From a virus, in IMG/VR virus record IMGVR_UViG_3300009285_005041, positions 1-40,369 of that record: DNA of 40,369 bases, one strand, 5' to 3'. This document shows, piece by piece, positions 1-40,369 of the stretch. Both the position numbers and the translations under genes were made by a program. The notes beneath the pieces were generated by a model. That model saw only the letters and a list, made by a program, of their open reading frames with translations, was not told the DNA's origin and searched no databases. How positions within the stretch are numbered: the stretch's first letter is position 1; each line of letters begins with the position of its first letter.

Positions 1-69
1 TGTTTCGAGATTAACTTTGTATTGGTGCTTTATTAGTTCTTTTAATGTTTCTTCGTCGTCCATAATCAT
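1..69 (-). CDS. Partial hypothetical protein cut by the window edge
   Basis: An open frame begins at ATG 69 and runs off the left end, giving M-I-M-D-D-E-E-T-L-K-E-L-I-K and nine more residues with no stop. It lies downstream of an AGTTATACT element at 97-105. The first ATG after that element (position 89) gives only seven codons before a stop, so the true start is uncertain; TTG at 78 in the same frame is an alternative. No function can be assigned from 23 residues. It is probably the next gene of the late region. Confidence 0.4.
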   Translation of the reverse strand, partial: MIMDDEETLKELIKHQYKVNLET

Positions 70-96
70 TTGAGCCAATGTGCTTTCATAGTTGTC

Positions 97-105
97 AGTA
101 TAACT
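97..105 (-). promoter_or_regulatory. AGTTATACT late-type promoter element
   Basis: Exact copy of the recurrent nonamer, just after the stop of the 444-residue gene. The nearest ATG is 7 nt downstream but opens only a seven-codon frame; the gene that leaves the window starts further on. Confidence 0.5.
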
Positions 106-112
106 TTATATA

Positions 113-1447
113 CTATTGCTGCCCAATTTGGAGAAGATTCTGCAATAGAGGCTGGGTGGCGGTTCTTGTTGCTTTAGAACCAAGCACGGAAAGAGGCAGA
201 CCGGCGGCTTGTTTGGCTAGAAAGTTATAATATGGACTTTCTTTTAATAGAGTGGCCAATCCTAGCGCGACACCGGGTCCGGCGGTAGCGACCCCTAAAC
301 TTGGATTACCTGTAACCATTCCCAGTAACGTACCAAGGGATGCGGCGGTTGCTGTAGTAATACCTCCAAGAGATATCCCGGTAGAAGGCCTTTCTGCCAT
401 CCTTATAATGGATTTGGCAGCAGACCACTGGTCAAACACGGTTCTTATTGATGGATCAAATGTTTCTAATCCCTGCTTTGCCAGCTCTTTTAGGCGAGAT
501 CCGGCAGCCCGCATCATGTCGTGTTTCATAACCCCCTCGACACCTCGCTTTTTCAGCTCTTTTTCTGCCTCTCCAAACACGTCGTCAGCAAACCCTAAAG
601 ATAAGTCAAACGCTTGTCCGGGATTTGGGTTTGTACCGTAACCCTTTGTTCTACTTATTACTTCATCAGCCGCCTTGGTCAGCTTTTTGTATATTACTGG
701 ATTTCTATATATAGCATCGTTTCTTATGCGTTCAAGCTCTGTTATAACATTTGAGATATCAAGTTTTGTGCTCTTAGTTGCCCCCACAGCAGCATTAAAC
801 CTTGGTGAGACAGAGGTTAGGAATTTGTTGGCTGTTTTTATTATATTGCTTGGAAACACGCCTTTTATCTTTGTGCCTATAGGCCCAAGAATCTTCTTGC
901 CTAGTGTACCTGCTCCGCCCAATAAAGCATCAAAAGCAACAGCCCCACCTGCTTGAGTTGCAACATCGCCAAGAAACGGTTTTACTCTCTCTGGCGCCGT
1001 TGATATCTGTTCCTGCAACAGCTCCGGTCTTTGTGCCACTCCTTGTATACCTTTCATTGTTGGACCAATGCCAACGTCTAATAGACCGCCGAGTTGGTTT
1101 AGAATTTCTTGATATGAACGTCCCGCCGCAGCTCCGGCACCGGAACCTATCGGCCCGCCAAAGAAACTTCCGGCAGCGGCCCCTATGCCTGGTATTTGTG
1201 CTGTTGCGGCCTCTCTTGTGGGTTTACTAACACCTAGTAACGATCCGCCCATCGTTGCCGGAGCGCCTATTAAGCCGATAATGTCAGTTATCTTTGTCAG
1301 TGGGGACGTGGTTTGTTCTTGGCTAGTTACTGCTGATTGATCTGTTGTTGCCTGGCCTATTGCTTCATACAATCCAGGATCAAAATTTTCCTCTGGCATT
1401 GATCCGGTTTGTCCGGTGCTAAGTTTTCTTACTCGTATTGTTGCCAT
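113..1447 (-). CDS. Candidate internal virion / DNA-ejection protein
   Basis: 444 residues, not recognised by family. Residues about 60-120 and 365-400 are rich in Gly, Ala and small hydrophobics (for example GAAAGSFFGGPIGSGAGAAAG). Such segments could insert into membranes, as in the ejection proteins of short-tailed phages. The middle part (about 225-340) is charged and probably helical. It is the last of three consecutive genes (361, 330 and 444 aa) downstream of the tail and fibre genes, which is where podoviruses often keep ejection proteins. It starts 3 nt after the preceding stop and has no promoter element of its own, so it is probably co-transcribed with the gene before it. Composition and position are what is seen; the ejection role is inference. 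Confidence 0.5.
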   Translation of the reverse strand: MATIRVRKLSTGQTGSMPEENFDPGLYEAIGQATTDQSAVTSQEQTTSPLTKITDIIGLIGAPATMGGSLLGVSKPTREAATAQIPGIGAAAGSFFGGPIGSGAGAAAGRSYQEILNQLGGLLDVGIGPTMKGIQGVAQRPELLQEQISTAPERVKPFLGDVATQAGGAVAFDALLGGAGTLGKKILGPIGTKIKGVFPSNIIKTANKFLTSVSPRFNAAVGATKSTKLDISNVITELERIRNDAIYRNPVIYKKLTKAADEVISRTKGYGTNPNPGQAFDLSLGFADDVFGEAEKELKKRGVEGVMKHDMMRAAGSRLKELAKQGLETFDPSIRTVFDQWSAAKSIIRMAERPSTGISLGGITTATAASLGTLLGMVTGNPSLGVATAGPGVALGLATLLKESPYYNFLAKQAAGLPLSVLGSKATRTATQPLLQNLLQIGQQ

Positions 1448-1449
1448 AA

Positions 1450-2442
1450 CTAATCAGGCACAAAGCCCGCCTCGTCAGACTTTGATTGTGTGCTGGGCAT
1501 ATCTCCAAGCAGTAATTCCAACGGAAGCGCTCCTCTTGACTCAATCTTTTTGAATATATCCTCAAGTATTCCAAGCGAGGTTTCTATAGACCTTTTCGGA
1601 TTAAATACGGCTTCGTATGGATTAACGACATATTCTTCGTAAAATGCCTGTTCTTGCTTGTTTAATGCGGCGCCCGTTCTATATCTGGTAATTATATCTT
1701 GTACTGTTAGCAAATGTTTTCTCAAAGTAGAGGCATTACCACTTAGTGGGGCGAGAATGGGAGACCCAGCAAATTTGAGAGCACCGGGATCCTTCTCAAC
1801 TATACTACGGACAGCAGATATTGAACCCAGCGCGGATTGTGCGTCTTGTGCTGCTTTCTCCTGTGTTGCCGCGGGTTTGAGTGCGTTGAAAAGAGCCAGT
1901 CTATTAGCAAATGTTAAACCGCCCTCGCCACCTTTTAGCGATAATTCTCTCTCTTTTAGCTCTTTTTCCTGTGCCATTTGAGCAAGTTTTAATGCCAGGT
2001 TTTGCTGTGACTCGCGCTCCGCTAACAAATCTTGTAGGTTCTGGCGCGCAAGTGTTGCGGCCCCTGTAGCAGCTTGTGACTGTGATTGGTATGCTCTTGT
2101 TCCTGCTCCGATGATATCTTCTATTCTTCCAAACCTCTGTCCGAGTATTGAGGATAATGCTTGTACAGGAACGGCCTGCTGGGTCTGAAACTGTGATACA
2201 AGCTTTTCCCGTGTAAATGGATTAAACACATCCTGATAACGCTCTCTGGCAACCTTTGGGGCATTTATAAATTCCCCTGTAGCAGTATCCAACGGAGCAA
2301 CCAAATCCTGATTGGCATTGAAAGCATCTAGTGCGCGTTGTTTGATTATATCGCTGACTGTTGGTTCAAACGACGATAGCTGCAAAGCGCGCTGTGATGC
2401 GGTTTGTGATTGCTGCCTTACTTGTTCCAGGTTGTCTGCCAT
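1450..2442 (-). CDS. Candidate internal virion protein, Gln/Ala-rich
   Basis: 330 residues, unrecognised. It is rich in Gln, Ala, Leu and Glu. A long charged helix covers about residues 130-175 (many Q/E/K/L, likely coiled coil), and a helical region follows at 190-300. There is no signal peptide or obvious membrane segment. It begins 6 nt after an AGTTATACT element and has no SD. Its neighbours are the candidate ejection proteins at 113-1447 and 2459-3544, which suggests a structural or ejection role; this is inference. Confidence 0.5.
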   Translation of the reverse strand: MADNLEQVRQQSQTASQRALQLSSFEPTVSDIIKQRALDAFNANQDLVAPLDTATGEFINAPKVARERYQDVFNPFTREKLVSQFQTQQAVPVQALSSILGQRFGRIEDIIGAGTRAYQSQSQAATGAATLARQNLQDLLAERESQQNLALKLAQMAQEKELKERELSLKGGEGGLTFANRLALFNALKPAATQEKAAQDAQSALGSISAVRSIVEKDPGALKFAGSPILAPLSGNASTLRKHLLTVQDIITRYRTGAALNKQEQAFYEEYVVNPYEAVFNPKRSIETSLGILEDIFKKIESRGALPLELLLGDMPSTQSKSDEAGFVPD

Positions 2443-2448
2443 GTTTTT

Positions 2449-2457
2449 AGTATAACT
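2449..2457 (-). promoter_or_regulatory. AGTTATACT late-type promoter element
   Basis: Lies in the 16-nt gap between two genes. TATACT ends 6 nt before ATG 2442, so a start at the usual distance would fall on the ATG. No SD is present. Confidence 0.6.
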
Positions 2458-2458
2458 C

Positions 2459-3544
2459 CTAGAATCTTACAAATTCCGGTATTCCATAGCCGCCTAAAGC
2501 ATTTTGACTGCTTGGAAACCTTCTTGATATGGTTTGCACTATCGGTGTAAAGTGTTCTGTCAAAGCCTCTTGTCTTCTTTGCAGCGTGCCTGATTCTATT
2601 GCGGCTTCTCTTTCGCGTTCTAAATCTCTTCGTTTTCTTTCTTCTTCTGTGCCTAGTGTTCCAATCTGTCTTTCAAATTCTCTCCCCCCTGTCGCTGTTG
2701 TTAGCCCGCGCTTTTCCATTATATCTGCCTGCTCAACATTTATCTCGCCAAGCCCCCGCTCTTTTATGCCGCTAAAGAACAGCCCTCTGCCAGCAAAACC
2801 CTCTTCCGCATTTGCCAGTGCTTTTTGGAAATCTCGTTCCTGTTGCCCAGTTTCCAGCCTGTTTAAATCTCTTTGTAGCTGTTGCTGATCCTGTACTGTT
2901 TTGCGTCTAACATCAATATCTGCCAGATAGTCGTTTAGCAATTCGCCATAATACGGGTCGTATTCGGCACGCGCCGATTGTTTCGCCAGTTCTTCATCAA
3001 AAGCGAACGGGTTTTCATCTATCAATTTGGAAACGAACGATTGTTCATCTTTAACCTGCTTGTCTATAGTTTTCATCATATCATCAATTATTTGTTGTGG
3101 TGACTGTGATTGGGGCCGCGATGCCTGTGTCCCACCAAGTCCTTCCCTTTCTTTTACCAGCTTTGCATACTCCTTGGAGTTTGAGAGACTTTTGCCTTTT
3201 GCCTCAAGATCGGAGATTCTAGCATTTATTTGGCTTAGTCTGTCTGTTGACGGGGCAGGAGATACTTGTGCCGCTTGCGTTTGATTACCGAGAAGGCTAC
3301 TTAGATTGGTTTGAGCACTTGGATTATATGGCGGGCCGATAGGCGGGTTGTACTGCGGACCAATAAACGATTGTGCGGACTGTGTAGTAGGGACTTTACT
3401 GACCGATGGGGGAGAAATCAGACCGCTTAGATATGAGGAAGCCGTGCCTATTGGGTTTCTTGCCGCGCCTACTACGTTAAGTACGTTATTCAGCAAAGAC
3501 ATGGGGTTTTTTACCGTATTCAATATACTGTCTATAAATGCCAT
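2459..3544 (-). CDS. Candidate internal virion protein with coiled coil
   Basis: 361 residues, unrecognised. Residues 1-60 are mildly hydrophobic (LLNNVLNVVGAARNPIG). A Pro/Ser/Gln-rich stretch covers about 60-150. Residues about 150-330 are strongly charged and helical, with many R/E/Q (for example EEERKRRDLEREREAAIE), typical of coiled coil. The C-terminus is GGYGIPEFVRF. It begins 6 nt after an AGTTATAAT element. Its place after the fibre genes and before two similar helical proteins suggests an injected or internal virion protein. A scaffolding role is less likely, because a scaffold candidate already lies beside the capsid gene. Confidence 0.5.
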   Translation of the reverse strand: MAFIDSILNTVKNPMSLLNNVLNVVGAARNPIGTASSYLSGLISPPSVSKVPTTQSAQSFIGPQYNPPIGPPYNPSAQTNLSSLLGNQTQAAQVSPAPSTDRLSQINARISDLEAKGKSLSNSKEYAKLVKEREGLGGTQASRPQSQSPQQIIDDMMKTIDKQVKDEQSFVSKLIDENPFAFDEELAKQSARAEYDPYYGELLNDYLADIDVRRKTVQDQQQLQRDLNRLETGQQERDFQKALANAEEGFAGRGLFFSGIKERGLGEINVEQADIMEKRGLTTATGGREFERQIGTLGTEEERKRRDLEREREAAIESGTLQRRQEALTEHFTPIVQTISRRFPSSQNALGGYGIPEFVRF

Positions 3545-3550
3545 GGTTCA

Positions 3551-3559
3551 ATTATAACT
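3551..3559 (-). promoter_or_regulatory. AGTTATAAT late-type promoter element
   Basis: Overlaps by one base the stop codon of the 96-residue gene. TATAAT ends 6 nt before ATG 3544, and there is no SD. Confidence 0.6.
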
Positions 3560-3849
3560 TATGGTACTAAGGGCCTTCTTACTATCTCCACTTTGTTTGT
3601 ATCGACCACAAGTTCTTTTAAAAGACTGCTGTTTTTTTCTAATTCGGTAAACAATTCTGTTTGTATCTCTGGTTCCCATATTTCCTCTGTCTTATCCTTG
3701 TTGAGAGTTTCGGTCTTTTTCCACTGGCATATTATCCTGCCATTCTCGTTTTCATCTCCAATCCACATTCTTAGCTGATCTTCATTGTGAAGTCGGCCCC
3801 GTATTGTGCCAGTAATCTCACCTGTAATCTTGTCGTAGAAAATAATCAT
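3559..3849 (-). CDS. Hypothetical protein, end of fibre operon
   Basis: 96 residues, unrecognised. It opens MIIFYDKITGEITGTIRG, a short beta-rich segment seen by eye, followed by a charged, probably helical C-terminal half. The start overlaps the preceding stop as ATGA, so translation is probably coupled to the knob-like gene at 3846-4238. Context suggests a tail-fibre accessory or chaperone-like protein, but nothing in the sequence proves it. Confidence 0.5.
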   Translation of the reverse strand: MIIFYDKITGEITGTIRGRLHNEDQLRMWIGDENENGRIICQWKKTETLNKDKTEEIWEPEIQTELFTELEKNSSLLKELVVDTNKVEIVRRPLVP

Positions 3850-4238
3850 AGTCCAGTATCGTTTCTGAAAATCTTATACTCGAAATGATACGTCAATGTG
3901 CTTGGCGGCGCAACACTGGCCTCAACCTCGAAATACAGCTTGGTTGAGTCTGCCCAGGCCGCTATAAACACATAACCTGTAAAGTCGGCAAAATAGAATG
4001 GACACTGTACAAAGTCCGCGTCATCGGCAGAGTAATCAACGTATACAATAAAAAAGGGTATATATCCGAGATTATGTGTAAACGTACCCGATGCGCTCGC
4101 TCCAGAACGGGCCACTGTTACCTCACCACTGGAAAAGTATTTCAATGTTTCGTAGCTGGAGTCGAATATCTTATTTCTTGCATCCGTCTCTGTGACAGCA
4201 TTAAAGCCGCTCTTTGTCAAAACAATCTTTTGTGTCAT
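3846..4238 (-). CDS. Tail fibre/knob-like paralogue C
   Basis: 130 residues, third of three tandem relatives. It shares with the other two the N-terminal pattern 'V-x5-(D/N)A(L/V)T-x-TD' (here GFNAVTETDARN), then a Ser-Gly-rich step, then 'H-(N/G)-L-x-Y-(I/T)-P' (here HNLGYIPFFIV), and a C-terminal 'Y-x-I-F' strand. The rest is beta-rich. The family is familiar from phage tail regions as small receptor-binding or fibre-tip domains, but I cannot name it. Start overlaps the previous stop (ATGA). The inferred role is host recognition or virion decoration. Confidence 0.55.
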   Translation of the reverse strand: MTQKIVLTKSGFNAVTETDARNKIFDSSYETLKYFSSGEVTVARSGASASGTFTHNLGYIPFFIVYVDYSADDADFVQCPFYFADFTGYVFIAAWADSTKLYFEVEASVAPPSTLTYHFEYKIFRNDTGL

Positions 4239-4618
4239 AACGAACTATTAAAGATATAATACGCGATATCCACACTATAAGTGCCAGTTCCTCCCTGATA
4301 GAATACAAAATAAACATTTGTACCATCTACCTGTACAAGAAATCGTCTTGTATAAAGCATTGTGCTTGTTCTCTGACCTTCCCATGGTAAAGAGACATAT
4401 CCATCTGGGTATTTGGCGAATGCAAAGACAAGAGGAGTATATGATAGCCCATGCGCTACACTAAATGTCTTTGGGTCTGCATCTACCGATTGACTTGTTA
4501 ATACGCCGCTGGCCAAGATGAAAAACGAGTTGTAGGCGCTGTGTAATATAAAATCGTTTGGATCGGTTGCAGTTAGCGCGTCTTTTGTTAATTTCGATAC
4601 TCTTATCTGTTGTGCCAT
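4235..4618 (-). CDS. Tail fibre/knob-like paralogue B
   Basis: 127 residues, second of the tandem trio. It begins MAQQIRVSKLTKDALTATDP, matching the first 20 residues of paralogue A in pattern (RVS-x4-DALT-x-TD). It has the shared HGLSYTPLVFAFAKYP segment and ends YYIFNSSL. The middle is diverged, as expected if these are alternative binding faces. Start is 1 nt after the previous stop, so translation is probably coupled. Confidence 0.55.
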   Translation of the reverse strand: MAQQIRVSKLTKDALTATDPNDFILHSAYNSFFILASGVLTSQSVDADPKTFSVAHGLSYTPLVFAFAKYPDGYVSLPWEGQRTSTMLYTRRFLVQVDGTNVYFVFYQGGTGTYSVDIAYYIFNSSL

Positions 4619-4619
4619 A

Positions 4620-4982
4620 CTATGTCATATTATCGTAAAAGATAAAATATTTGTAATCCCTTGTAGTTCCAGTAACTTGTTCTATTGCTAATGTAGTATT
4701 AGTAACAGTCAATCTCCAACCGGGGTTGGCTCCAACTAAATCGTGGCCTGATGTTACTTCAAATCTATTAGCAGTAGATGTTTCTCCCATAACAATGTAA
4801 AACGGTATATAACCAGAGCTGTGTGTTATCGTATCTGTTTCCCCATTGTTTAAGTCTCCGGCACCAGAAGCGCGTTCTTTCAACAATACATTGTCGCTAT
4901 CGGCATATAACGAGTAATTATTTATATCTGTTTCGGTGAGTGCATCAAATGTAGGCAGGGACACTCTTGCCTTTATTGCCAT
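4620..4982 (-). CDS. Tail fibre/knob-like paralogue A
   Basis: 120 residues, first of the trio. It contains RVSLPTFDALTETDINNYSL near the N-terminus, HSSGYIPFYIVMGE in the middle and YKYFIFYDNMT at the C-terminus. Predicted beta-rich by inspection, with no signal peptide or membrane segment. It starts inside the previous stop (TGATG), immediately after the fibre-stalk gene, so it is probably the first tip or knob subunit attached to that stalk. The family is not named. Confidence 0.55.
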   Translation of the reverse strand: MAIKARVSLPTFDALTETDINNYSLYADSDNVLLKERASGAGDLNNGETDTITHSSGYIPFYIVMGETSTANRFEVTSGHDLVGANPGWRLTVTNTTLAIEQVTGTTRDYKYFIFYDNMT

Positions 4983-5521
4983 CAGACATCCCCTATAACT
5001 ATACGATTTGTAGTTCCATCATTCACAATAATGCGGTTGTTTACACCATCTAACCTAGTAAACCCTGTTGATGGATTACCAACATCAACCGCAACGACTA
5101 AATCCCCCGTTGTTATCTTGTCCGCAGCCATTGAGGTTATTTTTGCGTTTGTGACAGCTAAATCAGCTATTTTTGTTGTGGTAACAGAGCTATCTCCAAG
5201 ACCGGAAGATGTTAACTGACCAGCAACAGAGAACACCTCATTGCCTGATGCATCATATATCTTAATTCCATATCCGTCTTCTTCTGCTACATACCCGACA
5301 ACAACCCTTGATCTGGCTCCGTCTGATGCAATAATTGCTCCGCTGTCCCAGTCTATATACAGCTTACCGTCTGATGATTTAGTCTGCCCACCAATGACAT
5401 TTGAGCCAGGCACCCCTTGCAACAGTACAGATGCCCTATCGTAAGACATTTCTCCAATGTCGTAGACATCAGCAAAAGACCTATTTAAGAAGATGTCAAA
5501 ACCTTTTTCTAAATAGCTCAT
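4982..5521 (-). CDS. Tail fibre stalk-like protein
   Basis: 179 residues. The N-terminal 60 residues are unrecognised. The middle has short beta repeats typical of fibre shafts (GKLYIDWDSGAIIASDGARS, GYGIKIYDASGNEVFSV). Then comes a repeat-like stretch familiar from fibre stalks, in which TTKIADLAVTNAKITSMAA is followed by DKITTGDL. The C-terminal piece (RIIVNDGTTNRIVIGDV) resembles the GNNRIVI-type strands of tail fibres. It overlaps the nozzle-like gene by ATGA and precedes three knob-like genes, fitting a tail-to-fibre gene order. Confidence 0.6.
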   Translation of the reverse strand: MSYLEKGFDIFLNRSFADVYDIGEMSYDRASVLLQGVPGSNVIGGQTKSSDGKLYIDWDSGAIIASDGARSRVVVGYVAEEDGYGIKIYDASGNEVFSVAGQLTSSGLGDSSVTTTKIADLAVTNAKITSMAADKITTGDLVVAVDVGNPSTGFTRLDGVNNRIIVNDGTTNRIVIGDV

Positions 5522-7026
5522 AGGTCGGATGGGCTGGAATAATATGTTATAAATTCTTCGAGTAAAAACGACTCTCTCGACGAGGACTCGATAAATTCAT
5601 ACACCACCCCCGCACCTCTTGCATCCTCATTTGGAAACTTGAACTCGCCCCTGCTGCCCCGCAGACTGCCGTAAAGAGGGCGCCAATCCTTGTCGTCTAC
5701 CCAAACATTGCCCCTTTGATCCGGCTTATAGAGCAGTTTGAATACGGCTTGCAGATCAAGACCATTGTCTACTGATATTCTTACTCTATCAAACTTTATA
5801 GTCGCATTTTCTCCTGCCGGGAAGATTGGCTGTGTGCGGAGCCTAAACGGTATAGAGCCAGTGCCGAGAGCTGTTCCCGTGTCTATCTGATATACCTTGC
5901 TGGAATCATCTCCGACAAAAGTCTTTGGATTGTTGCTCTGGAGCCATTTAGTAGCTGCTTTTATTGCCAAACCATAATCAGATATAGACCAGGTACTTGT
6001 TACAGTATCAAAGCAAATGATGCAGTTTGTTATGGATGTTGTGTCCCTAAGCGTAACGCTGCCAATGTAGAAACATACATATCTGTCTTTGCGCGTAAAT
6101 CCAACAACAGAGGTATAGTTTGCCGACGAAATATTTTCTATTGCGTCAATAACCGCATTGGATATAATCGTACCGCTAACCCCGTTATACCTGATTATTC
6201 CAACATTTGGATAAAAATAATAAGTATAATCACCAAGGGTTACAATACTCGATCTGCTTGTTGTGCCGGGAACTCCTTTTACCTGTTTAAGAGAACCTCC
6301 GGCGCCGTTGTATTTAAACAAGGCATTTCTTTTGAATATTAGCAACTCATTGGAGTTTACCGATTCCCCAGTTATATAATCGCCATCGTCGGTTTGAACA
6401 TCAAAAAAGTTACCACCAACCCAATAAGTGGAACTTGTTACCGTATATGTCAGCGTCGTAACCAATGTTATTTGTGTCTCGGAATCTATTGATTTGACAA
6501 TGTAAACACCGTTGTTATTCCCGTTTTCTATTGTAAATGGGTCGCCGGTTTTGATACCCCTGCTCTTAAATGCGGCGCTTGCCGAGGTTATTACAGCAGA
6601 ACTTGCGGTTTGTGACAAATCCGTTCCTGTTTCCATTCCCCATTCCAGCGTACCATTTGCCTTTGGAAGATTGGAAAACCATACCCTTGATCTAAAGGTA
6701 TTAGAGTTTATCTTGATATAGCCAAGGTAAAGTCTTGTATTGTACTTTTCTACAAACCTTGCTATTGGTGAATTTCTGACATTTACGCTATCTGACCAAG
6801 TTGTTCCGTCATATGATAGGTTGCTGTTCACTCCATTTACCAAGAACAAATAGTCGAGAAATGTTCTCATTTCGGCCTGTGTATTTGGTTCTAGTGTAAC
6901 ACCAGCGGCTTTGTTCCAACCACCTGTAACAGAGTTATATATCATTGGGGCCTGTTGAATTACGGCTACTAGCTGCTCTGTTCCGTTTCCTTTGTTATAA
7001 CCATGCAGTGTCAGTACGTTTGCCAT
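5518..7026 (-). CDS. Tail nozzle / hub protein, main part (gp10- or gp12-like)
   Basis: 502 residues of beta-rich sequence with repeated blades: NGVNSNLSYDGTTW, RLYLGYIKIN, LLIFKRNALFKYNG, YYFYPNVGIIRYNG, VCFYIGSV, IICFDTVTSTWSIS, TFVGDDSSKVYQIDTG. Blade-like repeats of 'display a value, then a structured strand' are characteristic of the short-tail nozzle/tubular proteins of podoviruses (T7 gp12, P22 gp10). The opening MANVLTLHGYNKGNGTEQLVAVI looks like the interior of that family, where the N-terminal arm is normally in the same polypeptide. That arm appears to be encoded separately by 7029-7298. The frames differ by two and only two bases separate stop and ATG. Family assignment is by pattern only. 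Confidence 0.6.
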   Translation of the reverse strand: MANVLTLHGYNKGNGTEQLVAVIQQAPMIYNSVTGGWNKAAGVTLEPNTQAEMRTFLDYLFLVNGVNSNLSYDGTTWSDSVNVRNSPIARFVEKYNTRLYLGYIKINSNTFRSRVWFSNLPKANGTLEWGMETGTDLSQTASSAVITSASAAFKSRGIKTGDPFTIENGNNNGVYIVKSIDSETQITLVTTLTYTVTSSTYWVGGNFFDVQTDDGDYITGESVNSNELLIFKRNALFKYNGAGGSLKQVKGVPGTTSRSSIVTLGDYTYYFYPNVGIIRYNGVSGTIISNAVIDAIENISSANYTSVVGFTRKDRYVCFYIGSVTLRDTTSITNCIICFDTVTSTWSISDYGLAIKAATKWLQSNNPKTFVGDDSSKVYQIDTGTALGTGSIPFRLRTQPIFPAGENATIKFDRVRISVDNGLDLQAVFKLLYKPDQRGNVWVDDKDWRPLYGSLRGSRGEFKFPNEDARGAGVVYEFIESSSRESFLLEEFITYYSSPSDL

Positions 7027-7028
7027 AT

Positions 7029-7298
7029 TTATGCCGTTGTTGTCGAGCTGGTTGAGGTCGACGTTGACGTTGAACTTGATGTTGACGTACTTGTACTTGT
7101 TGATGTGGAGGTTGTGGTTATTTCCGATCCAAACTGTAAGTAGCCCCTTATCTTTTCTACTCCGCCAATTCTTTCAAAATGAGCATTTATAGCCAAATCG
7201 ACCTGACTAGGCGTTGCCTGAAATTTAGTTGTGGCGCGCTGTATGCCCCCAGAAAGGTCATCAACTCTGTGAGTTTGCTGATTTATACTTGTTGCCAT
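7029..7298 (-). CDS. N-terminal arm of tail nozzle protein ending in a Thr/Ser tract
   Basis: 89 residues. Residues 10-60 read LSGGIQRATTKFQATPSQ and then a segment with N38-A-H-F-E-R and R51-GYLQFG. This is the usual N-terminal signature of podoviral nozzle/hub proteins: a GG motif, a residue series that binds the adaptor, then 'N-x-n-G-x-n-(K/R)-x-R-x-GY-x-x-F/Y-G'. Residues 61-89 are only Thr and Ser, ending TTTA-stop. The next gene starts two bases later and continues the expected family sequence. It lies 11 nt downstream of an AGTTATAAT element. I infer a split gene; an independent small virion protein is the alternative. Confidence 0.55.
   Translation of the reverse strand: MATSINQQTHRVDDLSGGIQRATTKFQATPSQVDLAINAHFERIGGVEKIRGYLQFGSEITTTSTSTSTSTSTSSSTSTSTSTSSTTTA
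7032..7118 (-). repeat. Thr/Ser-codon tract (29 codons)
   Basis: Encodes residues 61-89 of the 89-residue protein, all Thr or Ser except the final Ala. It is the shortest of four such tracts in the window. Confidence 0.8.
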
Positions 7299-7309
7299 GA
7301 CTATGGGTA

Positions 7310-7318
7310 ATTATAACT
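7310..7318 (-). promoter_or_regulatory. AGTTATAAT late-type promoter element
   Basis: TATAAT ends 11 nt before ATG 7298. It heads the nozzle/fibre operon of seven coupled genes down to 3559. Confidence 0.6.
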
Positions 7319-7328
7319 CATGCAGGCA

Positions 7329-8549
7329 TTACCAGTAGAGTTCTCTCATGTCCGAGCTGGAAACTCTTGATTGTTCACCAAACTGCCTTGAGAAACCTCT
7401 GTGACCACGGAATCTTGCAAATTCCGGCTGTCCTGATTGTTTCTTCATTCTCTTTCGTAGCCCTCTTAGAGATGCTTCTACACGCACACTATATTTATCT
7501 GCGTTTGTGGTATCATTCATGATCTCGTCAAAGATTCTGTAAAACGCGTAGTCTATATACCCTTTGGAGCTTGGTATGACAGCAGTATCTCCAAAGGAAT
7601 CCAAGGGAGACGGGGCGTAGTTATAGACAGGTATTACATAATTGCTTGTAGATTCCGGGGTGGGATCAATGCCAAGATATCCCTTTGCAGAATTGCTATC
7701 AAAAGGTAGAAGTGTCCAACTCTTAACGTAATCATCTTCCGGCTTGTTTGCATCAGCTTTTAGATTGTAAAACTCTATCAGAGGTACCCAGGTCAGTGGG
7801 TATGTTATATCTATATCTCCTGAAACATATCTGTATAAGAAGTATTTCATAGATACATAGTCCGACCAGTTACCGGATACTGAATAATCGTAATCCGAGG
7901 CAACTGTGGATACTGCCGTACCGCGCTTTGTAAACCACCAAGCATCGGGCATCTTTTCGTAAACCAAATCCTGAAAATCATTAAAATAGTTTACGATATC
8001 CTCATCTTTTATATGCGACACTAGGGAATTTTTCTTTACCTGCTGGAGCATATATCCGACTTGCAGTCTGCCAAGCCCAGTGCCAGGCAAAACATCCGAA
8101 TAAGTTCCGTAGGTACTTGTGGCCGAGTTGAGGGGCCGCCATTTCCAAAAGTATGTGGTGTCTCCCGAATCATCAATGATTGTAGTTGTTAGATCAGCAT
8201 CATCCCATTCAATGTTAAAAGGCGAGTCTGTTATTCCGGCATAAGTGCCGCTTTGTGTAGCAGACCTCTCAACAGCCCATTTATCCCATCTTGACAGGTA
8301 AACAGGGGTAGATTTGGGATGTGAAAACCTAAGAGCAGAGCTAATGGTTATTGTGTCATTGCCACTACTGCCGGTTATTTGTCGAAGCTCTGTTTGTTCT
8401 TGACCGGGCTCACCTACAACAACAAAATAATTTGTGGTGAGGCCCTCATTGTTTCTGACAGTCAAAGAAGTACCAGACGAATAATCAGCCTCTAGGTATG
8501 TTCTTTCTTCCCTTGAAAGATCGGGATTGTATATCTTAAACTTGGCCAT
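7329..8549 (-). CDS. Virion structural protein, possible head-tail adaptor
   Basis: 406 residues. Residues 1-150 look beta-rich (IYNPDLSREERTYLEADY, TTYFWKWRPLNSATSTYG) and could be an Ig/fibronectin-like domain. Residues about 160-390 contain helical segments with features of podoviral adaptor proteins: QQVKKNSLVSHIKDEDIVNY, then YEKMPDAWWFTKRG, then a VIP-(S/A)-rich region (AVIPSSKGYIDYAFYRIF), and a basic helical end (RVEASLRGLRKRMKKQ). The ATG abuts the stop of the 32/34-residue gene (TAAATG). Position directly before the nozzle genes supports an adaptor role. The family assignment is tentative. Confidence 0.5.
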   Translation of the reverse strand: MAKFKIYNPDLSREERTYLEADYSSGTSLTVRNNEGLTTNYFVVVGEPGQEQTELRQITGSSGNDTITISSALRFSHPKSTPVYLSRWDKWAVERSATQSGTYAGITDSPFNIEWDDADLTTTIIDDSGDTTYFWKWRPLNSATSTYGTYSDVLPGTGLGRLQVGYMLQQVKKNSLVSHIKDEDIVNYFNDFQDLVYEKMPDAWWFTKRGTAVSTVASDYDYSVSGNWSDYVSMKYFLYRYVSGDIDITYPLTWVPLIEFYNLKADANKPEDDYVKSWTLLPFDSNSAKGYLGIDPTPESTSNYVIPVYNYAPSPLDSFGDTAVIPSSKGYIDYAFYRIFDEIMNDTTNADKYSVRVEASLRGLRKRMKKQSGQPEFARFRGHRGFSRQFGEQSRVSSSDMRELYW

Positions 8550-8648
8550 TTATCTTTTTCTCCAGTAGTTACGCTTTCCGGCCCGCTTTTTACTCTTTTT
8601 TGATCTGGGCTTTGCCGATTCTTTAAAGTTGCCGCGCATCATTGACAT
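8550..8648 (-). CDS. Small very basic protein (32-34 aa)
   Basis: From ATG 8648: M-S-M-M-R-G-N-F-K-E-S-A, then PRSKKSKKRAGKRNYWRKR, then stop; 15 of 32 residues are Lys or Arg. ATG 8654 would add two residues, but 8648 is preferred because it lies 9 nt after the TATAAT at 8658-8663, like its neighbours, whereas 8654 leaves only 3 nt. Its TAA is followed directly by the ATG of the 406-residue gene. It could be a nucleic-acid-binding or head-completion peptide; function is unknown. A second small basic gene lies at 27336-27476. Confidence 0.55.
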   Translation of the reverse strand: MSMMRGNFKESAKPRSKKSKKRAGKRNYWRKR

Positions 8649-8657
8649 TTCCATAAC

Positions 8658-8666
8658 ATTATAACT
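8658..8666 (-). promoter_or_regulatory. AGTTATAAT late-type promoter element
   Basis: Precedes the small basic gene: 3 nt to ATG 8654, 9 nt to ATG 8648. Confidence 0.6.
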
Positions 8667-8678
8667 CATGTATAAACA

Positions 8679-9563
8679 TCAGGCTACGTCAATGAAAAAC
8701 CCCATTCTAGGTTGCGGACTATCTATAGTTGTTGGTTCGACTGTTGTAGTTGAGCTGGAACTGGTAGAGGTACTCGTACTTGAGCTTGTGGAACTTGATG
8801 TGGACGTTGAACTAGAGCTTGTAGAGCTTGTGGTAGAGGTGCTGGAGCTAGTCGAGCTGGAAGTCGAGGTCGAACTGGACGTTGAGCTGGAGCTGGAAGT
8901 TGATGTTGAGGTAGTGGTAGTGGTAGGATCAGCAGCCACAACTTCGATAGATAAGGCAGTAGAAATAGCACTCTCGCTACCCCATGTCCAATCTACCGTC
9001 GTATCGTTTAACTTCCATTCTGTAGAATCTCCAAAAAGACCTGTGTCGTTAACAAGTGCTGTAAACCCGCCGCCAACTGTAATAGTAGATGTGGTGCTTC
9101 TAGCAATTCCACCGTAACCCGCGTTACTGGCACTACCAAAAGCAGCTAGTGTAACAACCAAAGTAGTCTGCGTACCTGAATTAGTATTACTAGCGTTTTG
9201 TGCGACAGCTCCAGACCCGTTAGTTCCGGAGGTATTAACACCTGCGAACTCATCAACTGCCCATTTAGCATTAGCCTGTGTCTGCCCTCCAAAATCAATA
9301 GTTAGTACCTCGTTTATACCGCCAGCAGCCAACGTACGAAAAAGTGTAACTCGCCACCTACTACTGGCGTCCAGCACAGTTGCTATCTGTGTATACGTAC
9401 GACCCGCACTGGTTACGGTAGGAGTATTTGGTGTTGCACTCGCATGATTGGAAAGAACAGCAACAATACCTAACCTATTTGCCGAAAGCACTATGCTTCC
9501 GGTAGTTATCGAGTTGGTGCTTGCTGCACCGCCGTTACCTCTGTTACTTGCTGATAATGCCAT
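8679..9563 (-). CDS. Beta-rich virion protein with C-terminal Thr/Ser tract
   Basis: 294 residues. Residues 1-210 are a beta-rich, Gly/Ser/Thr/Ala-rich domain (for example TFRT-like strand RVTLFRTLAAGG, WAVDEFAGVNTSG) resembling jelly-roll or minor tail proteins. No family is named with confidence. Residues 214-274 contain only Thr and Ser. A short ordered tail follows, VEPTTIDSPQPRMGFFIDVA. It follows an AGTTATACT element by 9 nt, with no SD. The Thr/Ser run may be an extended linker or stalk on the virion surface and is a possible O-glycosylation substrate, given the glycan operon next door; both are inference. Confidence 0.55.
   Translation of the reverse strand: MALSASNRGNGGAASTNSITTGSIVLSANRLGIVAVLSNHASATPNTPTVTSAGRTYTQIATVLDASSRWRVTLFRTLAAGGINEVLTIDFGGQTQANAKWAVDEFAGVNTSGTNGSGAVAQNASNTNSGTQTTLVVTLAAFGSASNAGYGGIARSTTSTITVGGGFTALVNDTGLFGDSTEWKLNDTTVDWTWGSESAISTALSIEVVAADPTTTTTSTSTSSSSSTSSSTSTSSSTSSSTSTTSSTSSSSTSTSSSTSSSTSTSTSSSSTTTVEPTTIDSPQPRMGFFIDVA
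8742..8924 (-). repeat. Thr/Ser-codon tract (61 codons)
   Basis: Encodes residues 214-274 of the 294-residue protein. Serine is spelled with both TCN and AGY codons in irregular order, so it is not a simple short tandem copy. Confidence 0.85.
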
Positions 9564-9572
9564 GACAACTCA

Positions 9573-9581
9573 AGTATAACT
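9573..9581 (-). promoter_or_regulatory. AGTTATACT late-type promoter element
   Basis: In the 20-nt gap between two Thr/Ser-tract genes. TATACT ends 9 nt before ATG 9563. Confidence 0.6.
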
Positions 9582-9583
9582 TA

Positions 9584-11362
9584 CTATAGCGTACGAATTA
9601 CCCGGCCGCTGTTAAACAAATTCATCATCTCTCCTCTTCTATGAACAATTGGAGGAGGCGTAGTTGTCGAGCTTGTAGAAGTCGACGTCGACGTACTGGA
9701 ACTGGTAGATGTGGAAGTCGAGGTCGAGGTTGAGCTAGAACTTGTTGATGTCGAACTTGAGCTGCTTGTAGAACTCGAAGAGCTAGTCGAGCTGGAGGTC
9801 GACGTAGAGCTGGAGCTAGAAGTTGAGGTCGACGAAGAGCTGCTGGAACTCGAAGTTGAACTGCTAGAGCTAGTCGAGCTGGAGGTTGATGTAGAGCTGG
9901 AGGTTGACGTACTTGTCGAAGAGCTGGAACTGCTAGTCGATGTACTAGAACTAGAAGTCGAGCTGGTCGAGCTAGAGGTCGATGTGGAGCTAGAGCTGCT
10001 TGTCGACGTAGAGCTGGAGCTTGTGCTGCTCGTTGTTGAACTTGTAGTAGACGTGCTCGAAGAGGTTGAACTGGAGGTCGATGTGGAGCTGGAGCTGGTT
10101 CCGCTAGTCGTAGAGCTAGAGGTTGACGTACTTGAGCTAGTTGAGCTACTGGTCGAGCTACTGGTCGATGTTGAGCTGGAACTGGTATTACTGGTTGTAG
10201 AGCTGCTGGTCGAGCTAGAGGTCGATGTGGAGCTGGATGTCGAGCTGGAACTACTTGTAGAACTCGAAGTCGAAGAAGTTGAACTTGTAGTAGACGTGCT
10301 CGAAGAAGTCGAGCTAGAGGTCGATGTGGAGCTGGAGCTACTGGTTGTCGAACTGGTTGATGTGGAACTAGAGCTCGATGTAGATGTAGTTGTTGGGACA
10401 GTGTAAGTAACAACAAGTTTGGGATCGGTAGATGTGCCTGCCGTATCTGCCAAGAACATGGTAATGTTTTCAGTGGCGGGAAAGACGGTGTAGGCGGTGT
10501 TTGTAATATCTTTTAGGAACCTGTAGCTAAATTTAGTTATGCTTGTTTTTGATATTGCAGCCCTACCGTCGGCATTTAGTGTTATGTTGTTATATGTGGC
10601 ACCATCATTATTTACGGAGGCCACAGTTATGCTACCAAAAGAAGTCGAGCCGTGGTTGGCAATGTTGTAGTCAGCAGCAACAAGGGACGTATTACTGGCA
10701 GGAGTAACGGATGCTATTGCAATGGAATCCGTTTGCTCGTCAGTACGTGAATTAGAAATAAAGCCAGAAACGGCTGCGGATATAGTTGCTCCCGATGTTA
10801 AAGATGAGGTATCGTAAAGATGTATAACACGCCAAAAGAAGTCGAATTGAGTAGCTGTAGTGCTAATATATACGCGTCCTGTAGCATTAGAATCGGTGGC
10901 CGATGCTCCCGACCCGTCTCGCATGTTTGCCCATGTGTCTGGCCCAGCTGGACCACGAACCTCACCATCAACTGATGTGGATTCCGGGTTGGCATCAGGA
11001 TAAGCAGTTAGTGTATCAAATCCAAGGTTCCACGCCGGTTGGAGCCTATTCGCAAGTATGGTGTCCCAGATATGCGCCAAGTACCATATTGGATACAACC
11101 CGAACAAAAGCCTTTTAGTAAACTTGTTGCTGGTTCTGAATTCCCGATGGAACTGGCCATTAGCTCGCCACTCAACATAGTTTGGCCCGATTTGAGATGC
11201 CCTGTTTTTGCCGATACTGCTTCTGTTGCTGTGGATTCTAAAGAAATATCGACCAATTGGACTATTGGCAAAGGTTAGTAACAGCTCTTGGTGTTTTTTG
11301 AAGAATCTTGGACCAAACAGGTATTTATCCCCGCTGGTCTGCATTCCGTAATATTCCGCCAT
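9584..11362 (-). CDS. Large virion protein with long Thr/Ser tract
   Basis: 592 residues. Residues 1-110 are basic and aromatic (FFRIHSNRSSIGKNRASQIG, LLFGLYPIWYLAHIWDTIL) and probably anchor the protein in the particle. Residues about 112-322 form a beta-rich domain (FDTLTAYPDANP, TWANMRDGSGASATDSNATG, FWRVIHLYDTSSL, KLVVTYTVP) of the kind seen in carbohydrate-binding or DNRLRE-like modules. Residues 324-568 are Thr/Ser almost without exception (one Gly, one Asn). The C-terminal 24 residues are ordered and basic (PPIVHRRGEMMNLF, RVIRTL). It begins 9 nt after an AGTTATACT element. Probably a surface fibre or decoration protein; the exact role is unknown. Confidence 0.55.
   Translation of the reverse strand: MAEYYGMQTSGDKYLFGPRFFKKHQELLLTFANSPIGRYFFRIHSNRSSIGKNRASQIGPNYVEWRANGQFHREFRTSNKFTKRLLFGLYPIWYLAHIWDTILANRLQPAWNLGFDTLTAYPDANPESTSVDGEVRGPAGPDTWANMRDGSGASATDSNATGRVYISTTATQFDFFWRVIHLYDTSSLTSGATISAAVSGFISNSRTDEQTDSIAIASVTPASNTSLVAADYNIANHGSTSFGSITVASVNNDGATYNNITLNADGRAAISKTSITKFSYRFLKDITNTAYTVFPATENITMFLADTAGTSTDPKLVVTYTVPTTTSTSSSSSTSTSSTTSSSSSTSTSSSTSSSTSTTSSTSSTSSSTSSSSSTSSSTSTSSSTSSSTTSNTSSSSTSTSSSTSSSTSSSTSTSSSTTSGTSSSSTSTSSSTSSSTSTTSSTTSSTSSSSTSTSSSSSTSTSSSTSSTSSSSTSTSSSSSSTSTSTSSSTSTSSSTSSSSSTSSSSSSSSTSTSSSSSTSTSSSTSSSSSTSSSSSTSTSSSSTSTSTSTSTSSSTSTSTSTSSTTTPPPIVHRRGEMMNLFNSGRVIRTL
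9659..10393 (-). repeat. Long Thr/Ser-codon tract (about 245 codons)
   Basis: Encodes residues 324-568 of the 592-residue protein. On the plus strand it reads as GTCGAGCTGGAG-like alternation and so opens long antisense frames of Val/Glu/Leu. TCGA and AGCT tetramers recur throughout, and codon order is irregular. Confidence 0.9.
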
Positions 11363-11371
11363 GACAGGCTA

Positions 11372-11380
11372 AGTATAACT
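11372..11380 (-). promoter_or_regulatory. AGTTATACT late-type promoter element
   Basis: In the 29-nt gap after the last glycan gene. TATACT ends 9 nt before ATG 11362, so tail genes are probably transcribed independently of the glycan operon. Confidence 0.6.
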
Positions 11381-11391
11381 CAAGAGGTTAT

Positions 11392-12573
11392 TTAGACGTA
11401 CAAAGAAGCCACTTCTAGCGCCTTTGGCTGTATTATTGGAGTTCTACCGATAAATACATCGCCTTTTTCATCTCTAGTTAGGGCAAACTCTTGTACATAA
11501 GATCGGTGTGTGCCGTGTAACTCATCGTTTTTTATATCCCATATGCGCATTGGATGCGGTTCCGGTCTTCCGCGTTTCATACAAACATCACAGTTATTTT
11601 CTTGTCCCAAAGCTAAAAGCTCTTCAAAAGTCATAACGCGGTTCTTTTCAAGCCAAACCCTTTCTTCTTCCGCCTCTAAAACAGTTTCGTCATACATCAT
11701 TTTTAGAAACTCGTAATGCACACCTGGTTTATTCAAATACGTGATAAATATACGATCTGACCACCTTCTGCCGCCTAGAATATACGAAACCAGAAACATA
11801 TTATGAATAAGATCATTACTATGCCAGTTATAGCCCCTACCAGCCGAAAGATGGTACACAAGAGCATTTGGATCACACATAGAGGATGAGCCCACCATCC
11901 AGAACTTAGTGTCTAAATGCGGCTCTCCGCCCCCATACACACGCTGCGCATATGGATAGCCACCATAGTTAAGAAACTGCCTCTTTTTTACTGCTAGGAA
12001 ACAATGACCGCAAAATGGTATATAAAACGGAGTATTAGCAACCTGAACTTTGTTCCACGTACCCCATATCTTCTCCCCTACCTTATATGAATATTGATAG
12101 CCGGGCTGCGGATCGAAGCTGTCAGACCCCATCCAAGAAACAGCGGCATGAATAATACCTCCGAATTTGTCCAATGTCTCAATAATGCTTTTGACTGTGC
12201 CGGGGCGCACAATTATATGTGCATCAGAAAAGATGATATTTTCGTACTTTGCATTTAGCACACCCTTATTGCGAGTGCCGACATTTGATAGTATGGGGTC
12301 GTAAAAGATCCTTAGTCTGCCGTTATACACCATTCCCCTTGGAGAATATTCATAGTCCCATCTGCCTACTTTGGTTGTTGGTTTCCATGCGAAAAACCGA
12401 GATGTTTCATCCATCGAACCGTTATCTTGGAGGATGATCTCAAAGTTTGTAATACCAGAGGCAACACAGTCCTCGGCCAGATTACATATTGTCATAGCTA
12501 TCTGTGGAAACTCATTGCGTGCCCCTATAACAATGGATATTCCCTGTTTATTTATTGTTTCTAAGCTGTTCAT
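11392..12573 (-). CDS. Family 2 glycosyltransferase
   Basis: 393 residues from ATG 12573, chosen because AAAGGA lies just upstream and the GT2 fold begins soon after (ISIVIGARNEFPQIAMTICN). The nucleotide-sugar binding strand is FEIILQDNGSMDET and the metal-binding DxD-like motif is NIIFSDAHIIV. An acceptor-side segment is RVYGGGEPHLDTKFW, resembling the ED/GGED-like motif of GT2 enzymes. The in-frame upstream extension is basic and not GT-like. It overlaps the preceding GT2 gene by 26 nt and is the last gene of the glycan operon. It likely adds a sugar to a virion or cell glycan in the cytoplasm; donor and acceptor are unknown. Confidence 0.75.
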   Translation of the reverse strand: MNSLETINKQGISIVIGARNEFPQIAMTICNLAEDCVASGITNFEIILQDNGSMDETSRFFAWKPTTKVGRWDYEYSPRGMVYNGRLRIFYDPILSNVGTRNKGVLNAKYENIIFSDAHIIVRPGTVKSIIETLDKFGGIIHAAVSWMGSDSFDPQPGYQYSYKVGEKIWGTWNKVQVANTPFYIPFCGHCFLAVKKRQFLNYGGYPYAQRVYGGGEPHLDTKFWMVGSSSMCDPNALVYHLSAGRGYNWHSNDLIHNMFLVSYILGGRRWSDRIFITYLNKPGVHYEFLKMMYDETVLEAEEERVWLEKNRVMTFEELLALGQENNCDVCMKRGRPEPHPMRIWDIKNDELHGTHRSYVQEFALTRDEKGDVFIGRTPIIQPKALEVASLYV

Positions 12574-13243
12574 AAATCCTTTCAATGTGAATTTTCTCGT
12601 TCTGTGATAGGGATGCTGGGTTGCCGACTTTGTGTGCAAATTCCGCTGCCCACACCTCATCTCTGAAAGAGTGCTGTTTAATATAAGACAGATGAAAGAA
12701 TCTTGTACCTATGCGCTTAACTCTAGGATTTTTCTTCCAGTACAAGACCTCGTCCCCTAGATATATTAGGTCTCTTGGCCACGGGTTTCTGTAGTTTATT
12801 CTCGCATCATTTCTAAAAAACTTGGTGAACCATCTGTGTCGCCAGTCCCAATCATGTTGCAACTCTGTTAGCACTTGGTATGGGTTAACTGCTAGGGCAT
12901 CAAACTCATTGTCGCAGTTGTCTAAAAACTCGACAATGTTTGTTATGTATCCAATAGGCCAGTAATCATCGTCATCCAAGAACCAAATCCAGTCCTCTGT
13001 GGTCTTGTCTACCTGCTTCTGGCGCTCTTTTGTTAGCTCTCTGGGAGAGTTTACCGCCTCAAAATCTATAAATATCTTGTGTGGGTACTCAAGTTGCAGC
13101 TCCTTTAGTATACCAAGGGTACCGTCGTCAGACTTCTCCGACACGGTAATCAGGCACCGCGCAACAAAAGGAATAGCCTGTCTTAAAACAAGCCCAATAA
13201 ACGGCATACCATTTTTAACAAGAGTGTGGCTACATATTTTCAT
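12548..13243 (-). CDS. Family 2-like glycosyltransferase
   Basis: 231 residues. It opens MKICSHTLVKNGMPFIG, like GT2 proteins of the 'new, act locally' type. SEKSDDGTLGIL follows, and the acidic metal-binding motif is WIWFLDDDDYWP. C-terminal residues contain FHLSYIKQHSFRDEVW. The length is at the short end for GT2. It overlaps its neighbours on both sides by about 14 and 26 nt, which indicates coupled translation. The substrate cannot be inferred. Confidence 0.7.
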   Translation of the reverse strand: MKICSHTLVKNGMPFIGLVLRQAIPFVARCLITVSEKSDDGTLGILKELQLEYPHKIFIDFEAVNSPRELTKERQKQVDKTTEDWIWFLDDDDYWPIGYITNIVEFLDNCDNEFDALAVNPYQVLTELQHDWDWRHRWFTKFFRNDARINYRNPWPRDLIYLGDEVLYWKKNPRVKRIGTRFFHLSYIKQHSFRDEVWAAEFAHKVGNPASLSQNEKIHIERIYEQLRNNK

Positions 13244-13727
13244 TTGCTCCTTTTCTGCATATCGTATGAATGTAATATGGCGTATCTCTGTAGTATGTTA
13301 CAACCATTTCCAGAAGTTTCAAGGGTAATAATCTGTCGTATACCTCACCAGGCATCAAATACTTAATTCTGTCGGAATAGAATCCTATGCTTGGAACACA
13401 AATAAGTGCTCTACCGCCAGGTTTCAACATCCTATTCATTTCAGTAAAAACATTGCCCCCACCGTCAAGAAACTCATAAACTCCAATTAGTATTATACCG
13501 TCATACGAACTATCGGGCAGGGGACAGAATCTTATATCGCCAGTATGCGTAGGGTTTGTTGTTGGCCTTATATCAAGGGTTTCAAATACGCAGTCCGAAA
13601 AAAACATTTCACCATAGTCATATGTTGTATTCACACCAACAAATAAAATCCTTCCGCCGGAAGGCATCAATCTGGAAAATCTTGGGAATAACTCATTGTT
13701 TATTGCTCTGCGTGCTGGGGATGGCAT
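13230..13727 (-). CDS. SAM-dependent methyltransferase (type 11-like)
   Basis: 165 residues. The Rossmann SAM-binding loop is RILFVGVNTTYDYG (a variant of GxGxG), followed by FETLDIRPTTNPTHTGDI with the acidic residue after strand 2. Motif IV-like sequence is YDGIILIGVYEFLDGGG and motif V is MLKPGGRALICVPS. The length fits a small methyltransferase. In the glycan operon it probably methylates a sugar hydroxyl or carboxyl. The start overlaps the previous gene by 28 nt. The degenerate glycine loop lowers certainty about activity. Confidence 0.65.
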   Translation of the reverse strand: MPSPARRAINNELFPRFSRLMPSGGRILFVGVNTTYDYGEMFFSDCVFETLDIRPTTNPTHTGDIRFCPLPDSSYDGIILIGVYEFLDGGGNVFTEMNRMLKPGGRALICVPSIGFYSDRIKYLMPGEVYDRLLPLKLLEMVVTYYRDTPYYIHTICRKGANENM

Positions 13728-14248
13728 ATATTCTCCATTATATTTCTAACATCTGTTATGTGACCACTACTCCAAAAATGAAAATACACCTTTTCTATAC
13801 TGTTATCTCTTATCCAATGTCCGGGCCTGTGGATTACATTGTCAATGGCTAAACCAGCCCTTGTAGCCGCCTTTGCTACATTATCCGAAGTCTTGCACTT
13901 AGGAGGGTAAAAGGTTGTCGGTCTTCTACCAAACTCCCTCCCTATAACATCACAGGACAGGCTAAGGTGACTATACACCTGATTCTCGCCAATACTGGTA
14001 TAAGTCCTATGCTCCCACCCATGACACTCAACAATCCAGTTTGGCCTCTTTTTGACATAATCTACCCACTCCTTGTTTCTTGCTATATCAATAGCTATAG
14101 CAGCAAGAATGACTGGCTCATTTTCCAATGGCCTCATTGCAAATTTAAACCAGCCAAAGAATGAATCCATTTCCAGCACCTTTCGTTGCGAAGGACTGAA
14201 CAAAGAGCTTTGAAACACATCGTGTACTACAAACAATGGCTTACTCAT
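13700..14248 (-). CDS. Polysaccharide deacetylase-like protein (NodB fold)
   Basis: 182 residues from ATG 14248 (MSKPLFVVHDVFQSSLF). A longer frame from 14269 adds seven residues. Features of the NodB fold are an N-terminal VVHDV strand (in place of the usual DDG), the metal-binding-like IVECHGWEHRTYTS (H-x3-H), and ATRAGLAI near the end. The N-terminal Asp pair of typical deacetylases is not clear, so catalysis may be altered. It sits between two methyltransferases in the glycan operon. Probable role is removal of N-acetyl from a sugar; a catalytically inactive relative is possible. Confidence 0.55.
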   Translation of the reverse strand: MSKPLFVVHDVFQSSLFSPSQRKVLEMDSFFGWFKFAMRPLENEPVILAAIAIDIARNKEWVDYVKKRPNWIVECHGWEHRTYTSIGENQVYSHLSLSCDVIGREFGRRPTTFYPPKCKTSDNVAKAATRAGLAIDNVIHRPGHWIRDNSIEKVYFHFWSSGHITDVRNIMENICHPQHAEQ

Positions 14249-14771
14249 ATTTCTTGGTGAACATAGCAACTACAAACGCACCTCTTTTACTCTTTGGATA
14301 TTTATATACCCCTAATAGGAGAAGAGAGCCAAACGGGTCTGTAACCTCTTCTGCCGAAGAAAAAGAATGGGGATGTTTTTCGTCTTCATCTAGGTAGTTA
14401 AATACGAACAACAAACCCTTTCTCTTTAGCCACGCAGTAATGTTGCTTGCGGTTAGTTCCAAGTCATCACAATGACTTAGTGTGTTGCTTATGATAATCA
14501 AGTCAAAGTTTTCATGAACAAATGCAGCATCCTCAACCTTTTCTCTGAACATTCCATACAGGGGGTCAACGGATACGCCGACACCCACATTCGGCAGAAT
14601 ACTTAGATAGCCACCAGACAAGCCGCTGCCTACTTCTAACGCCGTACTGAAACACCTATCCGTTATCCGCTTACCAAACTTCTTTAGAACCCAATGGAAG
14701 AATTTCTTCGTATCATCAACATCTTCAACATGCTTCTTCTCGAATTCTATATATCTGTTCCAAGACGTCAT
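14241..14771 (-). CDS. SAM-dependent methyltransferase-like protein
   Basis: 176 residues. The SAM motif is TALEVGSGLSGGYLSIL (GxGxxGG), with VGVSVDPLYG as the strand-2 acid, then FDLIIISNTLSHCDDLE and LKRKGLLFVFNYLDED as post-I and motif V-like elements. It belongs to the glycan operon and overlaps both neighbours by a few bases. It is likely a sugar methyltransferase, though a role on the lipid or protein acceptor cannot be excluded. Confidence 0.65.
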   Translation of the reverse strand: MTSWNRYIEFEKKHVEDVDDTKKFFHWVLKKFGKRITDRCFSTALEVGSGLSGGYLSILPNVGVGVSVDPLYGMFREKVEDAAFVHENFDLIIISNTLSHCDDLELTASNITAWLKRKGLLFVFNYLDEDEKHPHSFSSAEEVTDPFGSLLLLGVYKYPKSKRGAFVVAMFTKKYE

Positions 14772-15760
14772 AAATTCTCCAAAATAGCCTTCTCTACTTG
14801 ATTCTCAAAAACCTGTATGTTAAATCTGCGATTTACCAGGTCTTCCATGTGTTCCTGATGCTGCCCATATACCCAGGGATTCATACTCTCGGCGTTTTTC
14901 AAGATTTCATACGACCTGCCTCTCTCATATACCCCAAGAGGGAAATAGTCTATACCGACCTCCTGACTCAATATAGGTATAACACCACTTGCCATAGCCT
15001 CTAATACAGTACCCGGCTGTCCCTCCGATAGAGACGGGTAAAACATGAAGTCGGCCTCGCGTAATAAACTATTATATTCTTGTGACGCGCTATCTATAAA
15101 ACTGCGCACCTCTATGTTTACTGCCTTTATATTCTTGGCAAAATCAATCCAAAATCTCTCGTTTTGAACTTTACCAACACAGATTAACCTTGATCTATAC
15201 AAATTGGCTCGTTTGAAGTCGTTAACGACGTGCCAGAATCCCTTTCTCAATCCAAGAGTAGTTGCCACGTGGATAAACGTCGTTATTCCACTCTTAGCCT
15301 TTTCTTTACGCAGAAACTTGAATCCGGGCATACCGTAATCAAGCTCGCATACATTAGAGTGGTTGGCTCTATATTTACCGACCACAAAATTATGGCCCAA
15401 CACCAAAAGTACGTCTGCTAGATATATACCATCCGGCGCAAATGCATCAGATACCTTACAACCAAGCCTTCTAGCCTCGTTTCTAAGCACCTCTTTTGTA
15501 TACGACGGCTCCGCTATAGCCGGAAAGCAAAAGGTTCTACCAAACCTATTGCTTTTAACCAACCTCTCAAACGATCTTGGCAACGCTACAAGCACTTCAT
15601 AATGCTTATCTACCACATCATCGTTCCAATCTATATAGTCTACATCGCCTATTTTGCTACAAGCACGGTATAAAGCCGCAGCCAGCACTCCAGCAGAATG
15701 ACTGCTAACCAGCCCGTTTGGTATAAAATGCTTTTTTGAATACGAAAGTAGTATTTTCAT
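14768..15760 (-). CDS. Family 4 (GT-B) glycosyltransferase
   Basis: 330 residues. The N-terminal half is acceptor-like (LLSYSKKHFIPNGLVSSHSA). The C-terminal donor domain has RLICVGKVQNERFW and the retaining GT4 motif E-x7-E in PSLSEGQPGTVLEAMASG. Length is somewhat short for GT4 (often 350-400), so the N-terminal domain may be reduced. It overlaps both neighbours by 4 nt (ATGA), indicating coupled translation in the operon. Activity as a sugar transferase is likely; specificity is unknown. Confidence 0.75.
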   Translation of the reverse strand: MKILLSYSKKHFIPNGLVSSHSAGVLAAALYRACSKIGDVDYIDWNDDVVDKHYEVLVALPRSFERLVKSNRFGRTFCFPAIAEPSYTKEVLRNEARRLGCKVSDAFAPDGIYLADVLLVLGHNFVVGKYRANHSNVCELDYGMPGFKFLRKEKAKSGITTFIHVATTLGLRKGFWHVVNDFKRANLYRSRLICVGKVQNERFWIDFAKNIKAVNIEVRSFIDSASQEYNSLLREADFMFYPSLSEGQPGTVLEAMASGVIPILSQEVGIDYFPLGVYERGRSYEILKNAESMNPWVYGQHQEHMEDLVNRRFNIQVFENQVEKAILENL

Positions 15761-16527
15761 ACTTTGGTAGTTAAGAATTTACCCCATCTGCTAGTTATTA
15801 GATCCCAGTTTCTTCGCATGATCCTGTCATATCCCCTTTTAAGTTTGCTTCCCCTTCTTGTAGTCCCCCATTCAAGCGGCGATTTTATGTCGCACTGAAA
15901 GACTACATTCTGTAAACCGTGAGAAAACCTTGCACGACAGCAATAATCCACATCATCTCCCCATTGCGGATAAAAGATTTCATCTAAATAGCCTACATTT
16001 CGTAACAAATCCTTTGTGAATACAAGCGGGCCGCGGTTCAATATAGTTCTCCCAGCGTACTCAAACGGTTTTAGCAAAGTATTTTCATCTTTTATGTGTT
16101 GCCAAGCAGAAACCCTAGAAATCGGCTTTTCGGGAAAAGATAGCTCGTTTAGTTCAAAACCGTCCCGACCACCCAAAAGACCCAGGGATTTGCCATAGAA
16201 AGCTATCACATTGCCTATTTTCTCTTTTATATGGATATCCTCGCATACCATATCATCTTGGAATAGAATAACGACGTTGCCTTTTGCTTCTCGTAACAAC
16301 ACATTGTTTGCTTTTATCTCAAACAGCTCTGCATCGGGAACTATTACTCTAGCGCCGAAATCGTTTAGCTGTTGAAATAATTTTAGTGAATTATCAGTAC
16401 AGTTATCAAACAAAAATATAATCTCGTCATCCCGGCTAAAACATTGTTTAACTCCGTGGATTATTTCCGATATCAAATGCGCTTTGTTGAATATAGTGTA
16501 ACCGACGGTTATTGTGTTTGAATTCAT
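15757..16527 (-). CDS. Family 2 glycosyltransferase
   Basis: 256 residues from ATG 16527 (MNSNTITVGYTIFNKAHLI), chosen because the GT2 strand begins there. ATG 16554 adds nine residues with a GGAGG inside them. Donor-site elements are EIIFLFDNCTDNS and NVVILFQDDMV (QDD as the DxD-like metal motif). Later YPQWGDDVDYCCRARFSHG resembles the GGxDxD acceptor motif. The gene overlaps GT2 16448-17233 by 80 nt. Substrate unknown. Confidence 0.75.
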   Translation of the reverse strand: MNSNTITVGYTIFNKAHLISEIIHGVKQCFSRDDEIIFLFDNCTDNSLKLFQQLNDFGARVIVPDAELFEIKANNVLLREAKGNVVILFQDDMVCEDIHIKEKIGNVIAFYGKSLGLLGGRDGFELNELSFPEKPISRVSAWQHIKDENTLLKPFEYAGRTILNRGPLVFTKDLLRNVGYLDEIFYPQWGDDVDYCCRARFSHGLQNVVFQCDIKSPLEWGTTRRGSKLKRGYDRIMRRNWDLITSRWGKFLTTKV

Positions 16528-17233
16528 CCTCGTTGAAATATACCTCCTTTCCATTTGTCAGTATCTCTTTGATTGGTATAGCTTCTTTGTAATTATAGCC
16601 GTCACGAAAACCAACATCATCTACCATTACATCCGGCGTTACTGCAACAGCAAATTCAAGCCTTATTGCCTTTTCTGTCCACTTTGTACCCGCCACACGA
16701 TGGCACAAGAAGCCGCCGATTTCTTTCAAGTCTTTCCTTCTTATTACAAAGCAATTGCTTCCGGCACGTGAATTCAGACGATATGCTCTGTCGCCAACCT
16801 CTAAGACCTCATCGTGCCAGAATTTGGGCAGCCAATGAGCTACGTTATACACAGGGGTTGCGTAAATCTTTTTATGCGGGTATTTTTCCAGTACAGCAAC
16901 ACATGCCTCTAACCAGCCGGGGGTGTAGATTATGTCGTTATCCGATATACAGATATAATCCCCGTTTGACAATACCATTCCTTGGTTTCTCGCGTATCCA
17001 AAATGCATATTGTTAGCGTTTCTAACATATGTTTGAATAGCCCCCCCTACTACTAAGGAAAGAAAGAATTGCGAATCCTGTTCGTTCTGTCCGTTATCAA
17101 CAACAACGATCTCGCACGGATAGCTCTTTGTAGTCTCAACAAGAGAATTCATAGAAGCCATCATTTGCTCCGATCTCTTCTCGTCTTTGTGGTAATGAAC
17201 AAATATTATCGAGCAGAGTTTTGTTTTATCCAT
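16448..17233 (-). CDS. Family 2 glycosyltransferase
   Basis: 261 residues. It opens with SIIFVHYHKDEKRSEQMMAS and then EIVVVDNGQNEQDSQFF (first Asp site). The motif NGDYICISDNDIIYTPGWLE supplies the D-x-D metal site, as in SpsA-like enzymes. The start lies inside the 3' end of the AsnB-like gene, overlapping by 28 nt. Together with the three other GT2 and two GT4 genes it implies a multi-sugar chain. Inverting transfer in the cytoplasm is expected for the family. Confidence 0.75.
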   Translation of the reverse strand: MDKTKLCSIIFVHYHKDEKRSEQMMASMNSLVETTKSYPCEIVVVDNGQNEQDSQFFLSLVVGGAIQTYVRNANNMHFGYARNQGMVLSNGDYICISDNDIIYTPGWLEACVAVLEKYPHKKIYATPVYNVAHWLPKFWHDEVLEVGDRAYRLNSRAGSNCFVIRRKDLKEIGGFLCHRVAGTKWTEKAIRLEFAVAVTPDVMVDDVGFRDGYNYKEAIPIKEILTNGKEVYFNEDEFKHNNRRLHYIQQSAFDIGNNPRS

Positions 17234-18744
17234 ATATCTTTTATCCTGCTAAAATAGTGATCTCTGTTGTAGTCTTTTATACCATACCACTTATTGTACG
17301 GTACCAAAAGACCTGTTTTTTCCTTTTCCACAGGTAGGTTTACACGTTTATTTAGTACCCCCAAGGCACGGCGCAAGAGCACTTTTGTTTCAAGATTGCT
17401 GATTTTTAAATGCATAGGCAAAGACAGCCCAAACTCAATAATCCTTCTGTCAAGGAACGGACACCTGTTTTCAATACCGAACATTCCCGACATTCTATCT
17501 CCCATCTGCAAAAGTGACGGCAAGATATATGTAAAGTCGAATAGCTGCATCGCAGTTAGTGGATCGTAATTATTGAAAAACGGCCGCATCAGTCCCTTCA
17601 TAAAGACATAGCTGGATTCGTCACTTCTGTTAGTCAAAAGCATATATCTCGCTAAGTGATTAGAAGCAAATAGTTTTTTAAACAGAGGTTTATAAGACGG
17701 GTATTTCATGTCAAGCCAATGTAGCATGCTAACTGGTAGATAACGCACGTAACCTCCGAACACCTCATCGGCGCCCTCACCAGACATAATGACCTTTTGC
17801 CTGTGTTTCTTAGCATCTCTTGCCAGAGAAAATAGTCCATAAGAGCTAAAAGAACCGACAGGGAAGTCCAGATGATAAACAATCTTTTCTATATTTCTCT
17901 CAAAGTCGGCTTTATCCAGCTCTTCCGGCATATATGTAAAACTATACTGACCTTTGAAATTGCCATAAAGCTGAATAAGAGTTGAATCCACGCCACCAGA
18001 AGCATATAAACCATAGCCCGCGTCACTTCTTTGTCTAATACGAACGGCATCCCCAAACAGGGAATCAAACTCCTCTAAGACGGTGTCCTCATTTATATAC
18101 CTTGGTTTAAACTCCCAATACCTGTAAGTTGAACAGGCACCACTTGCAAACTCAAATTTCATGTAATGCGCGGGCAAAAGCTCTTTTACATCTTTGTACA
18201 AAGTACCCAATCTACAGTGTTGAAATGTATCAAAGAAGATATTATCCATATCAATGGCGCCCTTTAGAGCTTTAGCCTCCGATGAAAAAGCAAAGTTATG
18301 AGGTTCTGTTCTATAATATAGAGGCTTTTCCCCGGTCATATCCCGTGCCAAGAATATACCCGACAAATCACTTATAGCAAAAGCAAACATGCCGTTAAAT
18401 CTGTCCAAACAGCCAACACCCCAATGCTGATACGCTTTTAATACCACCTCTGTATCAGATTCAGTCTCAAAAAACCATCCGTATTCCCTCAACTCCTCCC
18501 TAAGCTCGATGTAGTTGTATAGTTCGCCATTAAATACAATTGTTTGGCCACGGCTTGTATAAGGACATAGATTCTTCGACTTGAGATCAATTATGGAGAG
18601 TCTATCCATTCCAACCGTGAAATACTCTTCATGGGAAGAGTGTCTGTAGGTAACGGTACCAGAGTCATCCGGACCGCGATGCTTCATGATCTTTAGCATT
18701 TTCAGCACTTCTTTTTTGGTTTTAGCGCCGGCAATAGCACACAT
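17206..18744 (-). CDS. asnB: Asparagine synthase-like amidotransferase
   Basis: 512 residues starting at ATG 18744, which overlaps the previous stop (TGATG). This start leaves Cys as the second residue (M-C-A-I-A-G), the N-terminal nucleophile of class II glutaminases. Other glutaminase sites are MKHRGPDDSGT, IVFNGELYNYIEL and DTEVVLKAY. The ATP-pyrophosphatase domain has the PP-loop in GLYASGGVDSTL and a late signature VIMSGEGADEVFGGY. Both half-reactions therefore look intact. In O-antigen clusters AsnB/WbpS-like enzymes amidate uronic acids, and a UDP-sugar dehydrogenase lies two genes away. Amidation of a uronic acid is the favoured role; free asparagine synthesis is the alternative. Confidence 0.75.
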   Translation of the reverse strand: MCAIAGAKTKKEVLKMLKIMKHRGPDDSGTVTYRHSSHEEYFTVGMDRLSIIDLKSKNLCPYTSRGQTIVFNGELYNYIELREELREYGWFFETESDTEVVLKAYQHWGVGCLDRFNGMFAFAISDLSGIFLARDMTGEKPLYYRTEPHNFAFSSEAKALKGAIDMDNIFFDTFQHCRLGTLYKDVKELLPAHYMKFEFASGACSTYRYWEFKPRYINEDTVLEEFDSLFGDAVRIRQRSDAGYGLYASGGVDSTLIQLYGNFKGQYSFTYMPEELDKADFERNIEKIVYHLDFPVGSFSSYGLFSLARDAKKHRQKVIMSGEGADEVFGGYVRYLPVSMLHWLDMKYPSYKPLFKKLFASNHLARYMLLTNRSDESSYVFMKGLMRPFFNNYDPLTAMQLFDFTYILPSLLQMGDRMSGMFGIENRCPFLDRRIIEFGLSLPMHLKISNLETKVLLRRALGVLNKRVNLPVEKEKTGLLVPYNKWYGIKDYNRDHYFSRIKDIWIKQNSAR

Positions 18745-19700
18745 CACTTCGCCTTAAGCTGACTTTCTATCCATTTGTATGTTGTTTTAATCCCATCATC
18801 CAAAGAAACAGTCGGAAACCAACCAAGCGTGCTGTTAGCTAGTGTGTGGTCTATATACCTGTTTCTGACTCCCTGCGGCCCATCCACATGCTTTAATCCA
18901 AAATCCTTGCCTGAAATGGCTATAATCTTTAGAGCAAGTTGATTCACAGTAACAACCTCATCGGAACCAAAGTTTACCGGGCCGTCATAATCCGATTGCA
19001 TAAGCCCATATATACCGCTCAACAAGTCAGAAATATACAAAAATGACCTGGTGGCTAAACCATCCCCCCACACCTCTACCTCACTCCCATTAGTAGCCAA
19101 TATAACCTTTCTACACAACGCCGCAACAGCCTTCTCTCTTCCACCTTCAAAAGTACCATAAGGACCATAAGTGTTTTCAAACCTAGCAATCCTTACCTTT
19201 ATACCGGTTTGCTCTTTGTAAGCCGAAAGTCTTTGCTCATGCAAAAGCTTTTCCCATCCATAAGCCTCATTCGGACTAGCAGGATAGGCATCTTCCTCCT
19301 TTAATATATCCACAACTTCTTGTTGCCTATACGTAGGATATACGCAAGCAGAAGAAGAAAAGAAATACTTTTTAACCCCCATTTTTACCGCCTCATCAAT
19401 TGTATATGTATCTATAAGATTGCTGTTATAAAGCGGAGCAATGTGCTCTTTTGAGATGAAACCCATTCCTCCCATATCGGCAGCGAGATGGTAAACCTCA
19501 TCCATACCCTCTAAAGCTCTACGACAGGAGGTTCTTATCCTCAAGTCAAGCTTTATGAATTCATCAGCTACACTTCTTCTATATTCTGGCAGCTTTATAT
19601 CGACGCCACGAACCCAATAACCCAAATCTTTCAAATAATCGACAAGATGGCCACCAATAAACCCCCCAGCTCCGGTGACTAATATCCTTTCACTTCGCAT
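18744..19700 (-). CDS. GDP-mannose 3,5-epimerase-like SDR enzyme
   Basis: 318 residues of extended short-chain dehydrogenase/reductase fold. The NAD motif is VTGAGGFIGGHL near residue 8. Catalytic residues are Ser in SSSACVYP and Tyr/Lys in YGWEKL. Substrate-side elements YHLAADMGGMGF, ENTYGPYGTFEGGREKA and WGDGLATRSF are close in pattern to plant GDP-mannose 3,5-epimerase, which epimerises GDP-mannose to GDP-L-galactose or GDP-L-gulose. A generic NAD-sugar epimerase/dehydratase remains possible. The gene overlaps the UGDH-like gene by 11 nt and the AsnB-like gene by 3. Confidence 0.75.
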   Translation of the reverse strand: MRSERILVTGAGGFIGGHLVDYLKDLGYWVRGVDIKLPEYRRSVADEFIKLDLRIRTSCRRALEGMDEVYHLAADMGGMGFISKEHIAPLYNSNLIDTYTIDEAVKMGVKKYFFSSSACVYPTYRQQEVVDILKEEDAYPASPNEAYGWEKLLHEQRLSAYKEQTGIKVRIARFENTYGPYGTFEGGREKAVAALCRKVILATNGSEVEVWGDGLATRSFLYISDLLSGIYGLMQSDYDGPVNFGSDEVVTVNQLALKIIAISGKDFGLKHVDGPQGVRNRYIDHTLANSTLGWFPTVSLDDGIKTTYKWIESQLKAK

Positions 19701-20523
19701 CTATTCTATTTAACTCCCTGAATTTTATGTTTACCTTGTCGGCTGCTCGCATAAGCTCCGGCACATAACCAACGTCTGTAGTATCTTTGATTATAGCCCT
19801 TGTATCCTTTGGATAACACTTACCTCCATAGCCTCTGTCTTTTGGCATTACCATAGTGTGCATCGGGCTCACCCGGCTATCAGCCAACCAAAGCTCTCTA
19901 AGAGCGTTGTAATCAACCCCGTGAGCCTTTGCCACCTCATACCACTCATTGCAAAACGTGACTTTCATGGCAAAAAAGCTATTCTCCATATACTTTGCAA
20001 GGGCGGCAGTTTTAATATCGGTCTGATAGAAACGTACATGCGGCCCCATTATTCGCACAAACACATCCACACAAAAGCTGGTATCTTCTTGATTGCCGCC
20101 AAATATCTGAAAGTCGTGCATTTTCATCTCTTTAGGATCGGGATACTTCCAAAACGGAGTAAAATACCTCGACTCACCCATATATTCAGGCGAGAATACT
20201 GTATGTTTATAACCCTCCTGTATCTTCTCAAGAACGCTTGGCGGAGTTGTAGACTTAATTAAAACCACACCCTTATAACCAATATCAATTATCCAATCAA
20301 CACTTTCCCAGATTAACGATACGTTTGCGCTCCAATCAGCAGATTCATTAGTCGGAACACATACAACAATCAAATCCAAATCTCTAAAGGACTCCTTATC
20401 CGTCTTATATGCGCCCTTTGTCAGATTAACGTGAGGATCGTATATAGCAGCCACATCCTCTTTAAAAAGACCGTGTATTCCCTTGCCAACAACCCCGTAG
20501 CCGACAATTCCTATTTTATACAT
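19690..20523 (-). CDS. UDP-sugar 6-dehydrogenase-like, lacking the C-terminal domain
   Basis: 277 residues. Order of elements: NAD-binding KIGIVGYGVVGKG at the N-terminus, LDLIVVCVPTN, VVLIKSTTPPSV, VFSPEYMGES, a helical dimerisation segment (ALAKYMENSFFAMKVTFCNE), and the catalytic-Cys motif YGGKCYPKDTRA. These match the UDP-glucose/GDP-mannose dehydrogenase family, which oxidises the sugar C6 to a uronate in two steps. Family members are usually about 400-450 residues; this one ends soon after the Cys motif and lacks the C-terminal UDP-binding domain. The gene starts within the previous stop (TAATG). Activity on a sugar nucleotide is therefore uncertain. Confidence 0.7.
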   Translation of the reverse strand: MYKIGIVGYGVVGKGIHGLFKEDVAAIYDPHVNLTKGAYKTDKESFRDLDLIVVCVPTNESADWSANVSLIWESVDWIIDIGYKGVVLIKSTTPPSVLEKIQEGYKHTVFSPEYMGESRYFTPFWKYPDPKEMKMHDFQIFGGNQEDTSFCVDVFVRIMGPHVRFYQTDIKTAALAKYMENSFFAMKVTFCNEWYEVAKAHGVDYNALRELWLADSRVSPMHTMVMPKDRGYGGKCYPKDTRAIIKDTTDVGYVPELMRAADKVNIKFRELNRIDAK

Positions 20524-21485
20524 TATCTTACCCCCTCAACTTTAGCTACAACCAGCTGGTCTTTATTATCGTCGCCGACAATCTCCTCTCCTGACCAGTT
20601 TTGGAGCTTATCTACAGAATATATTGTCACAGATTGGAAATTAGCCCTCATCAAATCTCGGAACTCTTTAATACCCCACCTATGCAGATGTAAATGATTA
20701 TTGGCATCCCTGACATCAGTATCCGTATTTCCAATATTGGGAATTGTTATAAAGCCCACAGTAGAAAGCTTATCCGAGAAAAACCTTTTCATCGTGCCCA
20801 AACCTATATCAACATTGGCCAGATGTTCTATTACCTCTATACAAACAACAACCTCAAACGGCGCGATCTCTCTTGTCGGAGGGTTCTCAATATCAAGCAG
20901 TGCAAAAGAAAGATTCGGTCTGGCAAATGCTTGCTGGGCAAACTCCAGAGACTTTGGATTGATATCCACTCCCCATACATGCCTGGCCTGATGAGCCAAA
21001 ATGTTTGATCCTACGCCCAAAGAACAGCCGATATCCATAACCGTTCTTCCGGCAATCCAATAATCACGTATTTTTTCGTACAAGTTTCTCTGTCTGCTCG
21101 GAATCAAAAGGTTGATGTCGTTAAACCTTTTGGTCATCCTTCCAAGCCAATCATAATCCGCAGAAACATTAACCAATTGCTCCTTTGCAACTTCTATAAC
21201 TGCGTCCTGAAACAGACTAACAGGCTCTTCCGCAACAATGCTAACTGTGGCACCCTCCGGAGGAGTTTGTTCGGCAATCTTATTCTCCTGCTCGACTATC
21301 TTGTAGCAATCATCACACAAAAGATTGTTATAGCTGGCAGGAATATCCTTACCACACCTCTCACACTTCTTCGGCCCGCCTTTGGCAGCCTCACCCTGAA
21401 TCTTTTTGTAACAATCCATACACAGAGCATTTATATAATCGTTCGGTATAGAAGTGCCACACTTTTCACATACTCTATCTGCCAT
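20523..21485 (-). CDS. SAM methyltransferase with duplicated N-terminal zinc ribbon
   Basis: 320 residues. Residues 7-27 and 41-61 are near-copies of a four-cysteine ribbon (CEKCGTSIPNDYINALCMDC; CERCGKDIPASYNNLLCDDC). The methyltransferase domain follows at about 135-310: TVMDIGCSLGVGSN (GxGxG-like), VWGVDINPKSLEFAQQA, VVVCIEVIEHLAN and GFITIPNIG. The 'IEVIEHL' motif is typical of UbiE/UbiG and 3-O-methyltransferases of class I. It starts by overlapping the GT4 gene. The ribbons may bind a protein or nucleic-acid partner; this is inference. A glycan or lipid acceptor is likely given context. Confidence 0.7.
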   Translation of the reverse strand: MADRVCEKCGTSIPNDYINALCMDCYKKIQGEAAKGGPKKCERCGKDIPASYNNLLCDDCYKIVEQENKIAEQTPPEGATVSIVAEEPVSLFQDAVIEVAKEQLVNVSADYDWLGRMTKRFNDINLLIPSRQRNLYEKIRDYWIAGRTVMDIGCSLGVGSNILAHQARHVWGVDINPKSLEFAQQAFARPNLSFALLDIENPPTREIAPFEVVVCIEVIEHLANVDIGLGTMKRFFSDKLSTVGFITIPNIGNTDTDVRDANNHLHLHRWGIKEFRDLMRANFQSVTIYSVDKLQNWSGEEIVGDDNKDQLVVAKVEGVR

Positions 21486-22767
21486 AACACATCTCCAAAA
21501 TAGCAGGCTCTAACTGCCTCTTAAATATATAATCCACGTTAAACTCACGTCTTAGTCTTGTAGCGGCCTTTATAGCAGCATTATTGTCAAACTCCGACAA
21601 TGTTAGCTTTGCCACGTCTTTATAATAACTATCCTGACCAAGAGGATATTGCGGGCTATCTACCAAAGACCCAAACCTGAAATACAAAGCATTCTCGGCA
21701 GCAAAATCTCTCATAGCTGGAAAACTGTAGTTTAAAACAAGGATATTTTTTGCCGCCATAGCCTCCAACAATATCAACGGACAGTTTTCAGATACCGAAG
21801 GGAAGATAAATACATTCCCAAGTGTGAAAAGATCTCGCACAACCTCATGCGACACGCCGTGTTCCAACGACGGGGCCTCAAATAGTGAGGTAAAAACCAG
21901 ATCACGTCTTTCAAGACCACAGGTATAAGCAAAACTATACATTTCCTCTATCGCATCTTTCTCTTTTTGAGCGTTGGCATGAGCATTTGGTACGATCAGC
22001 TTCACGCTCCTACCAAGGCTTTTCATATGCCCGGCAATCCAGATGACTTTGCTCAACTGCTTGCCAGCATCTCCCATTCTTGTTGTGGATAAAGGATAAA
22101 CAATGAGTATTTCGGGTGACAAAAGATCATAGAAATCAGCCAAACGTCTTGTTAAATCATTAAAATTATACAAATCCCTAATATCCATTGGATTAAATAT
22201 TGTTCTGACGTCCTTTGGCCATATACCATACATTTCTGCTGCTCTTATAGCGTCCGTATAGTTCATGTATACAAGGCGGGAATTCTTTGGCAAAGTATAT
22301 AAATTGTCATAGGGCGACCCATCCATAGTAGGACGAATAGACGGACCAGAGTGCATCCAATGTAACCACTTAATATGAGATAACTTAGTATCCATCGCAT
22401 TTCTCATTGCCTGATTGTATGGCAGGTAACTGTTTATAAAAATGATGTCATGCGTAAGACATACGTCTATATCCTGCATATTTTCTTCCATTGCAACAGT
22501 CGCCTTTTTTACATCCGAGTCAAAGTTACTCAAATCCGCTTTTGAATACGGCTCAAGAATAAGCCTTGGTAAAACCCTCCTCACCTCAACACCACCAGGT
22601 ACTCTACCCTCCGTATCCTGGAACGTCTCAAGAACAAACAGCACCGGCTCATAACCATGTTTGTATAAAGCCGTGAGCTGCTGCGAAACAACTGTTGCCA
22701 GAGAAAACTCCGGCCTAAGATCGTTAAATGTTGTTAGAATGCCGATTTTCAATTTTCTATCTCTCAA
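21475..22767 (-). CDS. Family 4 glycosyltransferase, head of glycan operon
   Basis: 430 residues from TTG 22767, preceded by GAAGGAGGT with 5 nt spacing, a near-perfect SD. ATG 22785 extends the frame by six residues that encode the SD itself, so TTG is preferred. N-terminal strand LKIGILTTFNDLRPE is acceptor-domain-like. The donor domain has LIVYPLSTTRMGD, then PSVSENCPLILLEAMAAKN, the E-x7-E signature of retaining GT4 enzymes. A candidate TATAAT lies 32 nt upstream. Donor and acceptor unknown; likely initiates or extends the glycan. Confidence 0.75.
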   Translation of the reverse strand: MRDRKLKIGILTTFNDLRPEFSLATVVSQQLTALYKHGYEPVLFVLETFQDTEGRVPGGVEVRRVLPRLILEPYSKADLSNFDSDVKKATVAMEENMQDIDVCLTHDIIFINSYLPYNQAMRNAMDTKLSHIKWLHWMHSGPSIRPTMDGSPYDNLYTLPKNSRLVYMNYTDAIRAAEMYGIWPKDVRTIFNPMDIRDLYNFNDLTRRLADFYDLLSPEILIVYPLSTTRMGDAGKQLSKVIWIAGHMKSLGRSVKLIVPNAHANAQKEKDAIEEMYSFAYTCGLERRDLVFTSLFEAPSLEHGVSHEVVRDLFTLGNVFIFPSVSENCPLILLEAMAAKNILVLNYSFPAMRDFAAENALYFRFGSLVDSPQYPLGQDSYYKDVAKLTLSEFDNNAAIKAATRLRREFNVDYIFKRQLEPAILEMCYGR

Positions 22768-22799
22768 TTTTACCTCCTTCTGCATTTTTATCTGTCCGT

Positions 22800-22805
22800 A
22801 TTATA
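22800..22805 (-). promoter_or_regulatory. Candidate -10 box of the glycan operon
   Basis: TATAAT on the minus strand, overlapping the stop region of the 92-residue gene, 32 nt before TTG 22767. It would give a leader of about 26 nt that contains the SD. No convincing -35 was seen, so confidence is low. Confidence 0.35.
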
Positions 22806-23079
22806 CATCATACTCTAACCCCGCACCAGTAAAATTCGGGTCTCCGACAGTATTTGGGTCTTTAACACTTATTGGAGTGTAAGAACCAAAACCTCTTCTT
22901 CTGGCCAAGTCAACCGGAGTAAGAGTACGGTTCTTAAACTTTTCCCTATACTCCGACCTCTTTGGAAGTGCAATATCGGGCTTTGAATAGCCCACCACCT
23001 CATCAATCAAATCCAGCACAGATTCCCTCTCAACAGGCACAAGCTCGTACTCTTTACCATCAATAACTACCGTTTTCAT
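22801..23079 (-). CDS. Small hypothetical protein
   Basis: 92 residues, unrecognised. N-terminus MKTVVIDGKEYELVPVERES reads as two short beta strands, the rest is polar with many Arg/Lys (YREKFKNRTLTPVDLARRRG). It overlaps the preceding gene by 4 nt (ATGA). Four such small genes lie between the head genes and the glycan operon. Confidence 0.5.
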   Translation of the reverse strand: MKTVVIDGKEYELVPVERESVLDLIDEVVGYSKPDIALPKRSEYREKFKNRTLTPVDLARRRGFGSYTPISVKDPNTVGDPNFTGAGLEYDV

Positions 23080-23528
23080 ACAGCCGATACCTTTATATGC
23101 TTTATCATATGCATCTTTAGCGTATGAGCATTACTAACCACAGCCCCGCATTCAGGGCATCCAAGCTTTCCGCTATCCGTTTTCCTCGCAACAACAGATA
23201 AGTTAAACGACCGAGTCGCGCTAGACGAAGGACCACTGCTTCCTGCACCGCTTAAACTAACTGTCGGTTCAGAGACCATCTCACCCTCTCCAACGACTTT
23301 CAGAAATGCGTAAACTTTGGCAAGGTGCCTGGCCACGTAAGCAGGAAATTCTAGGGTCTCTTCGGGCTTTATTGACCATTCATAAGTATTCCCCGTCCAT
23401 CTGGGCTCTCCAGTAGAAAAATCAATCTCCGCATCACCTGTCTGTGGGTTAATAACCGCCTCGCCAATCGGATAATCAATAATATTTTCCTTGGTTGGAT
23501 TGTATAGCTTTATTGTTTTGGTATTCAT
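23076..23528 (-). CDS. Small protein with C-terminal C2H2-like zinc finger
   Basis: 150 residues. Residues 1-115 are probably beta-rich and not recognised (KPEETLEFPAYVARHLAKVY suggests a helix at about 56-75). Residues 124-143 form a likely zinc site: C-P-E-C then H-x3-L-x2-H-x3-H in CPECGAVVSNAHTLKMHMIK. It is coupled to both neighbours by 4-nt overlaps. A structural or head-joining role is a guess from position only. Confidence 0.55.
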   Translation of the reverse strand: MNTKTIKLYNPTKENIIDYPIGEAVINPQTGDAEIDFSTGEPRWTGNTYEWSIKPEETLEFPAYVARHLAKVYAFLKVVGEGEMVSEPTVSLSGAGSSGPSSSATRSFNLSVVARKTDSGKLGCPECGAVVSNAHTLKMHMIKHIKVSAV

Positions 23529-23734
23529 ACAACTTCACCACCTCTCTCTTGTTTTATACGCTCGGTTATATCAACCAAAAAGCCGTATGTTGAGAGCAGA
23601 AATTGCGCCTTCGCTCTATCCTCTTCCTTCTGTGCATCTAATATCATGCTGTGCTTCGGTTTTATGACAATCTTTTTCCCTCGAAACACAGTATCAACTG
23701 TCTCTTTACCGTTTATATTCTTCAATATTATCAT
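23525..23734 (-). CDS. Small hypothetical protein
   Basis: 69 residues, unrecognised: MIILKNINGKETVDTVFRGK, then a charged C-terminal half ending EVV. ATG 23734 is preceded by GGGAGGAGG a few bases upstream, and the coding region overlaps its neighbours. It belongs to the four-gene run before the glycan operon. Confidence 0.5.
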   Translation of the reverse strand: MIILKNINGKETVDTVFRGKKIVIKPKHSMILDAQKEEDRAKAQFLLSTYGFLVDITERIKQERGGEVV

Positions 23735-23979
23735 ATCGCCTCCTCCCTGATCCTGGTTAGTAACTCCCTTCTTGAATTGGCAAGCTCTTTTGGGTCAACC
23801 CTAAGATCACCACGCCAGTAATCATCAATGGCCGCAGCGAGTTCAGGAGACTCAAAGAAAAAGAAATACACACGACTAGGATTTCTGTTATCTATACCCT
23901 TTACATCGTAACCTAGACACAAAAGTGCCGCCGCTAAGTTTATATCCGAAGTTTTCGTAAGAGATAAATCTTCTGTCAT
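23731..23979 (-). CDS. Small hypothetical protein
   Basis: 82 residues, unrecognised. It contains DINLAAALLCLGYDVKGID and VYFFFFESPELAAAIDDYW, which look like a small alpha/beta protein of the phage DUF5659 type (a 'knows its own membership by FYF-x-D/E' pattern); I would not name it without a search. No SD is clear upstream. It begins the small-gene run after the 24014-24406 gene. Confidence 0.5.
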   Translation of the reverse strand: MTEDLSLTKTSDINLAAALLCLGYDVKGIDNRNPSRVYFFFFESPELAAAIDDYWRGDLRVDPKELANSRRELLTRIREEAI

Positions 23980-24013
23980 TTCAATTTCTATCGCTAATCC
24001 CTGACTGATTATA

Positions 24014-24406
24014 CTATTTACGCACGATTATATAAACATCTATCGTTCCGCCTGTCAAGACTGTTGATATTCTAGCTCTAATATAAGGCACCGGCAATGC
24101 CGCATCGCCACTAACGTCGTTTGAAGGGGACAACGACAGCAGATAAGTCCGTGAGGCGGCTGATGTGGTAATTGTGCCCATGGATTGCCAAGTACCGGAA
24201 TAATCAGACGTCCTAGCAGCCTCAAGCGTAACAACTCCTCCACTAACGCCGGCAGAAGTCTCAACAAGAAGTGTTACAGAATCAACATCCAATACATCCA
24301 ACGCATCCGATGTAACCTCGTCCGCCGATTCGTCGTCCATCAGTTTATATATCGTCGATTCCCTGTTTGCGTTGCGCACACGGGATGTCTCACTAAGTAT
24401 CGCCAT
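24014..24406 (-). CDS. Beta-rich virion protein
   Basis: 130 residues, mostly beta by inspection (SVTLLVETSAGVSGGVVTLE, RTYLLSLSPSN, YIRARISTVLTGGTIDVY). The shape resembles small head-decoration or head-fibre domains. ATG 24406 has a good SD (AGGAAGGA). It follows a Thr/Ser-tract gene downstream of the major capsid protein, fitting a capsid accessory role. Confidence 0.5.
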   Translation of the reverse strand: MAILSETSRVRNANRESTIYKLMDDESADEVTSDALDVLDVDSVTLLVETSAGVSGGVVTLEAARTSDYSGTWQSMGTITTSAASRTYLLSLSPSNDVSGDAALPVPYIRARISTVLTGGTIDVYIIVRK

Positions 24407-24418
24407 AAATCCTTCCTG

Positions 24419-24793
24419 TTATGAAGTCGTTGTGGAACTTGTAGAAGTCGAGGTCGAGGTTGAGCTCGAAGTAGATGTCGACGTCGAGGTCGAGCTACTA
24501 GTTGAGGTCGAGCTACTAGTTGAAGTCGAGCTGCTTGTGGAGCTAGATGTAGAAGTAGTTGTTGCAAACTGCTCCAACAGCCTCTTCCAAGTCGCCGTAG
24601 TACCGCTTGTTGCAGTTTGAATATACAACCTGTTTTCCGTAGTCAGATAAGCAAGCTCTCCGCCACCCCACGTCACTGAATCCACATCGTTTGATGCGGC
24701 TCCGTAGTACGAAGCAGGCGTAGTATCAAGATTTGATACTATCTTTGCCCTTGCTCCCTGTGCATTTAAGTTGTCGAACTTTGTTACACCCAT
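24419..24793 (-). CDS. Small virion protein with C-terminal Thr/Ser tract
   Basis: 124 residues. Residues 1-77 are beta-rich and unrecognised (KIVSNLDTTPASYYGAA, GGELAYLTTENRLYIQTA). Residues 78-124 are Thr/Ser only. ATG 24793 has an AGGAGA SD, and a strong terminator lies between it and the capsid gene. Together with the tracts at 7-11 kb it shows the same tail module on four virion genes, here close to the capsid. A head fibre or decoration protein is the likely role. Confidence 0.55.
   Translation of the reverse strand: MGVTKFDNLNAQGARAKIVSNLDTTPASYYGAASNDVDSVTWGGGELAYLTTENRLYIQTATSGTTATWKRLLEQFATTTSTSSSTSSSTSTSSSTSTSSSTSTSTSTSSSTSTSTSTSSTTTS
24422..24562 (-). repeat. Thr/Ser-codon tract (47 codons)
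   Basis: Encodes the C-terminal 47 residues of the 124-residue protein; its reverse strand is also open as a Val/Glu-rich frame. Confidence 0.85.
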
Positions 24794-24813
24794 ATTCTCC
24801 TATCTACAAAAAA

Positions 24814-24854
24814 AGAGCGTCCTGCCGAGGCGTGGATAAGCCTCCAGACGCTCT
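24814..24854 (-). terminator. Rho-independent terminator after the capsid gene
   Basis: Arms AGAGCGTC (24814-24821) and GACGCTCT (24847-24854) are perfect complements, with an inner GAGGC/GCCTC stem. On the minus strand the hairpin is followed by a run of seven or more T. It lies between the major capsid gene stop (24890) and ATG 24793. Confidence 0.85.
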
Positions 24855-24889
24855 CCAGCAATCAAGTGCTTTCATGCTTCCTAAAACCC

Positions 24890-25807
24890 TTAGCTCGAAT
24901 AAGCAGCCCCGTCACCCTTTGAACCCCACACGCCTCTCCAGTCACTCCAGCCAACCGAGAATCTTGCCCTGACTTTATACAGCGCCGCATCTGCATCAAA
25001 GTTAAAGTCGCTCTTAAACTCCGGGCGCACTCTCCAGAAGTATTGCAACAGGTGATTAGCACTATCCATCAAAAACCACGCCGTTGTGGAGGTGATGTAT
25101 CTCCAAGCTAACACTCTAAAGATTCCCTCATAGACATTCACATCGTTATTTGCTGTTCCAGGTCGCAGCGAGGACTCGGCTAAGATTTGTGCAGTCTTTC
25201 GCAAGTCAACAGGAATTACTAAATCTTTGGCTTGTAGATTAACAATCTGACCCTTGTCATTCAAAATCTTTTCCAATGCCAAGCGCCCGGTTTCCAAGTT
25301 GTTTTCTGTCAAAGTAATGCCGGTTGAAGAAGCATTGGACTGCGCAGTACCCCCATCAGCTCTTGTGTGAGATGTAGAAGCAAGAGGCTTTCCATCCCCA
25401 TAGCTTGTCGCAGTTGTAGTAAATGCGTTATTTAAAACATTCGCCGATACAGTTTCAGTCGAGTAAACAACAGATTTTGCCAAAGCACGCGCCATTTTTG
25501 CAATGACGTTGTGCTGGTCATCTTCCATCAATTCCTGTGAAACTTTAAAGCCCTTTGTGTATTTCAGGTGAGTGTATGTGGTGCTATACATCTTCACCGG
25601 GTCTTCGTAGTCCAAAGCCCCAAGCTCTGATGTCTGAACAAGCTGACCGAAACCAGTGGTCGCAGAATCCTTCTCACTGTCCATACTAGACGTAAGAACA
25701 TTGAAAACCATCGGCATCATCTGCGGCTCTTCATCATAACGGTCAAAGAAGATCGCTCTTACTGCTGGGTCTAATTCTGCTTGAAAGTTTCCTCTTACTG
25801 CTGCCAT
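24890..25807 (-). CDS. Major capsid protein, Mu gpT-like (HK97 fold)
   Basis: 305 residues. The N-terminus MAAVRGNFQAELDPAVRAIF and later YTHLKYTKGFKVSQELMEDD fit the N-arm and E-loop region of Mu gpT-like capsids. GDGKPLASTSHTRADGG and GKGQIV-like NDKGQIVNLQAKDLVIP are further matches. The C-terminal pattern FKSDFNFDADAALYKVRARF followed by GWSDWRGVWGS is characteristic. It begins 6 nt after an AGTTATACT element and ends at a strong terminator, as expected for a highly expressed gene. It self-assembles the shell with the scaffold at 26437-27261. Confidence 0.8.
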   Translation of the reverse strand: MAAVRGNFQAELDPAVRAIFFDRYDEEPQMMPMVFNVLTSSMDSEKDSATTGFGQLVQTSELGALDYEDPVKMYSTTYTHLKYTKGFKVSQELMEDDQHNVIAKMARALAKSVVYSTETVSANVLNNAFTTTATSYGDGKPLASTSHTRADGGTAQSNASSTGITLTENNLETGRLALEKILNDKGQIVNLQAKDLVIPVDLRKTAQILAESSLRPGTANNDVNVYEGIFRVLAWRYITSTTAWFLMDSANHLLQYFWRVRPEFKSDFNFDADAALYKVRARFSVGWSDWRGVWGSKGDGAAYSS

Positions 25808-25813
25808 ATTTTC

Positions 25814-25822
25814 AGTATAACT
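25814..25822 (-). promoter_or_regulatory. AGTTATACT late-type promoter element of the capsid gene
   Basis: TATACT ends 6 nt before ATG 25807. It has no SD, although the capsid should be the most abundant protein. Confidence 0.65.
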
Positions 25823-25846
25823 TATTCCTCAATAAGCAATAACCCT

Positions 25847-26374
25847 TTATGCGGTTCTTGTTATCCCCACAGAACCAAATTGCGTCTCAACAATTCTAAA
25901 AAGCCCCTTTGAAGCGTCGCCATCCCCATCTGGATCGCGCGATACAAGCTGAACCTGCGCACTCCAGGTATCCGTTGCAGTAGCAACGTCAACATCGTTT
26001 TCATCGTTCGTATCAAAATACTCAAGCTCCATAGCTCTGGTTAAAGAAGCATCCGCGTCATTGTAAAAAAGATAGTGAGGAAGTGCTGGCATATAAGCCA
26101 CATTCTTCAAGGCTACAGTCTGATTATCGGAAGCCATTGTGTAAGTATCCGTTGTGCCGCTATCGGGATCAATCGCCAGACCATTAGTATCGACAACTTG
26201 TGCAATAACACCAGCAGCGCCCTCTGTAGCATCAACTACATCAGCAAAGCCAGATGTATTTATTCTGATAAGATCGCCAACTTGGAAAACTATGCTATTC
26301 TTGCCGACAGCATAAAGTAAAGTAGGTGCGTCTTTTGAACCGTCAATGTTTTTTCTGTAACGAAATCCTGCCAT
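25847..26374 (-). CDS. Candidate capsid decoration protein
   Basis: 175 residues between scaffold and capsid genes, where podo- and siphophages often encode decoration or stabilising proteins. It is beta-rich with a compact opening (SIVFQVGDLIRINTSGFADV) and acidic loops (VSRDPDGDGDASKG), resembling DUF2190-like/decoration barrels. AGAGGA lies about 8 nt before ATG 26374. Role inferred from position and composition. Confidence 0.55.
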   Translation of the reverse strand: MAGFRYRKNIDGSKDAPTLLYAVGKNSIVFQVGDLIRINTSGFADVVDATEGAAGVIAQVVDTNGLAIDPDSGTTDTYTMASDNQTVALKNVAYMPALPHYLFYNDADASLTRAMELEYFDTNDENDVDVATATDTWSAQVQLVSRDPDGDGDASKGLFRIVETQFGSVGITRTA

Positions 26375-26387
26375 AACAAAAATCCTC

Positions 26388-26413
26388 TGACATTCAGTAT
26401 AATATGAATGTCA
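26388..26413. promoter_or_regulatory. Perfect 9-bp dyad with a TATACT inside
   Basis: Arms TGACATTCA (26388-26396) and TGAATGTCA (26405-26413), spacer 8 bp. The minus strand contains TATTATACT across the dyad centre, a variant of the late element, 21 nt before ATG 26374. It may be an mRNA hairpin after the scaffold gene or an operator over a promoter. Confidence 0.5.
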
Positions 26414-26436
26414 ACACACGACAAGACTTCTACAGA

Positions 26437-27261
26437 TCAGTTTTTCTTGGAGGCTTTCTCCGCGGGCGGTATTCTCTCACCCTCATTATCCCTATTAGCC
26501 CAGACCTTTTTCACCTTCTCGATATCAATGCCCATTCTCTTTGCAATATCCGACTGTTTTTGTGACAGCTTGCCTTTACTTTCCTCCTCATTCAACGAAC
26601 CGCTACTCATGGATGGCATCATGCCGTAAGCATTATTCCTGGCTTCTACAAATCCCTCCAATTTGCCCTCCTCGCGCAATTTATTCGCCTTTATTGCCAA
26701 GTAAGCGCGTTCCAGATTTCTCTCAAGAGAAGAAAGAGGCATAGTCTTAACAGACTGACCGAATTCTCTGAAAAACACCTCCACATCCTGCCAGGTCTTC
26801 TTCCTTTCCTCCCTGTCCATGGAAATAATGCCGTGTCTATCTTCAAAATCCTGAAAAACACGATCTCTATTATATGATGCGACATCATCTACCACTGGAT
26901 CAGGTTTTGCAGACGCACTTTGAGCGCCTCCAGATAAATTGTCCTTGTTCTGGTCTTGTTTTTGTTGCTGATTAGCTGCGCCTCCCGCATCGGAAGCTCC
27001 ATATTGCTTTTTAAGGGTATCCTGAAACCTTTTTGCAAGGTCAGGATCGCCTGCAACCGTGTTGATAACGATTGACGAGCCTTGAACAAAGTCGTTGAGC
27101 TGCTCATACTGCTCCCCCATTGAACCGATCTTCTTTTGTGCATCAGAAAGCTCCTTTTTTAGCTTCTCAACCTCGGTTTTAGGGTCGAAATCTCCACCTT
27201 TACCTTCTTGGGAATTTGCATCTCCGCCTTGGGAGCCGTTTTTGTTTAAATCTTCCGTCAT
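26437..27261 (-). CDS. Capsid scaffolding protein
   Basis: 274 residues from ATG 27261, which follows AAGGAGG by 4 nt; the frame upstream adds ten residues without SD. The protein is highly charged and helical (EVEKLKKELSDAQKKIGS at about 40-57), Gln/Gly/Asp-rich, with no aromatic core, and ends in a basic stretch (AEKASKKN). This composition and the position directly before the capsid genes are typical of scaffold proteins, which guide shell assembly and then leave. A helix-turn-helix-like basic C-terminus (DIAKRMGIDIEKVKKVWANR) may bind the shell. Confidence 0.65.
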   Translation of the reverse strand: MTEDLNKNGSQGGDANSQEGKGGDFDPKTEVEKLKKELSDAQKKIGSMGEQYEQLNDFVQGSSIVINTVAGDPDLAKRFQDTLKKQYGASDAGGAANQQQKQDQNKDNLSGGAQSASAKPDPVVDDVASYNRDRVFQDFEDRHGIISMDREERKKTWQDVEVFFREFGQSVKTMPLSSLERNLERAYLAIKANKLREEGKLEGFVEARNNAYGMMPSMSSGSLNEEESKGKLSQKQSDIAKRMGIDIEKVKKVWANRDNEGERIPPAEKASKKN

Positions 27262-27312
27262 TTGCCTCCTTCGGATGCTGATTTCCAGCACTCCCCGAAA
27301 TTTATACTAGAA

Positions 27313-27328
27313 CTATACCATAGTATAG
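27313..27328 (-). promoter_or_regulatory. Palindrome carrying an extended -10 (TGCTATACT)
   Basis: CTATAC-CATA-GTATAG on the plus strand. Its minus strand reads TGCTATACT, an extended -10, about 61 nt before ATG 27261. It would give the scaffold gene a leader with its SD, in contrast to the near-leaderless elements. Confidence 0.4.
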
Positions 27329-27335
27329 CACGAAA

Positions 27336-27476
27336 CTACCTCTTTCTCATTCTTTTAGGCCTTTTACCAGAAGCAATCAAGCCAAAAAGACCTCTCTGTT
27401 TCTTTGTCAGCTTCCTGCCGCGCACCTTCTCCTCACCCAGCATCTTTCTAGCCTTATATTTCGACAGTTTCGCCAT
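27336..27476 (-). CDS. Small very basic protein (46 aa)
   Basis: 46 residues: MAKLSKYKARKMLGEEKVRG, then KLTKKQRGLFGLIASGKRPK, ending RMRKR. About a third are Lys/Arg. The 'KLTKKQRGLFGLIASGK' segment is familiar from tiny phage head-region proteins. It starts 1 nt after the transglycosylase stop and is followed by the scaffold gene. Function unknown; possible DNA or capsid interaction. Confidence 0.65.
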   Translation of the reverse strand: MAKLSKYKARKMLGEEKVRGRKLTKKQRGLFGLIASGKRPKRMRKR

Positions 27477-27477
27477 T

Positions 27478-28170
27478 TTAGAATTGACCTACTCTTCTTA
27501 ACACCTCCTCGGCATAATCTTTACCAAGACCGCCTTCGGTAAATCCCGTTGACCCAGCATTATATGAGGCCAAAGCACTAAAAATATCACCGCCGTACTT
27601 TTCCATTAAACCACTCAATATCCTTGCCGCCTCCTGTATCGCAAAATTCGGATCGGATTGGAGAGCCGCAGCATACACAGCTTCGTTTGGAAATCCAGCC
27701 TCTCGAAAGAAATACTCCGGGGTTATCTGGGTAATGCCAACCTCTCCACTTGGTCCTACTGCCTCGGATGTCTCAAAGCCAGTACCACCTGTTTCCTGTG
27801 CTATCAAGGACGCCAAAATATTCGGATCAATATTAGCATATTGTTGGGCCGCAGAAATCGTTGGTGTTACAAGGTTTTGCGGCAGATTGGGACGATCCTC
27901 CGTAACAAACCTGGAAATTAGATCGGAAACGCTCCCGGAAGGGGTGCCGACAGCCTCAACAGATGAGTCAAAAACCCCCTGCGGGAGCTCATAAGGATTA
28001 GAGATAGGAGTTTGTACCACCGGACGAAGAAAATCCTGCACTCTTGGCATACCAAAAGACGTACTTTCCGTTGTTGTAGGAAGCCCAGGCCCACCACTTA
28101 TAGTTGTTGTACCCCCAATATTTCTTGCGAACTCGGCAAGTTTATCTAAAAAGCTACCGAAAACAGCCAT
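27478..28170 (-). CDS. Lytic transglycosylase (SLT fold)
   Basis: 230 residues. Residues 1-100 are low-complexity and virion-anchor-like. The catalytic domain covers about 105-225. Catalytic Glu126 is in ILASLIAQETGGTG, the conserved G-x-x-G-x-x-Q-x-x-P is GEVGITQITP (142-151), and the AYNAG-type motif is ALASYNAGSTG (199-209). These are the marks of SLT family 1 enzymes, which cleave peptidoglycan glycan strands to 1,6-anhydro products. Position between portal and scaffold suggests a virion-associated enzyme that opens the cell wall during entry. It begins 10 nt after an AGTTATACT element. Confidence 0.8.
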   Translation of the reverse strand: MAVFGSFLDKLAEFARNIGGTTTISGGPGLPTTTESTSFGMPRVQDFLRPVVQTPISNPYELPQGVFDSSVEAVGTPSGSVSDLISRFVTEDRPNLPQNLVTPTISAAQQYANIDPNILASLIAQETGGTGFETSEAVGPSGEVGITQITPEYFFREAGFPNEAVYAAALQSDPNFAIQEAARILSGLMEKYGGDIFSALASYNAGSTGFTEGGLGKDYAEEVLRRVGQF

Positions 28171-28180
28171 ATATACAATA

Positions 28181-28189
28181 AGTATAACT
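28181..28189 (-). promoter_or_regulatory. AGTTATACT late-type promoter element
   Basis: Between the 102-residue gene and the transglycosylase. TATACT ends 10 nt before ATG 28170. Confidence 0.6.
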
Positions 28190-28196
28190 GAAAGTA

Positions 28197-28505
28197 TTAA
28201 ACCTTGGTCTTTTTGAGTTTCTGTGTACGTTTCTCTTCACGCTCCTTACGTGTTCCGGCCTCCTCGACCATTCTCATCAAAACCCGTATGCCAAGCGCCT
28301 GACCGGTAAGTTCAGTGTGTTTAACAATAAAATTGGCATCCGACTGTAAAAGCTTAAAAGATATCTTTCTTAGATTATCAATATATCTATTAGCAAATCT
28401 CTTTAGAATTGCCCACTCAACGCTGTCTTTAAGATTCTCAAGAATCTCAAGCTCTTGCAACGTAGTTCTGACTTTTTGCGGACGATCAATGTCTTTCTTT
28501 ATCAT
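28197..28505 (-). CDS. Small helical protein, unknown
   Basis: 102 residues, unrecognised. Charged and helical throughout (TLQELEILENLKDSVEWAIL, ANRYIDNLRKISFKLLQS), ending in a Lys-rich run (KRTQKLKKTKV). It starts 7 nt after the portal gene and has no promoter element, so it is probably co-expressed with the portal. Head-completion or packaging accessory is plausible. Confidence 0.5.
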   Translation of the reverse strand: MIKKDIDRPQKVRTTLQELEILENLKDSVEWAILKRFANRYIDNLRKISFKLLQSDANFIVKHTELTGQALGIRVLMRMVEEAGTRKEREEKRTQKLKKTKV

Positions 28506-28512
28506 ATAAATT

Positions 28513-30687
28513 TCACATCATGCCGGTGGGCAAACCCTCCGCCCCCATCATCATATCTGGCCTTGTAGCCTTTGCAACCCCACCCATTATACCAGCTTGA
28601 GTGCCGGGCGGCATACCAGGCTGCGCCTGGTTCTGCCCGCTTGGACCAGCCGGAGCCAGAGGCATTTGTCCCTGCGCCGAAGCAGCACTTCCCTCCCTAA
28701 GCTTTATCGCCTCGTCCTCTGTCCTAACATGCCTGATAAAATTCTCCATTATTCCAAGGTTTGTTCCTGCTGTTTGTTGGAATGCCGGGGACTTCATAAA
28801 CGCCAAATGCACTTCAAGGTGCGGTCTGGTTGCAAATGCAGTACCAGGTACAGGTTGACCCTGCATCAAAAGCTCGTTTTCACGGTTTGCCAACTCCAGA
28901 AGCTTGGTCTGGTCTATTGCGCCCTCCGGCACATTCGACTGCTGTGCGGATTCCTTCTTAAATGTTTCGGGGTCGTGGTCGTGTGACTCCATAAGAATGT
29001 CAGCCACCTTACCAAGATCGTAGTATCCCGATTGAATGGCTGCCATGATAACCGGATTTTGAACAAGCTCGTTTGTCCTTTGTTGCAAAAGAGGCTTTGA
29101 TACCGGAAGAGTTGGCTCTCCTCTTAATCTATAATCAAATCCGCCATATAGGGGCGTAATCTTGTCAGGGGTTACTTCAAAGAAGTGCTCCCCCTTTTCC
29201 TGTCTCTCCACAAGGCTCCCATCCCTACCAGTTAGCAACGCTACGTCTGTCGTACGTATAGTTCTATACCTTTGTATTCTATTCTCCCCAACAATCTGCT
29301 CGACTTTCGGCGCCGAATAAAACTGAACAATGTTTGGCACCCTAAGCCTTACAATGTCAGTTACAAGCTCCCTTGATAAAAGCCATATTTTCAACCGCAA
29401 CGAACGCTGCGTAGCCTCTTTAAATATCGCCGCCTCTGTAGCCGTTGATGCGGCTTGAGGCGCCTCAATGCCCGTGACCTCTCTACCATCCTGCTTTAAG
29501 AGCTCCTCTTCCCGATAAGACGAGGGATTTACATCCCTGTACTCAAGCGGTTTAATCGAGGTCTGGGGATCGTCAACATACAAGAACCTGCTAGGCGCAA
29601 CAATTGCCTCGTCCTCATCAAGATTCTCCCTGTTTGAAACCAAAAACATCTTCCAAATATCAAGGTGTTGTCTATCAAGCCTCATCCTTCTAATAGTGGT
29701 TAGTTCATCCTGTATTGATTCAAGAAGTGTCGGCTCGCCCCTTGCATAAAACTGATTGATACGCGGTACATCGGAGCCCTTGGCAAAAGGCAACTGCTTA
29801 TGATTAAAGGGATTTGGCCCGTCTCTCATAACAACGTCATTTGCGACCACAATAAGCTTATCCGGCCTTCTTCCCCAGTAAAACAAGACTTCTACCTGAT
29901 TTTCATAATCCATTCCCTGTGGCGGCGCGTAAAACTGCCAGTAATTCAAATCCCCGCCAGGTTTAACGTACTGACTGGCCCCAAACTGGTCAAAAACGGT
30001 CCCTTTAAAGGTCTCCATGAACGTATCGTAGTTCATAATGTAGCGTCTGATAGCATCGTTTGCTTTGTATCTGCCCCTATTTATAGTTCTGGCACTGGGG
30101 TCAACAAAAAAGTCAAAAAGCGGTACAGTTTCACCGTAAACATCGTCATAATCAAAGATTTCCTTTTTAACAAATTCCTCTTTCCCCGTCTCGAAATTGA
30201 GCTTTTTCATCACCCTGACGGCTCTTTTATCCTGCCAGTAATCCTCCTGCCAGATGGTATCTCCCAAGACCAAGGCTTGCTTTATTGCGGCATAAAGCTC
30301 CAAATCCCCTCCTGCTACATCCCAAGTGTACTCAATCAAGTGATTCATCAACTTCGCTTTATCTCTATCCTCGGCACCTCTTGGCAACACCATCGGCATA
30401 AGCGTCTGATCCACAATCTCGGCTAACGCACGCTCAACAACCGTTGTGGTGAAAGGAGGAACAATATTTGACTGCCAGTCATCATCCGATTGAGAAGGTC
30501 TCCAAGCCTCATACCTTCGCATAGCCCCGTTCCACTTCTCCTCAACCGAAACTCCGTCAATTCCGACTCTTCCGGCCTTCATATAGGAATAGCGCTGATA
30601 AACATTCTGCCTGTCTTCCTGTAGTTTATCCTCTGGATTGTATTGCGAATTTATTTTAGCGTCGCTATTGTTTCTAAATTCCAGCAT
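28513..30687 (-). CDS. Portal protein (P22/T7-like size)
   Basis: 724 residues. It has the start of portal proteins of short-tailed phages: a charged N-terminal region, then RYEAWRPSQSDDDWQSNIVP and FTTTVVERALAEIVDQTLMP (clip and stem side). Later NFETGKEEFVKKEIFDYDDV precedes WYGRRP-like YWGRRPDKLIVVAND. The long C-terminal part is Gln/Pro/Gly/Met-rich (PLAPAGPSGQNQAQPGMPPG). Portals form the dodecameric DNA gate at one capsid vertex. The gene is 32 nt after TerL and 7 nt after an AGTTATAAT element. Family named from pattern and order. Confidence 0.75.
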   Translation of the reverse strand: MLEFRNNSDAKINSQYNPEDKLQEDRQNVYQRYSYMKAGRVGIDGVSVEEKWNGAMRRYEAWRPSQSDDDWQSNIVPPFTTTVVERALAEIVDQTLMPMVLPRGAEDRDKAKLMNHLIEYTWDVAGGDLELYAAIKQALVLGDTIWQEDYWQDKRAVRVMKKLNFETGKEEFVKKEIFDYDDVYGETVPLFDFFVDPSARTINRGRYKANDAIRRYIMNYDTFMETFKGTVFDQFGASQYVKPGGDLNYWQFYAPPQGMDYENQVEVLFYWGRRPDKLIVVANDVVMRDGPNPFNHKQLPFAKGSDVPRINQFYARGEPTLLESIQDELTTIRRMRLDRQHLDIWKMFLVSNRENLDEDEAIVAPSRFLYVDDPQTSIKPLEYRDVNPSSYREEELLKQDGREVTGIEAPQAASTATEAAIFKEATQRSLRLKIWLLSRELVTDIVRLRVPNIVQFYSAPKVEQIVGENRIQRYRTIRTTDVALLTGRDGSLVERQEKGEHFFEVTPDKITPLYGGFDYRLRGEPTLPVSKPLLQQRTNELVQNPVIMAAIQSGYYDLGKVADILMESHDHDPETFKKESAQQSNVPEGAIDQTKLLELANRENELLMQGQPVPGTAFATRPHLEVHLAFMKSPAFQQTAGTNLGIMENFIRHVRTEDEAIKLREGSAASAQGQMPLAPAGPSGQNQAQPGMPPGTQAGIMGGVAKATRPDMMMGAEGLPTGMM

Positions 30688-30694
30688 CGTAGTA

Positions 30695-30703
30695 ATTATA
30701 ACT
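30695..30703 (-). promoter_or_regulatory. AGTTATAAT late-type promoter element of the portal gene
   Basis: In the 31-nt gap between TerL and portal. TATAAT ends 7 nt before ATG 30687. Confidence 0.65.
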
Positions 30704-30718
30704 CATACAACTAGCAAA

Positions 30719-32215
30719 TTAGGCCGGGTATCTTGCGCCCGCCCTTATGCGTACCCGCTCCGTCTTTACCCTCGGAGGGTTCGCAAGCTCTAACATTGAT
30801 GCCAAGGCATCAATCAAGTCGTCATTTCTTCCCCTCGGAAATCGTCTTAGCTCGTCTTCAAGAAGTGACATTAGAGACGCCTGTTTGTTGTGAAATACCT
30901 GACCGGTCTCGTACCTTGGCTGCAACCCCCTTATACGCTCATCTTTTGTGACTTCGGCATGCTTTAGGTCTTTTATCGGTAAAGACTTGTTCCTTCGCTT
31001 CATCTCCTCATAAGCAAAGAACTGCAGTGTCCTTTGAAACGCCGTAGTCTCGATCCCGATTGATACGGGATGGTGCTTGTCGTCCCAATAAAATATCTGG
31101 TCTAAAAGCCTCTTGGGGTCGACCTTATCCCTCCATAAATCCAAAATATACCACACGTTGTTCTTGTCTACTCCAATACAAACCATCGCCGAATAATCCG
31201 CCTCTTTGCGTTCAGACAGCGCCGGATCAACCGCAATGAATTTATTTAACGGCAGTCCTCTAATGTCAGTTGGATCATAATAAATAAAGTCTGATTTGAA
31301 AACGGCGTCATCCAAAGGTACGGGATCAAGCAAGTATTGGGCTGCAAAGTGTCCGGAACCCTGCTGCTTTCTTAACATTTCAAGCTGCTCCCAGCCAAGC
31401 CTGGGCTCAAACAGCAATTCTCCAGTTCCCCAATCCCCTTCAAAAGCGGGCATTCTCATAACCTCAAAGTTATCAAGATATCCTCCCAGCTTGTCCTGGA
31501 TTCTCGCATAAAGGTCGTCCTGGTGCCAGGTAGTGCCGATCACAATAACCTCTTTATGCCCGAATTTGTTCCTGTCAACCAAATCTAGCGTGTCCTTGTA
31601 GAAATTGACAACCCCCTCAATCCTATCCCGCGTCCTGATGTTATCCCTGTTTACCAAATCGTCCAGTATCGCAACGTCAAAGTGCTTTCCCGTGTAGTTT
31701 GATTCCAGACCCAACGCCGTTACCGTGGGCTCCTTTGTCCGATAAGATATGGGATGGGCTACAGCTATCTGATCCTCCCTCCACATCGTTGATCCAGTCG
31801 CTAGATCTCCAAAGAACCTCTTAAACTGATCGTTTTTCTCCAAATGATCTTTTACCTGGGATAGAAACCCCACAGACATGGGATACGTTGCGTTGGCAAT
31901 CAAAACCCTAATAGAAGGATCCTGGGCTATTCTCCAAAGCGTATATCCTACCGTCACAATGGAGGATTTGAAAGTGCCCCTTGGAAGCAACAACAATAGT
32001 TGCTTCTTCTTGACGTTGTTGACGATAAAGTCACAAATCTTCCTGTGCAGTCTCTCGTAAATGTCCGGCCAGCCCAAAACCTTCTCGTTAAATTCATAAA
32101 ATTTCTGGCTGTAATACTTCTTACCCACCTCCCGATGGAGCGCATCGACCTCTTCATACTTTTTGATAAGCTCCCGCCTAAGTACGACTTCGCTTACCTT
32201 CTTCTCATCCGTCAT
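30719..32215 (-). CDS. terL: Terminase large subunit
   Basis: 498 residues. ATPase half: Walker A-like LPRGTFKSS (77-85), Walker B VAILDDL (181-187) and the coupling motif VIGTTWHQDDL (225-235). Nuclease half (RNase H fold): Asp330 in FIAVDPALSE, Glu389 in SIGIETTAFQ and the Asp pair plus Asp in GRNDDLIDALASM (about 462-474). All key sites look intact. TerL cuts concatemeric DNA and drives it through the portal. The start overlaps the preceding stop (ATGA). It is separated from TerS by four small genes, an unusual but not unknown arrangement. Confidence 0.9.
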   Translation of the reverse strand: MTDEKKVSEVVLRRELIKKYEEVDALHREVGKKYYSQKFYEFNEKVLGWPDIYERLHRKICDFIVNNVKKKQLLLLLPRGTFKSSIVTVGYTLWRIAQDPSIRVLIANATYPMSVGFLSQVKDHLEKNDQFKRFFGDLATGSTMWREDQIAVAHPISYRTKEPTVTALGLESNYTGKHFDVAILDDLVNRDNIRTRDRIEGVVNFYKDTLDLVDRNKFGHKEVIVIGTTWHQDDLYARIQDKLGGYLDNFEVMRMPAFEGDWGTGELLFEPRLGWEQLEMLRKQQGSGHFAAQYLLDPVPLDDAVFKSDFIYYDPTDIRGLPLNKFIAVDPALSERKEADYSAMVCIGVDKNNVWYILDLWRDKVDPKRLLDQIFYWDDKHHPVSIGIETTAFQRTLQFFAYEEMKRRNKSLPIKDLKHAEVTKDERIRGLQPRYETGQVFHNKQASLMSLLEDELRRFPRGRNDDLIDALASMLELANPPRVKTERVRIRAGARYPA

Positions 32216-32808
32216 GTAAGCAGAATCCCCGACTTTCTCCTTTTAAGGCCGGTGAGAGGATCAATGCTTTTACCCGATTCCAAAACGCCCGTTAAATGAT
32301 CCAGCGTGTTTTCTGCCTGTGTAACAAGTATCTCTATGGCGTTTATATCGAATAACACCTCCATGGACGTTTGCATTGCCCGCACATAAACATTCCCGTT
32401 TGCCGCTTTTAGAGCAATAACAACCCCCTGCTGCGTATTGAATAGCCTTCCATATAAGCTTATGGCATTGCCATCCGTCGCAATACAAACGTATTCAAAG
32501 CCGTCAGGAAGGTCAATCTTGGAAAGCAGATGACTGCCATACTCCGCTATTCTTGCCGCGTAGGAAGCCCACCATCGCCGCTTATCATCAGCGTAGTTTA
32601 ACGCAGTGTCCTTTAAAGCCTTCTCCTGCGCCTGCGCCTCCTTCTTGTCCTTCTCCAATGCAGCAAGAGACTGCCCCTCATTGCTTGAGTCTATCGCCTC
32701 GGCCCAGTCAATGGCCTGCGCTACCTCCTCTTTTGTCTTCTTTTGCAGCTCAAGCCCGGTAAGGTTGGGCGTTTTTTTATCAAAAACTGTTTGCTTGCTT
32801 TTGGACAT
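32212..32808 (-). CDS. Hypothetical protein before TerL
   Basis: 198 residues, unrecognised. Residues 1-95 are charged and helical (KTKEEVAQAIDWAEAIDSSN, KEAQAQEKALKDTALNYADD). Residues 100-165 look alpha/beta (FEYVCIATDGNAISLYGRLF, GVVIALKAANGNVYVRAM). Stop/start overlap with TerL argues for coordinated expression. No known packaging motif is visible. Confidence 0.5.
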   Translation of the reverse strand: MSKSKQTVFDKKTPNLTGLELQKKTKEEVAQAIDWAEAIDSSNEGQSLAALEKDKKEAQAQEKALKDTALNYADDKRRWWASYAARIAEYGSHLLSKIDLPDGFEYVCIATDGNAISLYGRLFNTQQGVVIALKAANGNVYVRAMQTSMEVLFDINAIEILVTQAENTLDHLTGVLESGKSIDPLTGLKRRKSGILLT

Positions 32809-33136
32809 AGTATTTCTTTAATACCCCCGCAATATATGCCGCCGCTACCGATTGGGGTAAATCCCTTAAATAATGCCTGCGAATGCCCATAGAGCCCTCC
32901 ATCGGTATCTCAATCCTGTCCCAACCCTCAAGAAGCTGCACTAAATACTGTTTGACCGGGATAATGGTTCTCTTTTCTATCTCAATGTCTACCTCAACCT
33001 CTAACTTTTTGTTGGTATAACGACGCCACGGGTGGTCAGCTTTGGGCTTCTGCCATGTTCTTGGTCTTTGCACTTCGGCACCACCACTAGTCTGTTGGTC
33101 TGTTAAAATGTCGGTTTGTGAGCCCGATTTATTCAC
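32780..33136 (-). CDS. Hypothetical protein before TerL
   Basis: 118 residues from GTG 33136, which overlaps the previous TAG and is 7 nt after GAGGAGG. An in-frame TTG at 33142 is the alternative but would lie inside the SD. The middle is KLEVEVDIEIEKRTIIPVKQ, the C-terminal half is helical and ends VLKKYYVQKQANSF. Unrecognised; it overlaps the next gene by 29 nt. Confidence 0.5.
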   Translation of the reverse strand: MNKSGSQTDILTDQQTSGGAEVQRPRTWQKPKADHPWRRYTNKKLEVEVDIEIEKRTIIPVKQYLVQLLEGWDRIEIPMEGSMGIRRHYLRDLPQSVAAAYIAGVLKKYYVQKQANSF

Positions 33137-33387
33137 TACCAATCCTCCTCTTCCTCGTCCTCCTCCTCGCCAAAATCTAATATGTCCCTTTCAGTGCCTG
33201 TGCTCTTTAGTCTCTTTACGTTTCTAGGATTGATGCCGAAATCCTCTATATCAAATATCTCTATATCGTTGCTGCAAAAATGACAGGTGACAAAGTGACT
33301 ACTACCGTCCTGAAAAACATCCCCCGACTCAAACTCCGTGTTCTCAAGACAACTCTCACAGGTTATTTCTTTCGGTAGATAAGCCAT
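33136..33387 (-). CDS. Small zinc-binding-like protein with acidic tail
   Basis: 83 residues. Two CxxC pairs at about 10-13 and 35-38 (CESC; CHFC) suggest a zinc ribbon. The C-terminus is very acidic (DFGEEEDEEEEDW). ATG abuts the preceding stop (TAAATG). Unknown role; a transcription-factor-like or protein-binding module is possible. Confidence 0.5.
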   Translation of the reverse strand: MAYLPKEITCESCLENTEFESGDVFQDGSSHFVTCHFCSNDIEIFDIEDFGINPRNVKRLKSTGTERDILDFGEEEDEEEEDW

Positions 33388-33693
33388 TTATGTTTTGCTG
33401 CTGTGCTTACTGCAATAGATCGTATCACTTAACGACGGATGATAGCAACCCTCTTTGCCACAGAGCCATAGGTCCTCTTTTAACACAACGCTGATGTTTC
33501 TAGTAAGGTCGGTAATAAGGGTTGAGAGCGTGAGGTAGTCCTGCTTTCTTAGCACCTGGTTGAAGCTGACTGTCCTGCTTGTCCGCCTGCCGTATATATT
33601 GAAAGATACCCTTATGGAGTTTTCTTTTAGTTTCGGCGTTATGACGGCGAATCTTGGTTGTTTTGGCTTTAGTTTCTGCTTGGTTTGTTTCAT
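33388..33693 (-). CDS. Small hypothetical protein with C-terminal Cys/His cluster
   Basis: 101 residues. N-terminus is Lys-rich (MKQTKQKLKPKQPRF). The middle is beta-like (FAVITPKLKENSIRVSFNIY). The end carries CGKEGCYHPSLSDTIYCSKH, a likely zinc site (C-x4-C-x-H and C-x2-H). ATG 33693 follows a stretch with TATAAT directly next to it, too close to be its promoter. It is the first gene after the repeat-rich region. Confidence 0.5.
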   Translation of the reverse strand: MKQTKQKLKPKQPRFAVITPKLKENSIRVSFNIYGRRTSRTVSFNQVLRKQDYLTLSTLITDLTRNISVVLKEDLWLCGKEGCYHPSLSDTIYCSKHSSKT

Positions 33694-33938
33694 ATTATAC
33701 TATGGGACAAATCCGTTTTTTTATCCGCTCGGCGGGCAAACCGCACTTTTCGTTGCTATGACAATATATCACTTTTTGACTTTCCTCTTACTATGGGACA
33801 GAAAACACTTTTCAAATCGTTTTTTGCCGGTTTTACGGGTTGGCAATTAGAACATTTTGAGTGTTGCGCCACAGTTACGAGGTAGTTAACAATTTAAATT
33901 TTTGGCGGGGTCGGGTGTACCCACCCCCATAGTAATGC

Positions 33939-33958
33939 CTATGGGATGTCGTTAATCC
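33939..33958. repeat. Left copy of a 20-bp inverted repeat flanking the plus-strand cassette
   Basis: CTATGGGATGTCGTTAATCC. Its reverse complement recurs at 37816-37835 with a single mismatch (19 of 20). It lies between TerS and the small genes, outside any coding region. Confidence 0.8.
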
Positions 33959-34051
33959 AAACCCCGACACTATGGGACGTTCGACGCAAAACCTTTTGAA
34001 TTGTCAACAAAGCAACGCTCGCTTTTTGTTGGTATATCAACAAAGAATAGC

Positions 34052-34085
34052 AACACGTCGTTATTTGACCATTATACGACGTGTT
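34052..34085. promoter_or_regulatory. Perfect 10-bp dyad at the end of TerS
   Basis: AACACGTCGT (34052-34061) and ACGACGTGTT (34076-34085), 14-bp spacer. It shares the CACGTCGTTA motif with position 37847-37856 (reverse). No T-run follows on the minus strand, so an operator or a processed stem-loop is more likely than a terminator. Confidence 0.6.
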
Positions 34086-34088
34086 TGC

Positions 34089-34613
34089 CTATTTGCTTGA
34101 TAGCTCCCCTTCCAGTAAGATGTTATCCTTCATTTGCTTGACATCATTTAGCAATGTCTCAACATGGGTTGTTATATCATCAAGTGTTTTACCTTGCAAT
34201 GACACGGTTAAAGTGCGCTGCTCGATTTGCTTTCGTTCGGCTGGGAACGAGTCAAGCAGCCTAAAACCCATTTCAATGCCGCGCAAAGCATCAGAGTTAG
34301 TGGCTTTTTTTCCAATTCCGCTATCAATCGCGTCGTGCAGTTTTTTTGATAGGGTGCCTTCACTTATTTGGTGAGAAGCTAAAACGGCACGCAATTCCTC
34401 CCGTATGGCGGGCTTTAACAGGTTCTCAGTACCCATTGACCGCGCGACCTTATCATTTTTCGCGCTATACCCCGCCGCAATTGCCGCTTTCCTACTACTG
34501 CCATCATTCATTATATAAGCGTCAACGAATCTTTTTTGTTTGGGAGTTAGTTTATTACCAGATGCAGTCTCAATAAGTAAACTGCGCTTGACTTGCCCAC
34601 GCTCACTTGCCAT
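34089..34613 (-). CDS. terS: Terminase small subunit
   Basis: 174 residues from ATG 34613. The frame extends 71 residues further up but that part is Cys/Phe-rich and covers the divergent promoters, so it is not coding. The Terminase_2 pattern LTPKQKRFVDAYIMNDGSSR, then KAAIAAGYSAKN, then ENLLKPAIREELRAVLAS is clear, with an N-terminal helix-turn-helix for binding packaging sites. The C-terminal half is a long helix and coiled coil (TTHVETLLNDVKQMKDNILL). It is separated from TerL by four small genes. Confidence 0.85.
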   Translation of the reverse strand: MASERGQVKRSLLIETASGNKLTPKQKRFVDAYIMNDGSSRKAAIAAGYSAKNDKVARSMGTENLLKPAIREELRAVLASHQISEGTLSKKLHDAIDSGIGKKATNSDALRGIEMGFRLLDSFPAERKQIEQRTLTVSLQGKTLDDITTHVETLLNDVKQMKDNILLEGELSSK

Positions 34614-34620
34614 ACCACAA

Positions 34621-34649
34621 AAGATACCACAAACAGCACCGCCGTGCAA
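34621..34649 (-). promoter_or_regulatory. Promoter of TerS, leaderless geometry
   Basis: -35 TTGCAC (34649-34644), 17 bp, -10 TATCTT (34626-34621). The -10 ends 7 nt before ATG 34613, so transcription would begin at or next to the start codon. No SD is present. Confidence 0.55.
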
Positions 34650-34685
34650 AACAACACCGCACACAAAACATCTATTGTTAAACAC

Positions 34686-34715
34686 TTGACAAGCATTGAA
34701 CATCCGTGCTAGTAT
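34686..34715 (+). promoter_or_regulatory. Sigma-70-like promoter of the plus-strand cassette
   Basis: TTGACA (34686-34691), 18-bp spacer, TAGTAT (34710-34715) with an upstream TG (34707-34708), an extended -10. It is the only near-consensus -35/-10 pair noticed. The start would be near 34722, a leader of about 34 nt before ATG 34756. Confidence 0.75.
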
Positions 34716-34755
34716 CCTTCTTGTTAGTGAGAATATATTGAAATTAAAACAAAAA

Positions 34756-34974
34756 ATGAGAATCGTAGACTTAAAACAAACAGCAAAAGCGTACCAAAGA
34801 CACAAGGCAATGCGCCGCAAGCTCAACGCGTGGCTTATTCTAGCAGTATCGATTTATATAATCAGCTTATGGGGCGGGTTGGCCATGGACAAAAATCCCC
34901 TTACCGTCTGCCATGACAACGGCGAACCCGTACCACAAGTTGATTATACATACAAAGGCGGTGACACAAATTGA
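34756..34974 (+). CDS. Small membrane protein of the amidoligase cassette
   Basis: 72 residues from ATG 34756. A TTG 60 nt upstream is in frame but overlaps the promoter, so it is rejected. N-terminal 22 residues are basic (AYQRHKAMRRKLN). One hydrophobic segment covers about 24-44 (AWLILAVSIYIISLWGGLAM). About 28 polar residues follow, including one Cys. This fits a single-pass, N-in inner-membrane protein. No SD is clear. It may be an anchor or an independent accessory factor; function unknown. Confidence 0.6.
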   Translation: MRIVDLKQTAKAYQRHKAMRRKLNAWLILAVSIYIISLWGGLAMDKNPLTVCHDNGEPVPQVDYTYKGGDTN

Positions 34975-34992
34975 CTTTTTTACAGTTAGCAG

Positions 34993-35118
34993 ATGAACTG
35001 GGACTATCTCTGTTATTTTACCGATAGCCTAATTGCTGATGGGATTTTGTCGCACGATATGCAGGAAATACTACCTGAATTGAAAGCACTAGGTAATTTG
35101 GAAGGTGAAAGCAACTAG
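34993..35118 (+). CDS. 41-residue ORF in the amidoligase cassette
   Basis: MNWDYLCYFTDSLIADGILS, then a 21-residue helical-looking tail (starts HDMQEILPELKALGN, ends GESN). Acidic, no membrane segment. Located 18 nt after the membrane-protein stop and 73 nt before the amidoligase start, with only a weak SD. Sequence is protein-like, but the short length makes it uncertain. Confidence 0.45.
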   Translation: MNWDYLCYFTDSLIADGILSHDMQEILPELKALGNLEGESN

Positions 35119-35137
35119 CATAGTACATAATTAGCAC

Positions 35138-35176
35138 GCTCGCCGCTTGTTTAGTGCTAGTTAGCAAGGGGCGAGC
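35138..35176 (+). promoter_or_regulatory. Hairpin immediately upstream of the amidoligase gene
   Basis: GCTCGCCGCTTG (35138-35149) pairs with CAAGGGGCGAGC (35165-35176) with one mismatch; 15-nt loop. It ends 15 nt before ATG 35192. No U-run follows. It may be an attenuator or limit translation of the amidoligase. Confidence 0.55.
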
Positions 35177-35191
35177 AACAAAGGCATAAAA

Positions 35192-36523
35192 ATGGAAACT
35201 AAAAAGGAAATGACAGAGCTAGCAACAACAACAAAGGAAATATACTCATGCTATCTATGCAAAAAAGAGATATTACCAGAAGATAGCAGCGACATTGACG
35301 GCGAATTCTATTGCGAGGACTGCAAAAGCGAGCACTTCATTTCCTGCGCCCATTGTGAGGATTTGGTAGCAGTAGATGAGCTGTGCGCGGGTAACGACGA
35401 ACCTTACTGCGAAACCTGCTTTGATAAACTTTTCATTGGATGTAGCGACTGCGGCAAGCTTATATTCCAGGATGAAGCGACAGAGACAAACAACGGCAAC
35501 AATGTTTGCCAGGAATGTTATGACGCCAACTATTTTATTTGCGACGGATGCGGAGGAATCTATAACAGGGATGACGAGAACTATTGCGACCGCTGCGACG
35601 TTTACCGATGTCGTGGCTGCTTGGAACAAGACCATTCAAATTGCGATGATGACAACGACTACAGTCAAGAATGGCACAACATACCACAGGAAACCGACTA
35701 CAAACCAAGTCTTATCAAAATTGACAGGTTTGTTGGTGTTGAAATGGAGCTGGAAAAGGACAATTGGGACACTAGGATGAACGATATTGCAGACAAACTA
35801 CCTGATAGTGTTGGTATCAAATCCGATAGCAGCCTTGATGATGGCATAGAGATAGTTACGCCGCCGTGCAGACTAGGAAAACTAGAGGAAATAATCACGA
35901 AAGTATGCAAAGTAGCAGACGATAACAACCTGGTGGCGCAAAGGTCTTGCGGACTTCATATCCATATTGACGCTAACGATTTTAGAGATGATAATTCGAA
36001 GATTTTACACGTATTGCAAACCTATTACGTTATTGAGCCGATAATATATAGCATCCTGCCGCGGTCAAGATACACGGGGACTTTTTCAGTACCGCTAAGA
36101 AAAAAGTACACCAATGAGCATATCAACGGCATATCACCTGGCGATTTGGACTTGAAATGGTATTCAGAATCGCCGGAAGCGGAAAGCCTATTGTCAAAGG
36201 ATACAGTTAATGAACGCAAAGGCTGCCATAGCGACCGCACACGATACTTCGGGTTGAATTTACACTCAATATACTACCGAGGCACACTAGAGCTTCGCTA
36301 TCATAGCGGCACATCAGATAGAGTTAAAATCATCAATTGGATACACCTAAATCTTGTGATATTGGATTGGATACTTCACAAGTTTAGCAAACCGCGCTTG
36401 GACAAGTTAAACACAAACTTATCGCTGGAATCGTTTATCAAGTTTTTCAAGCTGGAAAAAAGCACTGCTAAATATCTTACAGCAAGAGTCAAAAAGTTCA
36501 GCAGTGGCGAGGATGACAACTAA
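35192..36523 (+). CDS. Zinc-ribbon/LIM-like plus amidoligase_2 (GS-like ATP ligase)
   Basis: 443 residues. Residues 20-151 carry at least four CxxC pairs spaced as treble-clef/LIM-like fingers (C20/C23 with C41/C44; C52/C55 with C73/C76; C84/C87 with C106/C109; C117/C120 with C132/C135; then C140/C143). The C-terminal part is an amidoligase_2 domain: GVEMELE (182-188), SDSSLDDGIEIVTPP (211-225), SCGLHIHID (252-260), RYFGLNLHS (351-359) and TLELRYHSGT (365-374). These match the Glu/His/Arg sites of the family, which uses ATP to join a carboxylate to an amine. Substrate unknown. The glutamine amidotransferase starts one base after its stop, so the two probably act together. Confident on family, not on reaction. 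Confidence 0.8.
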   Translation: METKKEMTELATTTKEIYSCYLCKKEILPEDSSDIDGEFYCEDCKSEHFISCAHCEDLVAVDELCAGNDEPYCETCFDKLFIGCSDCGKLIFQDEATETNNGNNVCQECYDANYFICDGCGGIYNRDDENYCDRCDVYRCRGCLEQDHSNCDDDNDYSQEWHNIPQETDYKPSLIKIDRFVGVEMELEKDNWDTRMNDIADKLPDSVGIKSDSSLDDGIEIVTPPCRLGKLEEIITKVCKVADDNNLVAQRSCGLHIHIDANDFRDDNSKILHVLQTYYVIEPIIYSILPRSRYTGTFSVPLRKKYTNEHINGISPGDLDLKWYSESPEAESLLSKDTVNERKGCHSDRTRYFGLNLHSIYYRGTLELRYHSGTSDRVKIINWIHLNLVILDWILHKFSKPRLDKLNTNLSLESFIKFFKLEKSTAKYLTARVKKFSSGEDDN

Positions 36524-36524
36524 A

Positions 36525-37478
36525 ATGTGCGGCGTTACGGGCTACATATCAAAACACCCAACCGCCAGAACGGCGCACGCATTTAAAACGCTATTACTTG
36601 CAAACCAGGAACGCGGGGACGAATCAACGGGCGTATACTTCTACAACACCAATACTATACAAAAAGACACCAAAAAGGCTTCAGATTTTCTATCACAACT
36701 GGACAACCCACAGTTTGCCAAAAATAACATAGTACTGGGACACACAAGGCTTGCGACAATGGGAGCAGTAACAAAAGACAACGCCCATCCGTTCAAATTC
36801 GGGGATATAACGGGTATCCATAACGGCATAGTTAGCAATGCGTACTCGATATATCCCAATGCACAGGTTGACAGCCAGGCTATATTTTACTTGTTAGACA
36901 AAAATAAAAACGACTACAAAAAATCTTTCAAGCAGCTATCGGGAAATTTTGGAGTTGCCTGGACTTACAGCAATGATGATAACTTATATCTCGTGTCGCA
37001 CGGAAACCCGATACATATTGCGCGCTCAAATGGCGACTTGTATTTTTCAAGCGACGGATACCCGTTACTCATTACACTATATGCTATATACAAACAGGTT
37101 GATAGTTTAAAAAAGATTGACGAGGATGTAGTTTATATCATCAATTCAAAAACGCTTGATATTACAAAGAAAAACATAGAATTTAAACAAAGCCCATTCG
37201 CCTATTTGCATTATGCTAACGAATACGCCGCACATAGTGAAAGTGAACTAATCGCGGATGAATGGGAAAATGCATGGGAAGATGACACAGGAGACAAACT
37301 AGGCTATGAAAACGAGTTAAAAAACATCATGCGCGGCGAAGGATGTATAATGTGCGGCACACCGTTAACCCATTACGGGTATATTGACGATGTAAGCCTT
37401 GAAACGTACTGCACAAGATGTTATCAAAAACTCAATATAGAAGCACAAAACGAGCTACTCTTTATTGAAATAGACTAG
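36525..37478 (+). CDS. Class II glutamine amidotransferase with C-terminal zinc ribbon
   Basis: 317 residues from ATG 36525, which puts Cys2 (M-C-G-V-T-G) at the new N-terminus, as these enzymes need; the GTG at 36504 would bury it. Class II sites: RGDESTG (30-36), GHTRLAT (72-78), NAHPF (86-90), GIHNGIVSN (97-105), VDSQAI (115-120) and GNFGVAWTY. This is the glutaminase half of GlmS/PurF-like enzymes without the synthase half. Residues 274-299 (C274, C277, C296, C299) form a four-Cys zinc site. It lies one base after the amidoligase stop. Likely supplies glutamine-derived ammonia, or trims a gamma-glutamyl bond; the acceptor is unknown. Confidence 0.8.
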   Translation: MCGVTGYISKHPTARTAHAFKTLLLANQERGDESTGVYFYNTNTIQKDTKKASDFLSQLDNPQFAKNNIVLGHTRLATMGAVTKDNAHPFKFGDITGIHNGIVSNAYSIYPNAQVDSQAIFYLLDKNKNDYKKSFKQLSGNFGVAWTYSNDDNLYLVSHGNPIHIARSNGDLYFSSDGYPLLITLYAIYKQVDSLKKIDEDVVYIINSKTLDITKKNIEFKQSPFAYLHYANEYAAHSESELIADEWENAWEDDTGDKLGYENELKNIMRGEGCIMCGTPLTHYGYIDDVSLETYCTRCYQKLNIEAQNELLFIEID

Positions 37479-37533
37479 CAAGATAGCAAACACCGCTTAA
37501 CTAGCCCCTAACTAGCCAAAAAACATCATAGTT

Positions 37534-37568
37534 AAAAAGCCATAACTAGCACAAGGTTATGGCTTTTT
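37534..37568 (+). terminator. Strong terminator after the amidotransferase, A/T-rich on both sides
   Basis: Perfect 13-bp stem: AAAAAGCCATAAC (37534-37546) and GTTATGGCTTTTT (37556-37568), 9-nt loop, then GTTT. The leading A run could make it work from the other side as well. Confidence 0.9.
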
Positions 37569-37582
37569 GTTTATGATTGGAG

Positions 37583-37798
37583 GTGATAGCAATAGCAAAC
37601 AGCACAACCCACCCTGATACAGGATGGACAATACAAGAAAAAGGAATATGCGACAGATGCGGCAACATAGAGTCTTTTCGACTTATCAGCTTGCCATACC
37701 GCAAAACATACGTGCAGCTATGCGCATGGTGTTTTCATGGCTTAAAAAAGTATTTCGAGCTTGACGACGGACTAAAACCAATGGACAAAAGGGAATAA
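37583..37798 (+). CDS. Small four-cysteine zinc-ribbon protein
   Basis: 71 residues if read from GTG 37583. A perfect SD (GGAGGTGAT, 37579-37587) overlaps that GTG, and the next in-frame codon at normal distance is ATA 37592, so the start is doubtful. CDRC and CAWC pairs frame residues that include ESFRLISLPYRKTY. Ends LKKYFELDDGLKPMDKRE. It is the third gene in the cassette region with a CxxC pair, but it lies beyond the terminator. Function unknown. Confidence 0.55.
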   Translation: MIAIANSTTHPDTGWTIQEKGICDRCGNIESFRLISLPYRKTYVQLCAWCFHGLKKYFELDDGLKPMDKRE

Positions 37799-37815
37799 CG
37801 CCGCACAGTCTTAAC

Positions 37816-37835
37816 GGATTAACGACATCCAATAG
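37816..37835. repeat. Right copy of the 20-bp inverted repeat
   Basis: GGATTAACGACATCCAATAG; reverse complement of 33939-33958 except for one base. A second related motif, TAACGACGTG (37847-37856), follows and is the reverse complement of 34054-34063. Confidence 0.8.
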
Positions 37836-37899
37836 TTGCTGTAGATTAACGACGTGGTAAAAACAGCGATTATTGTTGCTACTTTGGGTGTTTTGAAAT

Positions 37900-37938
37900 G
37901 AAATCAACTCGGAAATCGCCAAAGTTGCTAGAAATTCT
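37900..37938. repeat. Direct repeat, copy 1 of 2 (39 bp)
   Basis: Begins GAAATCAACT and contains AATCGCCAAA; 32 of 39 bases match the copy at 37959-37997, 59 bp away. Non-coding, between two converging genes. Confidence 0.6.
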
Positions 37939-37958
37939 GCATGACTGGCCCCGCGAAC

Positions 37959-37997
37959 GAAATCAACTGGGCAATCGCCAAAATTACAGGAATTTCT
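37959..37997. repeat. Direct repeat, copy 2 of 2 (39 bp)
   Basis: Overlaps the last 14 bases of the minus-strand gene ending at 37984. The rest is non-coding. See the copy at 37900-37938. Confidence 0.6.
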
Positions 37998-38310
37998 CCA
38001 GAAAGAAGTCCAGATCCATACATACAAGCCATTTATATCCTCTGGACTTTCGGGCTATCTTACGCAGGAATAGCATCTCCTCGCCGTTTTCTTTTGCATC
38101 GTATATGAACTGGGGCACGTGATTGCCGTACTTAACCGACCCCTTCCACACGTCTGCTACGAGCACATCACCTTTTCTGATCTTGTCAGTCTCAAGTTGC
38201 GCAATTCTATCCGCGCTAACTCCGGCATCACGAAGAATGCCCACCAGTTCGTGCTCGCCAATATAGCCTTTGTTTCTCTGCATCTTGCCCATATATTTCC
38301 TTGCCACCAT
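37984..38310 (-). CDS. Possible PDDEXK/resolvase-like protein, divergent
   Basis: 108 residues from ATG 38310; a GTG at 38331 inside a hairpin is the alternative. It contains NKGYIGEHELVGILRDAGV (N-terminal helix and Glu), then KGDVLVADVW (Asp), and ends KWLVCMDLDFFLEKFL, where many phage PDDEXK proteins have 'PWLV-x-L-x-DFL'. The central E-x-K pair expected after the Asp is not evident, so catalysis is in doubt. It closes the early-type gene run, convergent with the plus-strand gene 37583-37798. Family call is tentative. Confidence 0.4.
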   Translation of the reverse strand: MVARKYMGKMQRNKGYIGEHELVGILRDAGVSADRIAQLETDKIRKGDVLVADVWKGSVKYGNHVPQFIYDAKENGEEMLFLRKIARKSRGYKWLVCMDLDFFLEKFL

Positions 38311-38322
38311 AATACCACCCGC

Positions 38323-38346
38323 AGACCCCACATTTACATGGGGTCT
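38323..38346. promoter_or_regulatory. Perfect 8-bp hairpin upstream of the resolvase-like gene
   Basis: AGACCCCA (38323-38330) and TGGGGTCT (38339-38346), 8-nt loop. It covers the alternative GTG start and lies 12 bp before ATG 38310, so it could affect translation. The 60-bp gap between genes also has a GACCTG/CAGGTC imperfect stem near 38360-38393. Confidence 0.5.
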
Positions 38347-38390
38347 CCGGATAGTTTGACCTGCTATAAACTCTATGTTTAGTACAGGTC

Positions 38391-38879
38391 TTAGTTCCTA
38401 CTACCATTCCACCATCCAAACCCCTTCCTGTTGCCCTTTGGAGCCAGATACATATGCTTTTTGATAAACTCCATATCATCTTGTAGTGCTTTCAGTGAGC
38501 GGACGGTCGCCAACATGGTATCCGCCAATGACCTTATCGCGGGTAATACTTCATCTATATCACAACCCCGCTCTTTAGCCGCAGCCCCCGCAGTATCAAC
38601 ATCATAGGCTCCCTTAACAGGGAAGCTCTCTGATGTTGAGATGGGCGCGGAAGATGCTAATGCTGTGGCTTTCTTCTTCCGTTTATCCATATAGTCATCT
38701 CTTCTCCTAACATATTCGTCATAATCACAGTTAGCGGCAAGCACAGAATAAACCGTATTAACACTGGTTCCTAACACACCTGCTATCTGGGATGACTTTA
38801 TGTTGTTTGTCTTCAATAACCCTATTGAAGCAACCAGTTCCCTTGTGACAGCTTTCTTTTTTGATCTTCTGATCTTCAT
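38391..38879 (-). CDS. Helix-turn-helix protein
   Basis: 162 residues. Residues about 29-50 (KSSQIAGVLGTSVNTVYSVL) form a helix-turn-helix. Flanks are basic (MKIRRSKKKAVTRELVA; RRDDYMDKRKKKAT). C-terminal half is helical (RSLADTMLATVRSLKALQ), perhaps a coiled coil, and the very end is basic and aromatic (GNRKGFGWWNGSRN). GGTGG lies upstream. A DNA-binding regulator is plausible; target unknown. Confidence 0.55.
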   Translation of the reverse strand: MKIRRSKKKAVTRELVASIGLLKTNNIKSSQIAGVLGTSVNTVYSVLAANCDYDEYVRRRDDYMDKRKKKATALASSAPISTSESFPVKGAYDVDTAGAAAKERGCDIDEVLPAIRSLADTMLATVRSLKALQDDMEFIKKHMYLAPKGNRKGFGWWNGSRN

Positions 38880-38902
38880 TTTATATTTATTTCACCACCT
38901 CT

Positions 38903-39097
38903 CTAATGCTCTATCTCCGGCACTTCCCCATTTTTCCAAATCCTATACCCGCTAACTTTGTTAATCAGTTTCACAACGGCGTGAATTGTATACCTGAGTA
39001 GAAAGCTCGGCGTGTGACTATATCCTCGTGTATAGCTCTCAACCGTTACGCGCATACCGTTTGGGGTGTTAATCTCTTTGTGAAATATCTTTTTCAT
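38903..39097 (-). CDS. Small hypothetical protein
   Basis: 64 residues: MKKIFHKEINTPNGMRVTVE, then SYTRGYSHTPSFLLRYTIHA. Unrecognised, mixed alpha/beta by eye. ATG 39097 is preceded by GAGAGGGGGAG (SD-like) and overlaps the preceding gene by 4 nt, so translation is probably coupled. Confidence 0.5.
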   Translation of the reverse strand: MKKIFHKEINTPNGMRVTVESYTRGYSHTPSFLLRYTIHAVVKLINKVSGYRIWKNGEVPEIEH

Positions 39098-39465
39098 ATC
39101 TCCCCCTCTCCATTTGGTTGTTTGATTTCAAAAGCTATTTTACGCATATCCTCTAAGTGATACTTAGTTGCTACTAACTCCGCACCTATAGCTTCTTTCT
39201 TAGTTGGGGGTGTCGTCTCTGTTATTGCATCTACCAAAAGTTGCCAAGCAAATGTCGGTAGCATTAGTGTTGGTTTTTCTTCTTCACCTTCTTTTATTTC
39301 TGTAAACTTTAAGTTACCGTCTTTCTCAACACTCGCTAGAAGTGCTTTGTTTCCATTTCTTTGTAAAACATACACAGCTATGGTGTCACTCCAACCTCTG
39401 CGCTGTACTATTACTTTCCAATTGTTTTCTTCCTTATACGATTCGTTAAAGTTATTTGTTGCCAT
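39094..39465 (-). CDS. Hypothetical protein
   Basis: 123 residues, unrecognised. A small beta-rich N-terminal half (WKVIVQRRGWSDTIAVYVLQ) and a helical C-terminal half (AWQLLVDAITETTPPTKKEA). Start overlaps the methyltransferase stop (TAATG) and has AGGAGA upstream. Co-expressed with the methyltransferase; role unknown. Confidence 0.5.
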   Translation of the reverse strand: MATNNFNESYKEENNWKVIVQRRGWSDTIAVYVLQRNGNKALLASVEKDGNLKFTEIKEGEEEKPTLMLPTFAWQLLVDAITETTPPTKKEAIGAELVATKYHLEDMRKIAFEIKQPNGEGEI

Positions 39466-39866
39466 TATTCTGTCTCCTTTTGTTTGGTTTTGAGGGCTAC
39501 AATAGCACTAGGAAAAGGTGCTGAATTTACAGCTCCCTTAAACTTTAACCTGCCTTTAATAAAACGAATCTCATCAGCTTTCATAATGTAATCGTGCCAC
39601 CATTTTGTATCAGTTCTACTCGGTATTAAAAACACTACAATCTTTCCCTTTTGGACTTCCTCGTAACCCTTTTTGATCCATTTAGGCAGTTCTCTGCCGT
39701 AAGGCGGGTTTACAAAGTTTCTTCTACCCCACTCAATAGACAAGCCGTCAAAGGCAGGGTTTACGGGACACGGATCAAAGTCAAAATGGAACTCTCCGTC
39801 TAAAGCGTCATAGACTGCATCGGGCGTTTGCCAATCAAGTTTTTGGCTCATAAAGTGAACATTCAT
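39465..39866 (-). CDS. dam: Phage DNA N6-adenine methyltransferase (Dam-like)
   Basis: 133 residues (128 if Met6 in MNVHFMSQKLD is used). WQTPDAVYDALDGEFHFDFD opens the 'phage N-6-adenine-methyltransferase' pattern, CPVNPAFDGLS follows, and the catalytic NPPYGRELPKW (DPPY-type) is intact. LIPSRTDTKWWHD and FPSAIVAL are further family strands. It probably methylates adenine in the phage genome to escape restriction. Overlaps the previous gene by ATGA and has GGAGG upstream. Recognition site is unknown. No matching restriction enzyme is seen, so it is likely an orphan. Confidence 0.8.
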   Translation of the reverse strand: MNVHFMSQKLDWQTPDAVYDALDGEFHFDFDPCPVNPAFDGLSIEWGRRNFVNPPYGRELPKWIKKGYEEVQKGKIVVFLIPSRTDTKWWHDYIMKADEIRFIKGRLKFKGAVNSAPFPSAIVALKTKQKETE

Positions 39867-40201
39867 TTCTTTAACTCCTCCCTGCTATCTTTGGTGGGTT
39901 GGAGATAACGCAAAATCTCATTAACTTTCTTATACAACTGAAGAATATATTTGTCTAAAGGTGTAGTGGATATTTTGCTGTTAACCACCCATTCTAATGT
40001 AGCTATATCCGCAGGAGAAAGCATTTTAATACATTCTTCCCCACTAACGCTTTGGGTGAGGATACCTGTCGGACGTGTTTCATCTGGTTCACGTTCTACA
40101 GGGGTAAAGAGTTCCACCAGCTTATCCCTAGTCTTGGACACACCCTCTTTGGGTAGGTAGTTCATTAAGATGTCCATTATCGCTTCTTTTTTATCTGTCA
40201 T
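39863..40201 (-). CDS. Hypothetical protein
   Basis: 112 residues, unrecognised. Charged and helical (MTDKKEAIMDILMNYLPKEG; YKKVNEILRYLQPTKDSREE) with no motif. AGGAGG lies 4 nt before ATG 40201, and the gene overlaps the methyltransferase by ATGA, so they are co-expressed. Confidence 0.5.
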   Translation of the reverse strand: MTDKKEAIMDILMNYLPKEGVSKTRDKLVELFTPVEREPDETRPTGILTQSVSGEECIKMLSPADIATLEWVVNSKISTTPLDKYILQLYKKVNEILRYLQPTKDSREELKK

Positions 40202-40209
40202 CTTTCCTC

Positions 40210-40369
40210 CTAACTCTCAACTTCCAACAATCTATACTCCTCAATACTCCTCCCCTGTTTCCAAGCCATAGCCGCCTCCGCAGTCATGTCCTCCATTTGA
40301 GATGTATCCACACAAGAACTATAGAAGCGGTCAGTAGATGGGCATCTGTAGGTTACAAAATACTCATCC
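40210..40369 (-). CDS. Partial hypothetical protein at the right edge
   Basis: An open frame enters from the right edge and ends at the TAG at 40212-40210, giving 52 residues with no start in the window. It reads DEYFVTYRCPSTDRFYSSCV, then DTSQMEDMTAEAAMAWKQGR and SIEEYRLLEVES. No family recognised. Its stop is 8 nt before the next ATG, in the same operon. Confidence 0.5.
   Translation of the reverse strand, partial: DEYFVTYRCPSTDRFYSSCVDTSQMEDMTAEAAMAWKQGRSIEEYRLLEVES

Follow-up and report, generated by a model that had tools for sequence, protein, structure and literature searches.

The window analysed here is 40,369 nucleotides long and comprises the entire IMG/VR record IMGVR_UViG_3300009285_005041. 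Counted on both strands, it contains 11 exact copies of the element AGTTATA(A/C)T against 0.97 expected, and none of 100 shuffles of the window reaches this number. Ten copies lie on the minus strand, and all ten are intergenic. At 30695–30703, AGTTATAAT, a candidate late promoter element, ends 7 nt 5' of the portal gene (28513–30687). The variant AGTTATACT is found at 28181–28189, 10 nt 5' of a transglycosylase-like gene (27478–28170, assigned from a PHROG match), at 25814–25822, 6 nt 5' of the major capsid gene (24890–25807), at 11372–11380, 9 nt 5' of a gene for a Ser/Thr-rich protein of 592 aa that is a tail candidate (9584–11362), and at 9573–9581, 9 nt 5' of a gene for a Ser/Thr-rich protein of 294 aa (8679–9563). 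AGTTATAAT recurs at 8658–8666, 3 nt 5' of a 34-aa ORF whose basic product (MEMSMMRGNF...) is encoded next to the abutting tail gene 7329–8549, at 7310–7318, 11 nt 5' of the gene 7029–7298, and at 3551–3559, 6 nt 5' of an ejection candidate (2459–3544). A second ejection candidate (1450–2442) follows AGTTATACT at 2449–2457 by 6 nt, and the same variant at 97–105 lies 7 nt 5' of a seven-codon ORF, MKAHWLK*; the TGA of this ORF shares bases with the ATG of the following one, which extends beyond the edge of the window. The eleventh copy (223–231, plus strand) is inside and antisense to the gene 113–1447 and is taken as a chance occurrence. An earlier note on this DNA had placed ten copies in gaps between genes on the minus strand; its coordinates, strand and gap positions all proved correct on recount, as did the spacings that it gave between TATA(A/C)T and the start codons of the portal (7), tail (9, 9 and 11), ejection candidate (6 and 6), capsid (6) and transglycosylase (10) genes, but it had missed the plus-strand copy at 223. 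It gave no distance for the copies at 8658 and 97, which we measure as 3 nt and 7 nt.

The element is not peculiar to this record. Relatives were gathered by searches with the portal, the terminase, the capsid and a small protein termed HPW, and gene calls came from a simple ORF script. In nearly all contigs whose portal is 47–69% identical, the same element, in the form nGTTATA(A/C)T, stands 5–14 nt 5' of the portal start, and G010, a contig found via another protein, has the same layout. Of the 51 exact copies in 18 contigs, 36 end 4–11 nt before the ATG of an ORF of at least 50 aa, and the commonest distance is 6 nt (16 of the 51), whereas reversed, complemented and permuted control words occupy the 4–11 nt interval in 2 of 121 cases (p about 1e-22, from contigs that are mutually related rather than independent, several being fragments or near-duplicates and many partial). 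The hexamer TATA(A/C)T lacking the preceding GT is at this distance in only 19 of 495 occurrences. Taken over all sites, the spacing ranges from 3 to 19 nt. An unseeded EM search of 187 upstream regions from 19 contigs returned GTTATA(A/C)TwAA as its best motif, and a matrix built from the relatives only, with the window excluded, gave its top intergenic scores in the window to the same ten sites, with a gap below them. The motif search in related phages with positional scoring that the earlier note had suggested thus finds the element conserved and positional; it is also strand-specific and rare inside genes. The word is short and AT-rich, and one of its eleven copies (223, plus strand) does fall inside a gene, yet the notion of a chance word in intergenic DNA is refuted by the shuffles, the control words, the gap in the matrix scores and the conservation across relatives, and its probability is negligible. 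What appears to be the same short promoter is present 5–11 bases before many late (virion) genes in this phage and about 20 relatives.

We numbered the element such that the first T of the hexamer is -12. A logo of 59 sites, in which G-14 to A-9 and T-7 were preset by the search pattern but agree with the unseeded search, has T at -17 in 40 sites, a purine at -16 in 50, and at -15 A in 46 and T in 8, followed by G-14, T-13, TATA(A/C)T and an A-rich stretch. In the de novo motif G is at -14 in 94% of sites, and T-12, A-11 and T-7 have frequencies of 0.98, 0.98 and 0.98. Variation is concentrated at -8, a weak position of a -10 hexamer. This base is more coherent within than between genomes, being all A in the relative G002 and nearly all C in G004, and only 21 of 5000 shuffles are as coherent. 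In a minority of sites TG replaces AG, as in ordinary extended -10 promoters; T-15 is found in the contig L169, among others. The extended -10 class is therefore matched at the TATAAT-like hexamer, G-14, T-17 and the purine at -16 and departed from at -15, where that class has T. The conserved bases are those that a sigma-70-type factor reads in the -10 and its upstream extension.

Upstream of these bases, the best TTGACA match at a spacing of 15–19 is no better than random. The earlier statement that no -35 is evident holds for most sites; among the relatives a TTG is present at -35 in 7 of 67. Enrichment is seen for a TTG whose first base is at -26 or -25 (21 of the 67 sites), roughly a helical turn nearer than -35. 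This weak feature is most pronounced in G010 and can scarcely be seen in the window. Its interpretation as a MotA box was dropped on account of a mismatch with the T4 spacing.

The genes that follow the element are also set apart by their translation starts. In the window a Shine-Dalgarno (SD)-like word is found at one of eight element-led genes, and this word, AGGAG at 2449, overlaps the element itself and is too far upstream. Among related contigs, SD-like sequences precede 3 of 37 genes that have the element within 11 nt and 152 of the 440 others, and the mean pairing energies are -0.6 and -3.1 to -3.6, respectively. Where the element is at least 12 nt from the start (five sites), SD-like words are seen in three and the average pairing is -4.0. 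The element is absent from all 220 coupled or overlapping genes. Three further statements of the earlier note are borne out by these comparisons, namely that element-led genes have no SD, that genes with overlapping starts have no element, and that SD-led genes do not carry it either. The features of TA-led leaderless genes, a -10 hexamer roughly 6–7 nt before the start codon (mode 6 nt) and no SD, are both found here. Since the element substitutes for the SD gene by gene, one could imagine a translation signal within the leader that replaces the SD. This would be hard to reconcile with spacings from 3 to 19 nt, with the return of SD-like pairing at the majority of the five sites that lie at least 12 nt from the start, and with conserved bases that are those of a -10 element; we regard such a signal as very improbable.

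A second, ordinary class of promoter accompanies the element. TTGACA-N16-18-TAnnnT occurs 34 times in the same phages, 26 of these within 60 nt of an ATG-ORF, whereas six permuted -35 words yield 5–15 occurrences each, with 1–3 near an ATG. Promoters of this class precede early genes and the gene that opens the glycan operon in G002 and G004, as well as the terS-led operon in G004; in both, GTTATA(A/C)T sites precede the portal, capsid, tail and ejection genes. The two promoter classes are split by gene function. In the window, TTTATA-N17-TATAAT at 24008–24036 on the minus strand is an ordinary -35/-10 candidate upstream of the glycan operon, which begins with the gene 23731–23979, and homologues of that first gene in G002 and G004 have TTGACA-TAnnnT upstream. 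When the window was scanned by itself for generic promoter consensus sequences, matches were no more numerous than in shuffles. Many of the ordinary promoters are 5–9 nt from an ATG, with a peak at 6–7 nt in the sister clade. That promoters which look unmistakably sigma-70-type keep this same distance is an argument for leaderless starts being usual in the group.

Observed at this locus are thus a sequence, its conservation and position, the absence of an SD and a partition by gene function. With regard to promoter activity, start sites, timing, translation mode and polymerase identity, we infer that the element, T(-17) R(-16) A(-15) G(-14) T(-13) TATA(A/C)T(-7), is probably the core of a late-class promoter that gives leaderless or near-leaderless late mRNAs and is used by the host polymerase with a sigma-70-type factor in the extended -10 mode. 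The near-leaderless promoter proposed in the earlier note is supported by an element that is conserved, positional, strand-specific, free of SDs and made of -10-like bases. Under this hypothesis the host RNA polymerase would act mostly without a -35. Because the element ends 5–11 nt before the ATG, transcription would begin on the ATG or a few bases away. The distance from hexamer to transcription start site is usually 6–7 nt; with the modal spacing of 6 nt, the expected start is the A of the ATG. The virion mRNAs made from the element would then be translated as leaderless or near-leaderless messages, while early, terS and glycan genes would use ordinary TTGACA-17-TAnnnT promoters. This arrangement suggests that promoter use may switch over time, with -35 recognition given up or circumvented in the late phase of infection. 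Leaderless 5' ends would also result if the element were a processing or cleavage site at which longer late transcripts are trimmed to near the ATG, and its location between genes on one strand is compatible with this. We consider processing quite improbable given that the conserved bases and the variable position fit a -10 with its upstream extension, that TG variants occur, and that TTGACA-TAnnnT promoters stand at the same distance from the ATG.

A late-class promoter of this kind has several parallels. T4-type late promoters, TATAAATA, are read by the sigma factor gp55 with gp33 and the clamp; they too are -10-only, but the TATAAATA core is absent here, where GTTATA(A/C)TwAA is found instead and no sigma domain was detected in ten records. 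Leaderless mRNAs and extended -10 late transcription are both known in Thermus phages. The extended -10 sequence TRTG bypasses the -35, and the middle and late promoters of P23-45, which belong to this class, are less affected by gp39, a protein that displaces sigma region 4 (PMC7403470); most middle and late mRNAs of phiYS40 are leaderless (PMC3594737). As predicted from its sequence, the present phage would resemble P23-45 in having middle and late genes on -10-type promoters that do not need a -35 (PMC7403470), and phiYS40 in its mRNAs without a leader (PMC3594737); it differs from both in having A rather than T at -15, and its host is not known to be Thermus. Relative to the TRTGnTATAAT promoters of sigma-70/sigma-A, in which the -35 is dispensable (PMC7403470), T-17, R-16, G-14 and the TATAAT-like hexamer are shared, and A at -15 in most sites is the sole difference.

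In Deinococcus, a -10 motif 6–7 bp before ORFs accompanies leaderless mRNA (PMC12340547), and TA-led leaderless genes occur widely among bacteria (PMC3160421); a -10 hexamer about 6–7 bp before the ORF and the lack of an SD are common to these genes and ours. In Deinococcus-Thermus, however, this is a genome-wide habit of the host with the motif TANNNT, whereas here a near-invariant GTTATA(A/C)T is concentrated on late genes of one phage lineage, beside a second promoter class. The phages phiEco32 and 7-11 likewise place structural genes on short conserved elements and keep sigma-70 promoters for early genes, but they encode a recognisable sigma (PMC4331800) and none was found here. The strategy is known in a few phages; in the present ones the predicted arrangement is clearly conserved and stands apart from the ordinary early-gene promoters, and it differs from the known systems in A at -15, the sharp split into two classes and the lineage. 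For uncultivated phages this would amount to a promoter code with two readable classes, in which sequence alone separates early, packaging and glycan genes from late genes. The element-led late genes also suggest hosts that translate leaderless messages well. Searches of 84,980 species genomes gave no relatives of the portal and only matches of 28–37% identity to the terminase, no near phage record was found by DNA or portal search, two single-protein scans returned no relatives, and no tRNA genes were found.

The history of the element can be followed at the capsid gene, for which we compared starts at 55 loci, 41 from the sister clade and 14 from the core lineage. None of the 41 sister loci has the element and 27 have an SD, whereas 9 of the 14 core loci have the element, 7 of these 9 without an SD; the core contigs L084, L161, L162, L001 and L124 have an SD-like sequence before the capsid gene instead of the element, which counts against the promoter hypothesis. 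AAGGAG is the best de novo start signal in the sister clade. From this signal and the capsid comparison, element-led starts look derived in the core lineage. The same capsid gene would accordingly have SD-led and, by prediction, leaderless starts in sister lineages.

The distribution of the element is paralleled by that of HPW, a small-protein family that shares the motif PKxDHPW(R/K) and whose gene in the window (32780–33142, minus strand) lies between terS and terL. By HMM search, HPW is found where the late element is found: in all 12 of the core loci searched in which this region is complete, and in a single one among 46 terL-carrying sister loci. This locus, L169, is also the sister locus with TGTTATACT before its portal; a weak match in L151/G011, which has no element, was left out of the count. 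The predicted fold is a helix, a beta hairpin and a long helix (mean pLDDT 71), and there was no match in PHROGs, PDB or BFVD. The tracking is a correlation only and could be explained by descent alone; several further genes are also restricted to the core.

This correlation bears on whether the element is read by a phage factor, either an unrecognised sigma or a co-activator such as HPW that displaces sigma region 4, rather than by the unaided host holoenzyme. Such a reader is a serious possibility, though we lean against it, and it is a sub-case that predicts the same start sites and leaderless outcome, such that its probability overlaps with that of the host-polymerase hypothesis favoured above. 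The ordinary promoters of these phages have A at -15 in 8 cases and T in 13, which differs from the late sites (p = 1e-4), and the preference for A suggests that plain recognition by host sigma may not be the whole story. The joint drift of base -8 within genomes, the enriched weak TTG at -26/-25 and the occurrence of HPW in these 12 core loci and at L169, with its element-like portal site, point the same way. On the other hand, HPW has no database match and sits among packaging genes, its distribution may follow descent, and sigma-70 region 2 or 4 (PF04542, PF04545) is absent from ten records, which may be incomplete, while the controls matched. The late sigma-like protein that the earlier note proposed to look for outside the window was thus not found in these records; PF00940, for T7-type polymerase, matched neither the phages nor the control genomes. 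A special sigma as the reader of the element is possible in principle. In a more specific version, which we judge rather unlikely, the lineage would have moved a part of the late virion regulon over from SD-led to leaderless messages, with the -35-poor A-15 G-14 promoter being read only after HPW or another core-only protein has reprogrammed the host polymerase. HPW, a small protein whose occurrence follows this change, is open to testing. In G004, G009 and L085 a TTGACA promoter heads the operon of HPW, which would therefore be made before the late genes.

Tail and head-associated proteins of this phage contain long repeats of Ser/Thr alone (STSTSS...; genes at 7029-7298, 8679-9563, 9584-11362, and 24419-24793), and the genes that encode them adjoin a large cassette for glycosyltransferases and sugar synthesis (11392-22785). 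Both the repeats and the cassette are retained in the related phage contigs. Taken together, these sequence features hint that the virions are glycosylated.

Immediately 3' of the late element (AGTTATA(A/C)T, the proposed late promoter) at 97-105 on the minus strand lies a 7-codon ORF, MKAHWLK*, the stop of which overlaps the ATG of the next ORF; it is possibly a leaderless coupling ORF. On the same strand, a very basic 34-aa ORF (8549-8654) separates a late element from the tail gene at 7329-8549. Upstream of the gene at 25847-26374, a minus-strand hairpin, TTGACATTCA...TGAATGTCAG (26387-26414), overlaps a TATACT. In the case of the small terminase gene, terS (34500-34840, minus strand), a candidate start, MASERG..., is located 7 nt downstream of TATCTT, which is itself preceded by TTGCAC 17 bp upstream. 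The two hexamers would constitute a weak promoter of the ordinary TTGACA-17-TAnnnT class, at leaderless distance provided that this is the true start.

The sole clear plus-strand pair in the window consists of the overlapping genes for Amidoligase_2 (35192-36523) and a class-II glutamine amidotransferase (36504-37478), and the early region encodes a short Dam-type DNA adenine methylase (PF05869; 39465-39866). In L135, a more distant related contig, the large terminase gene (10001-12214) seems to contain an intein-like insert.

Follow-up and report, generated by a model that had tools for sequence, protein, structure and literature searches.

Introduction

Phage genomes commonly carry genes for amidoligases and glutaminases, whose role has only been guessed at since 2009, the suggestions being wall modification and superinfection exclusion. 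The closest described systems are the 'peptidoglycan modification cassettes' of phiEco32, LUZ24/PaP3, RIO-1/PSA-HP1 and ECBP2, in which an amidoligase_2 gene is directly followed by a gene for a class II glutaminase (GAT). These cassettes add a COOH-NH2 ligase, an ATP-grasp protein and often GGCT. The larger phiEco32 and RIO-1-type cassettes were proposed to amidate host wall peptides and to block superinfecting phages (PMC5498523), and PMC10580990, which cites Iyer 2009, likewise holds a wall-modification proposal for phage amidoligase cassettes. We found in the literature neither an experiment on peptidoglycan change by the cassette in any phage nor reported biochemistry of ATP-dependent amide bond formation by Amidoligase_2. 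Outside phages, the ligase–glutaminase pair MurT/GatD amidates wall peptides (PMC3267633).

Results

Organization of the locus

The window (the whole analysed stretch of 40,369 nt) is the virus contig IMGVR_UViG_3300009285_005041, whose carrier is a virus of bacteria. It contains an amidoligase gene (its product is termed AMI) followed by a GAT gene, the same order as in the cassettes described above. Like many of the phiEco32/LUZ24/RIO-1 glutaminases, this GAT has a C-terminal Cys ribbon; unlike the amidoligases of those cassettes, AMI also carries N-terminal zinc ribbons. The accessory genes are absent near the pair, and no COOH-NH2 ligase, ATP-grasp or GGCT gene was found anywhere in the window, which may be an incomplete contig. 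The locus thus has the gene order of the phiEco32/RIO-1 type without its accessory genes. The features are as follows:

34686..34715, plus strand: promoter-like site TTGACA-18-TAGTAT with TG ahead of the second hexamer (10/12, best regional match)
34696..34974, plus strand: small ORF with a TTG start and one likely membrane helix (putative peptide)
34993..35118, plus strand: 41-aa ORF (ORF only)
35192-36523, plus strand: AMI, a 443-aa amidoligase_2 bearing four zinc ribbons at its N-terminus (PF12224, AlphaFold, Foldseek)
35249..35620, plus strand: four tandem LIM-like zinc ribbons of AMI (Cys pattern, alignment)
35735..36310, plus strand: GS-like ligase core of AMI (invariant residues in alignment)
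36525-37478, plus strand: GAT, free-standing class II glutaminase, 317 aa (PF13522, GlmS profile, Foldseek)
37344..37421, plus strand: C-terminal four-Cys ribbon of GAT (Cys pattern; shared with L016 and L017, the closest relatives)
37533..37569, plus strand: intrinsic terminator with inner stem AAAAAGCCATAAC/GTTATGGCTTTTT (15-pair stem, -25.2 kcal/mol, z -6.05)
37577..37798, plus strand: 73-aa CxxC ORF past the terminator (weak TRASH-like Pfam score, below the cut-off)

The neighbouring long ORFs on both sides lie on the minus strand, and the pair is placed divergently from the terminase, as it is in 13 further phage contigs. The other recognizable genes of the window are structural, DNA or polysaccharide genes. 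An earlier note on this DNA had described a short plus-strand unit with GAT starting one base past the AMI stop, and both ORFs are indeed there: AMI ends with the TAA at 36521-36523, and GAT starts from an ATG at 36525. The two genes form a small unit whose enzyme probably adds amide groups to a target at the expense of glutamine and ATP.

The terminator that the note placed 3' of the unit is strong by both energy and z score. Its near-consensus promoter stands as a match to the hexamers, but promoter-like sites are not enriched in the region (7 vs 8.6, sd 3.0, in shuffles). The membrane-helix ORF had no homologue in related loci and no Pfam or PHROG match above the cut-off, the 41-aa ORF had no match in Pfam, PHROG or related loci, and the 73-aa CxxC ORF had no relative in related loci or in 50,697 phage records. 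The suggestions that the first two belong to an organized complex and that the last is an associated third protein were therefore abandoned; all three ORFs are probably incidental to the unit.

AMI and GAT

Broad alignments (A1, A2) were too divergent for residue patterns and closer sets (A3, A4) were used instead; the alignments for structure prediction (A5, A6) were built from viral-contig loci. AMI matched PF12224 (Amidoligase_2) with E=4.2e-24 and 86.2 bits (curated cut-off 22), and E184, E186, D212, S214, E220, C253, G254, H256 and H258, together with R351, Y352, N356, E367, R369 and G373, were invariant in 40 sequences, which agrees with its earlier assignment as an amidoligase_2 with intact family motifs. 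Its AlphaFold model (pLDDT 89) was matched by Foldseek to YbdK, glutamine synthetase (GS), gamma-glutamylmethylamide synthetase (GmaS) and Dop at E 1e-4 to 2e-3. These proteins share the fold of the AMI core at about 10-14% identity and have no ribbons; the best solved structure was YbdK, a gamma-glutamylcysteine-ligase relative. Model and alignment together show that AMI has a fold of the GS/GCS type and that the acidic and basic residues of its active site are conserved, and the GS-like reading passed this structural comparison. Nine CxxC motifs lie within residues 1-143 and form four regular ribbons (C20/23-C41/44, C52/55-C73/76, C84/87-C106/109, C117/120-C140/143). The Cys residues of ribbons 2-4 were retained in 34-38 of 40 relatives and the ribbon part was matched by Foldseek to LIM domains; the multi-zinc-finger character of AMI is real.

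GAT matched PF13522 (E=1e-10) and, in a profile search, GlmS (1e-28). Foldseek of its model found the GlmS glutaminase (1.5e-15) and also the PurF glutaminase domain, so that predicted structure and profile both assign it to the Ntn-hydrolase fold of the GlmS/PurF type, with the same active site. The Cys directly after Met and the Arg/Asn/Gly/Asp glutamine site mark it as class II; Cys2, R75, T78, G80, N100, G101 and D116 were each retained in at least 35 of 36 sequences. With the CxxC..CxxC at residues 274-299, this upholds the description of a free-standing class II glutaminase with Cys2 and a C-terminal four-Cys ribbon. Leu76 and Met79 stand at the positions of GlmS Trp74 and His77, and because of this replacement glutamine hydrolysis is likely rather than proven. 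Unlike the GlmS and PurF glutaminase domains, GAT is not fused to a synthase domain. It was rejected as a full GlmS (TIGR01135, 65 bits vs a cut-off of 418), as the full PurF enzyme, of which it is no equivalog, and as an EgtC equivalog (NCBIfam, 23 bits vs 219).

Distribution of the pair

The gene pair recurred in dozens of contigs of related phages, as the earlier reading implied. L016, L017, L005 (MW202733) and L006 (MT839723) have the same two genes in the same order, with ribbons and without accessory genes; both L016 proteins are about 35% identical to those of the window. The four differ from the window pair by sequence divergence, and the GATs of L005 and L006 lack the C-terminal ribbon. 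Bacillus 031MP004, Geobacillus GR1 and Clostridium prophages share the amidoligase core with AMI, but their amidoligases have no ribbons and are accompanied by GGCT, with no adjoining GAT.

Ribbon amidoligases had an adjoining GAT in 82 of 94 representatives; the other 12 had none in the fetched stretch, several of them being contig ends. An ATP-grasp, COOH-NH2 ligase or GGCT gene was nearby in 4/94 of the ribbon amidoligases and in 75/90 of the ribbonless ones. On the tree, ribbons and accessory-gene loss gave about eight changes, few independent contrasts and a non-significant sign test. The contrast is essentially clade-level, and an independent evolutionary correlation was rejected for this reason. 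The gap from AMI stop to GAT start had a median of 2 nt over 70 pairs (<=25 nt in 55 of them), and the distance matrices of the two proteins correlated with r=0.88 (permuted maximum 0.22; phages alone 0.74). This co-divergence partly reflects the shared ancestry of the carriers. Natural AMI–GAT fusions were looked for and none was found, single-protein scans of viral contigs gave no relative, and plasmids gave only three weak amidoligase matches. None of the PADLOC protein models matched the pair, which was thus rejected as a known anti-phage defence system.

The GAT ribbon was as frequent beside other amidoligases (30/52 partners) as beside ribbon amidoligases (34/56). The ribbons that the earlier note saw on both enzymes are present, but that of GAT is not specific to this variant, and ribbons on both enzymes were dropped as a system signature. 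The combination of amidoligase and GAT in phages was already known; the zinc-ribbon pair without the usual helper genes emerged from the survey as a distinct and widespread module.

In gut Clostridia the pair was found in units of ~2.5-4.7 kb with sharp ends, and a serine recombinase often came after it. These small units are probably mobile, and their compactness suggests that no third dedicated enzyme is needed.

Discussion

On balance, we favour the view that AMI and GAT are the subunits of a self-sufficient glutamine-dependent amide synthetase. The protein families and folds, the intact catalytic residues, the coupling of the two genes, their matched divergence and the independence from ATP-grasp, COOH-NH2 ligase and GGCT argue for it, while the class II fold, which also serves gamma-glutamyl hydrolases (EgtC), counts against it. 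GAT would hydrolyse glutamine and the released ammonia would be passed to AMI, which would use ATP to activate a carboxylate through an acyl phosphate, the route of GS/YbdK-type enzymes, and convert it to a carboxamide or, less likely, join it to another amine. The two proteins may form a physical complex, in which the tandem ribbons of AMI and the GAT ribbon could act as scaffold or target-binding parts, most likely holding the partners together, docking on the substrate carrier, or both.

Mere chance neighbourhood of two proteins with unrelated single roles is very unlikely; the 12 ribbon amidoligases without GAT would fit it, but the adjacency in the remaining representatives, the short gaps and the matched divergence speak against it. 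The resemblance of AMI to YbdK and of GAT to EgtC (Foldseek 2e-11; weakly by NCBIfam, 3.3e-5) points to another reading, in which AMI adds gamma-glutamate to an amine and GAT removes it. EgtA/EgtC in ergothioneine synthesis, a ligase with a separate gamma-glutamyl hydrolase distantly related to GAT, would be an analogue in function, and phages that pair an amidoligase with GGCT and no GAT may do the same, as though the partner removed gamma-glutamyl. We consider this unlikely, as GAT is far nearer to GlmS (NCBIfam 1.7e-21) and the LUZ24 type has both GAT and GGCT, which are thus not simple substitutes.

As for the acceptor of the two-subunit synthetase, some component of the host, be it a cell-wall peptide or the carboxylate of a protein, is a likelier candidate than a part of the virion, since small Clostridia units carry the same pair outside phage structural genes. 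Amidation of host wall peptides that blocks superinfecting phages, compatible with such a synthetase, follows the published cassette proposals and has a functional precedent in MurT/GatD, but is doubtful: the literature offered no phage experiment, and the minimal pair lacks the enzymes underlying the three-linkage peptidoglycan proposal. Moreover, MurT is a Mur ligase and GatD a class I glutaminase, with folds unrelated to AMI and GAT. Alternatively, the pair could be a general tool with which mobile elements achieve counter-defence or takeover, its target being a protein, nucleotide or metabolite of the host and not the wall. Its occurrence in both phages and recombinase-bearing Clostridia units, the host sigma-70 type of the promoter-like site upstream and the LIM-like ribbons, which are often protein-binding, are in keeping with this, but known defence models did not match and nothing in the data points to a target, which makes it rather improbable.

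Among the natural versions of these systems the zinc-ribbon pair is the simplest, with two proteins and no accessory enzymes in phages and cultivable gut Clostridia, and this makes the question of the amidated target directly testable. If a product were found, it would help to explain a gene set of hundreds of phages. We suggest only tentatively that the pair is an autonomous mobile amide-installing module of phages and ~3 kb Clostridia elements, which would modify a host target via the LIM-like ribbons and aid persistence of the element by exclusion, counter-defence or takeover; if so, the effectors of mobile elements would include a new class of chemistry. A motif scan of the Clostridia units detected a literal motif at their left ends, at nine loci only.

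Plus-strand unit of the window

In the window, a virus record of 40,369 bases, the long ORFs (terminase large subunit, portal, capsid and sugar cluster) lie on the minus strand, except for one plus-strand unit encoding an amidoligase (AMI) and a class II glutamine amidotransferase (GAT).

30719-32215, minus: terminase large subunit, divergent from the pair
34686-34715, plus: promoter-like site, best match within the region
35192-36523, plus: AMI, amidoligase_2 (PF12224, E=4.2e-24)
36525-37478, plus: GAT, class II glutamine amidotransferase (PF13522, E=1e-10)

A single base separates the AMI stop from the GAT start, and the unit ends in a terminator whose stem has 15 pairs (-25.2 kcal/mol, z=-6.05). 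The ORF coordinates, the two Pfam matches and the terminator confirmed the plus-strand pair described in the earlier note. Its interpretation held for the enzymes and their pairing, the membrane peptide and the third CxxC protein were not upheld as parts, and the complex and its target are putative. The number of promoter-like sites around 34686-34715 did not exceed that in shuffled sequences. The small terminase ORF (34089-34826, minus), whose start was set at a TTG, probably extends too far at its 5' end. Since its terminase match begins only at residue 93, the true start is likely near 34613, which leaves the divergent promoter region free.

In thirteen other contigs, a gene for a related terminase large subunit precedes an amidoligase with N-terminal CxxC zinc ribbons by about 1.1-3.6 kb and is read from the other strand. 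The orientation was that of the window in all of them (13/13). Plus-strand islands of this kind are therefore a repeated layout, not something unique to the window.

A ribbon-bearing variant of a known gene pair

The AMI and GAT pair is already known in phages. The two genes follow each other in the same order in LUZ24/PaP3-like and ECBP2-like phages, where they are joined by genes for COOH-NH2 ligase, ATP-grasp and gamma-glutamyl cyclotransferase (GGCT) to form a larger set; in a third arrangement, Gram-positive phages combine a ribbonless amidoligase with GGCT. The larger set was named the "peptidoglycan modification cassette" and is thought to prevent superinfection, an idea which these papers credit to Iyer and colleagues and to Hardies 2013 (PMC5498523; PMC10580990). 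Other authors refer to these genes as auxiliary metabolic ones (PMC10945688). A literature search for experiments on its function found none. What is new here is the pair with ribbons and without the accessory genes.

The survey drew on viral contigs (best 80 of 458 amidoligase relatives, plus 80 GAT loci), on phage records and on genomes, and covered 188 amidoligases dereplicated at 80% identity. Ribbons, defined as at least four CxxC ahead of the ligase core, were present in 94 of the 188, a share to be read with the ribbon-bearing query in mind, and GAT adjoined 82 of these 94. A GGCT, ATP-grasp or COOH-NH2 gene occurred within the stretch for 4/94 ribbon as against 75/90 ribbonless amidoligases, as counted with seeds from few phages and on contigs whose ends can hide neighbours. 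Because the ribbon trait changed only about eight times on the ligase-core tree, this contrast is one between few large lineages, and an independent-pairs test of ribbons against accessory genes on that tree was not significant. The contrast defines a variant without proving a causal link.

Four regular CxxC-(17-19)-CxxC ribbons open the AMI N-terminus, ribbons 2-4 being kept in 34-38 of 40 relatives; 12 Cys are invariant even when the window is compared with a spring-water podovirus and a phage fragment from the human gut. The GAT C-terminus forms one ribbon, as in its nearest relatives (loci L016 and L017). Phage GATs in general tend to carry this ribbon, which was present in 34/56 partners of ribbon amidoligases and 30/52 partners of other amidoligases.

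The gap between the genes had a median of 2 nt over 70 ribbon pairs (at most 25 nt in 55). AMI and GAT distances were correlated (r=0.88, permuted maximum 0.22; 0.74 in phages alone), in part through common descent of the carriers. No natural fusion of the two was seen. One phage lineage (L021-L035, L049, L096, L097) has the order AMI1-GAT-(protein of about 100 aa)-AMI2, two ribbon amidoligases thus flanking a single GAT; the conserved small protein had no Pfam match. L017, L019 and L047 carry two complete pairs per contig, hinting at two possible targets; in L017 and L019 one pair has ribbons and the other lacks them.

Compact units in Clostridia

The best 80 genome matches, obtained with search patterns that favour close relatives, were all from Clostridia, mostly Oscillospiraceae, and AMI and GAT touched or overlapped in most of these loci. 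In 13 same-genome copy pairs, the likeness often stopped at the edges of a unit of about 2.5-4.7 kb, beyond which the sequences were unrelated. Two units have the same content:

L177, 5571-8643: DUF960-like gene, AMI, GAT, terminal serine recombinase
L179, 5567-8643: DUF960-like gene, AMI, GAT, terminal serine recombinase

In both, the recombinase gene and the unit end together. A serine recombinase directly followed the pair in about 36/80 genome loci (72 matches, two seeds per locus) versus about 2/83 phage loci. Most economically, these sequences can be read as a pair that would act on its own and travel as one unit; the compact Clostridia units may represent a very small mobile element not described before.

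L196/L204, L183/L232, L222/L223 and more loci likewise have units that end sharply between flanks of unrelated sequence, L196 having a tyrosine recombinase in place of the serine recombinase. Compact units often carry DUF960 or DUF3846 with the terminal serine recombinase, and a ATATATTATCTCCAT-like stretch occurs at several left ends.

Fold, mechanism and target

The invariant ligase residues of AMI are E184, E186, D212, S214, E220, C253, G254, H256, H258, R351, Y352, N356, E367, R369 and G373; Cys2, R75, T78, G80, N100, G101 and D116 of GAT were conserved in at least 35 of 36 sequences. AlphaFold models had a mean pLDDT of 89 (AMI) and 83 (GAT, residues 226-261 poor). A sequence search gave no solved structure close to the AMI ligase core. 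The GS-like fold, on which the earlier note had let its reading depend, was borne out by Foldseek matches of the AMI model to YbdK (1.2e-4), glutamine synthetases, gamma-glutamylmethylamide synthetase, Dop and PafA in the PDB; the N-terminus matched LIM domains of LMO2 and PINCH1.

The pair combines two intact enzyme families with coupled genes and no further amide enzymes nearby. GAT would release ammonia from glutamine, AMI would convert a carboxylate to an amide at the cost of ATP, and the ribbons may dock partner proteins or substrate. The main rival, by analogy with EgtA/EgtC, would be attachment of a gamma-glutamyl group followed by its removal. In Foldseek the GAT model matched the GlmS glutaminase domain (1.5e-15), PurF and EgtC, and by sequence profile GAT matched GlmS at 1e-28. 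GAT is much nearer GlmS than EgtC, which favours ammonia supply. The cell wall as the target of such amidation is a proposal made for the larger cassettes; its "three linkages" version rests on enzymes that the minimal pair lacks. A virion substrate is disfavoured because the pair also sits in small chromosomal units.

Other genes of the window

The podovirus-like contig carries a large sugar cluster (9584-22785, minus) with several glycosyltransferases and three methyltransferases in total.

17206-18747, minus: asparagine-synthase-like amidotransferase, second glutaminase gene (PF00733, 3e-44)
18744-19700, minus: nucleotide-sugar epimerase
19690-20523, minus: UDP-glucose dehydrogenase
20523-21485, minus: methyltransferase with a weak double zinc ribbon
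39465-39866, minus: Dam-type N6-adenine methyltransferase (PF05869, 5.6e-19), outside the cluster

From its gene content, the cluster seems capable of producing a glycan that is amidated or methylated. The asparagine-synthase-like amidotransferase has relatives in only 13 phage records, at about 30% identity.
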